From assembly GCA_025350965.1 (NCBI GenBank), contig JANXWV010000129.1, positions 1 to 64,000 on the forward strand: a stretch of DNA of 64,000 nucleotides, in the 5' to 3' direction. The notes under the pieces are model-generated. The model was not told where the DNA came from. It was given only the letters and a program-made list of their open reading frames with translations, and did not search any database. A program made the position numbers and the translations under genes. The DNA is from Rhizobacter sp. GTDB taxonomy: Bacteria > Pseudomonadota > Gammaproteobacteria > Burkholderiales > Burkholderiaceae_C. This document shows, piece by piece, positions 1 through 64,000 of the stretch. The first letter of the stretch is position 1. Each line of letters starts with the position of its first letter.

Positions 1-536
1 GCCTTGCGGCGGCGCGCGACGAAGCCCATCGCGCCCAGACCGGCGAGCATCAGGGCGTATGTCTCAGGCTCGGGCACCGGATTCGACACGTTTGTGAACG
101 AGAACTGGTGGTCGTTGTAGTCGCGGTCGCCACCACCGAACAGGTCTTCAAAGCCCACATACGTGCGGCCGGCATCGCCGTTGAAGTTGTACGCCACGTT
201 GGCGTGCTCCAGGCCGTCCGCATTGCCGGCGCCGGGGCCGGTGTGCCAGAAGTTGCCCGTGTTCAGTACATGCAGCGAGATGTCGAGCACGGTGCCGGCG
301 GCGAAGAAGCCGAGGTCGACCGTGGTGCCTACGCTGGTGCCGTGGTTCGGGAAGAACTCGGCCCCGCCGTTGACGCTAATGAGGCTGTCGTAGCCGGCAT
401 CGGTGCCTTCGAACGTGATCAGCACGTTGCCGCCGCTGGCGACGACCGAGTCGCCCAGTGCGGCGTGGCTCGCGTTGCTGAACAGGGCTGCGAACAGGGC
501 GGCTGCGACGATTGTTTTCTTGTGTGCGGTGGTCAT
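1..536 (-). CDS. PEP-CTERM sorted secreted protein with DUF4114-like domain (3' end cut)
   Basis: The start is the ATG at 534-536 on the minus strand and the frame runs off the left edge after about 178 codons. Residues 1-30 form a signal peptide (AHKKTIVAAALFAALFSNASHA). The middle ends in FEDLFGGGDRDYNDHQFSF, the glycine/aspartate pattern typical of DUF4114. The C-terminus carries the sorting tag PEPETYALMLAGLGAMGF followed by ARRRK, so only the stop codon is likely missing. Proteins of this class are exported, then cut or retained by an exosortase/PEP-CTERM system, often with exopolysaccharide. The ligand and function are unknown. No exosortase gene lies in the window. Confidence 0.85.
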   Translation of the reverse strand, partial: MTTAHKKTIVAAALFAALFSNASHAALGDSVVASGGNVLITFEGTDAGYDSLISVNGGAEFFPNHGTSVGTTVDLGFFAAGTVLDISLHVLNTGNFWHTGPGAGNADGLEHANVAYNFNGDAGRTYVGFEDLFGGGDRDYNDHQFSFTNVSNPVPEPETYALMLAGLGAMGFVARRRK

Positions 537-641
537 GAAGGGTTCCCAGGGGAGTTGAAAATCGACAGATGAATTTCACCGTGCCGCGTGCTGGCCCGCA
601 AGGGCGCGGGCGCCGGCCGCCGGCCCGGCCGTGACGCAATT

Positions 642-684
642 GCCCCCGCAAACCGGGGGCCGAGCGGGGAATTGACACCGCTCG
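642..684. promoter_or_regulatory. Two adjacent inverted repeats between divergent genes
   Basis: The 183-bp gap between the PEP-CTERM gene and the aldo/keto reductase holds two near-contiguous inverted repeats: GCCCCCG with CGGGGGC at 642-660, and CGAGCGG with CCGCTCG at 661-684. Neither is followed by a T-run, so they are not good intrinsic terminators. They sit where regulators of the two divergent genes could bind, but no binding protein can be named. Confidence 0.3.
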
Positions 685-719
685 CGGGTCAAGGCGGGCG
701 GGCGATAGACTCCGGGCCC

Positions 720-1787
720 ATGAATCAGCTTCCTCTCGTATCACTCGGCCGCAGCGCGTTGCGCGTCACGCCCATCTGCCTGGGCACGATGACCTTCGGC
801 GAGCAGGTCGACGAGCCCACCGCCTTCGCGCTGATGGACCATGCCGTGGCACGCGGTGTGAACTTCATCGACACCGCCGAGATGTATTCGGTGCCCACCC
901 GCCGCGAAACCTTTGGCGCGACTGAACGCATCATCGGGAACTGGTTTGCCGCGCGCCCCGGCCTGCGCGACAAGCTCGTGCTGGCCACCAAGGTGGCTGG
1001 GCCGTCGCGCAACATGGACTGGGTGCGAAACGGCGCGGCCGACCTCTCGCCCGCCGACATTCGCAGTGCCTGCGACGACAGCTTGAAGCGCCTGCAGACC
1101 GACGTGATCGACCTGTACCAGATCCACTGGCCGAACCGCAACGTGCCGATGTTCGGCGGCATCTACTTCGACCCCGCGAAGGAGACGGTGAACACGTCGG
1201 TCCACGACCAGCTCGATGCGTTCGCGGGGCTGGTCAAGGCGGGCAAGGTGCGCGCGATCGGCCTGTCGAATGAAACGCCGTGGGGGGTGGCCGAATTCGT
1301 GCACCTGGCCGATCAGCACGGCCTGCCGCGCGTGGCGACCGTGCAGAACCCGTATGCGCTGGTGAACCGCACGCTCGACGCGGGGCTCGACGAAGTGATG
1401 TTCCGCCACGAGGTGTCGCTGCTCGCGTACTCGCCGCTGGGCTTCGGCTCTCTCACCGGCAAGTACGACGCGCTCGACATCGCCGCCGGCGGGCCGACCG
1501 GGCGCCTGAGCCTGTTCGATTCGATGCGCAAGCAGCGCTGGGCCCGCGCCGACACACTCACTGCCGCACTCAAATACAACGCGCTGGCCAGCGACCACGG
1601 CCTGACACCCACGCAGATGGCGCTCGCCTTCTGCTACACGAACTGGCGCGTGGCCAGCACCATCATCGGCGTGACGACAAAGGCCCAGCTCGACGAAGAC
1701 CTCGATGCATGGGGTACCGCGCTCTCGCCCGAGTTGCTGGCCGCCATCGACTCGATCCGCTGGGCGCACCGCGACCCGGCGCAGTAG
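720..1787 (+). CDS. Aldo/keto reductase, Tas-like
   Basis: A 355-residue NADP(H)-dependent aldo/keto reductase of the TIM-barrel family, resembling E. coli Tas. The catalytic tetrad is visible: Asp and Tyr in FIDTAEMYS, Lys in LATKVAG and His in LYQIHWP. The C-terminal region IIGVTTKAQLDEDL fits the cofactor-binding end of the barrel. The ATG at 720 is chosen because the sequence before it does not look like protein of this family. Substrate is unknown; members reduce aldehydes and ketones in the cytoplasm. It stands alone, 39 bases before ybaK. Confidence 0.88.
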   Translation: MNQLPLVSLGRSALRVTPICLGTMTFGEQVDEPTAFALMDHAVARGVNFIDTAEMYSVPTRRETFGATERIIGNWFAARPGLRDKLVLATKVAGPSRNMDWVRNGAADLSPADIRSACDDSLKRLQTDVIDLYQIHWPNRNVPMFGGIYFDPAKETVNTSVHDQLDAFAGLVKAGKVRAIGLSNETPWGVAEFVHLADQHGLPRVATVQNPYALVNRTLDAGLDEVMFRHEVSLLAYSPLGFGSLTGKYDALDIAAGGPTGRLSLFDSMRKQRWARADTLTAALKYNALASDHGLTPTQMALAFCYTNWRVASTIIGVTTKAQLDEDLDAWGTALSPELLAAIDSIRWAHRDPAQ

Positions 1788-1826
1788 CACGGCCGTAGGG
1801 CGGCGCCGCAGCGCGGGAGACAGGCC

Positions 1827-2315
1827 TTGGCAAAGAAGCCCGCCCACGTCAGCGAGACACCGGCCACGCAGTTCCTGCGGCGCCACTTTGTGGCATTCAC
1901 CGAGCATGTGTACGAGTACCTGGAACACGGCGGAACGGCAGAGTCTTCCCGCGCGCTCGGCGTGCCGGAAAACGAAGTCATCAAGACGCTGGTGATGCAG
2001 GACGAACGCGGCCAGCCGCTCGTGGTGCTGATGCATGGCGACAAGCAGGTCAGCACCAAGAACCTGGCGCGGCAGATCGGCGTGAAGTCGGTCGAGCCTT
2101 GCACGCCCGAGGTGGCACAGCGCCACAGCGGCTACCAGGTCGGCGGCACCTCGCCGTTCGGGCTGAAGAAGGCGATGCCTGTGCTCGTGGAGGCCACGGT
2201 GCTGGCCCTGCCACGCATCTGCATCAACGGCGGGCGGCGCGGCTACCTGGTGGGCCTGGCGCCGCAGGTGTTGACGGAAATGCTGGGCGCCAAGGCAGTG
2301 AGTTGCGCGCTTTGA
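1827..2315 (+). CDS. ybaK: Cys-tRNA(Pro)/Cys-tRNA(Cys) deacylase YbaK/EbsC
   Basis: A 162-residue YbaK/EbsC protein, a free-standing editing domain that hydrolyses Cys-tRNA(Pro) made in error by prolyl-tRNA synthetase. The family start AKKxxHVSETPATQFLRR is present and gives a TTG start at 1827, preceded by the purine-rich GCGGGAGA. The body keeps the conserved STKNLAR and YQVGGTSPFGLKK blocks, the latter near the active-site pocket. Length matches the family. Confidence 0.92.
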   Translation: MAKKPAHVSETPATQFLRRHFVAFTEHVYEYLEHGGTAESSRALGVPENEVIKTLVMQDERGQPLVVLMHGDKQVSTKNLARQIGVKSVEPCTPEVAQRHSGYQVGGTSPFGLKKAMPVLVEATVLALPRICINGGRRGYLVGLAPQVLTEMLGAKAVSCAL

Positions 2316-2390
2316 GGCCGGGCTGAAGCAGGCATTCAGCGACCGGGTCGGGCCGCAGCGCAAAATGCGGTTCCGCCGATTGCCCGCACC

Positions 2391-3098
2391 ATGACAACGA
2401 CTTCCTTCTACCCCCTGCTCGCGGCGCTGGCTGCCTACCTCGTCGGCTCGCTCTCGTTCGCGGTGATCGTGAGCCGCGTGATGGGCCTGAACGACCCGCG
2501 CACCTACGGCTCGGGCAACCCCGGCGCCACCAACGTGCTGCGCTCGGGCAACAAGGCCGCTGCGGTGGCCACGCTGTTGCTCGACGCGCTGAAGGGCTAT
2601 GTGCCGGTGCTGCTGGCGGTGGTCTACGGGCCGCGTTTCGGGCTGGGTGAGGGCACCATCGCGATGGTCGGCTTGGCAGCGTTCCTCGGCCACCTGTGGC
2701 CGGTGTTTTTCGGCTTCAAAGGCGGCAAGGGAGTGGCCACGGCGGCCGGCGTGCTGATGGGTGTCAACCCGTGGCTCGGGCTGGCCACGCTCGTGACCTG
2801 GGTCGTCATCGCGGCGTTCTTCCGCTACTCGTCGCTCGCGGCCATCGTGGCGGCGGTGTTCGCGCCGTTCTATCAACTGCTGATCTGGGGCGGCGGGCCA
2901 TTGGCGCTGACCGTTGCGGCCATGGGCCTGCTGCTGGTGTGGCGCCACAGTGCCAACATTCAGAAGTTGCTCAAGGGCACCGAGAGCAAGCTCGGCCAGA
3001 AGGCGGTGGCGGCGCACACGCATGCAGCCAAACACGCGCCGAAACGCGCACCCGATACTCAATCCAGGCATTCAACCAAACACGGAGCGAAACAATGA
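2391..3098 (+). CDS. plsY: Glycerol-3-phosphate acyltransferase PlsY
   Basis: An integral membrane acyltransferase that transfers acyl from acyl-phosphate to glycerol-3-phosphate, the first step of phospholipid synthesis. The conserved PlsY blocks are visible: [11 protein letters not shown] near the N-terminus, [12 protein letters not shown] around residue 42-53, and the [13 protein letters not shown] loop. Five membrane segments are apparent. At 235 residues it is about 35 longer than usual; the extra C-terminal tail is rich in Lys, His and Thr and looks disordered. Its TGA overlaps the ATG of the RidA gene (ATGA). Confidence 0.95.
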
Positions 3099-3448
3099 CT
3101 CAAGGCCTGCGCCGGTTCCACGTCGGTGACCGACTTTCCGAGATGACGATCTACAACGGCACGGTCTATCTCGCCGGCCAGGTGGCGGCCGACGCCACGC
3201 AAGACATCAAGGGCCAGACCGCGCAGGTGCTGGCCGCCATCGACAAGCTGCTGCACGAGGCCGGCACCGACAACGCGCACATCCTGATGTGCCAGATCTT
3301 CATCAAGGACCTGGCCGACTTCCCGGCAATGAACGAGGTCTGGGAAGACTGGCTCGCCCCCGGCGACGCGCCACCACGTGCCACCGTGCAGGCCAACCTG
3401 GCGCGGCCGGAGTGGAAGGTCGAGATGGTCGTGACGGCCGCGATCTGA
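3095..3448 (+). CDS. RidA family protein
   Basis: A 117-residue member of the RidA/YjgF/YER057c family, small trimeric proteins that hydrolyse reactive enamine/imine intermediates. Family blocks seen are [20 protein letters not shown] and [19 protein letters not shown]; the latter holds the Arg that binds substrate carboxylate and the conserved Glu near the end. The start overlaps the plsY stop, suggesting co-translation. Whether it is a true imine deaminase or a divergent paralogue cannot be told from sequence. Confidence 0.88.
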
Positions 3449-3463
3449 GAGTGTGATGTGGTG

Positions 3464-3847
3464 ATGCGCGCCAGCCCGGCCCGGCGGTCCAGCACCCTGG
3501 TGCTGATCGTGATCGTGTTGTGCGCAGCGGCGGCCATGCAGGCACTGACAGGCTGGTCGAAGGCGCGGCTCGGCGCGGTGGTGGCGGCCGAGGCGAAGCC
3601 GGGTGACATCCACATGATCGCGTCGGTGACCTGCGTGTACTGCGCCCAGGCGCGCGAGTGGTTCAACGCAAACAAGGTGCCATTCAGCGAGTGCGAAATC
3701 GAACGCGACGCGCGCTGCGCCGCGGCCTACAACGCGCTGATGGCACCGGGCACGCCGGTGCTGGTGGTGCGCGGCAAGCGCCTCGTCGGGTTCAGTGCGC
3801 AAGCGGTTGCCGAGGCGCTGCAGGCGCCGAAGCCGGCGCGTCTTTGA
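3464..3847 (+). CDS. Membrane-anchored glutaredoxin-like protein
   Basis: About 127 residues. An N-terminal hydrophobic segment (TLVLIVIVLCAAAAMQAL) is followed by a thioredoxin-fold domain with the CXXC pair SVTCVYCAQA and a cis-Pro element GTPVLVV, as in glutaredoxins. The domain probably faces the periplasm. The partner is unknown. An upstream in-frame GTG at 3458 is an alternative start; the ATG at 3464 is preferred. It ends 40 bases from the convergent trpS. Confidence 0.78.
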   Translation: MRASPARRSSTLVLIVIVLCAAAAMQALTGWSKARLGAVVAAEAKPGDIHMIASVTCVYCAQAREWFNANKVPFSECEIERDARCAAAYNALMAPGTPVLVVRGKRLVGFSAQAVAEALQAPKPARL

Positions 3848-3887
3848 CACCGCGCGTTCGCGCTCCGGGCTCGGGGCAGCCGAGACC

Positions 3888-5126
3888 TCAGTAGCTCAGG
3901 CCCATCGCCGAGCGCACCTCGCGCATGGTCTCGCGCGCCACGGTGCGGGCGCGCTCGGTGCCCACCTCCAGGATCCAGTGCACCTGCTTCGGGTTGCTGA
4001 GGTACTTCTCGGCGCGTTCGCGCCACGGCGCCTGCTCGCGCTGGATGGCGTCGATCACCGGCTGTTTGCACTCCAGGCAGCCGATGCCGGCGGTGGTGCA
4101 ACCGGTGACCACCCATTCCTTCGTCGGCACGTCGGAGTAGACCTGGTGGAACTGCCACACCGGGCAGTCCTCGGGGTTGCCCGGGTCGGTGCGGCGCACG
4201 CGCTTCGGGTCGGTCGGCATGCGCCTGATCTTGCGTTCGACCTCGGCGGGTTCTTCGCGCATCGCAATGGCGTTGCCGTAGCTCTTGCTCATCTTCGCGC
4301 CGTCCAGGCCGGGGAGCTTGCGCACCTCGGTGTGCAGTGCTTGCGGCTCGTGCAGGATGGCCTTGCCGGTGCCGCGCAGGTAACCTTCCAGGCGCTCGCG
4401 GTCGGCGGCGCTGAGGGCGCCGCTGCCGTCGATCAGGGCGCGCGTGCGTGCCAGCAGCTCTTCACCGCCGGACTGTTGAAAGTCTTTGCGGCCGGCCTCG
4501 AAGGCCTTCGCGTCGGCCTTGCTCATCTTCTTCACGGCGGCTTGCGCCAGTGTGTCGAAGTCGGCCTCGCGGCCGTACAGGTGGTTGAAGCGGCGCGCCA
4601 CTTCGCGGGTCAGTTCCACGTGCGAGGACTGGTCTTCGCCGACCGGCACGAACGCGGCCTTGTAGATCAGGATGTCGGCTGCCTGCAGCAAGGGGTAGCC
4701 CAGGAAGCCGTAGGTCGCGAGGTCACGGTCTTTCAACTTTTCGATCTGGTCCTTGTAGGTCGGCACGCGCTCCAGCCAGCCCAGCGGCGTGCCCATCGCG
4801 AGCAGCGTGAACAACTCGGCGTGCTCGGGCAGGCGGCTCTGGATGAAGATGGTGGCGCGCTCGGGGTCGACGCCGGCGGCAAGCCAGTCGATCACCATGT
4901 CGTACACATAGCGCTCCATCACGCTGCGCTCTTCATAGTGAGTGGTCAGGGCGTGCCAGTCGGCCACGAAGTAGAAGCACTCGTACTCGCCCTGCATGCG
5001 CACCCAGTTCTTCAGCGCGCCGTGGTAGTGGCCGAGGTGCAGTGCGCCCGTGGGGCGCATGCCGGAGAGCACACGCTGGCGCGGCTTCGGGGTGGTGTTC
5101 AGGGGGGTGTTCGGAGCATCGTTCAT
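3888..5126 (-). CDS. trpS: Tryptophanyl-tRNA synthetase with Fe-S-type cysteine motif
   Basis: Class I aminoacyl-tRNA synthetase charging tRNA(Trp). The HIGH-type motif is GALHLGHYHG near residue 27 and the KMSKS loop is GAKMSKSYGN. At 412 residues it is about 80 longer than the compact E. coli enzyme. The extra part lies mainly before the KMSKS loop and includes a second KKMSK string. The C-terminal domain holds four cysteines spaced C-x21-C-x6-C-x2-C (EDCPVW ... TGCTTAGIGCLEC), very like the [4Fe-4S] tRNA-anticodon-binding motif of Thermotoga TrpRS. It is divergent from purN across 61 bases. Confidence 0.95.
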   Translation of the reverse strand: MNDAPNTPLNTTPKPRQRVLSGMRPTGALHLGHYHGALKNWVRMQGEYECFYFVADWHALTTHYEERSVMERYVYDMVIDWLAAGVDPERATIFIQSRLPEHAELFTLLAMGTPLGWLERVPTYKDQIEKLKDRDLATYGFLGYPLLQAADILIYKAAFVPVGEDQSSHVELTREVARRFNHLYGREADFDTLAQAAVKKMSKADAKAFEAGRKDFQQSGGEELLARTRALIDGSGALSAADRERLEGYLRGTGKAILHEPQALHTEVRKLPGLDGAKMSKSYGNAIAMREEPAEVERKIRRMPTDPKRVRRTDPGNPEDCPVWQFHQVYSDVPTKEWVVTGCTTAGIGCLECKQPVIDAIQREQAPWRERAEKYLSNPKQVHWILEVGTERARTVARETMREVRSAMGLSY

Positions 5127-5187
5127 AGGGTCGCGATTGTAGGTGCGCGCTTCTTCAACACCCTTCGGCGGCTACACTGCGCGCCGC

Positions 5188-5814
5188 ATGAAACGCATCG
5201 TCATCCTGATCTCCGGCCTGGGCACGAACATGCAGGCGATCGTGCAAGCATGTGCGGCAGAGCGCTGGGCTGCGACGGTGGCAGCGGTGGTCAGCAACCG
5301 GGCCGATGCCGCCGGCCTGGCCCATGCGCGCGAGCACGGCATTACCACCGCTGTGGTGGACCACACGGCGCATGCGACGCGTGATGGGTTCGATGCGGAG
5401 TTGGCGCGGGTCGTCGATGGCTTCGCGCCCGATGTGGTGGCGCTGTGCGGATTCATGCGCATCCTGGGTGACGCGTTCGTGGCGCCTTACGCGGGTCGAA
5501 TGGTCAACGTCCACCCCTCGTTGCTGCCGGCGTTCACCGGGCTGCACACGCACCGCCGCGCCATCGAGGCGGGCTGCAAGGTGGCCGGCGCCACGGTGCA
5601 CTTCGTGACGCCCGCGCTCGACCACGGCCCGATCATTGCGCAGGCCGTGGTGCCGGTGTTGCCAGGCGATACGCCGGCGTTGCTGTCGGCCCGCGTGTTG
5701 GCCCGGGAGCACCTGCTGTATCCCCGAGCGCTGCGCTGGTTGGTGCACGACGAGTTGCTGCTGCGCGACGGCCTGGTCGTTCACAGGCATGGCGAGCCAC
5801 AGCACCTGCTCTGA
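5188..5814 (+). CDS. purN: Phosphoribosylglycinamide formyltransferase PurN
   Basis: A 208-residue folate-dependent GAR transformylase, third step of purine synthesis. Visible motifs are ISGLGTNMQA (substrate phosphate loop), NVHPSLLPAFTGLHTH (formyl-folate binding with catalytic Asn-His) and HFVTPALDHGPII, which holds the catalytic Asp. The ATG at 5188 begins the family-typical MKRIVILISG. The gene is monocistronic here and ends 9 bases from the convergent DUF1345 gene. Confidence 0.95.
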   Translation: MKRIVILISGLGTNMQAIVQACAAERWAATVAAVVSNRADAAGLAHAREHGITTAVVDHTAHATRDGFDAELARVVDGFAPDVVALCGFMRILGDAFVAPYAGRMVNVHPSLLPAFTGLHTHRRAIEAGCKVAGATVHFVTPALDHGPIIAQAVVPVLPGDTPALLSARVLAREHLLYPRALRWLVHDELLLRDGLVVHRHGEPQHLL

Positions 5815-5823
5815 TCCGAAGCG

Positions 5824-6480
5824 TCAGAACAGGCTTGCCGCCATGTTGATGGTGAACGCGAGGATGGTCGTGTTGAACACGAACGACAGCACCGATTGCA
5901 GCAGCACGACACGGCGCACCGCGCGGTTGGTCACCAGCACGTCAGACGTTTGCGATGCGACCGCGATGGTGAATGAGAAGTAGAGAAAGTCGCTGTAGTC
6001 GGGCTCGAAGTCGTCACTCTCGTCCGGGAACTTCAGCCCGCCACCGTCGTTGGCACTCACGTGATAGAGGCTCGCGTACTTCAACGAGAACAGGGTCGGC
6101 AGCAGAACCCACGAGCCCACGACCGTGCTCAGCACGTAGAGCACGTGAGTCAGCGCGAGACGCGGCGCCGCCCCCTTGATGTTGGCGAGTTCGGTGACGA
6201 TCGCGCCGAAGCTCGCAACTGCCGCCAGTGCCACGATGGCGAGCACTGTACCCGCCCCTTCGGCCTGCGCGCGGGCCACGCGTTCGAGCCGTTCGTGGTT
6301 TGACTGTGTCATGGTCCAGCCGGTCCAGATCAAGTAGAGCCAAACGCCGACGTTCCAACCGAGCAGGCTGCGCGCGACGGCGCCGTGGTTGCCCGGTGCG
6401 GCCAGCCCGACCAGCAGGCCGGCCACGCCCGCGCCGACCAGGTGGGGGTGCGCCCGGAGGTGGGCAAAAGATGCCTTCAC
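5824..6480 (-). CDS. DUF1345 membrane protein
   Basis: A 218-residue integral membrane protein matching the DUF1345 pattern: four to five hydrophobic helices and the block DFLYFSFTIAVASQTSDVLV, followed by RAVRRVVLLQSVLSFVFNT. Its function is not known. The GTG start at 6480 overlaps the stop of the upstream DUF1653 gene (GTGA), indicating coupled translation. Longer in-frame reading upstream overlaps DUF1653 coding sequence and is not used. Confidence 0.85.
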   Translation of the reverse strand: MKASFAHLRAHPHLVGAGVAGLLVGLAAPGNHGAVARSLLGWNVGVWLYLIWTGWTMTQSNHERLERVARAQAEGAGTVLAIVALAAVASFGAIVTELANIKGAAPRLALTHVLYVLSTVVGSWVLLPTLFSLKYASLYHVSANDGGGLKFPDESDDFEPDYSDFLYFSFTIAVASQTSDVLVTNRAVRRVVLLQSVLSFVFNTTILAFTINMAASLF

Positions 6481-6719
6481 GCGTGCGGCTCGGGTGCGAA
6501 CCGCGGCTGCGGCACACCGTCGATCAGCACCGTCTCGAAGAACATGGCGTGGGGCCGAACCCACCAGCCGCTCGCGTTGTAAAGCGGGCGGTAGACGACC
6601 AGCGGTTCGTGCGTCTCGCTGTGGCGCGCCACGCCGATCACCTCGTACGCCCCGCCCTTGTAGTGGCGGTAATGGCCGAGCTTTGTAGCGGGCAGGGCGG
6701 GCAGGTCGTCATCGTTCAT
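6477..6719 (-). CDS. DUF1653 domain protein
   Basis: An 80-residue protein composed almost entirely of a DUF1653 domain: LGHYRHYKGGAYEVIGVARH, then ETHEPLVVYRPLY and WVRPHAMFFETV. The fold is small and probably cytoplasmic; its role is unknown. It is the first gene of a two-gene unit with DUF1345 and starts 20 bases from the divergent RsmB-type methyltransferase. Confidence 0.88.
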   Translation of the reverse strand: MNDDDLPALPATKLGHYRHYKGGAYEVIGVARHSETHEPLVVYRPLYNASGWWVRPHAMFFETVLIDGVPQPRFAPEPHA

Positions 6720-6739
6720 CGGCCAAGGATAATCCTGCG

Positions 6740-7999
6740 ATGCACCCGAACGCCCTGTTAGAGCTGACGACTGAACTCATCCACCGCGTGATGCAGTTCC
6801 AACACCCCGCCGACGGCGTGGTGTCCGACTTCTTCCGCCAGCACCGCACGCTCGGCACGCGCGAACGCCAGTCGCTGGCCGAGACGACATACACCGTGCT
6901 CCGCGAACGGCTGCTGTACCAGCACTTGGCCCAGTCCGGCAAGGGCGAGCTGGAGCGGCGCCTCGCCATCCTGGCATGGCAGGGCAACGAGGGCTTCTTG
7001 CGCGCGGCCTTGACCGATACCGAGCAGCAATGGCTCGCGCAGGTCAGCCAGGTGGACCGCACGGCGCTGCCCGAGAAGCTGCGCCACAACCTGCCGGAGT
7101 GGCTGGCGACGACCTTGCAGGCTGCCCTGGGCGATCAGTTCTGGCCACTGGTTGCGAGCATCAACGCGCCCGCGCCGCTGGACCTGCGGGTCAACACCTT
7201 CAAGGTCAAGCGCGAAGAGGCGATGGCTGCCTTCAAGGCCGAGGGCATCGACGCCCAGCCCACGCCGCATTCGCCGCTGGGCCTGCGTATCCAGGGCAAG
7301 CCCGCACTGCACAAACTCGACGTGTTCATGCGCGGCGACGTCGAGGTACAGGACGAAGGCAGCCAGCTGCTCGCGTTGATGGTCGGCGCCAAGCGCGGCG
7401 AGATGGTGATGGACTTCTGCGCCGGCGCGGGCGGCAAGACGCTGGCACTCGGCGCCGAGATGCGCAACACCGGGCGGCTGTACGCGTTCGACACCTCGGG
7501 CCACCGGCTGGCGTCGCTCAAGCCGAGGTTGGCGCGCAGTGGCCTGTCGAACGTGTTCCCGGCGCAAATTGCCCACGAGCGCGACGAGCGCATCAAGCGG
7601 CTGGCCGGCAAGCTCGACCGCGTGCTGGTCGATGCACCGTGTTCGGGCCTGGGCACCCTGCGCCGCAACCCCGACCTGAAGTGGCGGCAAACGCCGCAAT
7701 CGGTGGCCGAGTTGCAGGTCAAGCAGGCGGCCATCCTGGCCAGCGCGGCCCGGCTGCTCAAACCCGGCGGCCGCCTGGTCTATGCCACGTGCAGCCTGCT
7801 CGACGTCGAGAACGAAGGCATCGCGCAGGCTTTCACAGCGGATCGCTCGGCCGACTTCAAGGTCATGCCGGCCTCCGAAGCGCTCGCCAAGGCGCACGTG
7901 ATCGAACCCGATTCATTGGTGCGCGGCGACTACCTGCGGCTGTGGCCCCACGTGCACGCCACCGATGGTTTTTTTGCGGCGGTGTGGGAACGGCGCTGA
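6740..7999 (+). CDS. RsmB/NOP-family rRNA cytosine-C5 methyltransferase
   Basis: A 419-residue SAM-dependent RNA m5C methyltransferase. The N-terminal 130 residues are helical, as in the NusB-like part of RsmB. The Rossmann domain has MDFCAGAGGKTLALG (SAM motif I), VLVDAPCSGLGTLRRNPD (motif IV with the product-release Cys) and YATCSLLDVEN (motif VI with the catalytic Cys). 16S rRNA is the likeliest substrate, but which position cannot be told. The expected Fmt partner is not adjacent. Confidence 0.9.
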   Translation: MHPNALLELTTELIHRVMQFQHPADGVVSDFFRQHRTLGTRERQSLAETTYTVLRERLLYQHLAQSGKGELERRLAILAWQGNEGFLRAALTDTEQQWLAQVSQVDRTALPEKLRHNLPEWLATTLQAALGDQFWPLVASINAPAPLDLRVNTFKVKREEAMAAFKAEGIDAQPTPHSPLGLRIQGKPALHKLDVFMRGDVEVQDEGSQLLALMVGAKRGEMVMDFCAGAGGKTLALGAEMRNTGRLYAFDTSGHRLASLKPRLARSGLSNVFPAQIAHERDERIKRLAGKLDRVLVDAPCSGLGTLRRNPDLKWRQTPQSVAELQVKQAAILASAARLLKPGGRLVYATCSLLDVENEGIAQAFTADRSADFKVMPASEALAKAHVIEPDSLVRGDYLRLWPHVHATDGFFAAVWERR

Positions 8000-8114
8000 C
8001 GTGCCGGCCATCGATCCGCAAGGTTTTTCTTGATTCCCGCCACGCCGGTGTCATCTGACCTGAACTAGAGGCAGGGCACCAGCCAGTTCCGGGCTTGATC
8101 ACGGGCCTGTCAAT

Positions 8115-8120
8115 TACAAT
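8115..8120 (+). promoter_or_regulatory. Candidate -10 box for the desaturase
   Basis: TACAAT lies 36 bases upstream of the desaturase ATG within the 157-bp gap after the methyltransferase. It is a close match to the sigma-70 -10 box, but no convincing -35 lies at the right distance. Confidence 0.35.
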
Positions 8121-8156
8121 CGAGTGCCTGCTTTTCGCGCGGGTGCAAAGGACTTC

Positions 8157-9380
8157 ATGGATTCGCTGACGTTGGTTTGGGATTCGCTGGTCAACCTGCT
8201 GGCCCATGGGCTGGTCGATGCGACCTGGTGGCAAGTCACGCTGTTTACGCTGGTGGTCACGCACATCACCATCTCGGGTGTGACCATTTTCCTGCACCGC
8301 GCCCAGGCGCACCGTGCGCTCGACCTGCACGGCCTGCCGTCGCATTTCTTCCGGTTCTGGCTGTGGTTGACCACGGGCATGGTCACGAAGGAGTTCGTCG
8401 CGGTGCACCGCAAGCACCACGCCAAGTGCGAGACCGAAGAAGACCCGCACAGCCCGCAGACGCGCGGCATCAAGGCCTTGTTGCTGACCGGCGTCGAGCT
8501 GTACCGCACCGAGTCGAAAATTCCCGAAACGATTTCGAAGTACGGCCTGGGCACGCCTGACGACTGGATCGAGCGGAACCTGTACACCCGCTACAGCTGG
8601 CAGGGCGTGGGCGTGATGCTCCTGCTCGACCTGGGCCTGTTCGGTGCCATCGGCGCCACGGTCTGGGCGGTGCAGATGCTCTGGATCCCCATCATGGCCA
8701 CGGGCATCATCAACTGCATCGGACACTGGTGGGGCTACCGCAATTTCGAAGCACCGGACGCATCGCGCAACGTCACGCCGTGGGGCATCCTGATTGGCGG
8801 TGAAGAGTTGCACAACAACCACCACACCTACCCGACGTCAGCGCGCTTCTCGGTGAAGCCGTATGAGTTCGACGTGGGCTGGGCCTACATCCGCGGCATG
8901 GAAATGGTCGGCCTCGCGAAGGTGCGCAAGACCGTGCCGCTGCTCAAGCTCGGCGAAGTCAAGCCGGTGGCCGACGACAAGACCCTCGAGGCCATCATTG
9001 CCAACCGCTACGAGGTCATGGCCAAGTACGCACGCAGCCTGCGCCACGCCAGCCATGCCGAAGTGGTGCGCCTCAAGGGCGAGGGGGCCGCCAGCGCCAG
9101 CAAGTTGGCCGACATGCAATTGGCCAAGCGCTGGTTGCACCGCGACGCAGAGCAGATTCCGGTGGCGCTCAAGGCGCAGGTCGCTTCAGCTGTGCAGCAC
9201 AGCCCGCGCCTCGAGAAGCTGGTGGCCATGCGCGAAGAGCTTCGTTCGCTCTGGACGCGCACCAATGTGTCGGCCGAGCAGCTGGTAGCCGACCTGCAGG
9301 TCTGGTGCAAGAAGGCTGAAGACAGCGGCATCGCCGCACTGCAAGAGTTTTCTTTGAAGCTGCGCGCCGTCCGCGCATAG
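8157..9380 (+). CDS. Membrane fatty acid (acyl-CoA/acyl-lipid delta-9) desaturase
   Basis: A 407-residue di-iron membrane desaturase. The three histidine boxes are HRAQAH (about residue 44), HRKHH (about residue 84) and HNNHH (about residue 221), with hydrophobic segments between them. It should introduce a cis double bond into saturated acyl chains to adjust membrane fluidity. The ATG at 8157 has AAAGGA just upstream. The last 130 or so residues after the catalytic core are charged and helical with no recognised domain. It is followed by a strong intrinsic terminator. Confidence 0.9.
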   Translation: MDSLTLVWDSLVNLLAHGLVDATWWQVTLFTLVVTHITISGVTIFLHRAQAHRALDLHGLPSHFFRFWLWLTTGMVTKEFVAVHRKHHAKCETEEDPHSPQTRGIKALLLTGVELYRTESKIPETISKYGLGTPDDWIERNLYTRYSWQGVGVMLLLDLGLFGAIGATVWAVQMLWIPIMATGIINCIGHWWGYRNFEAPDASRNVTPWGILIGGEELHNNHHTYPTSARFSVKPYEFDVGWAYIRGMEMVGLAKVRKTVPLLKLGEVKPVADDKTLEAIIANRYEVMAKYARSLRHASHAEVVRLKGEGAASASKLADMQLAKRWLHRDAEQIPVALKAQVASAVQHSPRLEKLVAMREELRSLWTRTNVSAEQLVADLQVWCKKAEDSGIAALQEFSLKLRAVRA

Positions 9381-9400
9381 GCAGCAACGCCCCGATGTCA

Positions 9401-9428
9401 AAAAGGGCCGCGCTGCGGCCCTTTTCTG
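9401..9428 (+). terminator. Intrinsic terminator after the desaturase
   Basis: An 11-bp perfect stem AAAAGGGCCGC / GCGGCCCTTTT with a 3-base loop begins 20 bases after the desaturase stop and is followed by CTGTTTCT. The A/T-flanked GC stem makes it usable in either direction. Confidence 0.8.
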
Positions 9429-9471
9429 TTTCTGAGGATCTTCTGTCAAAGATCCTGCATGCTGCGAACGT

Positions 9472-9497
9472 AAAAAAGCCGCCTCGAGGGCGGCTTC
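9472..9497 (-). terminator. Intrinsic terminator of rpmB-rpmG
   Basis: Read on the minus strand, the stem AAGCCGCC / GGCGGCTT with a 5-base loop is followed by a run of six T. It lies 40 bases after the rpmG stop. Confidence 0.85.
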
Positions 9498-9536
9498 TGT
9501 TCGTCCGGCCGTGGCTTTCGCCCGGCTTCGACGCGC

Positions 9537-9704
9537 TTACTTCAGCTTCATTTCCTTGTAGGTCACGTGCTTGCGTGCCTTCGGGTCGAACTTCATCATC
9601 TCCAGCTTTTCCGGAGTGGTCTTCTTGTTCTTGTCGGTCGTGTAGAAATGACCCGTACCAGCGCTGGATTCCAGCTTGATCTTTTCGCGTCCACCTTTTG
9701 CCAT
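9537..9704 (-). CDS. rpmG: 50S ribosomal protein L33
   Basis: A 55-residue L33 beginning [20 protein letters not shown] and ending [12 protein letters not shown], the form without zinc-binding cysteines. It sits in the large ribosomal subunit near the E site. It follows rpmB by 16 bases, the common rpmB-rpmG pair, and is preceded by GAGGAGCTG as ribosome-binding site. Confidence 0.97.
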
Positions 9705-9720
9705 GATCAGCTCCTCGTGT

Positions 9721-9954
9721 TCAGATTTCGCCGCGCTTGCGCAGGTCGGCCACCACTTGCTCGATGCCGACCTTGTCGATCAGGCGCAACGCCGCGTTCG
9801 AGATGCGCAGGCGCACCCAGCGATTCTCGGTTTCCATCCAGAACCGGCGGTAGTGCAGGTTCGGCAGGAAACGACGCGTGGTTTTGTTGTTGGCGTGGGA
9901 AACATTGTTCCCGACCATCGGGCGCTTACCCGTGACTTGACAGACGCGTGCCAT
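9721..9954 (-). CDS. rpmB: 50S ribosomal protein L28
   Basis: A 77-residue L28 beginning [20 protein letters not shown] and including [18 protein letters not shown]. The start at 9954 gives the family length; an upstream in-frame ATG would add 13 unrelated residues. It is the first gene of the rpmB-rpmG pair. Confidence 0.97.
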
Positions 9955-10001
9955 GACGCTCCCCCGTAAATTGCTGACCGGGAATTCCGGCAAAGACCAC
10001 G

Positions 10002-10007
10002 ATTATA
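10002..10007 (-). promoter_or_regulatory. Consensus -10 box of the rpmB-rpmG promoter
   Basis: On the minus strand this reads TATAAT, a perfect sigma-70 -10 element, about 48 bases upstream of the rpmB start. The -35 at 17-bp spacing is weak. Confidence 0.6.
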
Positions 10008-10044
10008 GCCCGACAAATGCCGCTGTTCGCCGGCAGTTGACCGG

Positions 10045-11127
<1,083 letters not shown>

Positions 11128-11213
11128 TCAAGCAGCACCCGCAGGCGATCTAGACAAAGCGCATGCGCTGGGCACACCGGGCCGACACCTACGCCACGAA
11201 AGGGCAGTTCCAC

Positions 11214-11882
11214 ATGGCAATGCTTTCCAACCTCGACCTCATCCGGCGCGTGCCGCTGTTTTCGTTGCTGACAAACGATCAGGCGCAGGGCATCGCAGAC
11301 AGCGTGGTGAAACGGCGCTTTCGGCGTGGCGAGATCGTGGTGGAACACAACAAGAAGTCGAACGCCCTGTTCATTCTGTTGACCGGCCGGGCCCGTGTGC
11401 TGACGGCCGATTCGCGCGGGCGTGAAGTCATTCTGGCCGTGCTGCAACCTGGCGACTACGTGGGCGAGATGAGCCTGATCGACAACGAGCCGCATTCCGC
11501 GACCGTGCGGGCCGAAGTGCAGACCGACATGCTGATCCTCGGTCGCGCCGAGTTCGCGCGTTGCCTGCCGGAGAACTCCAGCCTGTCGTACGCCATCATG
11601 CGGGGCCTGGTGCAGCGCCTGCGCAGCGCCGACCGCCAGATCGAATCGCTCGCACTGCTCGACGTGTACGGCCGCGTGGCCCGCACGCTGCTCGACATGG
11701 CCGAGATGGAAGGCGACAAGAAAGTGATCCGCAACAAGGTCTCGCGCCAGGACCTGGCCAAGGTTGTCGGTGCCTCCCGCGAGATGGTCAGCCGCGTCAT
11801 GAAAGACCTGGAAGAGCGCGGCATGATCGAGACGCAAGAGAACGGCTCGGTCGTCATCAAGGAACAGCTCACGCCGAGCTGA
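11214..11882 (+). CDS. Crp/Fnr-family transcription regulator
   Basis: A 222-residue regulator with an N-terminal cyclic-nucleotide-binding fold ([19 protein letters not shown]) and a C-terminal winged helix-turn-helix ([19 protein letters not shown]). The Glu of the phosphate-binding cassette is kept, but the cAMP-contacting Arg of CRP is His here, and there are no FNR-type N-terminal cysteines. The ligand is therefore uncertain. The ATG at 11214 has AAAGGG upstream. Its position before ftsK and opposite trxB may be shared by relatives. Confidence 0.88.
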
Positions 11883-11955
11883 GGAAGCGGCTTCGCGCCC
11901 GGCCTGCGCCGGCGCGCCGGGCACTTTGTGGCTCCCGATAGCCCACAATCGCGGC

Positions 11956-14349
11956 ATGACGTTTCCACTCGGCTCCCTGCGCTCCGACGGTTCGGTTCCG
12001 CTGCCCGCGCACTCTTCCGCGGGCATCTATCAGCGTGACGCGCGTGACACACGTGGGGGGAGCGCGGCGCCGCACCCGAGCCCCGGCTGGCGCACCCAAC
12101 TCGCCCTGTTGACTACCGGCGTGCTGTGGCTGTTGGCGGTGCTGGCGCTGGCCACGCACCATGCGGGCGACCCCGCATTCTCGACCTCTGGCGCCGTCGC
12201 GCTGCCGCTGAACAAGGCTGGCCTGCTCGGGGCGTGGTTCTCCGATGTCGCCTACTTCATCTTCGGCTACTCGGCTTGGTGGGCCGTCGCGGCGGGCTTG
12301 CGTGCCTGGCTCGGCGCGCTGGCCGACGTGCTGCGCAGCGAGCAGCCGGCCGGGCTGGTGATGGGGTCTTCGGCGCGGCCGGCCTGGCTTGGGTGGGTCG
12401 GTCTGGCCTTGCTGCTGTCGGCCAGTGCATCGCTCGAATGGACCCGCCTGTACCAATGGGAAGCGCTGGTCGCGGGCGGCCATGCCGGAGGTGCACTGGG
12501 CTACACGCTCGGAGCGGCGAGCATGAAGCTGCTCGGCTTCGCCGGCTCCGGCGTGCTGTGGATCGCAGCACTCGTGGCGGGCTCGGCGCTCGCGTTGCGC
12601 TTTTCCTGGTTGCGCTGGGCCGAGGGCATTGGCGCGTGGGTCGAGTCGTGGCGCGAACAGCGCGCGCTGCGCACCGAGCGCGCTGAAGACGAGCGCGTCG
12701 GCGAGCAGGCATTGCGCGAGCGCAAGATCGTCGTCGAGGAAGAGCAGCAGCACCACGTCGACCACTTGCCCATCGTGATCGAGGCTGCAGTGATCGACGT
12801 GCCCAAGAGCTCACGCGTCGTCAAGGAGCGCCAAAAGCCGCTCTTCGCCGAATTGGTCGACACCAAGCTCCCCCAGGTCGACCTGCTCGACACCGCACCC
12901 GTGCGCACCGAAAGCGTGACGGCCGAAACACTCGAGATGACCTCAAGGCTGATCGAGAAGAAGTTAAAGGACTTCGGCGTCGAGGTGCGCGTGGTGGCCG
13001 CCTCGCCCGGCCCGGTGATCACGCGCTACGAGATCGAGCCCGCCACCGGCGTGAAAGGCGCGCAGGTGCTGAACCTCGCGAAAGATCTGGCGCGTTCGCT
13101 GAGCCTCGTCAGCATCCGCGTGGTCGAGACGATCCCCGGCAAGACGACCATGGCGCTGGAGCTGCCGAACCCGAAGCGCCAGACCATCAGCCTGTCGGAG
13201 ATTCTGGGTTCGCAGATCTACAACGACGCGTCGTCGCAGCTCACCATGGGCCTCGGCAAGGACATCGTCGGCAACCCGGTGGTCGCCGACCTGCAGAAGA
13301 TGCCGCACTGCCTGGTGGCGGGCACCACCGGATCGGGCAAGTCGGTGGGTATCAACGCGATGATCCTGAGCCTGCTCTACAAGGCCGAGGCGCGCGATGT
13401 GCGGCTCATTCTCATCGACCCGAAGATGCTCGAGATGAGCGTCTACGAAGGCATACCGCACCTGCTGTGCCCAGTCGTCACCGACATGAAGCAGGCCGCC
13501 AACGCGCTGAACTGGGGCGTGGGCGAAATGGAGCGCCGCTACAAGTTGATGAGCAAGATGGGCGTGCGCGGCCTGGCCAGCTACAACAAGAAGCTCGACG
13601 AGGCGAAGGAGCGCGGTGAGCTGATCCCGAACCCGTTCAGCCTGACGCCCGAAGCGCCCGAGCCGCTGGAACGGCTGCCCTTCATCGTGATCGTGATCGA
13701 TGAATTGGCCGACTTGATGATGGTCGTCGGCAAGAAGATCGAAGAACTGATCGCCCGCCTCGCGCAGAAGGCGCGCGCCTGCGGCATTCACCTGATCCTG
13801 GCAACCCAGCGGCCGAGCGTTGACGTGATCACCGGGCTCATCAAGGCGAACATCCCGACGCGCCTCTCGTTCCAGGTCAGCAGCAAGATCGACAGCCGCA
13901 CCATCCTCGACCAGATGGGCGCCGAGGCCCTGCTCGGCATGGGCGACATGCTCTACATGCCGTCGGGCACGGGCTTGCCGATCCGCGTGCACGGGGCCTT
14001 CGTGAGCGACGATGAAGTGCACCGCGTCGTCAGCTACCTGAAGAGCCAGGGCGACCCGAACTACATCGAGGGCATTCTCGAAGGCGGCACGCTCGACGGC
14101 GAAAGCGGCGACGTGCTCAGCAGCGAAGGCGGTGTGATGGGCGGCGGTGAAAGCGACGCGATGTACGACCAGGCAGTTGCCATCGTGCTGCAGCACAAGC
14201 GCGCGTCGATCTCGCTGGTTCAGCGCCACTTGCGCATTGGTTACAACCGCGCTGCCCGGCTGCTGGAACAAATGGAGAAATCGGGCCTCGTATCGAGCAT
14301 GTCCACCAACGGCAACCGCGACCTGATGGTCCCGAGCCGCTCTGAATGA
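11956..14349 (+). CDS. ftsK: DNA translocase FtsK
   Basis: A 797-residue FtsK/SpoIIIE translocase that pumps chromosome termini through the division septum and activates XerCD. The N-terminal 210 residues hold about four membrane helices. A short linker follows, and the motor has Walker [15 protein letters not shown] and Walker [15 protein letters not shown]. The C-terminal winged-helix gamma domain (about the last 65 residues, ending RDLMVPSR) recognises KOPS sites. The linker is much shorter than in E. coli FtsK. The stop overlaps the lolA start. Confidence 0.95.
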
Positions 14350-14963
14350 AGAAGACCCTCGTTTCGTTGCTTTCGTTGTGCCTGATGACCGCCAGCGTTG
14401 CAGCCCGCGCCGATGCGGTCGACACGCTGCGCGAGTTCATCCGCGACGTGAAGACCGGCCGCGCCCAGTTCACGCAGACAGTCACCTCACCCGACGGCGC
14501 AAAGAAGAAGTCGTCGAGCGGCACGTTCGAGTTCGCGCGGCCGAACCGCTTCCGCTTTGCGTACGCCAAGCCGTTCGAGCAACTGATCGTTGGCGATGGG
14601 CAGAAAGTCTGGATCTATGACGCCGACCTGAATCAGGCCAGTTCGCGCAAGTTCTCCTCGGCTCTCGGCGCCACGCCCGCTGCGCTGCTGACCGGCGGTG
14701 CTCTCGACAAGGACTTCGACCTCGCGGCGCTGCCCATGAAGGACGGCCTCGACTGGGCCCAGGCCACCCCGAAGAGACAAGACGGCGCGTTCAAGTCGGT
14801 GGCACTCGGCTTCAAGGGCAAGGACCTGGCGGTGCTCGACATTCACGACGCGTTCGGCCAGCACTCCGTGCTCAACTTCAGCCAGCTCGCGACTGGCATC
14901 AACTTCGCGCCGGACGCCTTCCGCTTCACGCCGCCGGCCGGCGCCGACGTGATCGAGCAGTAG
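14346..14963 (+). CDS. lolA: Outer-membrane lipoprotein carrier protein LolA
   Basis: A 205-residue periplasmic chaperone that carries lipoproteins from LolCDE to LolB. A signal peptide ([21 protein letters not shown]) is followed by [19 protein letters not shown] and [19 protein letters not shown], the usual LolA blocks with aromatic and Arg residues lining the cavity. It overlaps ftsK by 4 bases (ATGA), the common ftsK-lolA arrangement. It is distinct from the LolA-like protein of the pigment cluster. Confidence 0.94.
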
Positions 14964-15005
14964 CGTGCGCCGCGGCGGCTCGGTGGCTCGGTTCTACGCG
15001 GCGCT

Positions 15006-16829
15006 TCAATTCGCCGCGCTGCGCTCGGCGATCCAGTCGTCGATCACACGCTCCAGCAGCACCAGCGGCAGCGCGCCGTGCGTCAGCACCTGGTTGTGGA
15101 ACTGGGCCAGGTCGAACTTGGCGCCCAGTGATGCGCGTGCCTTCTCGCGCAACGAAAGAATCTTGAGCATGCCGACCTTGTACGCCAGCGCCTGGCCCGG
15201 GTCCACGATGTAGCGCTCGATCTCGGTCACGACCGAGGGCTCGTCGAACCCGGTCTTGTCGATCATGTAGGCCACGGCCTGCTCGCGAGTCCAGTGCTTC
15301 GCATGGATGCCGGTGTCCACCACCAGCCGTGCCGCGCGGAACATCTCGTCGCGCAGCCGGCCGAGGTTGTCGAGCGGGTCGCGCTCGAAGCCCAGCTCGA
15401 ACGCGAGGCGCTCCGCATACAGCGCCCACCCTTCGATGTAGGCGGTGAACGGGATGATCTTGCGGAAGAACGGCACGCCTTCCAACTGCTGCGCAACTGT
15501 GACCTGGAAGTGGTGGCCCGGTATGCCCTCGTGGTAGGCCAGCGTGCGCATCGCGTACTTGGCGATCAGGTTGGTGTCGCGCAAGTTCACGTAGAACACG
15601 CCAGGGCGCGTGCCGTCGATCGAGCCGTCCTGGTAGTACGCCTCGGGCGCACCTTGCTCGCTGAACGCCGGCACGCGCCGCACCTCGACACCGAGCTTCG
15701 GCCGCACGTCGAATGCCGCGCCGAGCCCGGCGTTCACCTCGTCGAGGATGGCCTGGAAGCGCGCCAGCATGGCCTGCCGCCCATCGTCGGTGTTCGGGAA
15801 CAGTTGCGCCGGCTCGTGCGCCAGCGCCAGCAGCCGCGCGCCCACGCTGCCAACGCTTCGCCCCTGCGCCTTCAGGATCGCGTCGATCTCCGCGCCCACG
15901 CGTTCCACTTCGGCCAGGCCCAACGCATGCACCTGCCCAGGCGTGAGGTCGGTGGTCGTGTGGCTGCGCACGCACCAGGCGTAGTAGGTGTCGCCGTCGG
16001 GCAGGTGCCAGGCGCCGTCGTTGCCCTGCGCCTTCGGCGCAAGCGCAGTCATGTGGTCGATCAGCCTGCGGTAGGCGGGGATCACGCTTCGGTTGATCGC
16101 GGCTTCGGCCTGCAGCAGCAGGCCGTCGCGCGCGGCGGCGTCCAGCGCGCCGGGCGCCAGCTTCTCCAGCTTGTGCTTCAGGTCGAGGTAGAGCATGTTG
16201 TCGCGGGCGGGTTGAGCGACGAACACCTGCATCTGCGCAAGCGCCTTGTCGACCGCGAAGCGCGGCGGCACGAAGCCCCGGCCTTCGCGCAGCGCCATGT
16301 TCGCCAGGGTCTGGTCGAACTTGCGCGGGAAGGCATTCAGGCGGGCCACGTAGTCGCGCGCGTCGCTGGCGCTGTTGACCTGGTGAACCTGCACCATCAG
16401 GTTCGGCAAGTCGGTGTGGATGCCGCCGAGCTGCGTGACCGGAAAGCCTGCCAGGCGCCAGGTGTCGCCTTCGGTCTCCGACCGCAGGAAGTACTCGAGC
16501 GTGTCGTAGGACAGGCGCCCCTCACGATCAAGCGTGTTGCGGTCGTAGCGGTGCAGTGTCGCCAGGTTGTCCGCCACCGACGCGGCGTCATGTTCGTCCT
16601 GGGCGGGCGATGCATCGTCGAGCGTCGCGCTGTAGAAATCGGCCCAGGCGGGCAGGGCGCGCAGGGCACTCAGCATTTGCGGCCGTTCCAGCGCGAACTT
16701 CGCGAACATTCGCGCGTAGAACGCATCGATCACGATCGGCTTGAAGTACCACACGTTGACGAACAGCGCGGTCGCAATCACCAGCACGAGCAACAGTGTG
16801 ACCGCCAGCCACTTGATGATTCTTCGCAT
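15006..16829 (-). CDS. DUF885 family membrane-anchored putative metallopeptidase
   Basis: A 607-residue DUF885 protein. One N-terminal membrane helix (IIKWLAVTLLLVLVIATALF) suggests anchoring with a periplasmic body. The motif LAYHEGIPGHHFQVTVAQQL gives the HExxxHH-type metal site expected of the family, which has been compared with zinc peptidases. No substrate is known. The ATG at 16829 directly precedes the membrane helix. It is divergent from rarA across 68 bases. Confidence 0.88.
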   Translation of the reverse strand: MRRIIKWLAVTLLLVLVIATALFVNVWYFKPIVIDAFYARMFAKFALERPQMLSALRALPAWADFYSATLDDASPAQDEHDAASVADNLATLHRYDRNTLDREGRLSYDTLEYFLRSETEGDTWRLAGFPVTQLGGIHTDLPNLMVQVHQVNSASDARDYVARLNAFPRKFDQTLANMALREGRGFVPPRFAVDKALAQMQVFVAQPARDNMLYLDLKHKLEKLAPGALDAAARDGLLLQAEAAINRSVIPAYRRLIDHMTALAPKAQGNDGAWHLPDGDTYYAWCVRSHTTTDLTPGQVHALGLAEVERVGAEIDAILKAQGRSVGSVGARLLALAHEPAQLFPNTDDGRQAMLARFQAILDEVNAGLGAAFDVRPKLGVEVRRVPAFSEQGAPEAYYQDGSIDGTRPGVFYVNLRDTNLIAKYAMRTLAYHEGIPGHHFQVTVAQQLEGVPFFRKIIPFTAYIEGWALYAERLAFELGFERDPLDNLGRLRDEMFRAARLVVDTGIHAKHWTREQAVAYMIDKTGFDEPSVVTEIERYIVDPGQALAYKVGMLKILSLREKARASLGAKFDLAQFHNQVLTHGALPLVLLERVIDDWIAERSAAN

Positions 16830-16897
16830 GGTCGGACTCGGGCCGAAGCAGAGCACCCGACTCTAGCAGCGTGCCCTGCGCTGCCACAATCGAAGCC

Positions 16898-18220
16898 ATG
16901 CCATCGCAGCCCGGCCTACTCGACAGCGCACTTTCGCCACAAGTGTCGCAAGCCCCGCTCGCGGAGCGCTTGCGCCCGAAGACGCTCGATGAAGTGATCG
17001 GTCAGCAGCACCTTCTCGGGGCGGGCAAACCGCTGCGCGTGGCGTTCGATTCCGGCCGGCTCCACTCGATGATCCTGTGGGGTCCACCGGGCACCGGCAA
17101 GACCACACTCGCGCGCCTGATGGCCGACGCGTTCGATGCCCAGTTCATCGCCATCTCGGCCGTGCTCGGGGGTGTGAAAGACATCCGTGAAGCGGTCGAG
17201 CGTGCCCAGTCGGTGCTGTCGCAAGGCCGGCGCACGGTGCTGTTTGTCGACGAAGTTCACCGCTTCAACAAGTCGCAGCAGGATGCGTTCCTGCCGCACG
17301 TCGAATCGGGCCTGTTCACCTTCATCGGCGCGACTACCGAGAACCCGTCGTTCGAGGTCAACTCGGCCCTGCTGTCGCGTGCCACGGTGCATGTGCTGAA
17401 GTCGATGGCCGCTGCCGATCAGGCCGAGCTGCTGGTGCGTGCGCGGGGCGTGCTGCACGCGCCCGCGCTGACCGACGCGGCCCGCGACAGGCTGATCGCC
17501 TATGCCGACGGCGACGCACGCCGGCTGCTCAACACCTACGAGAACCTCGCGGGAATGGCCGGCGCTGCAAGCACCATCGACGAGCCGTTGCTGGAGCAAT
17601 CGCTCGGCGAGCAGCTGCGCCGCTACGACAAGGGCGGCGACCAGTTCTACGACACCATCTCGGCGCTGCAGAAGGCGGTGCGCGGCAGCGACCCCGACGC
17701 TGCGCTGTACTGGTTCGTGCGCATGCTCGACGGCGGCGTGGACCCGCGCTATGCCGTGCGCCGCCTCGTGCGCATGGCCAGCGAAGACATCGGCCTGGCC
17801 GACCCGCGTGCCCTGCGCCTGACGCTCGACGCCGCCGAAACCTATGAGCGCCTGGGCACGCCCGAGGGCGAACTCGCGCTGGCGCAGGCGGTGGTCTACC
17901 TGGCCGTGGCGCCGAAAAGCAATGCGGTTTACGCAGCGTACAACGCGGCCCGCGCCTTCGTCCGCCAGGACGGCACGCGCGCGGTGCCCATGCACCTGCG
18001 CAATGCCCCCACGGCCTTGATGAAGGGCTTGGGCCATGGCCAGGGCTACCGTTACGCGCACGACGAGGCCGGCGGCTTCGCGGCCGGCGAGCGCTACTGG
18101 CCCGACGACGTGGCCCCTCAAACGTTCTACAAGCCGGTCGATCGTGGGTTGGAAATCCGCATCGGCGAGAAGCTGCAATCGCTGCGGGAACGCAACGACG
18201 ACGCCGAGCGGAAGCGCTGA
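16898..18220 (+). CDS. rarA: Replication-associated recombination protein A (MgsA/RarA)
   Basis: A 440-residue AAA+ ATPase related to clamp-loader subunits, acting at stalled replication forks. It has [20 protein letters not shown] at the start, Walker [14 protein letters not shown], Walker [16 protein letters not shown] and sensor 1 [18 protein letters not shown]. The C-terminal tetramerisation region is complete ([20 protein letters not shown]). Its usual neighbour lolA is one gene away, separated by the DUF885 gene. Confidence 0.95.
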
Positions 18221-18297
18221 GCCGACGCGCTGCCTGACAGCAAACCCGGCACTTGTCATCCGGGAAGTCAGAGCCGGGGGCGCCTCGCCGTGCTCCA

Positions 18298-18303
18298 TAG
18301 AAT
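18298..18303 (+). promoter_or_regulatory. Candidate -10 box upstream of livH
   Basis: TAGAAT lies 90 bases upstream of livH in the 172-bp gap after rarA. A 10-bp direct repeat GGCGGTGGCC follows it. No good -35 is seen. Confidence 0.3.
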
Positions 18304-18392
18304 CCAGCCGCGCAGAAGGCGGTGGCCAGAAGAGACGGCGGTGGCCGGAAAATTGCTACCGCCAGTGCGACGTCAACGAGGAGCTTCGACGA

Positions 18393-19316
18393 ATGGATAC
18401 CTTCATCCAGCAGATCATCAACGGGCTGGTGCTGGGCAGCGTCTACGCGCTGGTCGCACTGGGCTACACGATGGTCTACGGCATCATCAACCTCATCAAC
18501 TTCGCGCACGGCGAGGTGCTGATGGTGGGCGCGCTCACGAGCTGGACGGTCGTGACCGTGCTGGCGGGCAGCGGGCTGCCGGGCTGGGTGCTGTTGCTGA
18601 TCGGGCTGCTGGCCGCCGTGGTGGTCTGCTGCGTGCTCAACTACAGCATCGAGAAAATCGCCTACCGGCCGCTGCGCAACGCCCCGCGCCTGGCGCCGCT
18701 GATCACGGCGATGGGCATGAGCCTGCTGCTGCAGACGCTCGCCATGATCATCTGGAAGCCGAACTACAAGTCGTTTCCGATCCTGCTGCCGAGCGAGCCG
18801 TACAACATCGGCGGCGCCGTCATCAACAACGTGCAGATCATGATCCTCGTGGTCACGGCCATCACGCTCAGCGGCCTGATGTACCTGGTCAACAAGACCA
18901 AGCTCGGCCGCGCGATGCGTGCCACCGCCGAAAACCCGCGCGTCGCCGGGCTGATGGGCGTCAAGCCCGATGACGTGATCTCGGCCACCTTCATCATCGG
19001 CGCGGCACTCGCGGCACTCGCCGGCGTGATGTACGCGGCGAACTACGGCTCGGTGCAGCACACCATGGGCTTCCTGCCCGGCCTGAAGGCCTTCACGGCG
19101 GCGGTGTTCGGCGGCATCGGCAACCTGGCCGGCGCCATGCTGGGCGGCGTGTTGCTGGGGCTGATCGAATCGCTCGGCGCCGGCTACATCGGCGCCATCA
19201 CGGGCGGTGTGCTGGGCAGCAACTACCAGGACATCTTCGCCTTCATCGTGCTCATTCTCGTGCTGACGCTGCGCCCGCAGGGCCTGCTCGGCGAGCGTGT
19301 GGCGGACCGCGCCTGA
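18393..19316 (+). CDS. livH: Branched-chain amino acid ABC transporter permease LivH
   Basis: A 307-residue permease with about eight membrane helices. The start MDTFIQQIINGLVLGSVYAL and the block YGIINLINFAHGEVLMVGA are typical of LivH. AGGAG lies just upstream of the ATG. It forms the channel with LivM, energised by LivG and LivF, for uptake of Leu/Ile/Val or related amino acids or amides. The four genes are spaced 12-19 bases apart. Confidence 0.94.
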   Translation: MDTFIQQIINGLVLGSVYALVALGYTMVYGIINLINFAHGEVLMVGALTSWTVVTVLAGSGLPGWVLLLIGLLAAVVVCCVLNYSIEKIAYRPLRNAPRLAPLITAMGMSLLLQTLAMIIWKPNYKSFPILLPSEPYNIGGAVINNVQIMILVVTAITLSGLMYLVNKTKLGRAMRATAENPRVAGLMGVKPDDVISATFIIGAALAALAGVMYAANYGSVQHTMGFLPGLKAFTAAVFGGIGNLAGAMLGGVLLGLIESLGAGYIGAITGGVLGSNYQDIFAFIVLILVLTLRPQGLLGERVADRA

Positions 19317-19335
19317 GCACCCGACGGAGCACGAC

Positions 19336-20439
19336 ATGAAAGACACCAAACTCTCCACCCTCCTGCTGTGCGGCCTGGGCCTGCTGATCCTGCCGATCAT
19401 CCCGGGCCTGTTCGACTGGGGCAACGCGTGGGTTCGCATCCTCGACATCGCGCTGCTCTACGTGCTGCTGGCGCTCGGCCTGAACATCGTGGTGGGCTTT
19501 GCCGGCCTGCTCGACCTGGGCTATGTCGCGTTCTACGCGGTCGGCGCCTACATGTTCGGCTTGCTGGCGTCGTCACAGCTGACCGACACCTTCCCGGCCA
19601 TCGCCGCCATGTTCCCCAACGGGCTGCACACGCCGTGGTGGGTGATCATTCCGCTCGGCGCCGTGCTGGCCGGCGGCGCCGGCGTGTTGCTCGGTGCGCC
19701 GACGCTGAAGCTTCGGGGCGACTACCTCGCCATCGTCACGCTCGGCTTCGGCGAGATCGTGCGCGTGTTCATGAACAACCTCGACGCACCGGTCAACATC
19801 ACCAACGGCCCGAAGGGCATCGCGCAGATCGACGACATCTCGATGTTCGGCGTGCACTTCGGCAAGACCGGCCACTTCATGGGGCTCGACTTCCCGAAGG
19901 TCGTCAACTACTACTACCTGTTCCTGATCCTGGTGGTGATCGGCATCGTTGTTTGCTACCGGCTCGAGCGCAGCCGCATCGGCCGCGCCTGGATGGCGAT
20001 CCGCGAAGACGAGATCGCGGCCAAGGCCATGGGCATCAACACCCGCAACCTGAAGCTGCTGGCGTTCGGCATGGGCGCCACCTTCGGCGGCGTGTCGGGC
20101 GCGATGTTCGCGAGCTTCCAGGGTTTCATCTCGCCCGAGTCGTTCAGCCTGCAAGAGTCGGTGATGATCGTGGCGATGGTGGTGCTCGGCGGCATCGGCC
20201 ACCTGCCCGGCGTGATCGTCGGCGCACTGCTGCTCTCGGCCTTGCCTGAGGTGCTGCGCTACGTGGCCGGGCCGCTGCAGGCCATGACCGACGGGCGGCT
20301 CGACGCGTCCATCCTGCGCCAGTTGCTGATCGCGCTGGCGATGATCGGCATCATGCTGTCGCGCCCGCGCGGCCTGTGGCCTTCGCCCGAGCACGGCAAG
20401 TCGGCGCCCGCTGCCGTGCCCACGCAGGCCGCGAAGTGA
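19336..20439 (+). CDS. livM: Branched-chain amino acid ABC transporter permease LivM
   Basis: A 367-residue permease. VGFAGLLDLGYVAFYAVGAY and LKLRGDYLAIVTLGFGEIVR are the LivM signatures, and the helix pattern is continuous. The C-terminal tail after RPRGLWP is Ala/Pro-rich. It is the second gene of livHMGF. Confidence 0.94.
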   Translation: MKDTKLSTLLLCGLGLLILPIIPGLFDWGNAWVRILDIALLYVLLALGLNIVVGFAGLLDLGYVAFYAVGAYMFGLLASSQLTDTFPAIAAMFPNGLHTPWWVIIPLGAVLAGGAGVLLGAPTLKLRGDYLAIVTLGFGEIVRVFMNNLDAPVNITNGPKGIAQIDDISMFGVHFGKTGHFMGLDFPKVVNYYYLFLILVVIGIVVCYRLERSRIGRAWMAIREDEIAAKAMGINTRNLKLLAFGMGATFGGVSGAMFASFQGFISPESFSLQESVMIVAMVVLGGIGHLPGVIVGALLLSALPEVLRYVAGPLQAMTDGRLDASILRQLLIALAMIGIMLSRPRGLWPSPEHGKSAPAAVPTQAAK

Positions 20440-20451
20440 GGAGCGCACGAC

Positions 20452-21228
20452 ATGACTGAAACCATTCTCAAGGTCAGCGGCGTCTCGAAGCGTTTCGGCG
20501 GCCTGCAGGCGCTGTCGGACGTCGGCATCACCATCATGAAGGGGCAGGTCTACGGCCTGATCGGGCCGAACGGCGCGGGCAAGACGACCTTCTTCAACGT
20601 GCTCACCGGTCTGTACACACCTGACTCCGGCAGCTTCGAACTTGGCGGTAAGCCGTACCAGCCCACGGCAGTGCACGAAGTGGCCAAGGCAGGCATCGCG
20701 CGCACGTTCCAGAACATTCGCCTTTTCGCCGAAATGACTGCGCTCGAGAACGTGATGGTCGGCCGCCATGTGCGCACGAGCTCCGGGCTGATCGGCGCGG
20801 TGTTCCGCACCTCGGGCTTCAAGGCGGAAGAAGCCGCGATCTCGGCGCGCGCGCAAGAGCTGCTCGACTACGTGGGCATCGGCCGCTTCGCGCAGTACAA
20901 GGCGCGCACGCTCAGCTACGGCGACCAGCGCCGGCTCGAGATCGCACGCGCGCTGGCCACCGATCCGAAGCTCATCGCCCTCGACGAGCCCGCCGCCGGC
21001 ATGAACGCGAGCGAAAAGCTCGTGCTGCGCGAGCTGATCGACCAGATCAGAAAAGACGGCCGCACCATCCTGCTCATCGAGCACGACGTGAAGCTGGTGA
21101 TGGGCCTGTGCGACCGCCTCACCGTGCTCGACTACGGCAAGCAGATCGCCGAGGGCACGGCCGCCGAGGTGCAGAAAAACGAGAAGGTGATCGAGGCCTA
21201 CCTCGGCGCCGACCACAAGAACCACTGA
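20452..21228 (+). CDS. livG: Branched-chain amino acid ABC transporter ATPase LivG
   Basis: A 258-residue ATP-binding subunit with Walker A GPNGAGKTTFFNVLTG, the LivG-type signature LSYGDQRRLEIARALA and Walker B LIALDEPAAGMN followed by the H-loop LIEHDVKLVM. It pairs with LivF on the cytoplasmic face of LivHM. Confidence 0.95.
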   Translation: MTETILKVSGVSKRFGGLQALSDVGITIMKGQVYGLIGPNGAGKTTFFNVLTGLYTPDSGSFELGGKPYQPTAVHEVAKAGIARTFQNIRLFAEMTALENVMVGRHVRTSSGLIGAVFRTSGFKAEEAAISARAQELLDYVGIGRFAQYKARTLSYGDQRRLEIARALATDPKLIALDEPAAGMNASEKLVLRELIDQIRKDGRTILLIEHDVKLVMGLCDRLTVLDYGKQIAEGTAAEVQKNEKVIEAYLGADHKNH

Positions 21229-21241
21229 GTCGGGAGCGCAC

Positions 21242-21955
21242 ATGGCAAACACAATGCTGAAGGTGACCGGGCTGAAGGTCGCGTACGGCGGCATCCAGGC
21301 CGTCAAGGGCGTGTCGTTCGAAGTGCACGAAGGCGAGCTCGTCAGCCTGATCGGCGCCAACGGCGCCGGCAAGACGACCACGCTGAAGGCCGTGACCGGC
21401 ACGCAGCCGGCGGCCGGCGGCGACATCGAATACATGGGCAAGTCGATCAAGGGCCAGGGCCCGTGGGACCTGGTCAAGCAGGGCCTGGTGATGGTGCCCG
21501 AAGGCCGCGGTACGTTTACCCGGATGACGATCACCGAGAACCTGCAGATGGGTGCGTTCATCCGCAACGACAACCAGATCGAGGCCGACATCGACAAGGT
21601 GTTCGCGATCTTCCCGCGCCTCAAAGAGCGCCGCAACCAGCTCGCCGGCACCATGAGCGGTGGTGAGCAGCAGATGCTCGCCATGGGCCGCGCGCTGATG
21701 GCGCAGCCCAAGGTGCTGCTGCTGGACGAGCCTTCGATGGGCCTGTCGCCGATCATGGTCGACAAGATCTTTGAAGTCGTGAACGACATCCACCAGCGCG
21801 GCACGACGGTGTTGCTGGTCGAACAGAACGCGAGCCGCGCCCTGCAGCTGGCGTCGCGCGGCTACGTGATGGACTCGGGCGAAGTCACGATGAGCGGTGA
21901 TGCCAAGCAGCTGCTGAACGACCCGAAAGTGCGCGCCGCCTACCTCGGCGAGTGA
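21242..21955 (+). CDS. livF: Branched-chain amino acid ABC transporter ATPase LivF
   Basis: A 237-residue ATP-binding subunit with Walker A GANGAGKTTTLKAVTG, signature MSGGEQQMLAMGRALM and Walker B VLLLDEPSMGLSPI. It closes the operon. No gene for a periplasmic binding protein follows; the nearest candidate is a separate gene 17 kb downstream. Confidence 0.95.
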   Translation: MANTMLKVTGLKVAYGGIQAVKGVSFEVHEGELVSLIGANGAGKTTTLKAVTGTQPAAGGDIEYMGKSIKGQGPWDLVKQGLVMVPEGRGTFTRMTITENLQMGAFIRNDNQIEADIDKVFAIFPRLKERRNQLAGTMSGGEQQMLAMGRALMAQPKVLLLDEPSMGLSPIMVDKIFEVVNDIHQRGTTVLLVEQNASRALQLASRGYVMDSGEVTMSGDAKQLLNDPKVRAAYLGE

Positions 21956-22001
21956 GCTTGCCAGCGAGCAAGCAAGCGGGCGGACCCCGCAGGCCCGACG
22001 A

Positions 22002-22007
22002 TAGAAT
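22002..22007 (+). promoter_or_regulatory. Candidate -10 box for the rightward pigment operon
   Basis: TAGAAT lies 36 bases upstream of the halogenase-like gene in the 87-bp gap after livF. The -35 region is weak, so read-through from livF or activator dependence is possible. Confidence 0.35.
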
Positions 22008-22042
22008 TGGGCGATGTCCCTGAGCCGCCAGACCATCGCCAC

Positions 22043-23383
22043 ATGAACACCTCGCGGGCCCCCGAGTGTGCCCCCCCAGCGGCTGATTTCCACTGCGACG
22101 TGCTCGTCGTCGGCGGCGGGCCGGCGGGCTCCACGATCAGCGCCTTGCTCGCCGAGCGCGGGCGCGACGTGGTCATGATGGAGAAGGCGCACCACCCGCG
22201 TTTCCACATCGGCGAGTCGCTGTTGCCGGCCAACGTGGCGCTGTTCGACAAGCTCGGCGTGCGCGATCAGGTCGAGCGCATCGGCATGCCGAAGTACGGC
22301 GTCGAATTCGTCTCGCCCGACCACCCGAAACCCGCATCGGTCGAGTTCGCCGAGGCCTGGGACAAGACCATGCCCTATGCCTGGCAGGTCCGTCGCGCCG
22401 ACCTCGACGACATCCTGTTCCGCAACGCCGCGCGCAAGGGCGCGCGCACCCTCGAAGGCTACCGCGTGCGCGACGTGGCATTCGACGATGCCGGTGCCAC
22501 CGTGAACGTGGAACTCGACGACGGCGCGAAGCAGACCTGGCGCACCCGTTTTCTCGTCGATGCCTCGGGGCGCGACACGCTGCTGGCCAATCACTTCAAG
22601 TGCAAGCAGAAGAACGAGCGGCACAACAGCTCGGCGATCTACGGCCACTTCACGGGCGCGACAAGGCTTGAAGGGAAGATGGAAGGCAACATCACCATCT
22701 TCTGGTTCGCGCACGGCTGGTTCTGGTTCATTCCGCTGGCCGACGGCACGACGAGCGTCGGCGCGGTGTGCTGGCCCTACTACCTGAAGTCGCGCGGCGG
22801 CAAGCCGATGGCCGAGTTCTTTCACGACACCATCGCGTCGTGCAAGGGCCTGGCGGAGCGGCTCGAGGGCGCCACGCTCGTGGCCGACGAGGTTCATGCC
22901 ACCGGCAACTACTCGTACAGCAGCGCCATCAGCAGCGGCGAGCGCTTCCTGATGCTCGGCGACGCGTATGCGTTCATCGACCCGGTGTTCTCGAGCGGTG
23001 TGTTCCTCGCGATGCAGGGCGGCTTCGAAGCGATGCCGGTGGTCGAGGCCACGCTCGACATGCCGTCCAGGGCGGCGGCGCTGCGCAAGCACTTCGATGC
23101 ACGCGTGCGCTTCGGGCCACGCGAGTTTTCGTGGTTCATCTACCGCGTCACGAACCCGACCATGCGCGAGCTGTTCATGGAGCCGCAGAACCCCATGCGC
23201 GTCAAGGAGGCACTGCTCTCGCTGCTGGCCGGCGACATCTACGGCAAGACGCCGATCTGGCGCGCCATCCGCATCATGAAGGCGGTGTACTACCTGGTCT
23301 CGATCGGCAAGCTCGGGCGCACCTGGCGCGCGTGGCTGCGGCGGCGCGTGAACATCCGCGACGTCGGGGCGCTGAACTCGTGA
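22043..23383 (+). CDS. FAD-dependent halogenase-like oxidoreductase of the pigment cluster
   Basis: A 446-residue flavoprotein of the tryptophan-halogenase-like family. GGGPAGS at residues 24-30 is the FAD dinucleotide motif; W226-F-W228-F-I230-P231 gives the WxWxIP motif linked to flavin-dependent halogenases; MLGDAYAFIDPVFSSGV is the second FAD block. In Xanthomonas such a gene lies in the pigment cluster, whose product is a brominated aryl polyene. It probably halogenates, or otherwise oxidises, the aryl head group. The XanB2-type gene overlaps its stop (GTGA). A pure monooxygenase role is not excluded. Confidence 0.82.
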   Translation: MNTSRAPECAPPAADFHCDVLVVGGGPAGSTISALLAERGRDVVMMEKAHHPRFHIGESLLPANVALFDKLGVRDQVERIGMPKYGVEFVSPDHPKPASVEFAEAWDKTMPYAWQVRRADLDDILFRNAARKGARTLEGYRVRDVAFDDAGATVNVELDDGAKQTWRTRFLVDASGRDTLLANHFKCKQKNERHNSSAIYGHFTGATRLEGKMEGNITIFWFAHGWFWFIPLADGTTSVGAVCWPYYLKSRGGKPMAEFFHDTIASCKGLAERLEGATLVADEVHATGNYSYSSAISSGERFLMLGDAYAFIDPVFSSGVFLAMQGGFEAMPVVEATLDMPSRAAALRKHFDARVRFGPREFSWFIYRVTNPTMRELFMEPQNPMRVKEALLSLLAGDIYGKTPIWRAIRIMKAVYYLVSIGKLGRTWRAWLRRRVNIRDVGALNS

Positions 23384-24390
23384 CCGTTGCCGTGCGGCCG
23401 CGGGTTGCCGCCGCTCCCACGCTCGGCTTTCACCGGCTGCGTGCCGACATGGCGCACGCGCTGCTCTACCCGCTGGGCGCTCGCACACTGAGCGCCGGCG
23501 ATGCCAGCCTTCCACTGCTGCACCCGGGCGGGCCCGTGGCCGACCTATGGTGCGCATCTGCCTTGGCCCCGGTGCAGCAGCGCGGCCCCGTGCGCTATGC
23601 CGCCAGCGGCCAGTGGCTGCATGGCAGCGTGGAGATCAATGACCGGTGCATCGAAGGCGGCCTTCAGCCTGCGGCGCAACAAGCGTACGCCGCGCTGTTT
23701 GACGTTCTCGCCGACAGCACGTGCCCGCACCTGCTTCGCCTGTGGAACTATGTTCCCGACATCAACGTTGACGATGGCCTGGGTGAGCGCTACCGACAGT
23801 TCAACGCCGGCCGTCAGCGAGCCTTCATCGACGCTCGGTGCAGCGCCTTCTCCGGGGCGCCCTCAGCGTGTGCGCTAGGCAGCTCGGCGGGCGGGCTCCG
23901 CGTGCAGTTTCTTGCGGGCAGCAACGCGCCACTGGCCATCGAGAACCCGCTGCAAGTCAGTGCGTACCACTATCCCATCGACTACGGCCCGACCAGCCCC
24001 ACATTCTCGCGCGCGGCCGTGGCGGACGCAGGCGGGGGTCGGCATGTTCTGTTCATCTCCGGCACCGCCAGCATCGTCGGCCATGCCAGCGTGCATGTGG
24101 GCAACGTGCGGCGCCAGACGCAGCAGACGCTCGACCACATCGACGCGCTCTGCACCGAAGCCGCACGCCGCAGCGGCGCTGTGTTCGATGCCGGTGATCT
24201 GGCCTGCACCATCTACGTCCGCCACGCCGAAGACCTGCCTGTAGTGCGCGACCAATTCGAGCGCCACATGGGGCCGGCAAGCAGGGCCGCTTGCGGGGCG
24301 TTGTACGTGCGCGCCGACGTGTGCCGTGCCGAGCTGCTGGTCGAGATCGAAGCCCATGGTTTCGCGCCTTCCGCCGGGCTCGCCGCATGA
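23380..24390 (+). CDS. xanB2: XanB2-type chorismatase (3-hydroxybenzoate synthase)
   Basis: A 336-residue protein of the FkbO/Hyg5/XanB2 chorismatase family with a YjgF-like fold. The C-terminal block VRADVCRAELLVEIEAHG matches the conserved end of XanB2, and VLFISGTASIVGH and NVRRQTQQTLDHIDAL are further family blocks. XanB2 cleaves chorismate to 3- and 4-hydroxybenzoate; 3-hydroxybenzoate is the xanthomonadin starter. The GTG start overlaps the stop of the preceding gene. The C-terminal half is clearest; the N-terminal third is more divergent. Confidence 0.85.
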   Translation: MTVAVRPRVAAAPTLGFHRLRADMAHALLYPLGARTLSAGDASLPLLHPGGPVADLWCASALAPVQQRGPVRYAASGQWLHGSVEINDRCIEGGLQPAAQQAYAALFDVLADSTCPHLLRLWNYVPDINVDDGLGERYRQFNAGRQRAFIDARCSAFSGAPSACALGSSAGGLRVQFLAGSNAPLAIENPLQVSAYHYPIDYGPTSPTFSRAAVADAGGGRHVLFISGTASIVGHASVHVGNVRRQTQQTLDHIDALCTEAARRSGAVFDAGDLACTIYVRHAEDLPVVRDQFERHMGPASRAACGALYVRADVCRAELLVEIEAHGFAPSAGLAA

Positions 24391-24466
24391 GGCGCCCGGC
24401 ACTGCCGCCATGGGCCGGCCCGCGCACTGTTGCACGAAGCCGTGCCGGGCGCCGATTGAGGTGCGC

Positions 24467-25198
24467 TTGACGTCGCTGAAGCGCCTGGCGCAATGCGTGC
24501 TGTTCTACGTGCTGCTCATCCACCTCGGGGCCATGTCTCTGACCTGGAACATGGTGGCGCTGCTGCTGTACCCGCTGCTGACGCGCGAGCACGGCACCGT
24601 GGTCGGCCGCGCGGCGGTGTCGTCGGTCTACCGGGGCTTCTGGACCTGCGCCCAGTGGCTCGGCCTGATGCGCATCGACTCGACCGCGCTCGACGTGCTC
24701 GAGCGTGATGCCGGCCTCATCATTGCCGCCAACCACCCGAGCATGCTCGATGCCCTGCTCATCATCGCCCGGGTGCCGCGCGGCATCTGCATCATGCGGT
24801 CGAGCCTGATGCGCAACCCCTTCCTCGGAGCGGCCTGCCGGCTGGCGCGCTACATCCGCAACGAGCCGCCGCGCGGCATGATCCGCAGCGCCGTGGCCAA
24901 CCTGAAGGCGGGCGGGCAACTGGTGCTGTTCCCTGAAGGCACGCGCACCATGGCGGCGCCGGTCAACCCGTTTCGCCCTGGCATCACGCTGATGGCACAG
25001 ATGGCGCAGGTGCCGATCCAGACCGTCATCATCGAGACCGATTCGCCCTACCTCGGAAAGGGCTGGCCAATCTGGCGAGCGCCGGCGTTTCCGGTCGTCT
25101 TCCGGGCCCGGCTCGGTGAGCGCTTCGCCCCCGAAGCCGACCACCAAGGCTTGTTGAAGCGCCTGGAAGCCTACTTCGCGGGGGAACTGTCGCGATGA
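24467..25198 (+). CDS. Lysophospholipid/1-acyl-glycerol-3-phosphate-type acyltransferase
   Basis: About 243 residues of the PlsC superfamily. A hydrophobic N-terminus precedes NHPSMLDALLI (NHxxxxD catalytic block), RYIRNEPPRG and LVLFPEGTRT (substrate-binding motif). Together with the next gene it corresponds to the fused acyltransferase-glycosyltransferase seen in some APE clusters. It may place the polyene acyl chain on a lipid or sugar carrier. The TTG at 24467 fits the family start; an in-frame ATG at 24410 would add 19 residues that look non-coding. The next gene overlaps it by 4 bases. Confidence 0.82.
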   Translation: MTSLKRLAQCVLFYVLLIHLGAMSLTWNMVALLLYPLLTREHGTVVGRAAVSSVYRGFWTCAQWLGLMRIDSTALDVLERDAGLIIAANHPSMLDALLIIARVPRGICIMRSSLMRNPFLGAACRLARYIRNEPPRGMIRSAVANLKAGGQLVLFPEGTRTMAAPVNPFRPGITLMAQMAQVPIQTVIIETDSPYLGKGWPIWRAPAFPVVFRARLGERFAPEADHQGLLKRLEAYFAGELSR

Positions 25199-26058
25199 AC
25201 GATGCAGCCGCGATCGAGAGCATTGGCGCGAGCCCGAACGCGAGCCTGAACGCGAACCCGACCCCGAACCCGAACCCGAACGTGAGCCCGAGCACGACGC
25301 ACCTCGTGCTGATCCCCAGCTTCGACACCGGCGCTACCGTGTACGCCACCGTGCGCGCCGCGCGTGCGCAATGGTCGCCGGTGTGGGTGGTGGTCGACGG
25401 CAGCACCGACGGCACGACCCGGGGCCTGCTTGAGATGGCCGCTGCCGACTCGGGCGTGACCGTCTTCGTGCTGCCGCACAACAGTGGCAAGGGTGCTGCC
25501 GTGCTGCACGGCCTGCAGGCCGCGTGCGATGCCGGGTTCACGCATGCGCTGACGATGGACGCCGACGGCCAGCACCCGGCCGACCTGATCCCGACCTTCA
25601 TGCACGCTTCGCTCGCACGTGCCGATTCGATGGTGCTGGGCCGCCCGGTATTCGACGCCTCGGCGCCGCTGTTGCGCGTGCGCGGCCGGCGTGTGTCGAA
25701 CTGGTGGACGAACCTGGAAACGCTGGGTGCCGGCATCGACGATTCGCTTTACGGCTTTCGCGTCTACCCGATCGCGGCATTGATCGGCGTGATGCACGGC
25801 CAGCCGTGGATGCGCCGCTTCGATTTCGACACCGAAGCCGTCGTGCGCCTCGCGTGGCGCGGCGTCACGCCCATCAACCTGGGTGCGCCGGTGAAGTACC
25901 TGACGGCCGAGGAGGGCGGCGTCTCGCACTTCCGCTACGGGCGCGACAACGTGCTGCTGACCTGGATGCACCTTCGCCTGATGGCCGAGTTCGTGCTGCG
26001 CCTGCCGTGGCTCGTGTGGCGCAGGCTCGCAGGCAAGCCGCCGTTCAGGCGCGCTTGA
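25195..26058 (+). CDS. Family 2 glycosyltransferase with repeat-expanded N-terminus
   Basis: A 287-residue GT-A glycosyltransferase. VVVDGSTDGTTRGLL and LTMDADGQHPADLI give the nucleotide-sugar and DxD (DAD) motifs; RRFDFDTEAVVRLAWRG holds the distal acidic region. It ends in a hydrophobic amphipathic segment. Residues about 12-33 are a low-complexity run (ASPNASLNANPTPNPNPNVS) encoded by hexanucleotide repeats before the true domain begins at LVLIPSFDTG. In the pigment cluster it likely glycosylates the polyene or its lipid anchor. Confidence 0.86.
   Translation: MNDAAAIESIGASPNASLNANPTPNPNPNVSPSTTHLVLIPSFDTGATVYATVRAARAQWSPVWVVVDGSTDGTTRGLLEMAAADSGVTVFVLPHNSGKGAAVLHGLQAACDAGFTHALTMDADGQHPADLIPTFMHASLARADSMVLGRPVFDASAPLLRVRGRRVSNWWTNLETLGAGIDDSLYGFRVYPIAALIGVMHGQPWMRRFDFDTEAVVRLAWRGVTPINLGAPVKYLTAEEGGVSHFRYGRDNVLLTWMHLRLMAEFVLRLPWLVWRRLAGKPPFRRA
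25227..25291 (+). repeat. Degenerate hexanucleotide repeat in the glycosyltransferase gene
   Basis: About ten copies of a 6-bp unit near AACCCG/AACGCG, in frame, encoding alternating Asn with Pro, Ala, Ser or Leu. Unit length is a multiple of three, so copy changes keep the frame. Confidence 0.75.
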
Positions 26059-26119
26059 CCAGCGCGTCCTCGTCTCGCGGATGATGCACCCCGACGCAAC
26101 GCACACCGGCAAGCCACCC

Positions 26120-27085
26120 ATGACCTCACCCTCGCAACGCCTTGATCGCGCACTGGAACAAGTGCAGCAACAGCGGCGCCGCTTGCTCGGGGCGCTCGGC
26201 GCCCCGGCATTGCTGGCGCTGCCCGGTTGCGCCTCTCCCTGGCCCGCCGTCTTCGAGCCGGTCGATGCGAGCGGCCGCGCCGCCGCCGCCGCGCTACTGG
26301 CTGCGAGCGCACAGGCCCATGGCATCGGCGCGCTGCGCCAACTGCAAGACCTGAGCATCAGCTACTCGGGTGAGTGGCGTGGGCTCATCAATCGCTTGCA
26401 ACCGGCGCTGGTGGACGAGCGCTTTCGCCAGGCCTCGCAAGAGCGCCTGCTGCCCCGCGAGGGCCTGGTTGCGCAGGCGCACCGGGGCACGGGCGGCGCG
26501 AAGCAGGTGGTGCGGCGCAGCCCTGCCGCAACCCCGGGCGACGTGCGCGTCTGGTTCAACGGCGAAGAGGCGCTGGCCACCGAGCCGCGCGCCGCTGCAG
26601 CGCTGGTGGTCGATGGCTACAGCCTGTTCCTGCTCGGGCCGATGTGGCTGGCCGACCGCGCGGTGCCGGTGGCGCTGGGCGGCACCGAGACCGTGGACGG
26701 GCACGCGTGCGACATCATCTACCTGCGGCTGGCGCCCGGTCTCGGCCTGGCAGGCAGCGACCGCGTCGCGCTGTTCATCGACCGCGACGACAAGCTGATG
26801 CGCCGCGTGCGCTTCACGCTCGATGGCCTGGGCTCGACCATCGGTGCCGTCGCGGAAGTGGAGACGTTCGACTTCATCGACCTGCACGGCGTGCGCTGGC
26901 CGACGCGCTTCTTCGAGCGCATCGTGAAGCCGTTTCGTCTGGCGGTGCACGACTGGCGCCTGACCGGGCTGGACGTGAACCGGGGCATGACCACGGCCGA
27001 GTTGCTCGGCCCGTCGTTCACCGGCGCCGCCGTGGCGCCCGCCGCTGCGTTGGCGGCTTCGGCCGTCAGATCATCCCGCCGTTGA
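26120..27085 (+). CDS. Putative lipoprotein of the pigment cluster
   Basis: About 321 residues. The N-terminus holds RRRLLGALGAPALLALPGC, a positively charged then hydrophobic stretch ending in a lipobox, with a Tat-like arginine run. The body has no family I recognise; beta-type segments such as YSLFLLGPMWLADR and VRWPTRFFERIVKPF suggest a lipid-binding periplasmic fold. In-frame ATGs at 26081 and 26084 are alternative starts. It is the last gene of the rightward arm and overlaps the convergent ketoreductase by 20 bases. A role in handling the pigment at the envelope is a guess from context. Confidence 0.65.
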   Translation: MTSPSQRLDRALEQVQQQRRRLLGALGAPALLALPGCASPWPAVFEPVDASGRAAAAALLAASAQAHGIGALRQLQDLSISYSGEWRGLINRLQPALVDERFRQASQERLLPREGLVAQAHRGTGGAKQVVRRSPAATPGDVRVWFNGEEALATEPRAAAALVVDGYSLFLLGPMWLADRAVPVALGGTETVDGHACDIIYLRLAPGLGLAGSDRVALFIDRDDKLMRRVRFTLDGLGSTIGAVAEVETFDFIDLHGVRWPTRFFERIVKPFRLAVHDWRLTGLDVNRGMTTAELLGPSFTGAAVAPAAALAASAVRSSRR

Positions 27086-27803
27086 TCGAGATCACCTGCC
27101 CGCTGATGTAGCCGGCATCAGCCGACGCGAGGAACGCGACCAGTGCCGCAACCTCGTCGGCGCGGCCTGCACGTTTCATCGGCACCATGCGCTCGATCAG
27201 CGCGGCGTCGAAGCCCTCGGCCATGCCGGCATCGATCAAGCCCGGCGCGACCGCGTTGACCGTGATGCCCCGGCTGGCCAACTCCAGGGCGAGTGACTTG
27301 GTCGCGCTGTTCAGTGCGCCCTTCGCCGCGGCGTAGTTCACCTGCCCGCGGTTGCCGGTGATCGCGGCGACCGAACTGATGTTGATGATGCGGCCCCAGC
27401 GCGTGCGGATCATCGGCATCGTCAACGGCTGCGTGACGTTGAAGAAGCCGTTCAGCGACACGTCGATCACGTCGTGCCACTGCGCTTCACGCAGCGCCGG
27501 GAACGCGGCGTCGGCATGCACGCCGGCGTTGTTGACGAGCACCTGGATCGGCCCATCGGCCAGCAGCGTGGCCATGGCGGCGTGGGTCGCTTCGCGGTCG
27601 GTGATGTCGAACGCGACAGCCATGGCATGACCGCCTTGTGCGCTGATCTCGCCCGCCAGCGCCGTGGCTGCATCGAGCCGGCTGTTCGCATGCACGATCA
27701 CGTGCAGGCCGTCGGCCGCGAGCCGAAGCGCAATCGCGCGGCCGAGGCCGCCGCTGGCGCCGGTGACGAGCGCGCGCTTGGGCGGATTCGGTGTGTCGTT
27801 CAT
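27066..27803 (-). CDS. FabG-type 3-ketoacyl-ACP reductase of the pigment cluster
   Basis: A 245-residue short-chain dehydrogenase. VTGASGGLGRA is the NADPH motif, NNAGV the structural motif, and Ser in ISSVA with Tyr/Lys in YAAAK the catalytic set. The C-terminal SINGGMI is typical of FabG. It should reduce the 3-keto group in each polyene extension round (ApeQ role). It starts 4 bases after the dehydratase fusion and is the last gene of the leftward operon. Confidence 0.92.
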   Translation of the reverse strand: MNDTPNPPKRALVTGASGGLGRAIALRLAADGLHVIVHANSRLDAATALAGEISAQGGHAMAVAFDITDREATHAAMATLLADGPIQVLVNNAGVHADAAFPALREAQWHDVIDVSLNGFFNVTQPLTMPMIRTRWGRIINISSVAAITGNRGQVNYAAAKGALNSATKSLALELASRGITVNAVAPGLIDAGMAEGFDAALIERMVPMKRAGRADEVAALVAFLASADAGYISGQVISINGGMI

Positions 27804-27807
27804 GCGT

Positions 27808-28878
27808 TCAGGCGGCAAGCGCCGTGTTGAGCACCACCGCCGCGCGGCCCTCGGCGACCGGCCGGCCCTGGTGGGTGATGCGGAAAGCGTAGAGGATCTG
27901 CCGTGCATCGCCGGCCTGACGCGTGGCTTCGATGTGCAACTCGTCGGGCTCGCCGCGCGCGTCGGCATCGCCCTGCAGCGGCAGGTCGTCGAGCCGCAGC
28001 ACCTGCAGTTGCACGCTGCGCGCGCTCGCCAGGTAGCCCGGCGTGGCCGAGGTGCCGGCGGCTTGGCCGATGAGTGCGCCATGCAGCGCCATGGCTTGCG
28101 CGGCGTACTCGATGGCCACCGGCGCCAGCAGGCCGCTGGCGCTGCGCAGGGGGTGCGCTGCGTCACGGTGGTTGGTGGCGCGGCATGTGATGCGCTGCGG
28201 GTCCCACGCGCACAGGCGGTCGAGCAGGCACATGGCACCGCTGTGCGGAATGAGTGCGGCGATGGCGTCGTGGCCCAGGGTCTGCGGCATGGTGAGGTGG
28301 CGCAATGAAGTGCTGTTTGGGGCGCCGTTCGTGGTGCCGTTCTTGGCGCTGTTCATCGCGCCGTTCACGACCATGAGCACATGGTTCTCGTGCAGTGCAC
28401 CGCCCAGGTCGAAGTATGCGGTGCCTACCCGCTCGTAGCCGTGCCGCGCATAGAACGCAATGGCCGCGCGGTTCTGCGCATTGACCGTGAGCCACAACCC
28501 GCCACCGCTTCGCGCCACCGCCAGTGCGGCGGCATGGTCAAGCAAGCGCGCGCCGATGCCTTGGCGTGCGAAGTGCGCCTGCACATAGAGTGTGGTCAGT
28601 TCGGTGGTCGATGCGGGATGCACCGGGCATGCATTCCCGAAGGTCACGACAGCACAGGCGACGAGGTGGTCTGCCAGCTCGGCCACGAGCACGCGGGCGG
28701 CATCGCTCGCCACCAAAGCCTCGAACTTCTCGGGCGTGAACTCGCCGAGCGCGTAGCGGGCGACGGTGTCGGAAATGCCGTCGGTCGCATAGGTGTGAAG
28801 CCACACCTGCATGCCCAGCGCTGCCAGGCGTGCAGCGTCGCGCGGCTCGGCGTTGCGAACCCTCGGCTCAGGCTTCAT
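27808..28878 (-). CDS. GNAT acetyltransferase fused to ApeP-like 3-hydroxyacyl dehydratase
   Basis: A single 356-residue frame with two domains. Residues 1-170 are a GNAT N-acetyltransferase with the acetyl-CoA loop ARQGIGARLL at about 104-113 and NRAAIAFYARHGYERVG. Residues about 171-195 are an Asn/Thr/Ser/Ala repeat linker. Residues 197-356 are a hotdog dehydratase starting MPQTLGHDAIAALIPHSGAM, with catalytic His212 and PVAIEYAAQAMALHG. The dehydratase should form the polyene double bonds. The ATG at 28290 could start a separate dehydratase. The first start overlaps the upstream gene by 11 bases. Confidence 0.82.
   Translation of the reverse strand: MKPEPRVRNAEPRDAARLAALGMQVWLHTYATDGISDTVARYALGEFTPEKFEALVASDAARVLVAELADHLVACAVVTFGNACPVHPASTTELTTLYVQAHFARQGIGARLLDHAAALAVARSGGGLWLTVNAQNRAAIAFYARHGYERVGTAYFDLGGALHENHVLMVVNGAMNSAKNGTTNGAPNSTSLRHLTMPQTLGHDAIAALIPHSGAMCLLDRLCAWDPQRITCRATNHRDAAHPLRSASGLLAPVAIEYAAQAMALHGALIGQAAGTSATPGYLASARSVQLQVLRLDDLPLQGDADARGEPDELHIEATRQAGDARQILYAFRITHQGRPVAEGRAAVVLNTALAA
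28319..28370 (-). repeat. Low-complexity repeat in the GNAT-dehydratase linker
   Basis: Imperfect 12- to 18-bp units built around GGCGCCGTTC, in frame, encode the linker NGAMNSAKNGTTNGAPNS. There are about four degenerate copies. Confidence 0.65.
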
Positions 28879-29698
28879 GCAATACGGGTTGCAATGCGAG
28901 CCACACGCCTGCGGACAGCGCAAGCGCAAGCTTGAGCGTGGGGTTGGGGGCCACCGCACCGCGCGCCAGTGCTTGCAGCAAGGGCAGTGCCGCCGCTGCC
29001 GGGATGGCCACGCGCAGGGCTTCCAGCGGGCTGTTGTCGCACGGTGTCGGCAAGGCCCTGTCGGTGGGCGCCGTCAGACCGATCACCAGCGCTGCCAGCG
29101 ATGCGGCAGAGGCCGTGGGCGCAAGCACCAGGGCCACGCCGAAGTGGTCGGGTAGCTTGCGCTTGGCGTGCAGCGGCTCGGGGTAGGGCGAGTCGCTGCA
29201 CACCAGCAGCACCGGTGCCTGCGTGTGCAGCACCAGGCTCGCGGCTTCCAGCAGGCCGGCGGCGAAGCTGGCGTCGAACGCGCACAGGCTGGTCGATGGC
29301 GCGCGGCTCGCCACGGCGATGTGCCAGCAGCCAGCTGCGGCGTTGTGCACCGAGTTCGTGAAGCGCGTGGGCGACACCATCGGCGCTGTCGTGGCCAGGG
29401 TCTCGCACAGCGCATGGCAGTGCGTGCCTTCGCCGCTGGACGAACTGAACACGGTGGCCAGGTGTTGCGGGTCGAGCGCGGCCTGCGCCACCGCTTCATC
29501 GGCCACCGCCAGCGCGAGCTTGATGGCCGCACCGGCACGCCGGCGCTCGGCTGGCGGCAAGCGTGCTGGCGGTGGCAGCAGCGTGGGGCTGGCGAGGTAC
29601 GACTGCGCGCCGGTCAGCATGTCTTGCGATGCCGCCCAGGACGCAAGGCCGGGCCCGAGCAAACCCACGCCCTGGATGAACACGCGCAGGCCCGTCAT
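28868..29698 (-). CDS. Ketosynthase partner subunit lacking the catalytic cysteine (ApeC/chain-length-factor-like)
   Basis: A 276-residue ketosynthase-like protein, about 120 shorter than a full ketosynthase. FTNSVHNAAAGCWHIAVAS aligns with the nucleophile region but lacks the TACSS motif. The region between ATVFSSSSGEG and LCAFDASFAAGLLEA resembles the N-terminal-half chain-length-factor proteins that pair with the APE ketosynthase (ApeO-ApeC). Its ATG overlaps the stop of the active ketosynthase, consistent with a heterodimer made in equal amounts. Confidence 0.82.
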   Translation of the reverse strand: MTGLRVFIQGVGLLGPGLASWAASQDMLTGAQSYLASPTLLPPPARLPPAERRRAGAAIKLALAVADEAVAQAALDPQHLATVFSSSSGEGTHCHALCETLATTAPMVSPTRFTNSVHNAAAGCWHIAVASRAPSTSLCAFDASFAAGLLEAASLVLHTQAPVLLVCSDSPYPEPLHAKRKLPDHFGVALVLAPTASAASLAALVIGLTAPTDRALPTPCDNSPLEALRVAIPAAAALPLLQALARGAVAPNPTLKLALALSAGVWLALQPVLHEA

Positions 29699-30900
29699 GC
29701 CGCCGCCCCGAACACCAGGCTGGCGTTCGAGCCACCGAAGCCGAACGAGTTCGACAGCACCGCGCGCAACGGGCCGTACCGGTTGGCGCGCAGGTAGTCG
29801 AGCGTGAGGGCCGGGTCGGGCCGCGTCGTGTTCAAGCCGGCAGGCAGCAGGCCGTGCTGCAGCGCCAGCAGCGAGATCACGGCCTCGACGGCGCCGGCCG
29901 CGCCCAGCGTGTGGCCGGTCGCGCCTTTGGTCGAACTGCACGGCGTTGAATTGCCGAACACGCCACCGAACACGCTGCTGACCGCTCGGTCTTCGGCCGC
30001 GTCGTTGCTCGGTGTGGCGGTGCCGTGCAGGTTGATGTAGCCGATGTCGGCCGGCTGCAGCGCGGCATCAGTCAGTGCCGCGCGCATGGCTGCGATGGCG
30101 CCTGCGCCCTCGGGGTGCGGGGTGCTCATGTGGTAGCCGTCGTTGCTCTCGCCAACGCCGAGCAGCCAGCCTTGCGGTGCCGCGTTTGTGACTTGGCTCG
30201 CGCGCTCGACCAGCGCGAACGCCGCCGCTTCGCCGATCGACAGCCCGTCGCGCGCAGCGTCCCACGGCCGGCAGATCTGGGCCGACAGCAGTTCCAGCGA
30301 GTTGAAGCCGTACAGCGTGGTCAGGCACAGGCTGTCGACCCCACCGACGACGGCTGCGTCGATCAGGCCGGCCTCGATCAGCCGCGCCGCACTGCCGAAC
30401 ACCTTGGCGCTCGACGAGCACGCGGTCGACACCACCCAGGCCGGCCCGCGCAGCCCGAGCGCCTGCGCCACGAAGGCGCCGAGCGACTGCGTGTTCTGCG
30501 TGCGCTCGTAGTCGAAGCTCGCGGGCAGCGCGCCGCCTTCACCGCGCTGCCGATAGGCCAGCTCGGTCTGCAGCAGGCCCGAGGTGCTGGTGCCCAGCAG
30601 CACGGCCACGCGGTGCGCACCCCAGCGTGCCTTGGCCAGCTCGACCGCGCCGATGAAGTTGTCCTGACGCAGGCCGAGCCAGGCCAGCCGGTTGTTGCGG
30701 CAGTCGAACCCGAGGGTGGCGTCGGGCAAGGCGATGTCGTCGACACCTGCGACCTCGCCCGTCCACGTGGGCAGCGTTGATGCCATGAAGCGTACCGGCG
30801 CGAGGCCGCTGCGTTCGTCGCGCAGCGCGGCGAGCAGCGGTGCCACGCCGGCGCCCAGGGCCGTGGTGGCCGTGTGGGCCGAGATGGGCAGCGGCGTCAT
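29695..30900 (-). CDS. Beta-ketoacyl-ACP synthase (ApeO-like) of the pigment cluster
   Basis: A 401-residue condensing enzyme. The nucleophile is Cys161 in VSTACSSSAK; the two histidines are in INLHGTATPSND and SSTKGATGHTLGAAG; the end is SNSFGFGGSNASLVFG. It should elongate the aryl starter with malonyl-ACP. It sits with its partner subunit downstream and a deacetylase gene upstream, all joined by 4-base overlaps. Only one catalytically complete ketosynthase is in the locus. Confidence 0.92.
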   Translation of the reverse strand: MTPLPISAHTATTALGAGVAPLLAALRDERSGLAPVRFMASTLPTWTGEVAGVDDIALPDATLGFDCRNNRLAWLGLRQDNFIGAVELAKARWGAHRVAVLLGTSTSGLLQTELAYRQRGEGGALPASFDYERTQNTQSLGAFVAQALGLRGPAWVVSTACSSSAKVFGSAARLIEAGLIDAAVVGGVDSLCLTTLYGFNSLELLSAQICRPWDAARDGLSIGEAAAFALVERASQVTNAAPQGWLLGVGESNDGYHMSTPHPEGAGAIAAMRAALTDAALQPADIGYINLHGTATPSNDAAEDRAVSSVFGGVFGNSTPCSSTKGATGHTLGAAGAVEAVISLLALQHGLLPAGLNTTRPDPALTLDYLRANRYGPLRAVLSNSFGFGGSNASLVFGAAA

Positions 30901-31772
30901 GCGGGCGCTGCCGCGCATACCGCTCGCGGCACCGGGGCGCTGCGACTCAACGCTTCCGGCAGCGTGACGCTGCGCAGGCCGAGCGCCTCGATGCGCCGCA
31001 CCAGCGTCGGCAACACGTCCAGCAGCACGGCGTGGCCGCTGGCGGTGCGTGCTGCATGGCCGTCGTGCAGCAGCACGATGTCGCCGGCGCCAAGCTGGTT
31101 CGTCAGGCGCGCCAGCACATCGGCCGGGTCGGTGCGAACGGTATCGAAGCCGCGCCGTGTCCAGCTCACGAGCTGCAGGCCGAGGCGGTGCAGCACCGGC
31201 GCGAGGAAAGGGTTGCGCAAGCCGGCCGGCGCCCGAAAGAACCGCGGGCGCTCGCCGGTGATTTGTGCAAGCACGTCTTGCGCCTGCAGCACCTCAAGTT
31301 CAATGCGGCGCGGGCCGAGCAACGAGAACGTGTGCGCATGGCGCAGGCTGTGGTTCTGCACGCTGTGGCCGCGTGCGGTGATCTGGCGGCACAGCTGCGG
31401 GTGGGCTTGCGCGTGCTGTGCAATGCAGAAGAACGTGGCGCGTGCACCGAGCGCATCGAGCGCATCCAGCACGGCCGGTGTGACCTGCGGATCGGGCCCG
31501 TCGTCGATGGTGATCGCGACTTCGGCGCGCGCGGTGGCTGCCGCGGGCAGGCTGCGCCAGTTGCTGCCGAGCCAGGTGGAGCGGGGCCAGAGGCCGGTGG
31601 CGGTGATCACGGCGTGGTTCAACGCCACCGCGCCCAAGGCCCACGGCCACAGCGTCGGCTGCGCAACCACCGCAGCGCCAGCACCCAGGTGCAGGGCGAC
31701 GCTCGCCTTCAGCAACACGGGGGTGCGCCACGGCGCAGGCGCAGAAGGGAGAGGCGTTGACGAGGCGTGCAT
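30897..31772 (-). CDS. NodB-type polysaccharide deacetylase
   Basis: A 291-residue protein with one or two N-terminal hydrophobic segments and a NodB domain. TIDDGPDPQVTPAVLDAL holds the catalytic Asp pair and HSLRH the two metal-binding histidines; RFFRAPAGLRNPFLAPVL is motif 3 and VLLHDGHAA motif 5. Such enzymes deacetylate N- or O-acetyl sugars. In this locus it could trim the glycan head group added by the glycosyltransferase. It is translationally coupled to the ketosynthase and lies 43 bases after the exporter gene. Confidence 0.84.
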   Translation of the reverse strand: MHASSTPLPSAPAPWRTPVLLKASVALHLGAGAAVVAQPTLWPWALGAVALNHAVITATGLWPRSTWLGSNWRSLPAAATARAEVAITIDDGPDPQVTPAVLDALDALGARATFFCIAQHAQAHPQLCRQITARGHSVQNHSLRHAHTFSLLGPRRIELEVLQAQDVLAQITGERPRFFRAPAGLRNPFLAPVLHRLGLQLVSWTRRGFDTVRTDPADVLARLTNQLGAGDIVLLHDGHAARTASGHAVLLDVLPTLVRRIEALGLRSVTLPEALSRSAPVPRAVCAAAPA

Positions 31773-31815
31773 GGGGGCAGGGCGAGGGCCGATTTTCCCA
31801 TACGCTCCGCGCCGC

Positions 31816-34260
31816 TCAGGGCGGTCGGCGCCCAATGAATGCGGCCGACAACACCAGGCACAGCAGAATGCCCGGCGCCACCACCTGGCCGATCGCGAAC
31901 AGCGCCGGAATGCTCGACGCGGCGAGCAAGCCGAACGACACCACGGCGGTCAGGTTCGCAAGCGCCAGCGAGGCGAGCGTGTCGGCGTCCAGCGCGCGCG
32001 CTGGCCCCGGCGCCAGCGCGCGCGCTGGCCCTGACGCCAGCGCCTGCTGCGCTTCCTGCGACTCCCGCAGCTTGTCGAAGAACAGCGCGTAGTTCGACCC
32101 GATGGCAACTGTCAGCAACAAGCCGACCAGGTGCAGGATGCCCAGGCCCACGCCGCTCGCCGTCAGCGCAGCGAGCACGATGAGCACCGCTGCGGCCACC
32201 GGCTGCACGATGCGCCACAGCCGCGCTGCGGACCGCAGGTGCCACGCCAGCAGCGCGCACACGGCCAGCGCGCCGAGCAGGGCCTGCCACTGGGCTTCGT
32301 TCAGGTAGCGCGCATACAGCGCATCGAGCTCGTTCTTGATGTTGACGACCTGAGCGCCTGGCAGGCCCGCCAGGGCGTTTCGCAGCGTGGCAGGGTCAAT
32401 GCCCTGCGCGCCGGTCTGCAGGCTCAGCAAAGCCCGCCATGGCCGGCTGGCGCTGCCTGGCACGAGCTGCGCGTCGAGTGCGCTGGCCAGCGGCGTGCCT
32501 TGCAGCGCGGCGCGGTCGAGCAGCGGCAACTGGCGCGCGGCCTGAACATCTGCAATGAACGGGGCCAAGCGTGACGCGGGCAGCGGGCCGTCGACGGTGG
32601 CTTCGGTCAGCCGCGCGGCCAGTGTGGCGGCATCGGGCAGCGCGGCGCGGCGCTGCGCCTGCACGGCGCGGCTGGGCAGCAGGCGGGCCGGTGACTCGTA
32701 GCCGAGCAGGGCGCCGCTCGCGACCAGGCTGTCGAGGCGCAGGCCCGCCGCTTCCGCGGCTGCCAGCACGGCCGCTTCGCTGGGCGCGGACACGGCGACC
32801 AGCGTGCCGCCGTCGGTCGCGCCGATGTCGCCGCGCAGGGCTGCATCCACCGCCATCGTGCGCTCGCTCATCGGGCTCAGTGAACTCAGGTTGCCGCGCC
32901 ATGCCGAGGGCAGCAGCGCGCAGGCCAACGCCGCCGCAACGGCCACCCCCGCCAGTGCCCAGCGCAGGCGCGGCAGCGCGGCAGTGAGGGCGCCCACCGC
33001 ACGGCCCAGGCGCTGGCGCACGCCGGTGCCGGGGGCGCCATCGGGGGCGAGCGTGGGGAACACGCAGCGTGTGGTCAACGCGGCGGCTGTGAGCCCGGCC
33101 ATCGAGAACAAGCCGAGTTGCGCCAGGCCCGGGAAGCCCGAAAACAGCAGCGCCGCAAACCCGCACAGCGAGGTCCACAGGCCGAGCCGAACCGTCGGCC
33201 AGTTCTCGGTCGCCCACGCCTTCGCGCCCGAGCCCGGCGCGGCGCCGCGCCGGGGCCGCGCCTGGATCAGGTAATACACGGCGTAGTCCACCGCCTCGCC
33301 GATCAGCGTGGTGCCGAAGGCGAGCGTGATGCCGTGAACGTTGCCGAACACCAGGCTCACGAGCGCGATGCCAGCGAGCACGCCGCTGGCCACCGGCAAC
33401 GATGCGATGGCCAGCGTGCGGATGGACCCGCCGAACGCCGCGAGCATCAGCACGACGATGGCCGCGCCGCCGAACAAGGCCAGGCGCTCGACCTCGGCCT
33501 TGATCTGCGCGCGCGACGCCACCGCGAAGGTGGGCGTGCCGGAGACGACCAGCGTCAGCGCGTCGGCGCCTGAACCTGCGAGCGCGGTGAAGCTGGTTCG
33601 CACTTGTTGCAGCGCGCGCTCCTGTGCGTCCAGGTCAGAACCCTCCGCATGCGTGGTGGCGACCAGCACCGCACGCGCTGCCGTGCGCGACACCCACACG
33701 CCGGCTTCGCTGCGCGGTGATTGCGCCGGCAGCATGGCCTCGGCCATGCGCACCGTCTCGCCGGTCGGGTCGCGCCAGATCAGCGGCTTGATCGCCACGC
33801 CTGCCGGAGTGCCGAGCAGCGCAGTCGTGTCGTCGATGGCGGCGCGCAAGCCGGCGACCGTGAAGCGCTCGGCATCGACTGCCGGGCTCAGCACATAGCG
33901 GTGTTCGAGCAGGAAGCGGCCGGTGGCTTCGTATTGGGTGTTGTCGCCGTTGTGAACCGCGTCGAAGAGGCCACTGCCGCGCAGCGCTCGGGCCAGCTTC
34001 ATGGAAGCCTCGCCGCGCGTGGCCGCGCTGCCGCCTTCGATGCCGATCAACACCAGCTTCGAGGCCACGCCGGTGCGCAACTGGTCGAGCAGCACCGCCT
34101 GTTCGGGCGTGGGCGCCGAGGGCAGGAAGGCCGAGAGATCGGCGACGAAGGTGGTGCGCGCGGCCACTGCACCGCAGGCGATCACGCACAGCAGCCACAG
34201 CGCCAGCGCATGCCGGCGTGCGAACGTGATCGTTCGCTGAATGCGCTCGGTGCGCGCCAT
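31816..34260 (-). CDS. MMPL/RND-family exporter of the pigment cluster (ApeM-like)
   Basis: An 814-residue transporter with two repeats of one membrane helix, a periplasmic domain and a five-helix bundle, the MMPL/HAE3 plan. GTTLIGEAVDYAVYYLIQA and AIGSNYALFFDKLRESQ are the equivalent helix-4 regions of the two halves, the first with the proton-relay Asp. It should move the finished lipid or glycolipid polyene out of the inner membrane. Near the C-terminus (ALASGPARALAPGPARALDA) it carries a duplicated octapeptide. Its ATG overlaps the LolA-like stop by one base. Confidence 0.88.
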   Translation of the reverse strand: MARTERIQRTITFARRHALALWLLCVIACGAVAARTTFVADLSAFLPSAPTPEQAVLLDQLRTGVASKLVLIGIEGGSAATRGEASMKLARALRGSGLFDAVHNGDNTQYEATGRFLLEHRYVLSPAVDAERFTVAGLRAAIDDTTALLGTPAGVAIKPLIWRDPTGETVRMAEAMLPAQSPRSEAGVWVSRTAARAVLVATTHAEGSDLDAQERALQQVRTSFTALAGSGADALTLVVSGTPTFAVASRAQIKAEVERLALFGGAAIVVLMLAAFGGSIRTLAIASLPVASGVLAGIALVSLVFGNVHGITLAFGTTLIGEAVDYAVYYLIQARPRRGAAPGSGAKAWATENWPTVRLGLWTSLCGFAALLFSGFPGLAQLGLFSMAGLTAAALTTRCVFPTLAPDGAPGTGVRQRLGRAVGALTAALPRLRWALAGVAVAAALACALLPSAWRGNLSSLSPMSERTMAVDAALRGDIGATDGGTLVAVSAPSEAAVLAAAEAAGLRLDSLVASGALLGYESPARLLPSRAVQAQRRAALPDAATLAARLTEATVDGPLPASRLAPFIADVQAARQLPLLDRAALQGTPLASALDAQLVPGSASRPWRALLSLQTGAQGIDPATLRNALAGLPGAQVVNIKNELDALYARYLNEAQWQALLGALAVCALLAWHLRSAARLWRIVQPVAAAVLIVLAALTASGVGLGILHLVGLLLTVAIGSNYALFFDKLRESQEAQQALASGPARALAPGPARALDADTLASLALANLTAVVSFGLLAASSIPALFAIGQVVAPGILLCLVLSAAFIGRRPP
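31991..32038 (-). repeat. Two-copy 24-bp tandem repeat in the exporter gene
   Basis: Two 24-bp units (AGCGCGCGCGCTGGCCC then CGGCGCC or TGACGCC), differing at two positions, encode GPARALA twice in a cytoplasmic loop between the last membrane segments. Confidence 0.8.
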
Positions 34261-34901
34261 CAGCCCGGTGCGCTCGCCGGCCGGGCCGCCGCAGCCACCG
34301 GCTCGATCGTCATGACCGAGCGGTCGCCGTCGGCCAGCGCCACCGTCACCTCGCGCACCACGCCTTGCGTGCCGGCCACGCGCACCGAAGCCACCTGGCC
34401 ACGCAGGCGCACGTCGAGTGGCGTCAGCTCGAGCGCCCAGCGCGGCGCGGTGCCCGACACACGGGCGCTGAAGTGGCGCTCCAGCGCATCGCGGTTGCCG
34501 GTGAGCGTGCCGCGCACGGCTTCGACGATGACCGCGGCCTCGGGCACCGCGTCGAGCGCCACGGTGCGCGTGCGCGCGCCCTGGCTCAGGGTCACGGTGT
34601 TGCCCACGACGGCGAGCTTCTCCTGGCGCGGCTTCAGGGTTTCGCGCACGAAGGTGTCGGGCGCTGCGAATGACAGGCGGCCGGTCGATTCGAGCGTGCG
34701 ATCGAGTACGGCCACAGAACGCTTCTCGGTGAAGGTGGCTTCACCGGATTTCACCTGCGCGAGCAACTGCGTCAGCTGGGCCAGCGTGAACGGCTCGGCT
34801 TGCGCGCGTGCCGGCTGTGCCCACGTCGGTGCGACCACGAGCGTGAACACGAGCACGAGCGCGGCCGCCGCATCCAGGGCGCGGTGGCGCTTACTCGGCA
34901 T
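34260..34901 (-). CDS. LolA-like periplasmic protein of the pigment cluster (ApeL-like)
   Basis: A 213-residue protein with a signal peptide (DAAAALVLVFTLVVAPTWA) and the LolA-fold blocks LTQLLAQVKSGEATFTEKRS and GRLSFAAPDTFVRETLKP. Residual similarity is to outer-membrane lipoprotein carriers that serve APE clusters. It probably shields the hydrophobic polyene lipid across the periplasm after the MMPL exporter. It overlaps the upstream acyltransferase by 11 bases. Confidence 0.82.
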   Translation of the reverse strand: MPSKRHRALDAAAALVLVFTLVVAPTWAQPARAQAEPFTLAQLTQLLAQVKSGEATFTEKRSVAVLDRTLESTGRLSFAAPDTFVRETLKPRQEKLAVVGNTVTLSQGARTRTVALDAVPEAAVIVEAVRGTLTGNRDALERHFSARVSGTAPRWALELTPLDVRLRGQVASVRVAGTQGVVREVTVALADGDRSVMTIEPVAAAARPASAPG

Positions 34902-35934
34902 GTGCGGCCTCGGCGGCAGCAGCGGTTTGGGTGGCGTCCGCATCGGGGGCCCAGAAGTCGAAGAAGTTGAACCAGTTGTACGGCGACTCGATGCACAAGG
35001 CCTCGATCAACATCACGTAGCGTTGCATCGCCGCGAGGATGCGCGCTTCACTCTCGCCGGCTGCGACCGGTTCACGGAAGTCGGCCAGCTCGACGAAGCG
35101 CAGCTCGTAACGCTTGCCGCCGAGGTACAGCCCGGCCATGAACACGACCTGGCGGCGCAGCAGCGCCGCAAGCCTGAACGGCCCGTCCGAGAAGCGCGCC
35201 GGCTCGCCGAGGAAGGGCAGCCGCTGCGTGTGCGAGTGAGAGTTGGCGTGTGAGTTCGAGCGCGAGCGCTCGGCCTGGCCGGGCAGCGTGCGGTCGGCCA
35301 GCAGCCCGGCAATGCCGCCGCTGTCGAGCCAGCGGCGCAGCGACAACATGGCCCCGGCGCGGCCAAGCGCGATGGTGTGCAGCTGCGCCTGCGGTGCGAT
35401 GGCCGCGAGCGTGCGGGTGATGAGGCGCGCGTTGTCCTCGAACATGAGCATTGCGATCTTCATGCCGCGCTCCTGGCCGATGGCGCGCAAGGCCTCGAAG
35501 CTGCCCAGATGCGCGCCGACCAGCATCACGCCGTCGCCCTTCGCGATGGCCGCATCAAGCACGTCGAGGCCGGTCGAGCGCAGGTCGAATTCGCGCAGCC
35601 GGTCCTGCAGGAAATAGACGCGGTCGAGGATGGTCGCGGCGAAATGGTGGATGTGGCGGTACACGTCGCGCAGGGCTGCAGGCCGCTGCTGCGCGCGCGT
35701 CAGGTAGGCACGCGATGCGCGCCGCGCCTTGCCATTGGCGAACAGGAAGTACAGCGCGATCGGGTGGAGCACGGCCCGCGCAGCCGGCCGGCCGGCGCTG
35801 ACCGCGATCCAGCGCATCACGCGAAGCACCCACAGGCTGCCGCGCTCGCGCTGCTCGGTCCAGGCGGCGCGTTGGCGGCTGCCCTTTTGGGTGGGCTCGC
35901 GGCTGCGCTCGTCGCTGTCGAGCGGGGTGCTCAT
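34891..35934 (-). CDS. LpxL/HtrB-like acyltransferase of the pigment cluster
   Basis: A 347-residue member of the lipid A late-acyltransferase family. GVMLVGAHLGSFEALRAIG holds the HxxxxE-type catalytic block (HLGSFE), and RTLPG with FRLAALLRRQVVFMAGLY gives later conserved regions. It may transfer a fatty acid or the aryl polyene chain to the lipid anchor. An insert RSRSNSHANSHSHTQR at about residues 224-239 is low complexity. It overlaps the dehydratase gene upstream by 4 bases. Confidence 0.85.
   Translation of the reverse strand: MSTPLDSDERSREPTQKGSRQRAAWTEQRERGSLWVLRVMRWIAVSAGRPAARAVLHPIALYFLFANGKARRASRAYLTRAQQRPAALRDVYRHIHHFAATILDRVYFLQDRLREFDLRSTGLDVLDAAIAKGDGVMLVGAHLGSFEALRAIGQERGMKIAMLMFEDNARLITRTLAAIAPQAQLHTIALGRAGAMLSLRRWLDSGGIAGLLADRTLPGQAERSRSNSHANSHSHTQRLPFLGEPARFSDGPFRLAALLRRQVVFMAGLYLGGKRYELRFVELADFREPVAAGESEARILAAMQRYVMLIEALCIESPYNWFNFFDFWAPDADATQTAAAAEAAHAE
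35229..35264 (-). repeat. Short Ser/His/Asn-coding repeat in the acyltransferase gene
   Basis: Alternating 6-bp units near AACTCG, CACTCG and CACACG encode NSHANSHSHT in frame in a surface loop. Confidence 0.6.
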
Positions 35935-36245
35935 GGGGCGCCCGCCAACTCGAACTGCCCCGATGCGGCCAACCGTTCGCCTTCACGCACCTCGAAGCGC
36001 AGGCTGTGCGCCGACTCGGTCAGGCGGATCACGAGGGCCGCGCCCGGCCGCACCGGCGCCAGGAACTTGGCCGCACCGATGCGCGGTGCCGGACCGATCA
36101 AGGCGGCGAGTTCCGGGTGCGCGAGGGCCGCCTCCAGCACCTGCGACAGCAGGGCCACGCCGGGCAGCAACGGTTGCCCCGGGAAGTGCCCGGCAAAGGC
36201 CGGGTGGTCGGGCGCGACCTGCCACGCAGAGCTGTGCGTCGTCAT
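35931..36245 (-). CDS. Small hotdog 3-hydroxyacyl-ACP dehydratase (ApeI-like)
   Basis: A 104-residue single hotdog domain with the FabZ/FabA signature HPAFAGHFPGQPLLPGVALL, in which His is catalytic. It lacks a separate acidic-residue helix that can be placed with confidence. With the ApeP-like domain of the fusion protein, it should dehydrate 3-hydroxyacyl-ACP intermediates. It overlaps both neighbours by 4 bases. Confidence 0.85.
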   Translation of the reverse strand: MTTHSSAWQVAPDHPAFAGHFPGQPLLPGVALLSQVLEAALAHPELAALIGPAPRIGAAKFLAPVRPGAALVIRLTESAHSLRFEVREGERLAASGQFELAGAP

Positions 36246-37768
36246 GGCAGGCGCTGGCGCGGCGCTGCGAGCTGCTGCGGTGCCCAGGCATCGAGCACGC
36301 CGGCCGGCAGCTTGCCCGTGGCCTCGCGCGGCAACGCGGGCACGTCGATCAGGCGGCGCGGCAGGAACGCGGGGTCGATGCGCTCGCGCAGCGCACTGCG
36401 CAGACAGGCATGCGACACACCCGGCGCCACCACGAAGGCGACGAGCCGCACCACGCCATCGGCGTGCCCGTACTCCAGTCCATCGGCGTGCCCGTGCTCC
36501 AGTCCGGCGGCGTGACCGTGCTCCAGTCCGGCGGCGTGACCGTGCAAGGCGGCATGGGCCTGGCCCCGCACAACGCCGTCGGTGTGGCCCTGCGCACCGG
36601 GTTGCGGTGGCAGCCAGAACGCACCGTCGCGCACGCCCTCGATGGCGTTGAGGTGGAAGTTGAGGTGGCTGAGCGAACTGCGCTTGCCGGCCACGTTGAC
36701 GAGGTCGTTGGAACGGCCGAGCAGGCGAAAGGTTTGTGCGTCCAGCACTTCCAGCACGTCGGCCAGCGGCACGGGCTGCGGCACGTGGCCACCCTGTACG
36801 ACCGAGTGCTCGCCGTCGCCGCTGAGCCGCAGGCCGTCGTACACCTGCCATGCGTCGCCGTGCGTGGTGCGGCGAGACGCCACCTGCCCGGCCTCGGTGC
36901 AGCCGTAGATCTCCATCAGCGGCGCGCCGAACGCAGCCTCGGCCCGTGCCGCCAGTTGCGGCGACAAGGGGGCGGTGGCGCTGACGATCAGGTCCACCGG
37001 GGGCAGTGCGAAGCCGGCGTCGACCAGCGTCTTCAGGTGCAAGGGCGTGGTGACGAGCAGGCGCGGGCGGGGCGCGCGCGCCAGTGCGGCGGCAATGTCG
37101 GCGGGGTAGAACGGCCGTTCGGTGTCGAACGCCGCACCGCCGACCAGTGCCACCAGCACGCTCGACTCGAAACCGTACATGTGCTGCGCCGGCACGGTTG
37201 CCACGATCGTGCAGCCCTTGATCGATTCGCGCCCCATCTGCTGCGCCAGGCGGGCCGCGCCGCTGCGGGCGTTGCGCACCAGCAGGCCCCAGGCCTTGGG
37301 GTGTGGCACGGGCGCGCCGGTCGAGCCCGAGGTGAGCACCTGTGCGGCCAGCGCGTCGGCCGCGAACTGCGGGCAGGGCAGCGTTCCCGCACCGGCATCG
37401 CCTGTGGCACCTGCATCATGGGCCGCCACCGAATAGCGCGGGTGTCGCAGCACCGGCAGGTCGACTGCCGCCGCGCCGTCGTCGCACAAGGCATAGGCAC
37501 CGGGGAACAGCGCCGCGAGCCGCGCCACGGTGTCGGTGGTGTGGTTCGGCGGCAGCAGGTTGTTCTGGCCGCGCTGCATCGCCGCGCCCAGCCCCACGGC
37601 GAAGCGGTAGCGGTCGTGGGTGATGTTGAGCATCGGCCCACTGGCGGGCAGCAGGGCGGCCAGCGTCCGCACGTCGGCCAGGTACTGCGCACGGGTGATC
37701 GGCTGCCCCTGGTGCCAGGCCAGCGGCGCCGCGAGGTCGGCGCCTTGCATCAGCGGCACGGCGTTCAT
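36242..37768 (-). CDS. AMP-ligase activating the aryl starter (ApeH-like)
   Basis: A 508-residue ANL-family adenylating enzyme. VLTSGSTGAPVPHPK is the P-loop (A3), MEIYGCTEAGQVASR is A5, and GRSNDLVNVAGKRSS with ATGKLP near the end are A8 and the A10 Lys. It should adenylate the hydroxybenzoate starter and load it on the ACP. A region of about 32 residues near 425 is four copies of an octapeptide close to GHADGLEY/EHGHAAGL, inserted in the small C-terminal domain. Confidence 0.88.
   Translation of the reverse strand: MNAVPLMQGADLAAPLAWHQGQPITRAQYLADVRTLAALLPASGPMLNITHDRYRFAVGLGAAMQRGQNNLLPPNHTTDTVARLAALFPGAYALCDDGAAAVDLPVLRHPRYSVAAHDAGATGDAGAGTLPCPQFAADALAAQVLTSGSTGAPVPHPKAWGLLVRNARSGAARLAQQMGRESIKGCTIVATVPAQHMYGFESSVLVALVGGAAFDTERPFYPADIAAALARAPRPRLLVTTPLHLKTLVDAGFALPPVDLIVSATAPLSPQLAARAEAAFGAPLMEIYGCTEAGQVASRRTTHGDAWQVYDGLRLSGDGEHSVVQGGHVPQPVPLADVLEVLDAQTFRLLGRSNDLVNVAGKRSSLSHLNFHLNAIEGVRDGAFWLPPQPGAQGHTDGVVRGQAHAALHGHAAGLEHGHAAGLEHGHADGLEYGHADGVVRLVAFVVAPGVSHACLRSALRERIDPAFLPRRLIDVPALPREATGKLPAGVLDAWAPQQLAAPRQRLP
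36456..36551 (-). repeat. Four-copy 24-bp tandem repeat in the AMP-ligase gene
   Basis: Four consecutive 24-bp units at 36456, 36480, 36504 and 36528. Adjacent units are nearly identical: the first two differ at one base, the third differs from the second at three bases, and the last diverges at its end. They encode GHADGLEY, GHADGLEH and GHAAGLEH-type octapeptides. Confidence 0.9.
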
Positions 37769-37769
37769 G

Positions 37770-38447
37770 TCATGCGGTCGAACCGGGTTTCACGGGCGTT
37801 CGTCCGGCGGGCGCCTCGTGCCCGGCGTGCGAGTAGGCGCGTATCGCGTCGGCCAGGCTGGTGCGCTCGAACTCGGGGTGCAGGCGGTAGCGCAGCAGGT
37901 ATTCGCCGACGAACATCAGCGCCACCGCCAGCGGCGTGAGCAGGTTGGCGAACAGCGCCCAGGCGTCGAACGGCGCCAAAGCGAAGAGCGCGACCGAGAG
38001 CGCGGCCATGCCGATGAAGTAGAGCGTCCACGCCAGCGTGGCCTTGCGCGTGTAGGCCGCCATGTCGGCCGTGAACACGCGGTGCACCCGCTCGGCGAGC
38101 GTCGTGATGAACGGCTTGTGGCCGGCGCGCAGCGTGTTCCCGAACAGCAGCGCGAGAAACAGGTTGATGCCCACGTGCTGCGCAACGTACAGCGCCTGGG
38201 CTGAAACGTGCACGCCCAGCAGCGCCTGTGCGCACAGGCCGAGCACCACGGCCGCCGCGCCCAGCGCCAGCCCGCGCTGGCCACTTCGCCACGCGCCGGC
38301 CGCGACCACCGCGAGCATCGGGCTGAGCACGCCCACCACGTTCCAGGGCGAGCCGTTCGCGGACGTCATGAGCCAGTGGGTGCCGAGCACGTAGGCCACG
38401 CCGGCCACTGCGACACCCGCCACGCGGGCCACGGCGCGGCTGTTCAC
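37770..38447 (-). CDS. COG4648-like membrane protein of the pigment cluster (ApeG-like)
   Basis: A 225-residue membrane protein with about six hydrophobic helices. HVGINLFLALLFGNTLRAGHKPFITTLAERVHR (shown here in parts: HVGINLFLALLFGNTL and KPFITTLAERVHR) and TLYFIGMAALSVALF match the pattern of the small membrane proteins of APE clusters. The function is unknown. The GTG at 38447, 5 bases after the ACP stop, is preferred; reading further upstream overlaps the ACP gene. Confidence 0.8.
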   Translation of the reverse strand: MNSRAVARVAGVAVAGVAYVLGTHWLMTSANGSPWNVVGVLSPMLAVVAAGAWRSGQRGLALGAAAVVLGLCAQALLGVHVSAQALYVAQHVGINLFLALLFGNTLRAGHKPFITTLAERVHRVFTADMAAYTRKATLAWTLYFIGMAALSVALFALAPFDAWALFANLLTPLAVALMFVGEYLLRYRLHPEFERTSLADAIRAYSHAGHEAPAGRTPVKPGSTA

Positions 38448-38451
38448 TGCA

Positions 38452-38721
38452 TCAGCCGACGCGGTGCGTCGCGATGTGGTCCGCCAGGCTCGCAAGCGAC
38501 GTGAAAATCTTGACGTTGTCTTCGTCATCCGAGCGCAACTGGAAGCCGTAGCGCTGCGAAACGACGAGCGCCACTTCGAGGATGTCGATCGAGTCGAGGC
38601 CCAGACCTTCGCCGTACAGCGGGGCCTGCGGGTCGATGCTGTCGGGCGCGGTATCGAGGTTCAGCGCTTCGACGAGAAGCGCAGCTACCTCGCGTTGCAG
38701 GTCGGTGTGGGCAAAGGTCAT
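38452..38721 (-). CDS. Acyl carrier protein of the pigment cluster
   Basis: An 89-residue ACP with the phosphopantetheine site Ser in GLGLDSIDILEVAL. DAPLYGEGLG-type loop residues (PQAPLYGEGLG) and a C-terminal helix are as expected. It holds the aryl starter and growing polyene. It is the first gene of the leftward operon, and no second ACP gene is found in the locus. The ATG at 38721 follows GAAT-type sequence with no strong ribosome-binding site. Confidence 0.92.
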   Translation of the reverse strand: MTFAHTDLQREVAALLVEALNLDTAPDSIDPQAPLYGEGLGLDSIDILEVALVVSQRYGFQLRSDDEDNVKIFTSLASLADHIATHRVG

Positions 38722-38990
38722 TCGGGGATCAGTGGTCTCGTGGCGTCCGCTGCCGCGCCGCTCGGGCGTGCGCGCTCATCGCTGTGTTGGGTGTCCGAGC
38801 GCTCTGGAACGCCTTGCACCCGGCGGTGCCAGTTTAGCAAAGGCCTTGCGAGTTCGACTCACGCCGATCGACCGCACGCAACGCCATGCGCAGCGTGATG
38901 GGCGTCGCACAGACAAGGGCTTGCACGATGGCCTTGCCTGTGTCGCGGCCCTATGCTGCGGCGTCTACAAACAGGCAAGGGTGCAGCAGC

Positions 38991-40214
38991 GTGTTCAAGT
39001 CGATTCGGTCTGTCTGTCTTGTGGCCGCGCTCGTCGGCAGCGTGTGGTGTTCCACGGCGTGGTCGCAGGCGGCCGCGCCCACAACCCGGCCAGTGCGCGT
39101 GGGCTTTATCTGCCCGTTCAGCGGGGGCTCGCAAGACTTCGGCAACAGCGCGCGCCTGGGCGCCGAGCTGGCGGTAAAAGAGATCAACGAGGTTGGTGGC
39201 TACCTCGGCCGGCCTATTGAGCTGGTCGCGCGCGACGACAAGGCTACGCCCGATGAAGGCCGCAAGGTCGCCGAAGACCTGGTGCTGAAAGAGAAGGTCG
39301 CGTTCACGATCGCGTTCTGCAACACCGGCGTGGCGATGAAGGCGCTTGACGTGTTCCAGGACAACAAACACCTGCTGCTCGTGCCCGTGGCCACCGGCTC
39401 GGCAATCACGGCCAAATACCCGGCCGACAAGAGCTACGTGTTCCGGCTCTCGGCCCGCGACACGATCCAGGCCGCGTTCATCGTCGACGACATCGTCAAG
39501 CGCGGCTTCACGCGCGTGGCACTGCTCGCCGACAAGACGGGCTACGGCGAGGGCGGCTTCAAGGATGTCGAGAAGTTCCTCGCTGTGCACCAGCTCGCGC
39601 CGGTGTACAGCGCGCGCTTCGACATCGGCGTGAAGACGCTCACCGAGCAAGTGGCTGCGGCCCGCGCCGCCGGCGCGAACGTGCTCGTGGGCTACACCGT
39701 CGGCCCCGAGTTCGCGGTGATCGCGCAGGCCCGCAGCGAGGCGCGATTCACCGGCCCGCTGTACGGGCCATGGACTCTGTCGTTCCGCACCGTGCACGAG
39801 AAAGCCGGCGCTGCGCTCGAAGGCGCGGTGATGGTGCAGACCATCATCCCCGACCTGTCGAACGAACGCCGCGCCTCGTTCATCGCCCGCCTCACGCGTT
39901 CGGCTGGCGGCCAGTCCGTCAGCTCGTTGATGGCGGCGGCGCAGAGCTACGACGCGGTGCAGCTGATGCTGCGCGTGCTGTTCCAGACCAAGGGTGACAC
40001 GAGCGGCGATGTGCTCAAGGCCGCGCTCGAGAACCTGGAGCGGCCGTACCCCGGCGTGGTGACGACGCACGACAAGCCGTTCTCGCTCACCGACCACGAT
40101 TCGTTCACCCGCAACATGGTCTGGCTCGGCGTGTGGCGCAAGGGCGCGATCCAGTTCCAGTACCCCGAGGACGCAAAGCGCGCGAGCGTGATCCGGCGCA
40201 AGGAACCGGCGTGA
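38991..40214 (+). CDS. LivK-like ABC transporter substrate-binding protein
   Basis: About 407 residues, Leu/Ile/Val-binding-protein fold. A signal peptide (SIRSVCLVAALVGSVWCSTAWSQA) is followed by VRVGFICPFSGGSQDFG and GAELAVKEINEVGGYLGRPI, the usual start of family 1/4 receptors. The GTG at 38991 with AAGG upstream fits the signal peptide; longer frames upstream do not. It could bind branched-chain amino acids, amides or aromatics. It stands alone, divergent from the pigment operon across 269 bases in which no clear promoter pair is seen, and far from livHMGF. Confidence 0.85.
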   Translation: MFKSIRSVCLVAALVGSVWCSTAWSQAAAPTTRPVRVGFICPFSGGSQDFGNSARLGAELAVKEINEVGGYLGRPIELVARDDKATPDEGRKVAEDLVLKEKVAFTIAFCNTGVAMKALDVFQDNKHLLLVPVATGSAITAKYPADKSYVFRLSARDTIQAAFIVDDIVKRGFTRVALLADKTGYGEGGFKDVEKFLAVHQLAPVYSARFDIGVKTLTEQVAAARAAGANVLVGYTVGPEFAVIAQARSEARFTGPLYGPWTLSFRTVHEKAGAALEGAVMVQTIIPDLSNERRASFIARLTRSAGGQSVSSLMAAAQSYDAVQLMLRVLFQTKGDTSGDVLKAALENLERPYPGVVTTHDKPFSLTDHDSFTRNMVWLGVWRKGAIQFQYPEDAKRASVIRRKEPA

Positions 40215-40228
40215 GGTGACGGCGCGGG

Positions 40229-41218
40229 CTACTCGACCTTGGCCCCGCTGGCCTTGACGAGCCGCTCGTACCTGGCGTTCTCGCTCTTCACGAACGCCGC
40301 GAATTGCTCGGGCGACGAGCCCATCGGTTCGGCCATCAACGTGGCGAGGCGGGCAGCCAGCTCGGGCGAGTTGAGCGCGTCGACGAAGGCCTTGTTCAAA
40401 CGCAGCGTCATGGCGGCCGGCATCCGGGCCGGCGCGAACAGGCCGAACCAGGTGTCGATGTCGAAGCCGGCAAGGCCGACCGCTCGGCCGGTGTCGGCGA
40501 TGGTCGGCAGCTCGGGCATCGCGCTCGAACGTACCCGTGTCGTCACCGCGATGGCCTTGAGCTTGCCCGCGCGGATATTGGCCGATGCGGCCGCGAGGTT
40601 GTCGAAGTTCAGGTCGACCTGGCCTGACAGCAGCGCCAGCTGTGCCGGGTTGCCGCCCGCGTAGGGAATGTGCACCATGAACACGCCCGCCTGCGCCTTG
40701 AACATCTCGCCCGCCAGGTGCCCGGCGCTGCCATTGCCGCCCGAGCCGTAGTTGAGCTTGCCCGGGTTCTTGCGGGCGTAGGCCACCAGGTCGGCAACCG
40801 TGTCGATCTTCAACTCGGCGGCCCTCTGCGCATTCATCACCAGCACGTTGGGCACGCGTGCCACACCGGTGATGGGCGTGAAGTCGTGCAGCGCGTCGTA
40901 CGGCATCTTCGTGAACAGCCACGGGTTGATGGCGTGCGTGGCCACCGCGCCCATCACGAGCGTGCTGCCATCCGGTGCGCTCTTGGCCGCAACGTCGGCG
41001 CCGAGGTTGCCGCCGGCGCCCGGGCGGTTCTCGACGATCACCGTGCCGAGCACGGGCTGCACTTTCTCTGCGAGCGCGCGGGCCACGGTGTCGAGCGGGC
41101 CGCCGGGCGGGTAGGGCACGATCAACCGGATGGGTTTGGGCTGTGCCTGCGCCGCCGGCAAGAAGGCCAGCAGCGCGGCCGCGAACACGCAGTTGGCGAA
41201 GGTCTGGAGCAGCTTCAT
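40229..41218 (-). CDS. Bug-family tripartite tricarboxylate-type binding protein
   Basis: A 329-residue periplasmic receptor of the Bug/TctC family, very numerous in Burkholderiales. The signal peptide is LLQTFANCVFAAALLAFLPAAQA; then IRLIVPYPPGGPLDTVARAL, VIVENRPGAGGNLGADVAAK and HIPYAGGNPAQLALL follow. The ligand is unknown (often a carboxylate). No membrane subunits lie nearby. Its start overlaps the stop of the ferredoxin-type reductase, so the two are co-translated. Confidence 0.92.
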   Translation of the reverse strand: MKLLQTFANCVFAAALLAFLPAAQAQPKPIRLIVPYPPGGPLDTVARALAEKVQPVLGTVIVENRPGAGGNLGADVAAKSAPDGSTLVMGAVATHAINPWLFTKMPYDALHDFTPITGVARVPNVLVMNAQRAAELKIDTVADLVAYARKNPGKLNYGSGGNGSAGHLAGEMFKAQAGVFMVHIPYAGGNPAQLALLSGQVDLNFDNLAAASANIRAGKLKAIAVTTRVRSSAMPELPTIADTGRAVGLAGFDIDTWFGLFAPARMPAAMTLRLNKAFVDALNSPELAARLATLMAEPMGSSPEQFAAFVKSENARYERLVKASGAKVE

Positions 41219-42252
41219 GCGGCGTGCTTGTCGGCTTCGCTGGTGAACGAGTCGGCATAGAACTCGTCGTCGGGCAGGCCGCATTTCATGACGAAGTCGC
41301 GCTGTGCGGACTCGACCATGATGGGCGCGCCGCACGCATACACCTGGTGCTGCAGCAGGTTCGGTTGGTCGTGCATCACCGCAAGGTGAACCAGGCCGGT
41401 GCGGCCGGTCCAGCCGTCGGCCGGCCTGGGCTCCGACAACACGGGGACATAGGTCAGGCTCGGCAGGGACTCGGCTGCGGCCAACGCCCAGTCGTGCAGG
41501 TACAGGTCGGCGCGGCTGCGGCAGCCCCAGTACAGCACGGCAGGGCGCTGGCTGTTCGTGTGCTGGAGGTGTTCGATGATCGCCTTGATCGGCGCGAAGC
41601 CTGTGCCCGAGGCGAGCAGGATCATCGGCTTGGAGGAGCTCTCGCGCAGAAAGAAGCTGCCGAACGGCCCTTCCATGCGCAGGATCTCCTTTTCTTTCAT
41701 GGCGCCGAACACGTGGTCGGTGAACTTGCCTCCGGGCAGGTGGCGCAAGTGCAGTTCGATGCCGGGCTGGGCGAGTTGGGTGTGCGGCGCATTCGCCATC
41801 GAGTAGCTGCGGCGCGCGCCGTCACGCAGGATGAACTCGATGTACTGGCCGGCGTGGTATTGCAGCCGGTCGTTCGCGGGCAACTGCATCTGCAGGATGG
41901 CCACGTCCGGCGCGGGCTTGGCGATGCTCGTCACGCGGGTTGGCATCTTGCGGATGGCGAACTCACCGGCACCGGGCACGGTGCGCGCTTCGATGACCGC
42001 GTCGGTCTGCGGCGCGGCCTGGCAGGTCAGGATCCAGCCCTGCGCTTCCTCGTCGGCACTCAGGGCCTTGGCCTGGTGCACGCCGTGGATCACGCGGCCT
42101 TCCAGCAGGCGGCTCTTGCAGGAGCCGCAGGCGCCGTCCTTGCAGCCGTAGGGCAAGCCCACGCCCTGGCGAATGGCCGCACTCAGGATGGGCTCGTCGC
42201 GGTCGACGCTGAACAGGCGCCCGCTGGGTTGCACGGTGACGGTGAAGGACAT
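41215..42252 (-). CDS. 2Fe-2S ferredoxin / FAD-NAD(P)H reductase (AscD/phenol-hydroxylase P5 type)
   Basis: A 345-residue electron-transfer protein. The N-terminal plant-type ferredoxin domain has GCKDGACGSCKSRLL and a later Cys in LTCQA for a [2Fe-2S] cluster. The FAD domain has RRSYSMANAP, and the NAD domain ILLASGTGFAPIKAII and YACGAPIMVESAQRDF. It resembles CDP-6-deoxy-glucoseen reductases and oxygenase reductases, but neither partner type is adjacent. Its partner is unknown. Confidence 0.9.
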   Translation of the reverse strand: MSFTVTVQPSGRLFSVDRDEPILSAAIRQGVGLPYGCKDGACGSCKSRLLEGRVIHGVHQAKALSADEEAQGWILTCQAAPQTDAVIEARTVPGAGEFAIRKMPTRVTSIAKPAPDVAILQMQLPANDRLQYHAGQYIEFILRDGARRSYSMANAPHTQLAQPGIELHLRHLPGGKFTDHVFGAMKEKEILRMEGPFGSFFLRESSSKPMILLASGTGFAPIKAIIEHLQHTNSQRPAVLYWGCRSRADLYLHDWALAAAESLPSLTYVPVLSEPRPADGWTGRTGLVHLAVMHDQPNLLQHQVYACGAPIMVESAQRDFVMKCGLPDDEFYADSFTSEADKHAA

Positions 42253-42306
42253 GGACAGACGCCTCGTAAACTGAGTGGCGATTTTGCCCGCAGATACAAG
42301 CCCTTC

Positions 42307-43221
42307 GTGCCCGCTACCGCCCCTTCGTCCCTGTTCTCCCCCACGCGTTTCAAACGCCCCACGCTGTTGATCGTCGGCTGTGGTGACGTGGGCCTGCGCG
42401 TCGCGAAGTTGCTGCGCGGGCGCTGGCGGCTCATCGCGCTCACATCAAGCCCGGCGCGCTGCGCGGCGTTGCGCGCTGCGGGTGTGGTGCCCCTCGTGGG
42501 CAACCTGGACGCGCCGGCCACGCTGGCGCGGCTTGCGGGCCTGAGTGATGCGGTACTTCACCTGGCGCCGCCGCCGCTGCGCGGTTCGACCGACCCGCGC
42601 ACGGCCCACCTGCTGCACGCACTGGCGCGCAAGCCTGGGCTGCAGCGCATTGTCTACGGCAGCACCAGCGGTGTGTACGGTGACTGCAGCGGTGCGCGCA
42701 TCGATGAGACCCGCACTGTCGCCCCGGCCAGCGACCGCGCGCAGCGGCGCGTTGATGCCGAACAGCGCCTGCGCGCCTTTGGCCGCGCCACCGGCGTGCG
42801 CGTGACGCTGCTGCGCATTCCCGGCATCTACGCCGGCGACCGAGAAGGCGGCCACCCGCGCGAGCGCGTGGCGCGCGGCACGCCGGTGCTGGCGGCGGCT
42901 GACGACGTGCACACCAACCACATCCACGCCGACGATCTGGCGCGCGCGTGCGCGGCCGCGTTGCACCGGGGCCTGCCGCAACGCGTGGTGCACGCGAGCG
43001 ACGACACCGAGTTGAAGATGGCCGACTACTTCGACCTGGCGGCCGATCTGTCGCAGCTGCCACGGCCACCGCGCATGACGTTCGACGAAGCCGCGCGCAG
43101 CTTGTCGCCGATGCAGATGAGTTTCATGGCCGAGTCACGCCGGCTCGACAACACGCGGCTCAAGCGCGAACTGCGCTTGCGCCTGCACTACCCTACTGTG
43201 GCGACGGGCCTGCTCGCCTGA
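42307..43221 (+). CDS. NAD(P)-dependent SDR family protein (YeeZ-like)
   Basis: A 304-residue extended short-chain dehydrogenase. LLIVGCGDVGLRVAKLL is the nucleotide motif and IVYGSTSGVYGD the region of the usual Ser/Tyr; the canonical YxxxK is not obvious, as in YeeZ. The GTG at 42307 starts shortly before the Rossmann strand. The substrate is unknown. It is divergent from the ferredoxin-type reductase and followed closely by the GhrA-like gene. Confidence 0.82.
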   Translation: MPATAPSSLFSPTRFKRPTLLIVGCGDVGLRVAKLLRGRWRLIALTSSPARCAALRAAGVVPLVGNLDAPATLARLAGLSDAVLHLAPPPLRGSTDPRTAHLLHALARKPGLQRIVYGSTSGVYGDCSGARIDETRTVAPASDRAQRRVDAEQRLRAFGRATGVRVTLLRIPGIYAGDREGGHPRERVARGTPVLAAADDVHTNHIHADDLARACAAALHRGLPQRVVHASDDTELKMADYFDLAADLSQLPRPPRMTFDEAARSLSPMQMSFMAESRRLDNTRLKRELRLRLHYPTVATGLLA

Positions 43222-43242
43222 AGCGCACCGATGAAGGAAGCG

Positions 43243-44142
43243 ATGAAGACCTTGCTGCTCGCCGATCCGATGCCCGCCGGCTGGTTCAACACCGCCGTGC
43301 GCTCACTCGCGCCCGACGTGCCGCTCACCGACTACCGGCGCGACATGACCGATGCCGAACTCGCCGACATCGACGTGGTGCTCGGCTGGCGGTTCCCGCC
43401 CGGCGTGGCGGGCCGGCTGCCGCGCCTGAAGTGGGTGTGCTCGGTGGCGGCCGGGGTCGAGAAGCTGCTCGTGCCCGACCTGGCGCCGCAGGTTCCGGTG
43501 ACGCGCATCGTCGATGCCGAGCAGGCCGACGGGATCGCCCAGTTCGTCGCGACGATGGCGCTGCGCCATGTGCGCCAATTGCCGTTGTACGAGGCGCAGC
43601 AACTTCGCCGTGAATGGACGCGCATGCCCGTGGCCGCCGTGCGCAGCCGCGTGGCCGTTCTCGGCATGGGCACGATGGGCGGCGCCGTGGCGCGCCTGCT
43701 CGCAGCCGTGGGTTTCGACTTGCGCGGCTGGAGCCGCAGCAGCGGTGGCCCGCTCGACGCTGTGCTGGCCGCCAGCAACATCGTCGTGTGTGCGCTGCCG
43801 CTCACGCCGCAGACCGACGGCCTGCTCGACGCCCGCGCGTTCGCTTTGATGCCGCGCGGCGGCTATGTCATCAACATCGCGCGCGGTGCGCATGTGGTCG
43901 AAACCGACCTGATCGACGCGGTGCGCTCGGGCCACCTTGCCGGCGCCGCACTCGACGTGCAGCGCCACGAGCCGATGGCCGCGGACGACCCGCTGTGGGC
44001 AGTGCCCGGCATCACCATCACGCCGCACATCGCCGCGCAATCATCGGCAGCGACGATCGCGACGCAGTTCGTCGAAGGGCTGCGTTGCCTGCAGCGCGGC
44101 GAGTCGCCGCCGAACCTTGTGGATCGGGTGCGGGGGTATTGA
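43243..44142 (+). CDS. Glyoxylate/hydroxypyruvate reductase A-like dehydrogenase
   Basis: About 299 residues of the D-2-hydroxyacid dehydrogenase family, nearest GhrA. VLGMGTMGGAVARLLAAVGF is the NAD(P) motif; the catalytic Arg is in INIARGAHVVE, the Glu in LDVQRHEPMA and the His in ITPHIAAQSS. It should reduce glyoxylate or hydroxypyruvate. The ATG at 43243 has AAGGA just upstream; an in-frame ATG at 43231 is an alternative. Confidence 0.9.
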   Translation: MKTLLLADPMPAGWFNTAVRSLAPDVPLTDYRRDMTDAELADIDVVLGWRFPPGVAGRLPRLKWVCSVAAGVEKLLVPDLAPQVPVTRIVDAEQADGIAQFVATMALRHVRQLPLYEAQQLRREWTRMPVAAVRSRVAVLGMGTMGGAVARLLAAVGFDLRGWSRSSGGPLDAVLAASNIVVCALPLTPQTDGLLDARAFALMPRGGYVINIARGAHVVETDLIDAVRSGHLAGAALDVQRHEPMAADDPLWAVPGITITPHIAAQSSAATIATQFVEGLRCLQRGESPPNLVDRVRGY

Positions 44143-44159
44143 AGCGCGGCGCGTTGCGG

Positions 44160-44260
44160 CACCGCCCGAACGGGAGAGATCTCGAGTCACCGCCCGAACG
44201 GGAGAGATCTTGAGTCACCGCCCGAACGGTAGAGATCTTGAGTCACCGCCCGAACGGTGA
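44160..44260. repeat. 28-bp tandem repeat at the 3' end of the rhomboid gene
   Basis: Three full 28-bp units start at 44160, 44188 and 44216, and a partial fourth at 44244 lies inside the rhomboid coding end. Each unit holds CACCGCCCGAACGG, the codons for the rhomboid C-terminus PFGR and its stop on the minus strand, plus AGATCT. They differ at one or two bases. Confidence 0.92.
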
Positions 44261-44830
44261 CTTGCCCTGCCAGTAGCGAATCATCAGGAAGCCGCCGAGC
44301 ATGCCGCCCAGGTGCGCGAAGTGGGCCACGCCTTCCTGCGTTCCCGTCACGCCGAGGAAGAGCTCGAGCCCGCCGTAGAGCGCCACGAACACCTTGGCCT
44401 TCATCGGGATCGGCGGGAACAGCGGCATGATCGTTCTGTTGGGGAACATCATGCCGAAGGCCAGCAACAGGCCGAACAGGCCGCCCGATGCGCCCACCGT
44501 CGGGTAGATCGAGCCGCTGAGTGCCGCCACTGCCAACTGTGCGGCTGCCGCCGTCAGCACGCTGGCCATGTAGAACTGGATGAAGCGCTTCGGGCCCCAC
44601 AGGCGCTCGAGTTCAGCGCCGAACATCCACAGGCCCAGCATGTTGAAGAACAGGTGCCCGATGCTGCCGTGCAGGAACGCATAGCTCACCACCTGCCAGG
44701 GCAAGAACCCGTGGCCGAGCGGCCACAAGGCCAGCAGGCGTGTGAACCAGGGGCCAAGAAAAAAATCGATGCAGAACGCGGCCACGTTGATGAGCAGCAG
44801 GGCCTGGGTGATCGGGGGCATCGGGGGCAT
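44243..44830 (-). CDS. Rhomboid family intramembrane serine protease
   Basis: A 195-residue six-helix rhomboid. VVSYAFLHGSIGHLFFNMLG carries the HxxxN region of helix 2, TVGASGGLFGLLLAFG the catalytic Ser in GASGG, and FAHLGGMLGGF the catalytic His. It should cleave membrane-spanning substrates. The C-terminus GKSPFGR and stop codon are the source of the 28-bp repeat that follows. Confidence 0.92.
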   Translation of the reverse strand: MPPMPPITQALLLINVAAFCIDFFLGPWFTRLLALWPLGHGFLPWQVVSYAFLHGSIGHLFFNMLGLWMFGAELERLWGPKRFIQFYMASVLTAAAAQLAVAALSGSIYPTVGASGGLFGLLLAFGMMFPNRTIMPLFPPIPMKAKVFVALYGGLELFLGVTGTQEGVAHFAHLGGMLGGFLMIRYWQGKSPFGR

Positions 44831-44986
44831 GTACGGGTGCGCACGCGGCGCAGGGCAGGTGGAAAGGCAAGGGCAGGCGAGAGTCTAAGTGTCGGGCGTG
44901 ACGGCGGGTTTTCAAGGGGAAGGGCCGGCCTGCGTCGGCTGGGAGCGCGGCTGCTCTGTGGCAGAATCGCGCCCTCTAGAGCACCA

Positions 44987-45071
44987 GCCTCGGTGGCGGA
45001 ATCGGTAGACGCGATGGACTCAAAATCCATTATCGAAAGGTGTGCCGGTTCGAGTCCGGCCCGAGGCACCA
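44987..45071 (+). tRNA. tRNA-Leu(CAA)
   Basis: An 85-base tRNA with encoded CCA. The acceptor stem pairs GCCTCGG with CCGAGGC. The anticodon stem ATGGA/TCCAT encloses the loop CTCAAAA, giving anticodon CAA. A long variable arm and the T-arm GCCGG-TTCGAGT-CCGGC are present, as expected of class II tRNA-Leu. CAGAAT at 44962-44967 may be the -10 of its promoter. cysM begins 44 bases downstream. Confidence 0.95.
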
Positions 45072-45115
45072 ACGTTCATCATCGCCCCCTGCGAGAACCG
45101 CCGCGAGGAAACCCG

Positions 45116-46033
45116 ATGAGTGAACCCACCCCCCGTTATTCGACCGTCGAAGACGTGATCGGCAACACGCCGCTCGTGCGCCTCGTGCGCATCCCGGGTG
45201 CCGACAACGAAGCGCGCGGCAACGTGATCCTCGGCAAGCTCGAGGGCAACAACCCGGCCGGCTCGGTGAAAGACCGGCCCGCCATCAGCATGATCCGCCG
45301 TGCCGAGGAGCGCGGCGAAATCACGCCGGGCGATACGCTGATCGAAGCGACTTCCGGCAACACCGGCATCGCGCTCGCGATGGCAGCGGCGATACGCGGC
45401 TACCGCATGCTGCTGATCATGCCGGAGGACTTGAGCATCGAGCGTGCGCAGACGATGAAGGCGTTCGGTGCCGAGCTCATTCTCACGCCGCGTTCGGGCG
45501 GCATGGAATACGCGCGCGACCTGGCCCTCCAAATGCAGCGCGACGGCAAGGGCCGTGTGCTCGACCAGTTCGCCAATGCCGACAACCCGCGCGTTCATTT
45601 CGAGACCACCGGCCCAGAGATCTGGCGCGACACGGGCGGGCGCGTCACGCACTTCGTCAGCGCCATGGGAACGACCGGCACGATCACCGGCGTGTCGAAG
45701 TTCCTGAAGCAGCAAAGCTCGGCGGTGCGCATCGTCGGTGCTCAACCGACCGAAGGCTCGCGGATTCCGGGCATCCGCAAGTGGCCCGCCGCGTACCTGC
45801 CGAAGATTTACGACCCGACCTGGATCGACGAGACGGTCTACGTCGGCCAGCTCGAAGCCGAGGAGATGGCCCGCCGCATGGCGCGCGAAGAAGGTGTGTT
45901 TGCCGGCATCTCGGCGGCCGGCGCGTGCTGGGTGGCATTGCAGATCGCGAAGACGGTCGAGAACGCAACGATTGTGTTCATCGTGTGTGATCGGGGCGAC
46001 CGTTACCTGTCGACCGGGGTGTTTCCAGCATGA
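45116..46033 (+). CDS. cysM: Cysteine synthase B
   Basis: A 305-residue PLP enzyme. Lys in NNPAGSVKDRPA binds PLP, ATSGNTGIALA is the substrate-binding loop, and GTTGTITGVSKFL the phosphate-binding loop. The start MSEPTPRYSTVEDVIGNTPL and the KDRP (not KDR-I) form fit CysM. It makes cysteine from O-acetylserine and sulfide or thiosulfate. Its stop overlaps the Nudix start. Confidence 0.94.
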   Translation: MSEPTPRYSTVEDVIGNTPLVRLVRIPGADNEARGNVILGKLEGNNPAGSVKDRPAISMIRRAEERGEITPGDTLIEATSGNTGIALAMAAAIRGYRMLLIMPEDLSIERAQTMKAFGAELILTPRSGGMEYARDLALQMQRDGKGRVLDQFANADNPRVHFETTGPEIWRDTGGRVTHFVSAMGTTGTITGVSKFLKQQSSAVRIVGAQPTEGSRIPGIRKWPAAYLPKIYDPTWIDETVYVGQLEAEEMARRMAREEGVFAGISAAGACWVALQIAKTVENATIVFIVCDRGDRYLSTGVFPA

Positions 46034-46596
46034 TCCAGGCGTTCAACTACTGCCCGAACTGCGCAACGCCGCTGCAGCTGATCACCCAGGCCGAAGACGG
46101 CGGCGACAAGGCGCGCATGCGCTGCCCGGCCTGCACGTTCACGCACTGGAACAACCCGACGCCGGTGCTCGCTGCGATCATCGAGATGGCCGACCGCGGC
46201 GGCATGGTGCTGCTGGCGCGCAATGCGGCCTGGTCGGGCCGCATGTTCGCGTTGATCACTGGCTTCATGGAGGCTGGCGAGACGCCCGAGGAAGGCATTG
46301 CGCGCGAGGTGCGCGAGGAAACGAACCTGACCGTCGACTCGCTCAAGCTCGTCGGCGTGTATGACTTCCAGCGCATGAACCAGATCATCATTGCGTATCA
46401 CGCTGTGGCGCGCGGCGCGATCGCCCTCTCGCCCGAACTGGCCGAGTACCGGCTGTACCGGCCGGAAGACATCAAGTGCTGGCGCGCCGGTACCGGCTAT
46501 GCGGTGGCCGACTGGCTGACTGCGCGCGGCATCACGCCGCAGTGGGTCGACCTGCCGCCGCAGCCTGTTGCTGATGTGGACCCGAGCGCCGACTAA
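46030..46596 (+). CDS. NUDIX hydrolase with N-terminal zinc ribbon
   Basis: A 188-residue NudC-like protein lacking the long N-terminal domain. CPNCA and CPACT form a four-Cys zinc ribbon. The Nudix box GFMEAGETPEEGIAREVREE is intact. NADH or other nucleoside diphosphate derivatives are likely substrates. It overlaps cysM by 4 bases. Confidence 0.9.
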   Translation: MIQAFNYCPNCATPLQLITQAEDGGDKARMRCPACTFTHWNNPTPVLAAIIEMADRGGMVLLARNAAWSGRMFALITGFMEAGETPEEGIAREVREETNLTVDSLKLVGVYDFQRMNQIIIAYHAVARGAIALSPELAEYRLYRPEDIKCWRAGTGYAVADWLTARGITPQWVDLPPQPVADVDPSAD

Positions 46597-46633
46597 ACTG
46601 CCGCATTCTCTCCAGAGTCAACAGGACGCCGAC

Positions 46634-46861
46634 ATGGAAGCCCAGAAAGAACTCGACACGCGTGGCTTGAACTGCCCATTGCCTATCCTGAAGGCGAAGA
46701 AGGCACTGGCGGACATGCGCAGTGGCGAGATCCTGCGCATCGTCGCCACCGATCCGGGTTCGATGCGTGACTTCCAGGCGTTTGCCCGGCAGACCGGCAA
46801 CGAGTTGCTGGAGCAGTCGAGCGCCAACGACGAGTTCATCCATTTCCTGCGCCGGCGCTGA
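46634..46861 (+). CDS. TusA/SirA family sulfur-carrier protein
   Basis: A 75-residue protein of the TusA family. The active-site Cys is in TRGLNCPLPILKAKKAL, and DPGSMRDFQAFARQTG is the second conserved block. TusA-type proteins relay persulfide sulfur, for example for tRNA thiolation or molybdenum cofactor. It follows cysM-nudix by 37 bases and suggests a small sulfur-related group. Confidence 0.92.
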   Translation: MEAQKELDTRGLNCPLPILKAKKALADMRSGEILRIVATDPGSMRDFQAFARQTGNELLEQSSANDEFIHFLRRR

Positions 46862-46894
46862 AGCGCGCTGCGAGCACGCTCCGAGCCGTGCAGG

Positions 46895-47761
46895 TCAGAT
46901 CGAAATCGTCTTCAGGTAGTCGCGAAAGCCCGGCCCGAGCACAGGGTGCGCCAAGGCGAGTTCCACGTTGGCCTGCAGGAAACCTTCCTTGCTGCCGCAG
47001 TCGTAGCGCTTGCCGTCGTAACGGTACGCGAACACCTTCTCGCGGCGCAGCAGGCCGGCGATCCCGTCGGTCAACTGGATCTCGTTGCCCACGCCGCGCT
47101 GCTGGTTCGCAATCTCGTGGAACACGCCAGGCGTGAGGATGTAGCGGCCCGCGACACCCAGCCGCGAGGGCGCGTCTTCGGGGGCGGGTTTTTCGACGAT
47201 GCGGCTCACGTCCATCAGCTTGTCGTTGATCGGCGTGCCGGCCACGATGCCGTAGCGCCGCGTCTGCTCGGCCGGCACTTCTTGCACCGCGAGGATGGAC
47301 ACCCGCCACTCGTCGAACTGCTCGACCATCTGCTGCAGGATGGGCTTCTCGCCGACCATCAAGTCGTCGGCCAGCAACACCGCAAATGGGTGGTTGCCCA
47401 CGAGCCGCTGGCCGCACAACACGGCATGGCCCAGGCCCAGCGCCTGCGGCTGGCGCACGTAGATGCACTCCATGTCGTCGGGTTTCACGCTGCGCACCAC
47501 TTCGAGCAAGTCGGCCTTACCCGCCTGTTCAAGGGCTACCTCCAACTCGAACGTCATGTCAAAGTGGTCTTCGATGGGCCGCTTGTGGCGCCCCGTCACG
47601 AAGATCATCTCTCGCACCCCGGCGGCGTACGCTTCTTCTACGGCGTACTGGATCAGCGGCTTGTCCACCACCGGCAGCATTTCCTTGGGTTGGGCCTTGG
47701 TCGCGGGCAAGAAACGGGTGCCCAGACCGGCCACGGGAAATATCGCTTTGGTGACTAACAT
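46895..47761 (-). CDS. galU: UTP-glucose-1-phosphate uridylyltransferase
   Basis: A 288-residue nucleotidyltransferase making UDP-glucose. FPVAGLGTRFLPATKAQPKE is the nucleotide-binding signature, LPVVDKPLIQYAVEEA follows, and AVLLADDLMVG carries the metal Asp. It supplies sugar donors for envelope glycans, possibly including the pigment-cluster glycosyltransferase. It is divergent from the 2-hydroxyacid dehydrogenase-like gene across 102 bases. Confidence 0.95.
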   Translation of the reverse strand: MLVTKAIFPVAGLGTRFLPATKAQPKEMLPVVDKPLIQYAVEEAYAAGVREMIFVTGRHKRPIEDHFDMTFELEVALEQAGKADLLEVVRSVKPDDMECIYVRQPQALGLGHAVLCGQRLVGNHPFAVLLADDLMVGEKPILQQMVEQFDEWRVSILAVQEVPAEQTRRYGIVAGTPINDKLMDVSRIVEKPAPEDAPSRLGVAGRYILTPGVFHEIANQQRGVGNEIQLTDGIAGLLRREKVFAYRYDGKRYDCGSKEGFLQANVELALAHPVLGPGFRDYLKTISI

Positions 47762-47863
47762 TTACTTACAATCCTTGTTGATGGCAGTGGCTTTCGCGGG
47801 TGATTCTTGCATGGCGCCTGGTGTCAGAGCGGCACCCGGAACTCGCCAAAGGCGACAAAGCGC

Positions 47864-48841
47864 ATGGATTTGTTGATCGTCGAACCGCTCGAAGCCGAAG
47901 TCATGCAGTGGCTCGCCGCGCGCTATGCACTGCGCTTTGCCCCCGAGCTGGCGGACGACCCGCGGGCGTTTCGGCAAGCCTTGTACAACGTGCGCGCCAT
48001 GATCGTGCCTCCCACCGTCACGCTCGATGCCCAGGCCCTGCACTTCGCCCCGGTCCTGCGCGCCGTGGGGCGGGTCAGTGCAGGGGCCGAGAACATCGAC
48101 CTCGACGCTTGCGCACGGGCGCGCGTGGAAGTGGTTCGCGGCCTCACGGCCACTGCGCAAGCCGAGGCCGAGTTCATGATCGGAGCGCTCTTGTCGATGC
48201 TGCGCCGCGTGCCCGTGGCCGGCTCGGACGGTATGCGCGTGGGCCGTGAACTGGGGGCAGCCACCGTCGGGTTGATCGGCATGGCGCCGGCGGCCCGGTC
48301 GATGGCGAAGATGCTCGCGGGCTTCGGCTCCAGGATGGTCGGCTACGACCCATCGCTGCACGCGAGCGATACGCTCTTCGAACGCTGGCGCGTGCGCCCT
48401 TTGGGCTTGCGCGACCTGCTGGAGCAAAGCGACGCCGTGTGCGTGCAGCTCAGCTACTTCAGCCGTTACCACGGCCTGCTCGGCGAGCGCTTCCTGCCGT
48501 TCTGCAAGCCGAACCAGGTCATGGTGAGCATCGGCCACTCGGCGCTGTTCGATGAAGCGGCATTGGCGCAGGCCTTGACCCGCGGCCACCTGAGCGCGGC
48601 CTGGCTCGACAGCCTGGAGCCGGGCGCGCTGGACCCGGGCCGCCCGCTCTCGGGGATCGAGAACCTGCAGATCACGCCGCGCGTGGCCAGCACCACGCGC
48701 GAGTCGCGGCTGCGCAGCGCGTGGGCGGTGGTCAAGCGCATCGACGAGGTGCTGCGAGCCGGCGGCCCCTCGCAGCGCGATTTCAGCGAGACGGTGCCAA
48801 GCGTGCCAGCTGATCTTGCAGACGAGCCACAGTGGCCGTGA
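47864..48841 (+). CDS. Degenerate D-2-hydroxyacid dehydrogenase-like protein
   Basis: A 325-residue protein with the D-2-hydroxyacid dehydrogenase fold ([25 protein letters not shown]). Key residues look lost. The Rossmann loop reads [13 protein letters not shown] instead of GxGxxG. The catalytic Arg block reads [11 protein letters not shown], with His for Arg. The catalytic His block reads TPRVAST, with Arg for His. It may be a non-catalytic or repurposed NAD-binding protein. Its last 59 bases overlap the convergent valS 3' end. Confidence 0.82.
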
Positions 48842-51629
48842 ACTCGGCGACCCGCTGCTGTTCCTGAGCCACCACGGCGGCCGGCGCACGCGCCACGAAC
48901 GATTCGTTCGCGAGCTTGGCGTTCGCCTTGGCCACTTCGCCCTGCAGGCGTGCCACTTCCTTGCCCAGGCGCTCGGTTTCTGCGGCCACGTCGACCTCGA
49001 CGTGCAAGGCCACGCGTGATTCGCCTTGCACCGCCACGGCGGCGCTGCTCGTGGCCTGCGTGAACGAGGCCTCGTCGGTGAACTGCTTGACCTCCGACAG
49101 CCGCGCCAGCGTCTTCAGTGCCGGCGTGGCCTGCTCGACGAACACCTCGTCACCGATCACGTAGAGCGGCACGCGCGCACCCGGTGGCAGGTTCATCTCG
49201 CTGCGCAGCACGCGGGTCGCGCCGACCAGCGCCTTGAACTTGGCCACCCAGGAATCAGATGCCGCATCGACGCGGTCGAGCTGCGCCTTCGGGTACGGCG
49301 CAAGCACGATGCTGTCGGCCGAGCCCGCCACCTTGCGGCCCGCGACCACGGCCACTGTTTCCCACAGCTCGGCCGTGATGAACGGCGTGATCGGGTGCAG
49401 CAGGCGCAGCACCGTCTCGAGCGTGCGGATCAGCGTGCGGCGCGTGGCACGTTGGTGAGCGTCCGTGCCGTGCTGGATCTGCACCTTGGCGATCTCGATG
49501 TACCAGTCGCAGTATTCGTCCCACACGAACGAGTAGATCGCACTCGCAACAACGTCGAGCCGGTAGTCAGTGAAGCCCTGTTCCACGGCGGCTTCCACGC
49601 GCTGCAACTCGCTGCTGATCCATTTGTCGGCTGCGCTGAACTTCAGGTAGCCATGGGCGGGTTGGCCGGGGGCGCATTCGGCCTTGGTGTGCTCCTTCAG
49701 GCCACAGTCGTGGGCCTCGCAGTTCATCAGCACGAACTTGGTCGCGTTCCAAAGTTTGTTGCAGAAGTTGCGGTAGCCCTCGCAGCGCTTCGTGTCGAAC
49801 GCGATGCTGCGGCCCAGGTTCGCGTAGCTCGCCATCGTGAAGCGCAAGGCATCAGCGCCATAGGCCGGCATGCCCTGCGGGAACTCCTTGCGCACCCGCG
49901 CAGCGACCTTCGGTGCCGTGTCGGGCTTGCGCAGGCCGACGGTCGATTTGGCCACCAGCGTGTCGATGTCGCAGCCCTGGATCAGGTCGACCGGGTCGAG
50001 CACGTTGCCTTCGGACTTGCTCATCTTCTTGCCCTCGGCATCGCGCACCATGCCGTGGATGTAGACCGTCTCGAACGGCACGCGGCCGGTGAAGTGCGTG
50101 GTCATCATGATCATTCGGGCGACCCAGAAGAAGATGATCTCGTAGCCCGTCACGAGCACGCTCGACGGCAGGAAGAGGCGCATCTCCGGCGTCTCGTCAG
50201 GCCAGCCGAGCGAAGAGAACGGCACCATCGCGGACGAGAACCAGGTGTCCAGCACATCGGGGTCGCGGGTCAAAACGCCGGCGTAGCCGGCCGCAGCAGC
50301 CTTCGCGCTGGCAGCGGCTTCATCGACCGCCACGAACACCTCGCCGCTCGTGCCGTACCACGCGGGGATCTGGTGGCCCCACCACAACTGGCGCGACAGG
50401 CACCAGTCCTGGATGTTCTTCATCCACTGGTCGTAGGTGTTGACCCAGTTCTCGGGCACGAACTTCACCTGCCCCGAGGCCACCGCGTCGATGGCCTTTT
50501 GCGCAATGCTCTTGCCATCGGGCGCAACCTTGGTCACGGCCATGAACCACTGCTCGGTCAGCATCGGCTCCACGATCTGCCCGGTGCGGGCACAGCGCGG
50601 CACCATCAGCTTGTGCTTCTTCACCTCGACGAGAAGGCCCTGCGCATCGAGGTCGGCGACGACTTGTTTGCGCGCCTTGAACCGGTCCAGCCCGCGATAG
50701 GCCTCGGGCGCGTTGTCGTTGATGGTCGCGTCGAGCGCCAGCACGCCGATGATCGGCAGGCCGTGGCGCTGCCCGACCGCGTAGTCGTTCGCGTCGTGCG
50801 CGGGCGTGACCTTGACAACGCCGGTGCCGAACGCGCGGTCGACATAGTCGTCGGCGATCACCGGAATCGTGCGGTTGCACAAAGGCAGCACCACTTGCTT
50901 GCCGACGAGCGCGGCGTAGCGTTCGTCTTCCGGGTGCACCATCACCGCCACGTCACCGAGCATGGTTTCGGGCCGGGTGGTGGCCACCACCACGTCACCG
51001 GAACCGTCGGCCAACGGGTAGCGGATGTGCCACAGGAAACCGTCTTCCTCTTCACTCTCGACCTCGAGGTCGGACACCGCCGACTTGAGCACCGGGTCCC
51101 AGCTCACCAGGCGCTTGCCACGGTAGATGAGCCCTTGCTCGAACAGCTGCACGAAGGTGCTCGTCACCACGTCGGACAGCTTCGGGTCCATGGTGAAGTA
51201 CTCGTGCGCCCAATCGACGCTGGCGCCCATGCGGCGCATCTGCTGCGTGATGACCGAGCCCGACTTCTCCTTCCACTCCCATACCTTCGCAACGAAGTTC
51301 TTGCGGCCGAGGTCTTGCCGGCTCGTACCCTGCTGTTCCAGCTGCCGTTCGACGACGATCTGCGTTGCGATGCCCGCGTGGTCGGTGCCCGGCACCCACA
51401 GCGTGTTGTCGCCGCGCATGCGGTGGTAGCGCGTGAGCGCGTCCATGATGGTCTGGTTGAAGCCATGCCCCATGTGGAGCGTGCCGGTCACGTTGGGCGG
51501 TGGCAGCTGGATGCTGAACGATGGTTTGGCGGTATCGAGCGTCGGTGCATAGACACCGCTTTGCTCCCACAGCGGCGCCCAATGCGCCTCGATGGCGGCG
51601 GGCTCGAATGATTTGGCAAGTTCGGTCAT
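48783..51629 (-). CDS. valS: Valyl-tRNA synthetase
   Basis: A 948-residue class I synthetase. [15 protein letters not shown] holds the HIGH motif, [17 protein letters not shown] the KMSKS loop; the editing domain and a C-terminal coiled coil ([17 protein letters not shown]) are present. The ATG at 51629 gives the family start [17 protein letters not shown]; a longer frame upstream is not homologous-looking. TACAAT on the minus strand at 51714-51719 may be its -10 box. Confidence 0.96.
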
Positions 51630-51713
51630 GGCGGGTGGCAGGCAAGGATGTCGGCGGCGCGGAGGCGGCTCGCGGCGGTACGGCTTGCCAAGGTGCAAGC
51701 AAAGGCAACCCTC

Positions 51714-51719
51714 ATTGTA
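51714..51719 (-). promoter_or_regulatory. Candidate -10 box of valS
   Basis: Reads TACAAT on the minus strand, 85 bases upstream of valS, in the 151-bp gap shared with the S41 protease gene. The -35 is weak. Confidence 0.4.
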
Positions 51720-51780
51720 AATTGGGGGGTGCCGGCTGGTACTCTTTGCGCTGCACTCATCGCAAACCAATGGACGCCCC

Positions 51781-53136
51781 ATGCCGATCACTCGCCACCC
51801 CACGCCCACCGCCACGGCCCGAACATTGATCGTCGCTGGGCTTGCGGCCGGCTTGCTGGCCGCGTGCGGCGGCGGGGGCGGTGACACCGGCTCGGCGACC
51901 ATTGCCGCGGCCTGCGATGTCGACTCGCAAAAGACCTGGCTGCGCGACTACATGCTCGACAAGTACTACTGGAGCGGCACCTCGCCCAACCCCGCACCGG
52001 CCGGCTACGCGACCGTCGCCGACTACCTGGACGCGCTGCGCTTCCCGGGCGACGCAGCCGTGCCGCGCGACCGCTGGAGCTACATCCAGGACACGGCCTC
52101 CTACAGCCGGTTCTTCGGTGCCGGCCAGACGCTCGGCTATGGCCTTCAGGTCAACGGCCGCGAGCTGCAATTGCCGCTGCGTGCGCGCTATGTCGAGCCG
52201 CAGTCACCGGCGGCGCAGGCGGGCATCACCCGTGGCGACACCATCGTGTCGGTGAACGGCCGCACGGCGGCCGACATCGTCGGCGCGAACGACTTCTCGG
52301 CGCTGTCGCCGGCCAACGCGGGCGACACGGTCACCGTGGTGATCGCGTCGGCCTCGGGCACGCGCAGTGTGGTGCTGAGCGCTGCCGTCTACAGCCTGGT
52401 TCCGGTCTCGACGACCCAAGTGCTCACGCTGTCAGACGGGCGCAAGGCCGGCTACCTGTTCCTGAAAGACTTCGTGTCCCAGGCCGAGGCGCCGCTGGCG
52501 CAGGCGCTTGCCGAGTTCAACAAGGCCGGCGCAACCGAACTGATTCTCGACCTCCGCTACAACGGTGGCGGGCTGGTGTCGACCGCAGCGCTGCTTGCAT
52601 CGCTGATCGGCGGCAGCGCCGACAACGGCCGCGTGTTCGCCACGCTCAACTTCAACTCAGCCAATGCGGCGTCGAACCGCTCGTATGTGTTCAGTGCCAA
52701 CGCGGCCTCGCCGTTCACCCGCGCCGTTGTGCTGACCGGTGTACGCACCTGCTCTGCGAGTGAACTGGTGGTCAACGGCCTGAAGCCGCACATGAATGTG
52801 GTGACCATCGGCGCGGCCAGTTGCGGCAAGCCCTTCGGGTTCGTTCCGAAAGACTCGTGCGGCAGCACCTACAGCGCCGTCAACTTCGAGTCGTTCAACG
52901 CCGCCGGTCAGGGCCGCTACTACGACGGCATTGCGGCAACCTGTTCGGTCGCGGAAGACTTCACGCGTGCGCTCGGCGACCCGGCGGAAGTGCTGACTGC
53001 GGCGGCGGCCAACTACATCGTCAATGGCGCCTGCCCGGCCGCCAGCAACGCCCAACCTCGCCCGTCGGCATTCACGGCACGCCAGCGCGCGGCGGTGGTC
53101 GAGCCCGGCGACCGGCAGGGCATGTGGGCTCAGTGA
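51781..53136 (+). CDS. S41 (C-terminal processing) family peptidase lipoprotein
   Basis: A 451-residue lipoprotein: signal peptide with lipobox LLAAC and a Gly-rich tether. A PDZ domain ([20 protein letters not shown]) leads into the tail-specific protease domain, with [12 protein letters not shown] and the nucleophile Ser in [14 protein letters not shown]. Several cysteines in the C-terminal half may form disulfides. It probably degrades proteins in the periplasm or at the outer membrane. No obvious partner is adjacent. Confidence 0.9.
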
Positions 53137-53200
53137 AGCGGCTTGACCACACGCGGCGCGCCTGGCCCGGCCGCGCGCTGCGCGCATCACTGATCACGCG

Positions 53201-54178
53201 TCACATCAGCAGGTGCTCGCCCGCGTTGTCGCCGCCCAGGATCACGTAGTTCACCTTGCGGATGTCGGCGAGCCGGGTGCCGCCAGCGTAGCTGATCGAG
53301 CTTTGCACGTCTTCGCGCATCTCGCGCAGCGTGTCGGCCAACTTGCCCTTGATCGGCTCGAGAATGCGCTTGCCCTCGACGTGTTTGTACTCGCCCTTGT
53401 TGAAGTCCGAGGCCGAGCCGTAGTACTCCTTGAAGAGCTTGCCATCGACCTCGACCGTCTGGCCCGGTGACTCTTCATGCCCCGCGAACAGCGAGCCGAT
53501 CATCACCATGGCCGCGCCGAAGCGCACGCTCTTCGCAATGTCGCCATGGTCGCGAATGCCGCCGTCCGCAATGATGGGCTTGGTGGCGACACGCGCGCAC
53601 CACTTCAGCGCCGACAACTGCCAGCCGCCCGTGCCGAAGCCGGTCTTGAGCTTCGTGATGCACACCTTGCCCGGGCCGACGCCGACCTTGGTGGCATCGG
53701 CGCCCCAGTTCTCCAGGTCGATCACCGCTTCGGGCGTGGCCACGTTGCCGGCAATGACGAACGCACCCGGCAGCTTCGCCTTGATGTGCTCGATCATCCG
53801 GTGCACGCTGTCCGCGTGGCCGTGCGCGATGTCGATGGTGATGTAGTCGGCGCCCACGCCGTCGGCAGCCAGCCGGTCGATCATCGCGTAGTCGGGCGCC
53901 TTCACGCCCGCACTGAGCGACACGATCAAGCCCTTGTCGCGCATGCGGTGCGCGTAGGCCACGTTGTCGATGTCGAAGCGGTGCATCACGTAGAAGTAGC
54001 CGTTCGCGGCCAGCCATTCGGTGATGGGCTCGTCGACCACCGTCTTCATGTTCGCCGGCACCACCGGCAGCTTGAAGCTGTGCGCGCCGAACTGCACCGA
54101 GGCGTCGCATTCGCTGCGGCTGTCCACGCGGCACTTGCGCGGCAGCAGCAACACGTTGTCGTAGTCGAAGATTTCCAT
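53201..54178 (-). CDS. guaC: GMP reductase
   Basis: A 325-residue IMPDH/GMPR TIM-barrel enzyme reducing GMP to IMP with [25 protein letters not shown] contains the catalytic Cys loop (GPGKVC) and [20 protein letters not shown] the phosphate site. It lacks the CBS domains of IMP dehydrogenase. Length and blocks match the Gram-positive-type GuaC also found in some proteobacteria. The 206-bp gap upstream, before uvrD, holds nothing I can name. Confidence 0.92.
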
Positions 54179-54384
54179 GGTGTGGGCAGTGTGCGCAGTG
54201 AACACAGTGAAGGCGGGCGCCTGATTATGGTGTTGGCCAACCGGGGCGACACAGGAGCCAGCCACTGCGCAAGTTGCGTCTGCGCATCGCCGCCGACACC
54301 ATCCTCCACCCGACGTGTTCGTCACCTGCGACGCGGGCGAAGGAGCTGCCGGCGTGACCGCAGGCCGTACCCGACAATCGGGTG

Positions 54385-56775
54385 ATGCATTCCGAAGCCG
54401 AGCATGACACCCCCGATGCAGCCACCGGCGCCCCCGGCCTGTTGCACAACCTGAACCCTGAACAGCTCGCCGCCGTCACGCTGCCGGCGCGCTCTGCGTT
54501 GATCCTCGCAGGTGCCGGCTCGGGCAAGACGCGGGTGCTGACCACCCGCATCGCGTGGCTGATGCAGACCGGGCAACTGTCGCCGGGCGGCGTGATGGCC
54601 GTGACCTTCACCAACAAGGCCGCGAAGGAGATGCTCACGCGCCTCGGCGCCATGCTGCCGATCCCCGTGCGGGGCATGTGGATCGGCACGTTCCACGGCC
54701 TGTGCAACCGCTTCCTGCGCGCGCACTGGAAGCTGGCGGCGTTGCCGCAGGGCTTCCAGATCCTCGATTCCGCCGATCAGCTGTCGGCGGTCAAGCGTGT
54801 CATCAAGGCAATGAACCTGGACGAAGAGCGCTTCGTGCCGAAGCAGGTGACGTGGTTCATCGCGGCGCGCAAGGAAGACGGCCAGCGCCCGAAGGACGTG
54901 GAGGTGCGCGACGAACTGTCGCGCGTGCAGGTGCAGGTGTATCAGGCGTATGAAGACCAGTGCCAGCGTGAAGGCGTGGTCGACTTCGCCGAGCTGATGC
55001 TGCGCACCTACGAGCTGATGCGCGACAACAGCGCGCTGCGCGAGCACTACCAGCGGCGCTTTCGCCACATCCTGGTCGATGAGTTCCAGGACACGAACAA
55101 GCTGCAGTACGCCTGGCTCAAGGTGTTCGCCGGGCCGGGGACGGCCGTGCTCGCGGTGGGCGACGATGACCAGAGCATCTACGCCTTCCGCGGTGCGCAG
55201 GTCGGCAACATGGCGTCGTTCGAGCGCGAGTTCCGGGTCGAGAACGTCATCAAGCTGGAGCGCAACTACCGTTCGTTCGGCAACATTCTCGACGCCGCCA
55301 ACGAGCTGATTTCGCGCAACACCAACCGCCTGGGCAAGAACCTGCGCACCGAGGCCGGCCCGGGCGAGCCGGTGCGCGTGCGCGAGGCGACGAGCGACTT
55401 CGCCGAGGCGCAGTGGTTCGTCGAAGAGGCGCAGCAACTGCACCGCGAGGGCACTGCGCGAATCAACATTGCGCTGCTCTATCGCAGCAATGCGCAAAGC
55501 CGTGTGCTGGAGAGCGCGCTTTTCAACGCCGGCATTCCGTACAAGGTGTACGGCGGTCTGCGTTTCTTCGAGCGCGCCGAGGTCAAGCACGCGTTGAGCT
55601 ACCTGCGGCTGATCGAGAACCCGAGCGACGACACGAGCTTCCTGCGGGTCGTGAACTTCCCGACGCGCGGCATCGGCGCCCGCACGGTCGAGCAGCTGCA
55701 GGACGCCGCAAAAGCCAGCGGCCGCAGCCTTTATCAAAGCGTGGGCGCGCTCGGCGGCAAGGGCGGTGGCAACGTGCAGGGCTTTGTTGCGATGGTCGAC
55801 GCCATGCGCGAGGCCACGCGCGGCCTGACGTTGCGCGAGATCATCGAGCACATGCTGAACGCCTCCGGCCTGGTCGAGTTCTACAAGACCGACAAGGAAG
55901 GCCGTGACCGGCTCGAGAACCTAGAAGAACTCGTCAACGCGGCCGAGGCCTTCGTGACGCAGGAGGGCTTCGGCAAGGACGCCATCGGCCTGCCCATCGA
56001 CGAACACGGGAACAGTGAAGCGGGCCGTGCCGAGTTCAGCACGCCCGGTGCGCAGGCCGCATCGGGCCGCATCGACACCCCGCTGCCGGACCTGGCCCCC
56101 GACGCCGAGACCGGAGAGATCATGTCGCCGTTGGCCGCATTCCTGACGCATGCATCGTTGGAGGCTGGCGACAACCAGGCGCAGGCCGGGCAAGACGCCA
56201 TTCAACTGATGACGGTACACGCCGCCAAGGGGCTCGAGTTCGACGCGGTGTTCATCACCGGCTTGGAGGAAGGCCTGTTCCCGCACGAAAACTCGGCCTC
56301 CGACCCGGCCGGGCTGGAAGAAGAGCGCCGCCTGATGTACGTGGCCATCACACGGGCCCGCAAGCGCCTGTACCTGAGCTTCAGCCAGACCCGAATGCTG
56401 CACGGGCAGACGCGCTACAACGTGAAGAGCCGCTTCGTCGACGAGCTGCCCGAGGCCGCGCTGAAGTGGATCACCCCGCGCAACCAGGGCTTCGGCTCGG
56501 GCTTCGAGCGCGACTACCGCGCCGCCTGGGTGCGCGGCACGGGCTTGCACGGCATTGTCGGCGCGGGCAACATCAATACCGGTCAGGCGCTCGTGCCCAA
56601 GGCGCCTGCGCATGGCCTGCGATCGGGTCAGGGTGTGTTCCATGCCAAGTTCGGCGAAGGGGTCATCGTGACGCTCGAAGGCTCGGGCGACGATGCGCGC
56701 GTACAAGTTAACTTCGGCCGCCACGGGATGAAGTGGCTGCAGGTCTCGCTGGCCAAGCTGACCCCGATCGACTGA
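54385..56775 (+). CDS. uvrD: UvrD/PcrA-type superfamily 1 DNA helicase
   Basis: A 796-residue helicase. Motif I is [15 protein letters not shown], Ia [51 protein letters not shown] and [15 protein letters not shown]. The C-terminal tail ends in a Tudor-like [14 protein letters not shown] domain. It acts in nucleotide excision and mismatch repair. A region at about 540-575 is Ala/Gly-rich linker. A GTG directly before the ATG at 54385 is an alternative start. Confidence 0.95.
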
Positions 56776-56825
56776 CAACTTTGTTCCACATTTAATCCAC
56801 CGTTGATGAATCGGAGCATGCGCAC

Positions 56826-57410
56826 ATGAAGCCAAGCACTCGTTCGCTCGTCGCCCCCGTGGCGTCTCTTTTGGTGTCATTGGTGGCCGGGTGTGCCGGC
56901 CCCACGCTCGACGCGCAGTGGCGCGACCCGCAGCTCACGGCGAACTACTTGCGCGGTGCCCGCGTGCTGGTGGCGTGCGAGGCGGCTGAAGTGGTGCTGC
57001 AGCGCATCTGCGAAGACGAACTCGCACGCGGCTTGAAAGCGCGCGGTGCGGTGCCTGTGGTCAGCGCGGGGCCGGCCGACGCTGCTGCCGCGCGCGCGGC
57101 CGGCGCCAAGGCCGTGTTCAACGTCGGCGTAAACGCGGCGTCACAGGCGGTCAGCCCGGGCTTCCAGATCGGCTTCGGCCTCGGGAGCTTTGGCAGCAAC
57201 GTGGGCGGTGGTGTCGGAGTGTCGGCCCCGGTCGGTGGGGGCAAGGTGACGTCGGGCTACGCCGCGAACGGCCGCCTCACCGATGCCGCCAGCAGCCGCC
57301 TGATCTGGACTGCGCGAGCCGCTGCCACGCCGTCGTCTGACGTGAACGCGCAGCTCGCCGACCTGGCGAAGGCGGTGCTCGACGCGGCCGACAAGGCGGG
57401 CATGTTCTGA
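56826..57410 (+). CDS. Putative lipoprotein, possibly DUF4136-like
   Basis: A 194-residue predicted lipoprotein with lipobox LVAGC after a hydrophobic N-terminus. It has TLDAQWRDPQ near the start, a Gly-rich middle (GFGLGSFGSNVGGGVGVSAP) and a C-terminal SRLIWTARAAATPSSDVNA. The plan, a lipoprotein with a C-terminal Trp-containing strand, recalls DUF4136-type proteins, but the match is not firm. It lies 50 bases after uvrD. Confidence 0.7.
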   Translation: MKPSTRSLVAPVASLLVSLVAGCAGPTLDAQWRDPQLTANYLRGARVLVACEAAEVVLQRICEDELARGLKARGAVPVVSAGPADAAAARAAGAKAVFNVGVNAASQAVSPGFQIGFGLGSFGSNVGGGVGVSAPVGGGKVTSGYAANGRLTDAASSRLIWTARAAATPSSDVNAQLADLAKAVLDAADKAGMF

Positions 57411-57543
57411 TGCCTGTTCAGGTTGCATCGCGTGTCAGAACCGGCTGACATGCATTCGCTCTGTGTGCCGACTCACGCCGCGAGCGACTGCGCCTAAATT
57501 GAGGGCTTCGCGGCAGTTGCCGTATTGACGAAGGAGCGTTTCG

Positions 57544-57729
57544 ATGAACAAGGACCAAGTCAAAGGCGTGGTGAAAGACGCCACCGGCAAGCTGCAAGAG
57601 AAGGTCGGTCAGGTCACCGGCAACAAGACCGAGCAGGTCAAGGGTCTCGGCAAGCAGATTGCCGGCACGGCACAAAAGGCCTACGGCGACGCCAAGGAAG
57701 CCTTGAAAGACGCCGACAAGAAGCCGTGA
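57544..57729 (+). CDS. CsbD family stress protein
   Basis: A 61-residue CsbD protein, nearly all domain: VKGVVKDATGKLQEKVGQVT and KQIAGTAQKAYGDAKEALKD. Such small, hydrophilic, helical proteins accumulate in general stress, but their role is unknown. AAGGAG lies 8 bases before the ATG, and TAAATT at about 57495 could be a -10. Confidence 0.92.
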   Translation: MNKDQVKGVVKDATGKLQEKVGQVTGNKTEQVKGLGKQIAGTAQKAYGDAKEALKDADKKP

Positions 57730-57753
57730 CGCGCGGCGGCGCTGCCGCCCGGC

Positions 57754-59277
57754 TCAGGCAGGTGCAGCGCCAGGCCGGGCGGCATCGACCACGAAGCGCG
57801 CGGCGGTGGCGATGCCGCTCGAAGCATCAAGTGAATCGTTCACCACGCGCAGCGCCACTTGAAGCTGCTGCGCGTCGAGCGTGAAACGCATGTAGCCACG
57901 CTGGTCGGCGCGGCCGTACTTGATGTGCGGGTTGAATGGCAATGCTGCATCGATGCGCGCCTGCGGCAGCGACAAGCTGGTGATGGATGTTCCGCAGAAT
58001 TCGCTCGCAATCACGGGCGAGTTCGCGTCGTCGTAGTCGGCTTTCAAGTCGGCGACATAGTTGGTGTGAACGTCACCGCCCAGAACCACCACGCCCGGCA
58101 GCTTGCGCTGCGCGACCACGTCGAGCAGGCGTTTGCGGGCCGGCTGGTAGCCATCCCAGCCGTCGGTCCAGTAGGTGCCTGCGCCGTGGGCCGGGTCGGT
58201 CCATGAGAAGCGCGCCATCAGCGTCTGCTGAGCCAGAAGGTTCCAGGGCCGTGATGTGTCCCAGCCTTCTGCGAGCCAGCGCTCCTGCTCTGCGCCGAGC
58301 AGCGTGCGCTTCTCGTCCATCAACTCCGGGCAGCGTGCGAGTGCCACGGTGTTCGAGCCACCGCGCAAGTTCTTCGGGCAGGCCTGCACGTCACGGTACT
58401 GGCGGTCGTCGAGCAGGTGAATGCGTGCGAGCCGGCCCCAGTCGAGCCGGCCGGTGATGCGCATGTCGGGCCCGGCCGGGCGCAGCGCCTTCGGGAACGG
58501 CATGTGCTCCCAGTAGGCGCGGTAGGCGGCCGCGCGCTGCTCGGCAAAGTTGCGTTGCAGGCTCTGGCCTTGCAGGTTCGCGTAGTCGTTGTCGACCTCG
58601 TGGTCGTCCCACACCAACAGCCACGGTGCGCAAGCGTGCGCGGCTTGAAGGGCGGGGTCGCTCTTGTGGGTGGCGTAGCGGGCGCGGTACTGCGCCAGCG
58701 TGCTGACGAGGCCGAAGCCTTCGGTGCGCCGCAAGGCCCCGGGCAGCGACGGGTACTCGTAGATGTAATCGCCGAGGAACATCACCAGGTCGAGCTGCTC
58801 GCCCGCCATGTGGCGCCATGCGGCGTAGTGGCCTGTGTCCCAGCGCTGGCAACTGGCAATGGCGAAGTGCAACGGGGCCGGTGTTGCGTCGGCCGCAGGC
58901 GCGGTGCGCGTTCTGCCCGCTGCGCTTTGCTGGCCGAGCGCACGGAAGCGGTACCAATACCAGCGCGCCGGCTCAAGGCCCGAAGGCTCGGCATGCACAC
59001 AGTGGGCCGAGTCTGCCTCGGCCACTTCCACGCCGCGCGCGGCGATCTCGGTGAAGCCCTCGTCGCGGGCCAGCTCCCATTGCACCGGCACCTGCGAAGG
59101 CAGGCTGTTTCCGGTGAGCATGGTCCACAGCACCACGCCATTTGCCTGCGGCTGGCCGGAAGCGATGCCGAGCGCAAACCGCGGCACATCGGCCGCGAGT
59201 GCATGGCGCAGCAGCCAGGGCGCGGCGATGCAGGCAGCAGCGCCCTGCAACAGCACGCGGCGCGGGCTCGGCTTCAT
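57754..59277 (-). CDS. phoD: Alkaline phosphatase D (PhoD) family protein
   Basis: A 507-residue PhoD-type phosphodiesterase/phosphomonoesterase. The signal SPRRVLLQGAAACIAAPWLL has a twin-arginine, pointing to Tat export. VMFLGDYIYEY, LLVWDDHEVDNDYANLQG and VVVLGGDVHTNYVADL are metal-binding blocks. It releases phosphate from organic esters in the periplasm. It is the last gene after the ParA-like ATPase and a small lipoprotein, 13 bases away. Confidence 0.92.
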   Translation of the reverse strand: MKPSPRRVLLQGAAACIAAPWLLRHALAADVPRFALGIASGQPQANGVVLWTMLTGNSLPSQVPVQWELARDEGFTEIAARGVEVAEADSAHCVHAEPSGLEPARWYWYRFRALGQQSAAGRTRTAPAADATPAPLHFAIASCQRWDTGHYAAWRHMAGEQLDLVMFLGDYIYEYPSLPGALRRTEGFGLVSTLAQYRARYATHKSDPALQAAHACAPWLLVWDDHEVDNDYANLQGQSLQRNFAEQRAAAYRAYWEHMPFPKALRPAGPDMRITGRLDWGRLARIHLLDDRQYRDVQACPKNLRGGSNTVALARCPELMDEKRTLLGAEQERWLAEGWDTSRPWNLLAQQTLMARFSWTDPAHGAGTYWTDGWDGYQPARKRLLDVVAQRKLPGVVVLGGDVHTNYVADLKADYDDANSPVIASEFCGTSITSLSLPQARIDAALPFNPHIKYGRADQRGYMRFTLDAQQLQVALRVVNDSLDASSGIATAARFVVDAARPGAAPA

Positions 59278-59290
59278 GCCGACCACTGCA

Positions 59291-59500
59291 TCAAGGCGCG
59301 GGCTTCGCATCCGGCGTCACCGCATCGATGGTCTTCTCGATCACCTTTCCTGTGACCTTCACGCCGGTGCTGACGACTGCACCCGCCACCGACACCGCCG
59401 CACCGGCGACGGCGGCGACCGCGCAGCCTTGCAGGGCCAGCACTGCGGCCAGCAAGGCCGCCACGCCGCCAGCCCGGCCGGGGCACTCAAACGCCCACAT
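59291..59500 (-). CDS. Small predicted lipoprotein
   Basis: About 69 residues. A hydrophobic stretch GGVAALLAAVLALQGC ends in a lipobox, followed by AVAAVAGAAVSVAGAVVSTG and a Lys-rich end (VKVTGKVIEKTIDAVTPDAK). It resembles the short bacterial lipoproteins with an Ala/Val-rich core, function unknown. The ATG at 59500 overlaps the ParA-like gene by 14 bases; a longer start at 59521 is possible. Confidence 0.68.
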   Translation of the reverse strand: MWAFECPGRAGGVAALLAAVLALQGCAVAAVAGAAVSVAGAVVSTGVKVTGKVIEKTIDAVTPDAKPAP

Positions 59501-60182
59501 CGTCGATCTCGCGGTACACATCGCGCAGCCACATCTTGACGCGCTGGCGGTCCATCATGCCCAAGCCCCCGCCGGTCGGGTCGGCGGCATTCTTCGCCTT
59601 CCAGAAGCTGCTGCTGCCGGCGTCGATCTTCTGGACCACGCCTTCGTGCAGGCGCCGGATCGAGACGATCTTGGCGCCGAAGTCGAGGGCGCGCTGCTGC
59701 TGGCCGGATTGCTCAAGCACCGAGAAGTCGTTGCCGCGAATCTGGTTGCGCACCAGCACGTACCGCAGGCCGGTGCCGAAGCGGTCGAGCAGCTTTTGCA
59801 GCAGGTCGACCGAGTCCTTGCCCGAGTCCATCACGTGCCAGTAATGGATGGTCATGCCCATCTCGTCGGCCATGTTGACGACGCCCACTTCGTCCATCCA
59901 GCGCACCAGCCCGTCGTGGGTCTGGGCGGCCAGGTCGACGAGCACGCGGCGCTCGGGCTGCTCGGCCGCGGCTTCCACGATCACGTCGAGCGCTTCGTAG
60001 TGGTCCATCACCACCGGCGAGGCGTAGTCGGAATAGAAGCGCATCAGCGCGCCGTGCGAGCGGTCGGTGTCGAAGCCGATGAACGGGATGGCCTTGTCGA
60101 TGAAGTATTGCGCGAGCACGCGTGCCGTCAGCGACTTGCCGACGCCGCCTTTCTCACCGCCGATGAAATGGATACGGGCCAT
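59487..60182 (-). CDS. ParA/MinD-superfamily ATPase
   Basis: A 231-residue deviant-Walker-A ATPase: GGEKGGVGKSLTARVL has the signature Lys (K11) and P-loop Lys (K16). IGFDTDRSHGALMRFY and VLVDLAAQTHDG resemble the switch regions, although the latter has Ala-Ala-Gln where many have acidic residues. No ParB gene or parS-like site is nearby. The first gene of a leftward unit with the lipoprotein and phoD, it shares the PHO-box region with the phosphatases. Its cargo is unknown. Confidence 0.85.
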   Translation of the reverse strand: MARIHFIGGEKGGVGKSLTARVLAQYFIDKAIPFIGFDTDRSHGALMRFYSDYASPVVMDHYEALDVIVEAAAEQPERRVLVDLAAQTHDGLVRWMDEVGVVNMADEMGMTIHYWHVMDSGKDSVDLLQKLLDRFGTGLRYVLVRNQIRGNDFSVLEQSGQQQRALDFGAKIVSIRRLHEGVVQKIDAGSSSFWKAKNAADPTGGGLGMMDRQRVKMWLRDVYREIDDVGV

Positions 60183-60242
60183 CGTGGCTCCTGTGGGTTG
60201 GTCTGGGTGGACTATCGAACGCGCACTTTAACCGCGCGTCGG

Positions 60243-60282
60243 CGTCACGCAATCGTCATGCCCGCGTCACGGCCGCTTCATG
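60243..60282 (+). promoter_or_regulatory. Double PHO box (four 11-bp-spaced half sites)
   Basis: Heptamers CGTCACG, CGTCATG, CGTCACG and CTTCATG begin at 60243, 60254, 60265 and 60276, exactly 11 bases apart. PhoB half sites of the CTGTCAT type repeat with this same 11-bp period. A -10-like TAACGT at 60292-60297 lies 9 bases after the last heptamer, the normal geometry when PhoB replaces the -35 contact. It should activate the downstream phosphatase genes under phosphate starvation. Confidence 0.75.
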
Positions 60283-60323
60283 CCCGCCGCCTAACGTAAG
60301 CCGGCATCTTGAAGGAGCCCTGA

Positions 60324-61781
60324 ATGCGATTGAATGCCTTCGTCGCCGCGTTGTGCGGCGTCTTCACACTGGCCGCTTGCAGCTCGGTTGACAGCCCGAC
60401 GGTGGCCGCCGCAACGCCTGTCGCCACCCCGAAGAACGTCATCTTCTTCCTCGGCGATGGCTACGGCATGGTGCCGATGACCGCCGCCCGCATCTACGCC
60501 GCCGGCGAAGACGGCGAACTCACCATCGACACCTTCCCGGAAACCGCGTTCGTCAAGACCTACTCGAACGACGCGCAGGTCACCGACAGTGCGCCGTCGA
60601 TGTCGGCCTACATGACCGGCGTGAAGATGAACAACGAAGTGGTCTCGATGTCGCAGGACACGAAGGCCACCGATGCCAACGGCGCGGCCTACATCAATGG
60701 CGCAGACAGCACCTGCCCGGCGACCGGCAACGGCACCCCCGTGACCACGTTGCTGGAACTGGCCAAGGCCGCCGGTCGTGGCACCGGTGTCGTGACCACC
60801 ACCCGCGTCACGCACGCCACGCCGGCGGCCACCTACGCGCACATCTGCCACCGCGACGGCGAGAACACCATTGCGGCGCAACTCGTGCCGGGCGGTGCCG
60901 GATACAACGACAAGCTCGCCGACGGCGTCGACGTGATCCTGGGCGGCGGCTGGCAGCACTTCCTGCCCAAGGGCGCGGCCGCGGGTTCGAGCCGCACCGA
61001 CACGCGCGACCTGGTTGCCGAGATGAAGGCCAAGGGCTACGCCTACGTGACCGACCGCGCCGGCCTGACCGCCACACCCGGCAGCACCGCGCGCCTGCTG
61101 GGCCTGTTCACCAAAGGCCACATGAACTTCGACCTCGACCGCGACGCCACCGCCGAGCCCAGCCTGGCCGAGATGACCACCGCCGCGATGGACGCGCTGG
61201 CCGCGACCAAGAAGAACGGCTACTTCCTGATGGTGGAGGGCGGGCGCATCGACCAGGCGCTGCACCCCACGCTCGGCCGCAAGGCGCTGCAGGACGCGAA
61301 GGCGTTCGACGACGCCATCAAGGCCGCCATCGCCAAGGCCCGGCTGACCGACCCGCTGCTTGCGAACACGCTGATCGTGGTCACCGCGGACCACGACCAC
61401 ACGATGGTGATGAACGGCTATGCCGCGCTGACCGGCAAGACCACCGACACCCACCCCGGCATCCTGGGCCTGATGCGCAGCTATACCGACCCGACCACCC
61501 CGGCGCTCGACGCCGACGGCAAGCCCTTCACCACGCTGGTGTTCGGCAACGGCGAGAACCGCGTGAGCGGCAGCCGCGGCCTGATGGCCACGTTGACCGA
61601 CGCAGCAGTGTTCGACAAGAACTACCACCAGGAAGCGGCCGTGCAAATGCCCACCGGCAGCGAAACCCACGGCGGCGCCGATGTGTTCCTGGGCGCGATG
61701 GGCATGGGCTCGGACACCTTCCACGGCCTGCTCGACAACACGCGCATCTTCAGCCTCGTCAAGGCCGCCGCCGGCTTGTAA
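60324..61781 (+). CDS. Alkaline phosphatase (PhoA family), predicted lipoprotein
   Basis: A 485-residue alkaline phosphatase-family enzyme. The signal ends in a lipobox LAAC (Cys19), so it should be membrane-anchored. NVIFFLGDGYGM holds the metal Asp, TDSAPSMSAYMTG the nucleophile Ser, LMVEGGRIDQALH, VTADHDHTM and SETHGGADV other metal ligands. GAAGGAG precedes the ATG. Downstream of the PHO box, it is the first of two tandem copies. Confidence 0.93.
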   Translation: MRLNAFVAALCGVFTLAACSSVDSPTVAAATPVATPKNVIFFLGDGYGMVPMTAARIYAAGEDGELTIDTFPETAFVKTYSNDAQVTDSAPSMSAYMTGVKMNNEVVSMSQDTKATDANGAAYINGADSTCPATGNGTPVTTLLELAKAAGRGTGVVTTTRVTHATPAATYAHICHRDGENTIAAQLVPGGAGYNDKLADGVDVILGGGWQHFLPKGAAAGSSRTDTRDLVAEMKAKGYAYVTDRAGLTATPGSTARLLGLFTKGHMNFDLDRDATAEPSLAEMTTAAMDALAATKKNGYFLMVEGGRIDQALHPTLGRKALQDAKAFDDAIKAAIAKARLTDPLLANTLIVVTADHDHTMVMNGYAALTGKTTDTHPGILGLMRSYTDPTTPALDADGKPFTTLVFGNGENRVSGSRGLMATLTDAAVFDKNYHQEAAVQMPTGSETHGGADVFLGAMGMGSDTFHGLLDNTRIFSLVKAAAGL

Positions 61782-61809
61782 GCCGCCCCACCCGACCACG
61801 GAGTTTCGA

Positions 61810-63237
61810 ATGACCCAACACACCCTTCAAGCCACCACGCTGGCAGCGCTGCTCGCCGCTGCGTTGGCGCCCACCGCCAGCTTCGCCGCCGGCGAAGCCA
61901 AGAACGTGATCTTCTTCCTGGGTGACGGCATGGGCCCGGTCACCACCACCGCCGCGCGCATCTGGAAGTACAAGGAAGAGGGCACCCTCCACATGCAGGC
62001 GCTGCCCTACACCGCGCGCGTCAAGACCTATTCGCTCGACGCGCAGACGACCGACAGCGCGCCCTCGATGGCCGCCTACATGACCGGCGTGAAAACGCGC
62101 AACGAAGTGCTCGGGATGGACGGCGGCACGAAGGCCGTCGCGCCGAGCAAGGACGCGGCAACGAATGTCAGCAATGCGGTCAACAACTGCCCGGCAGCAG
62201 GCAACGGCGCGGCGTCGGCCAACCTGCTTGAACTGGCCAAGGCCAAAGGCAAGGCCATCGGTTCCGTGACCACCGCACGGCTCACGCATGCCACGCCAGG
62301 CGCCACCTATGCACACGTGTGCCACCGCGACACCGAGTACGAGATCGCGCGCCAGGCCGTGCCCGGCGGCACCGGCTACAACGCCGCACTCGGCGCGGGG
62401 CTCGACGTGATGATGGGTGGCATCAGCTACTACTGGCGCCCGTATGTGGCGGGCACCACGCCGCGCGGCCGGCCCGATGGGCGCGACCTGGTCGCCGAGT
62501 TGCAGGCCGGCGGCTACACCTACGTGAACGACCTGACCACGATGAACGCCGCGCCGGTGGTGGCGGGCAGCAAGCTCATCGGCCTGTACGACTTCGCGCT
62601 GTCGCAGGGCCACATGTCGTACGAGCTCGACCGCGATGCCACCAAGGAACCGAGCCTGGCGCAGATGACCGCCAAGGCCATCGACGTGCTGTCGAAGAAC
62701 GCGAACGGCTTCTTCCTGATGGTCGAGGGCGGCCGCATCGACCATGCGCTGCATGGCACCAATGCCGCGCGGGCGCTGGCCGACACCATTGCGTTCGACG
62801 ACGCGGTCAAGGCTGCCATCGACAAGGTCAAGGTGTTCGACCCCACGCTTGCGAACACCCTGATCGTGGTCACTGCCGACCATGACCACACGATGGCCTT
62901 CAACGGCTACGGCAAGCGCGGCACCGACGTGCTGGGCTTGAACATCAACTACGCCACCGGCCAGCCCAGCAAGGACGCGAACGGCGTGAACTACACGACG
63001 CTGGTGTTCGGCAACGGCGCGGTGCGGCCGGACGTGCGCGCCAACCTCGACGGCACGGTGGTTGCGGGCAAGGACTACCTGCAGGAAGTGGCCATTCGCC
63101 GCGGCAGTGCGGGTTCCGAAACCCATGGCGGCGGCGATGTGATGCTGTTCGCTGACGGTGCCGGTGCCAAGACGTTCAAGGGCACGATCGACAACACGAA
63201 GGTGTTCACGCTCGTCAAGGCTGCGGCGGGGTATTGA
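61810..63237 (+). CDS. Alkaline phosphatase (PhoA family), secreted paralogue
   Basis: A 475-residue paralogue of the preceding gene with the same order of motifs: NVIFFLGDGMGPV, TDSAPSMAAYMTG, LMVEGGRIDHALH, VTADHDHTM and SETHGGGDV. Its signal peptide (TTLAALLAAALAPTASFA) lacks a lipobox Cys, so it should be soluble in the periplasm or secreted. It starts 28 bases after the first copy and shares its promoter. Confidence 0.93.
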   Translation: MTQHTLQATTLAALLAAALAPTASFAAGEAKNVIFFLGDGMGPVTTTAARIWKYKEEGTLHMQALPYTARVKTYSLDAQTTDSAPSMAAYMTGVKTRNEVLGMDGGTKAVAPSKDAATNVSNAVNNCPAAGNGAASANLLELAKAKGKAIGSVTTARLTHATPGATYAHVCHRDTEYEIARQAVPGGTGYNAALGAGLDVMMGGISYYWRPYVAGTTPRGRPDGRDLVAELQAGGYTYVNDLTTMNAAPVVAGSKLIGLYDFALSQGHMSYELDRDATKEPSLAQMTAKAIDVLSKNANGFFLMVEGGRIDHALHGTNAARALADTIAFDDAVKAAIDKVKVFDPTLANTLIVVTADHDHTMAFNGYGKRGTDVLGLNINYATGQPSKDANGVNYTTLVFGNGAVRPDVRANLDGTVVAGKDYLQEVAIRRGSAGSETHGGGDVMLFADGAGAKTFKGTIDNTKVFTLVKAAAGY

Positions 63238-63238
63238 G

Positions 63239-64000
63239 ATGAAGCGGGTCGTTGCAATGCTGGCGCGGTGCCTTGGTCACGTGCGCGTCGGAGCGGGCCA
63301 AGGCCACCGGGCGACCGCCTACGCTCATGCCCGGGGCCGGGGCCCCGGGCGCTCGCCAGGCACAAACAGTCCACTGGACTGTTTATGTCCGGGCTTTCTC
63401 CCCCGGCCCGGAGTACCGCGCCTCCTCCTTGACGTCGCTGCGGCGGTCACCCGGTGGCCTCGGCTTCCAACTGTCTGTGGTGCCTCCACCCGGTTGTTGA
63501 GCGCCTCCGGTGTGCTCGCGCTGGGCGCGGCGAGCATGTCCGCGCACGCCGCGCCGCTGCCCGATGTCGATGCGCTCGTCACCTACGAAACGCGCCAGCT
63601 CACCACCGCCGGTGTGTTGCGCACCGAGCGTTGGCAAGAGCGGCTGGTGCGGCACGGTGATGCGGTATGGACAGCGCGCGTGCTGCCCGCCGGCCAGGCG
63701 GCACTGCATGCCAACGAGAGCGCGGCCGAGCATGCGGGCCACAAGCACTTCGACTTCGACAGTGCGGCGCGGCTGGTCGAGCGCACGCCGAGCGGCGAGT
63801 TGCGCCTGCGCTTCGTGGACCGCGAACACAAGGTGGTCGTGAGCGTGCCGAAGGCCGAATACGGCGCGGTCGGCTTTGATGGCAGCTGGGACGCCGCAGC
63901 GCACATCGTGCCGCCCGCCGTGGTGGCACGCATGGGTGTTGCGTCGGCCGACGGCTGGCGCACCGAGAATGCCAAAGGTTGGAGCCACAAGCTGCGCTGG
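63239..64000 (+). CDS. Unknown exported protein, interrupted in the signal-peptide region (3' end cut)
   Basis: An open frame of 254 codons runs from the ATG at 63239, one base after the phosphatase stop, to the right edge. It begins MKRVVAMLARCL, like an n-region, then codes an unusual Pro/Arg/Gly-rich stretch (codons about 21-74) that coincides with an inverted-repeat element. It resumes with LLSASGVLALGAASMSAHA, a hydrophobic core and cleavage site, and a mature part starting APLPDVDALVTYETRQL that I do not recognise. A TTG at 63494 could be the present start. The context suggests a Pho-regulated exported protein. Confidence 0.6.
   Translation, partial: MKRVVAMLARCLGHVRVGAGQGHRATAYAHARGRGPGRSPGTNSPLDCLCPGFLPRPGVPRLLLDVAAAVTRWPRLPTVCGASTRLLSASGVLALGAASMSAHAAPLPDVDALVTYETRQLTTAGVLRTERWQERLVRHGDAVWTARVLPAGQAALHANESAAEHAGHKHFDFDSAARLVERTPSGELRLRFVDREHKVVVSVPKAEYGAVGFDGSWDAAAHIVPPAVVARMGVASADGWRTENAKGWSHKLRW
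63301..63460. mobile_element. Inverted-repeat (MITE-like) element with central palindrome
   Basis: The 19-base ends AGGCCACCGGGCGACCGCC (63301-63319) and GGCGGTCACCCGGTGGCCT (63442-63460) are inverted repeats with one mismatch. A perfect 10-bp palindrome with a single central base, AAACAGTCCA-C-TGGACTGTTT, lies at 63364-63384 near the middle. No transposase or clear target duplication is present. It sits within the reading frame of the last gene. Confidence 0.65.

Follow-up and report, generated by a model that had tools for sequence, protein, structure and literature searches.

A probable arcuflavin/xanthomonadin-type aryl polyene cluster of Rhizobacter sp. with a GNAT domain fused to a dehydratase

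Gene content and layout of the locus

The window analysed here is a stretch of 64,000 nucleotides from a draft genome of Rhizobacter sp. (155 contigs, 87.7% complete), a member of the Burkholderiales, as an earlier note on this DNA had supposed. It lies on a contig of 122 kb and carries, at 22043-38721, a ~17-kb cluster of arcuflavin/xanthomonadin-type aryl polyene (APE) genes arranged in two convergent operons, whose ends share 20 nt (27066-27085). Of 13 related loci compared, 11 share this gene order apart from gains and losses of genes, and two, L076 and L095, are rearranged, which argues that the locus is no chance assembly. Every gene class listed in the earlier note was recovered, by Pfam except for the exporter (recognised through homologues) and the second dehydratase (recognised through its predicted fold); absent from that note were a GNAT domain, a second LolA-like lipoprotein, the presence of two different acyltransferases and the lack of methyltransferase and MipA genes. 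Of the window's seven tandem-repeat arrays, the cluster contains five, or about 3.0 per 10 kb, a density that is no special trait, with 14 related loci spanning 0.5-6.6 per 10 kb and three of them above 3.0.

The polyketide core is encoded on the minus strand. It begins with an acyl carrier protein (ArcV; 38452..38721; PF00550, E 3.8e-8) that is 85-92% identical in the related loci L031, L032 and L174, followed by a membrane protein with six hydrophobic segments (37770..38528) that stands at the conserved ApeG/ArcU position, matches no Pfam family above cut-off and is presumably of COG4648 type. The COG4648 name is the one given for ApeG in an account of that system (PMC8253772). An AMP-forming ligase (36242..37768; PF00501, E 1.8e-17), the counterpart of ArcT/XanA2, has no solved relative at E 1e-5 and contains an in-frame 24-bp repeat (36456-36545); by homology it would be a 3-hydroxybenzoate:ACP ligase. 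The FabA-like, ApeI-type hotdog dehydratase (ArcS; 35931..36245; PF07977, E 2.4e-5) has ApeI of the ApeI:P complex (6qsr_A) as its second solved relative, behind an uncharacterised protein. Further along lie a ketosynthase of ApeO/ArcK type (29695..30918, likely start 30900; PF02801/PF00109), which the tree places inside a Rhizobacter clade with support 99, a half-size ketosynthase-like chain-length factor of ApeC/ArcJ type (28868..29704; PF13723, E 1.7e-28), the second dehydratase and a ketoreductase of ApeQ/ArcH type (27066..27818; PF00106, E 8e-54). The best solved relatives of the ketosynthase are 7f28_B and 6qsp_A, and the only ones of the chain-length factor at E 0.001 are 7f28_A and 6qsp_B, all chains of what we take to be APE ketosynthase pairs.

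Genes for lipid handling, tailoring and export are distributed over both operons. The plus operon consists of genes for a halogenase-like protein, a chorismatase, a PlsC-like acyltransferase (24326..25198, start uncertain; PF01553, E 2e-17), a GT2 glycosyltransferase (25195..26058; PF00535, E 6.5e-16), these last two being counterparts of ArcD and ArcE, and a putative lipoprotein (26081..27085). The latter has no Pfam match; its predicted structure (AlphaFold, pLDDT 74) is LolA/LolB-like, with Foldseek matches to LolA, LolB and LppX (E down to 3.6e-7, TM-scores modest), and it is an optional member of such clusters, with homologues in four of 80 loci and, besides these, in L176 and L179. The minus operon contributes a lipid-A-type acyltransferase (ArcR; 34891..35934; PF03279, E 1.8e-5), a LolA-like periplasmic carrier (ArcQ/ApeL; 34260..34943; PF19574, LolA_3, E 3.5e-18), an MMPL/RND-type exporter (ArcP counterpart; 31816..34260) and a polysaccharide deacetylase (ArcN counterpart; 30897..31835, start uncertain; PF01522, E 8.8e-30). 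The exporter shows eight hydrophobic segments in a simple scan; Pfam yields nothing for it even with the threshold relaxed to E 5, and it has no solved relative at E 0.1. Its earlier assignment to MMPL is upheld through homologues: of the four tested, only that of Rhizobacter Root404 fails to match the family, the other three reaching E values of 1e-12 to 7e-12. The glycosyltransferase and deacetylase, previously described as added, are instead usual parts of this cluster type: they occur in 49 and 48, respectively, of 80 related loci (some on short contigs), and Azoarcus is described as having corresponding genes, arcE and arcN (PMC3949708). A glycosylated lipid anchor would be consistent with them.

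The locus combines a ketosynthase and its half-size partner, ApeI- and ApeP-type dehydratases and, in the same cluster, a ligase, an ACP, a ketoreductase, a LolA-like protein and an exporter (the last through homologues only). With the ketosynthase pair and both dehydratases resembling solved APE proteins, the xanthomonadin-like identity first proposed for it stands, and we consider it an arcuflavin/xanthomonadin-type APE cluster of an already described kind with a probability of about 0.86.

The halogenase and the prospect of a halogenated pigment

The first gene of the plus operon (22043..23383) encodes the counterpart of ArcA, a flavin-dependent halogenase-like protein that scores 98 bits against a cut-off of 21 with Pfam Trp_halogenase (E 5.6e-28) and 187 against 900 with the NCBIfam CmlS equivalog. 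Lys84 is intact, and the WxWxIP motif is indeed present as had been claimed, in the form WFWFIP from residue 226; the Lys is kept by all 47 homologues covered there, the motif by all 48. The solved relatives are mostly halogenases, the best one included. Given the halide, the enzyme can probably attach Br or Cl to the ring or to the position next to it.

Does the gene then announce a halogenated product? Reports on related organisms are mixed. According to published accounts, Xanthomonas pigments are brominated and their clusters hold a halogenase, while Lysobacter, described there as being without a halogenase gene, makes a non-brominated pigment (PMC3691225); Steroidobacter cummioxidans, with a reported 14-gene xanthomonadin cluster, makes a dibrominated one (PMC5979037). 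However, arcuflavin of Azoarcus is described as non-brominated though its cluster holds arcA (PMC3949708), and a halogenase gene is therefore no guarantee of a halogen. It is conceivable, at odds of roughly one in three, that the protein is some other flavin-dependent oxidase or hydroxylase of the pathway and that the pigment is never halogenated. Besides arcuflavin, this reading draws on QhpG, a flavin monooxygenase, being the second-best NCBIfam model (169 bits against 187 for CmlS, both under cut-off), and on the frequent separation of halogenase and chorismatase: among 48 full-length loci, five have the halogenase only and ten the chorismatase only. It is opposed by the universal retention of Lys and WxWxIP among covered homologues, by the halogenases that head the solved relatives and by the pigments of Xanthomonas, Steroidobacter and Lysobacter. 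The raw association of the two genes over the 48 loci (Fisher p 0.027) found no support as co-inheritance in tree-independent pairs, which were too few for significance. Of the "3-hydroxybenzoate-primed, possibly halogenated" pigment proposed before, the starter is upheld by active-site residues and Arc homology, and the halogen is left at about even odds for the natural Rhizobacter pigment.

The chorismatase and the starter unit

The adjoining chorismatase (23386..24390, +; start codon anywhere from 23386 to 23449), counterpart of ArcB, belongs to the FkbO/Hyg5/XanB2 family (PF21168, E 5.8e-35) and scores 189.8 bits with TIGR04444, below the cut-off of 325. It keeps Gly240, Cys327 and Glu334 (Hyg5 numbering), three residues typical of chorismatases that form 3-hydroxybenzoate, and has Ala at the CH-II marker position Gly-164 (Nat-hyg5 numbering), which is Gly in CH-Hyg5 members; this reading of residues leans on one study (PMC7170507). 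The XanB2 type assigned earlier is confirmed at the level of the family, with Hyg5 as the reference for the residues. A 3-hydroxybenzoate starter is likely on these grounds, and ArcB and ArcT are described as making and activating 3-HBA in Azoarcus (PMC3949708). The protein is only 57-61% identical to its Rhizobacter counterparts, versus mostly 75-84% for its neighbours (halogenase, PlsC and GT2), and a foreign origin was considered and rejected: in the tree the gene joins the other Rhizobacter rows, seven in number, with support 96, and its branch is the longer one (0.50 versus 0.08-0.25), which argues for faster divergence rather than replacement.

Might the chorismatase also feed 4-hydroxybenzoate to ubiquinone in place of UbiC, as proposed for Xanthomonas XanB2? 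None of ten Rhizobacter genomes has a UbiC (PF04345) match, and extracts of ArcB-expressing E. coli are described as containing both hydroxybenzoates, but in the same ArcB assays 4-hydroxybenzoate arose without enzyme too (PMC3949708). Moreover, of 200 family genomes, 147 show no UbiC, and one Rhizobacter genome that has no chorismatase, the 100% complete G100, is without UbiC as well. The rarity of UbiC expected alongside a chorismatase did not reach significance (5/29 with it versus 48/171 without; Fisher p 0.26, counted from two listings both taken as the same 200 genomes). All in all, such a double role appears rather doubtful.

A missing methyltransferase and a fused GNAT domain

Neither a SAM methyltransferase of arcM type at its usual site nor the MipA gene of sister clusters is present, and neither was found elsewhere in the genome, which, being 88% complete, could hide a missing gene in an assembly gap. 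The deacetylase gene directly abuts the ketosynthase gene, where L032 has the methyltransferase in between. Because the methyltransferase is also absent from this site in 15 of 55 other distinct loci scored, it is not strictly defining for the xanthomonadin/arcuflavin subtype, and its presence changes at least ten times over the tree of 59 scored rows (56 distinct loci). Tree-independent pairs, too few for significance, gave no support for an association of methyltransferase with halogenase, chorismatase or lipoprotein, or of MipA with halogenase. With the cluster methyltransferase missing, the phenol head group would probably be free and unmethylated.

The second dehydratase is the C-terminal part of a fusion protein (27808..28878, -) whose N-terminal part is a GNAT acetyltransferase (PF00583, E 4.5e-15); the linker between them is encoded by a 12-bp repeat (28321-28367). 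The hotdog half matches Pfam only below threshold (ApeP-like, E 0.0046), and a phmmer search among solved chains produced nothing but a spurious match; its identity was settled by the predicted fold, for which the first Foldseek match is ApeP of the solved ApeI:ApeP complex (6qsr_B), bearing out the second dehydratase of the earlier note. The invariant His212 and Glu257 are kept. The GNAT half is modelled with low confidence. Among up to five candidates (E 1e-30) scored in each of 399 family genomes, the fusion occurs in this genome only. Six doubtful matches were fetched, and none is a fusion: four that reach beyond the dehydratase half (G626, G688, G623 and G668) are dehydratases without GNAT, the chain-length factor being recognised just upstream in three, and two long ones (G101 and G122) contain GNAT and no dehydratase. 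L062 was left out when the distances from chain-length factor to dehydratase were listed, its matches coming from different places (-9355).

The uniqueness of the fusion in a 155-contig draft and the repeat at its junction raise the suspicion that the draft was misassembled here or that the frame runs on by accident. This is nonetheless unlikely, since a single stop-free frame spans both domains, the chain-length factor gene contains the GNAT start codon within its final codons, the arrangement of a coupled operon, the contig is long (see above), and other genomes of the genus and family carry free-standing GNAT homologues (about 40-54% identity), which indicates that the domain belongs naturally in genomes of this kind. 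Two free-standing relatives from the genus sit in different neighbourhoods, and no site of origin emerged. The fusion most likely arose when a GNAT gene that stood alone was captured in frame. A functional fusion in which the GNAT, held at ApeI:ApeP, caps the head group in place of the lost methyltransferase, by acetylating the polyene's free 3-hydroxyl or a group next to it, would be a long shot; the product would then be an O-acetylated and possibly also halogenated aryl polyene, and we know of no report of such a pigment.

Proposed pathway and its significance

From gene content and order, conserved residues, the fusion frame and the missing genes, we infer every chemical step in Rhizobacter sp. 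as follows. The chorismatase would convert chorismate to 3-hydroxybenzoate, which the AMP-ligase would load onto the ACP; the ketosynthase and its half-size partner would extend it with malonyl units, and the ketoreductase and the ApeI:ApeP-type dehydratase pair would turn the chain into a conjugated polyene acid, so that the product is most likely a yellow polyene pigment. The captured GNAT domain would most likely transfer acetyl to some amine, with the fused dehydratase still working. The acyltransferases, glycosyltransferase and deacetylase probably place the acid onto a membrane lipid, the MMPL exporter and LolA-like carriers probably transport it to the outer membrane, and the halogenase could act as set out above.

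What is the significance of these arrangements? Clusters with both halogenase and chorismatase offer a test bed for when an APE halogenase truly halogenates, a point on which Azoarcus disagrees with Xanthomonas and Steroidobacter. Single tailoring genes (methyltransferase, MipA, chorismatase, halogenase, lipoprotein) come and go at fixed sites, even within a genus, and this recurrent gain and loss provides natural comparisons for the effect of each on the pigment. If confirmed, the fusion of GNAT and ApeP would be an unusual domain arrangement for a type II polyketide pathway.

Comparison with known clusters

The APE cluster of E. coli uses a 4-hydroxyphenyl-type starter and is not known to have a chorismatase or a halogenase. 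Homologous clusters have been studied experimentally in E. coli (PMC8253772), Azoarcus (PMC3949708) and Lysobacter (PMC3691225); among the literature matches listed there is no report of a Rhizobacter APE or xanthomonadin cluster or product. APE Ec and APE Xd share with the present locus the KS-CLF, the ApeI:ApeP pair, the ligase, the LolA-like carrier and the exporter (PDB 6qsr, 6qsp), and the E. coli cluster is described as having, in addition, two ACPs, a third ketosynthase (ApeR), a putative thioesterase and the methyltransferase ApeB (PMC8253772). The Xanthomonas pig/xan cluster is alike in chorismatase, ligase, ACP, KS/CLF and halogenase gene, as far as descriptions allow; its product is established as brominated (PMC3949708, PMC3691225), whereas bromination in Rhizobacter is a possibility.

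For the arc clusters of Azoarcus sp. BH72, counterparts of arcA, arcB, arcD, arcE, arcH-K, arcN and arcP-V can be named by annotation and order from their description. The Azoarcus gene blocks are unlinked, whereas those of Rhizobacter are adjacent and convergent; Rhizobacter has neither the arcM methyltransferase nor the arcC MipA and possesses an extra lipoprotein and the GNAT fused to an arcI-type dehydratase (PMC3949708). Esterification of the polyene acid to a dialkylresorcinol as in arcuflavin, yielding a hybrid pigment, is improbable, for although both cluster types are combined in Azoarcus, Dechloromonas, Variovorax and Sideroxydans (PMC3949708), no dialkylresorcinol genes were recognised among those of the 17-kb cluster. 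Sister clusters occur in other Rhizobacter and Sphaerotilaceae (L031, L032, L176, L174, L051 and L039) and have the same gene order, with protein identities of 56-92% to L031, L032, L174 and L176. The methyltransferase is present in five of the six, MipA in all and the GNAT domain in none, and what sets the present cluster apart is mainly one domain fusion and the loss of a methyltransferase gene common in its close relatives.

Organization of the cluster

The aryl polyene (APE) cluster in two operons that had been observed in the earlier note at 22043-38721 is confirmed; the operons are convergent, and their ends overlap by 20 bases. The plus-strand operon encodes a halogenase-like protein, a chorismatase, a PlsC acyltransferase, a GT2 glycosyltransferase and a putative lipoprotein. 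The minus-strand operon comprises ACP, a COG4648-like protein, an AMP-ligase, an ApeI-type dehydratase, a lipid-A-type acyltransferase and a LolA-like carrier, followed by an MMPL-type exporter, a polysaccharide deacetylase, a ketosynthase, a half-size ketosynthase-like protein, a GNAT-dehydratase fusion and a ketoreductase. The contig (122,616 bases) belongs to a draft Rhizobacter assembly of 4.3 Mb in 155 contigs that is 87.7% complete. ABC-transporter ATPases upstream and a periplasmic binding protein with a TctC protein downstream make up flanks that look unrelated.

The best solved chains for the ketosynthase are 7f28_B and 6qsp_A, and the only solved-chain matches of the half-size ketosynthase-like protein are 7f28_A and 6qsp_B; both entries are APE ketosynthase pairs. 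For the FabA-like dehydratase, 6qsr_A ranks second among solved chains. The second dehydratase gives a Pfam match to an ApeP-like family that falls below threshold (E 0.0046), and its predicted model retrieves 6qsr_B (ApeI:P of Xenorhabdus doucetiae) first in a fold search (E 1.7e-8); its His212 and Glu257 are retained and are invariant across 30 aligned dehydratases. Among the related loci (the best 80 of at least 491 found with the ketosynthase as query), 11 of the 13 that were laid out share a common gene order, gained or lost genes aside, the two that differ being L076 and L095.

Several tandem repeats lie within the cluster, at a density inside the range of 14 related loci: an in-frame 24-bp repeat of 3.8 copies in the AMP-ligase (36456-36545; an HGHAAGLE-type peptide repeat), a 24-bp repeat in the exporter gene (31983-32043) and an 18/6-bp repeat early in the glycosyltransferase gene (25229-25291). 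Outside it, a 28-bp array (44160-44257; 3.5 copies, 97%) stands about 730 bases ahead of a tRNA-Leu gene.

A GNAT domain fused to the second dehydratase

The frame at 27808-28878 on the minus strand joins a GNAT domain (PF00583, E 4.5e-15), an Asn-rich linker of 12-bp repeats and the dehydratase. No GNAT was found at any of the 80 related loci (the best 80 of at least 491). Of 55 loci in which the projected gap from chain-length factor to dehydratase was measured, one was discarded and the other 54 range from -42 to +187 nt; in the window the gap is about 580 nt. Among 399 family genomes, only the organism's own yields a match across both halves of the fusion; six borderline matches fetched from family genomes each proved to be something else. 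Other members of the genus and family encode free-standing GNAT relatives, about 40-54% identical, and the two that were read have differing neighbourhoods. Among solved proteins the domain comes closest to the PAI 1 protein, and the curated model that fits it best, under cut-off, is a polyamine acetyltransferase; no part for it in making the polyene is evident, and it is therefore taken as a captured domain. That it acts instead as a functional cap would be a bold alternative.

Genes absent or extra relative to sister clusters

In the related Rhizobacter cluster L032, a SAM methyltransferase gene sits between the deacetylase and ketosynthase genes, whereas in the window these two genes abut, and no methyltransferase homologue was found in the organism's own genome. 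A match is present in seven of ten genus genomes (six strong, one weak). Across 59 scored rows, corresponding to 56 distinct loci (L185, L186 and L187 duplicate L030, L033 and L034), the gene is present in 43 and absent in 16, which implies at least ten changes, gains and losses not being separated, on a quick ketosynthase tree built without bootstrap. The Rhizobacter clade of that tree (12 rows, nine different clusters, support 99) contains three members lacking the gene, namely the window, L174 and L175, and these do not group together. Likewise, L032 carries a MipA gene between chorismatase and PlsC, and the window junction does not; MipA was not found in the organism's own genome, while a nearly identical query does match other Rhizobacter loci. 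The extra putative lipoprotein, for which modelling and a fold search suggest a LolA/LolB-like fold, has homologues in four of the 80 loci as well as in L176 and L179; in the four loci whose layout was read (L039, L070, L176 and L179), its gene adjoins that of the ketoreductase.

Starter unit and proposed pathway

The window chorismatase (23386-24390) has residues equal to Gly240, Cys327 and Glu334 in Hyg5 numbering; in FkbO the first two of these are Ala. All 41 aligned related proteins share the Gly, and all 38 that extend that far share the Cys and Glu. The 3-hydroxybenzoate former Nat-hyg5 is described as having the matching residues Gly-231, Cys-318 and catalytic Glu-325, and a third marker, Gly-164, that is Ala in the window protein (PMC7170507). 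According to the account of the Azoarcus sp. BH72 arcuflavin (arc) enzymes, ArcB converts chorismate to 3-hydroxybenzoate, 4-hydroxybenzoate arising without enzyme too, and the ligase ArcT is active on 3-hydroxybenzoate (PMC3949708). Because of these residues and activities, 3-hydroxybenzoate is most likely the starter.

Compared with the branches of its Rhizobacter counterparts, that of the window chorismatase has at least double the length, yet its active-site residues are kept. A same-genus genome (G100) harbours two APE clusters, L174 and L179, both of which contain a halogenase-like gene and MipA and lack a chorismatase, and a profile search of that genome returned no match to chorismatase PF21168 or to UbiC PF04345. 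Across the window's family, 147 of 200 genomes gave no match to UbiC, which normally supplies the 4-hydroxybenzoate that goes into ubiquinone; much of the family may rely on another source, or PF04345 may miss divergent copies.

Modelled on studied homologues, the pathway would begin with conversion of chorismate to 3-hydroxybenzoate, which would be activated onto the ACP and elongated by repeated malonyl extension, reduction and dehydration; the product would then be passed to lipid and exported. As no methyltransferase was found, its phenol is probably free, unless an unrelated enzyme methylates it or the responsible gene falls in a gap of the assembly.

Is the pigment halogenated?

The halogenase-like protein carries both the lysine and the WxWxIP motif, which are present in 47 of 47 and 48 of 48 covered homologues, respectively (scored above 150 bits in two locus sets; the related locus L081 stops short of the lysine). 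Of 369 genomes from the class, 35 have the gene at E 1e-60, the organism's own among them. The literature on relatives is divided as to halogenation. Xanthomonas is reported to have a halogenase in its clusters and pigments with 0-2 Br, and Lysobacter is described as having neither a halogenase gene nor Br in its pigment (PMC3691225). Steroidobacter cummioxidans, with a 14-gene xanthomonadin cluster, is credited with a pigment bearing two Br (the text gives the formula as C27H28Br2O3, the table as C27H28Br2O2; PMC5979037), whereas arcuflavin is given as non-brominated despite arcA in its cluster (PMC3949708). Halide supply could account for brominated versus non-brominated pigments, and we put halogenation of the window pigment at even odds. 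About 2.5 kb past the ACP gene lies a 2Fe-2S/FAD/NAD reductase (41215-42252), a possible candidate, purely as conjecture, for the halogenase's flavin-reducing partner.

Comparison with known clusters

On the polyene pathway, xanthomonadin-like and most likely 3-hydroxybenzoate-primed, the previous reading is borne out. The same note was wrong, by contrast, in treating the glycosyltransferase and deacetylase as additions: the Azoarcus sp. BH72 arcuflavin set, which matches that of the window, is annotated with arcE and arcN for these same functions, alongside the halogenase arcA and chorismatase arcB (PMC3949708). Since the gene set thus corresponds to that of Azoarcus, and since the carriers of arcuflavin-type clusters listed there already include Variovorax, of the Burkholderiales (PMC3949708), the window cluster is of an already known kind.
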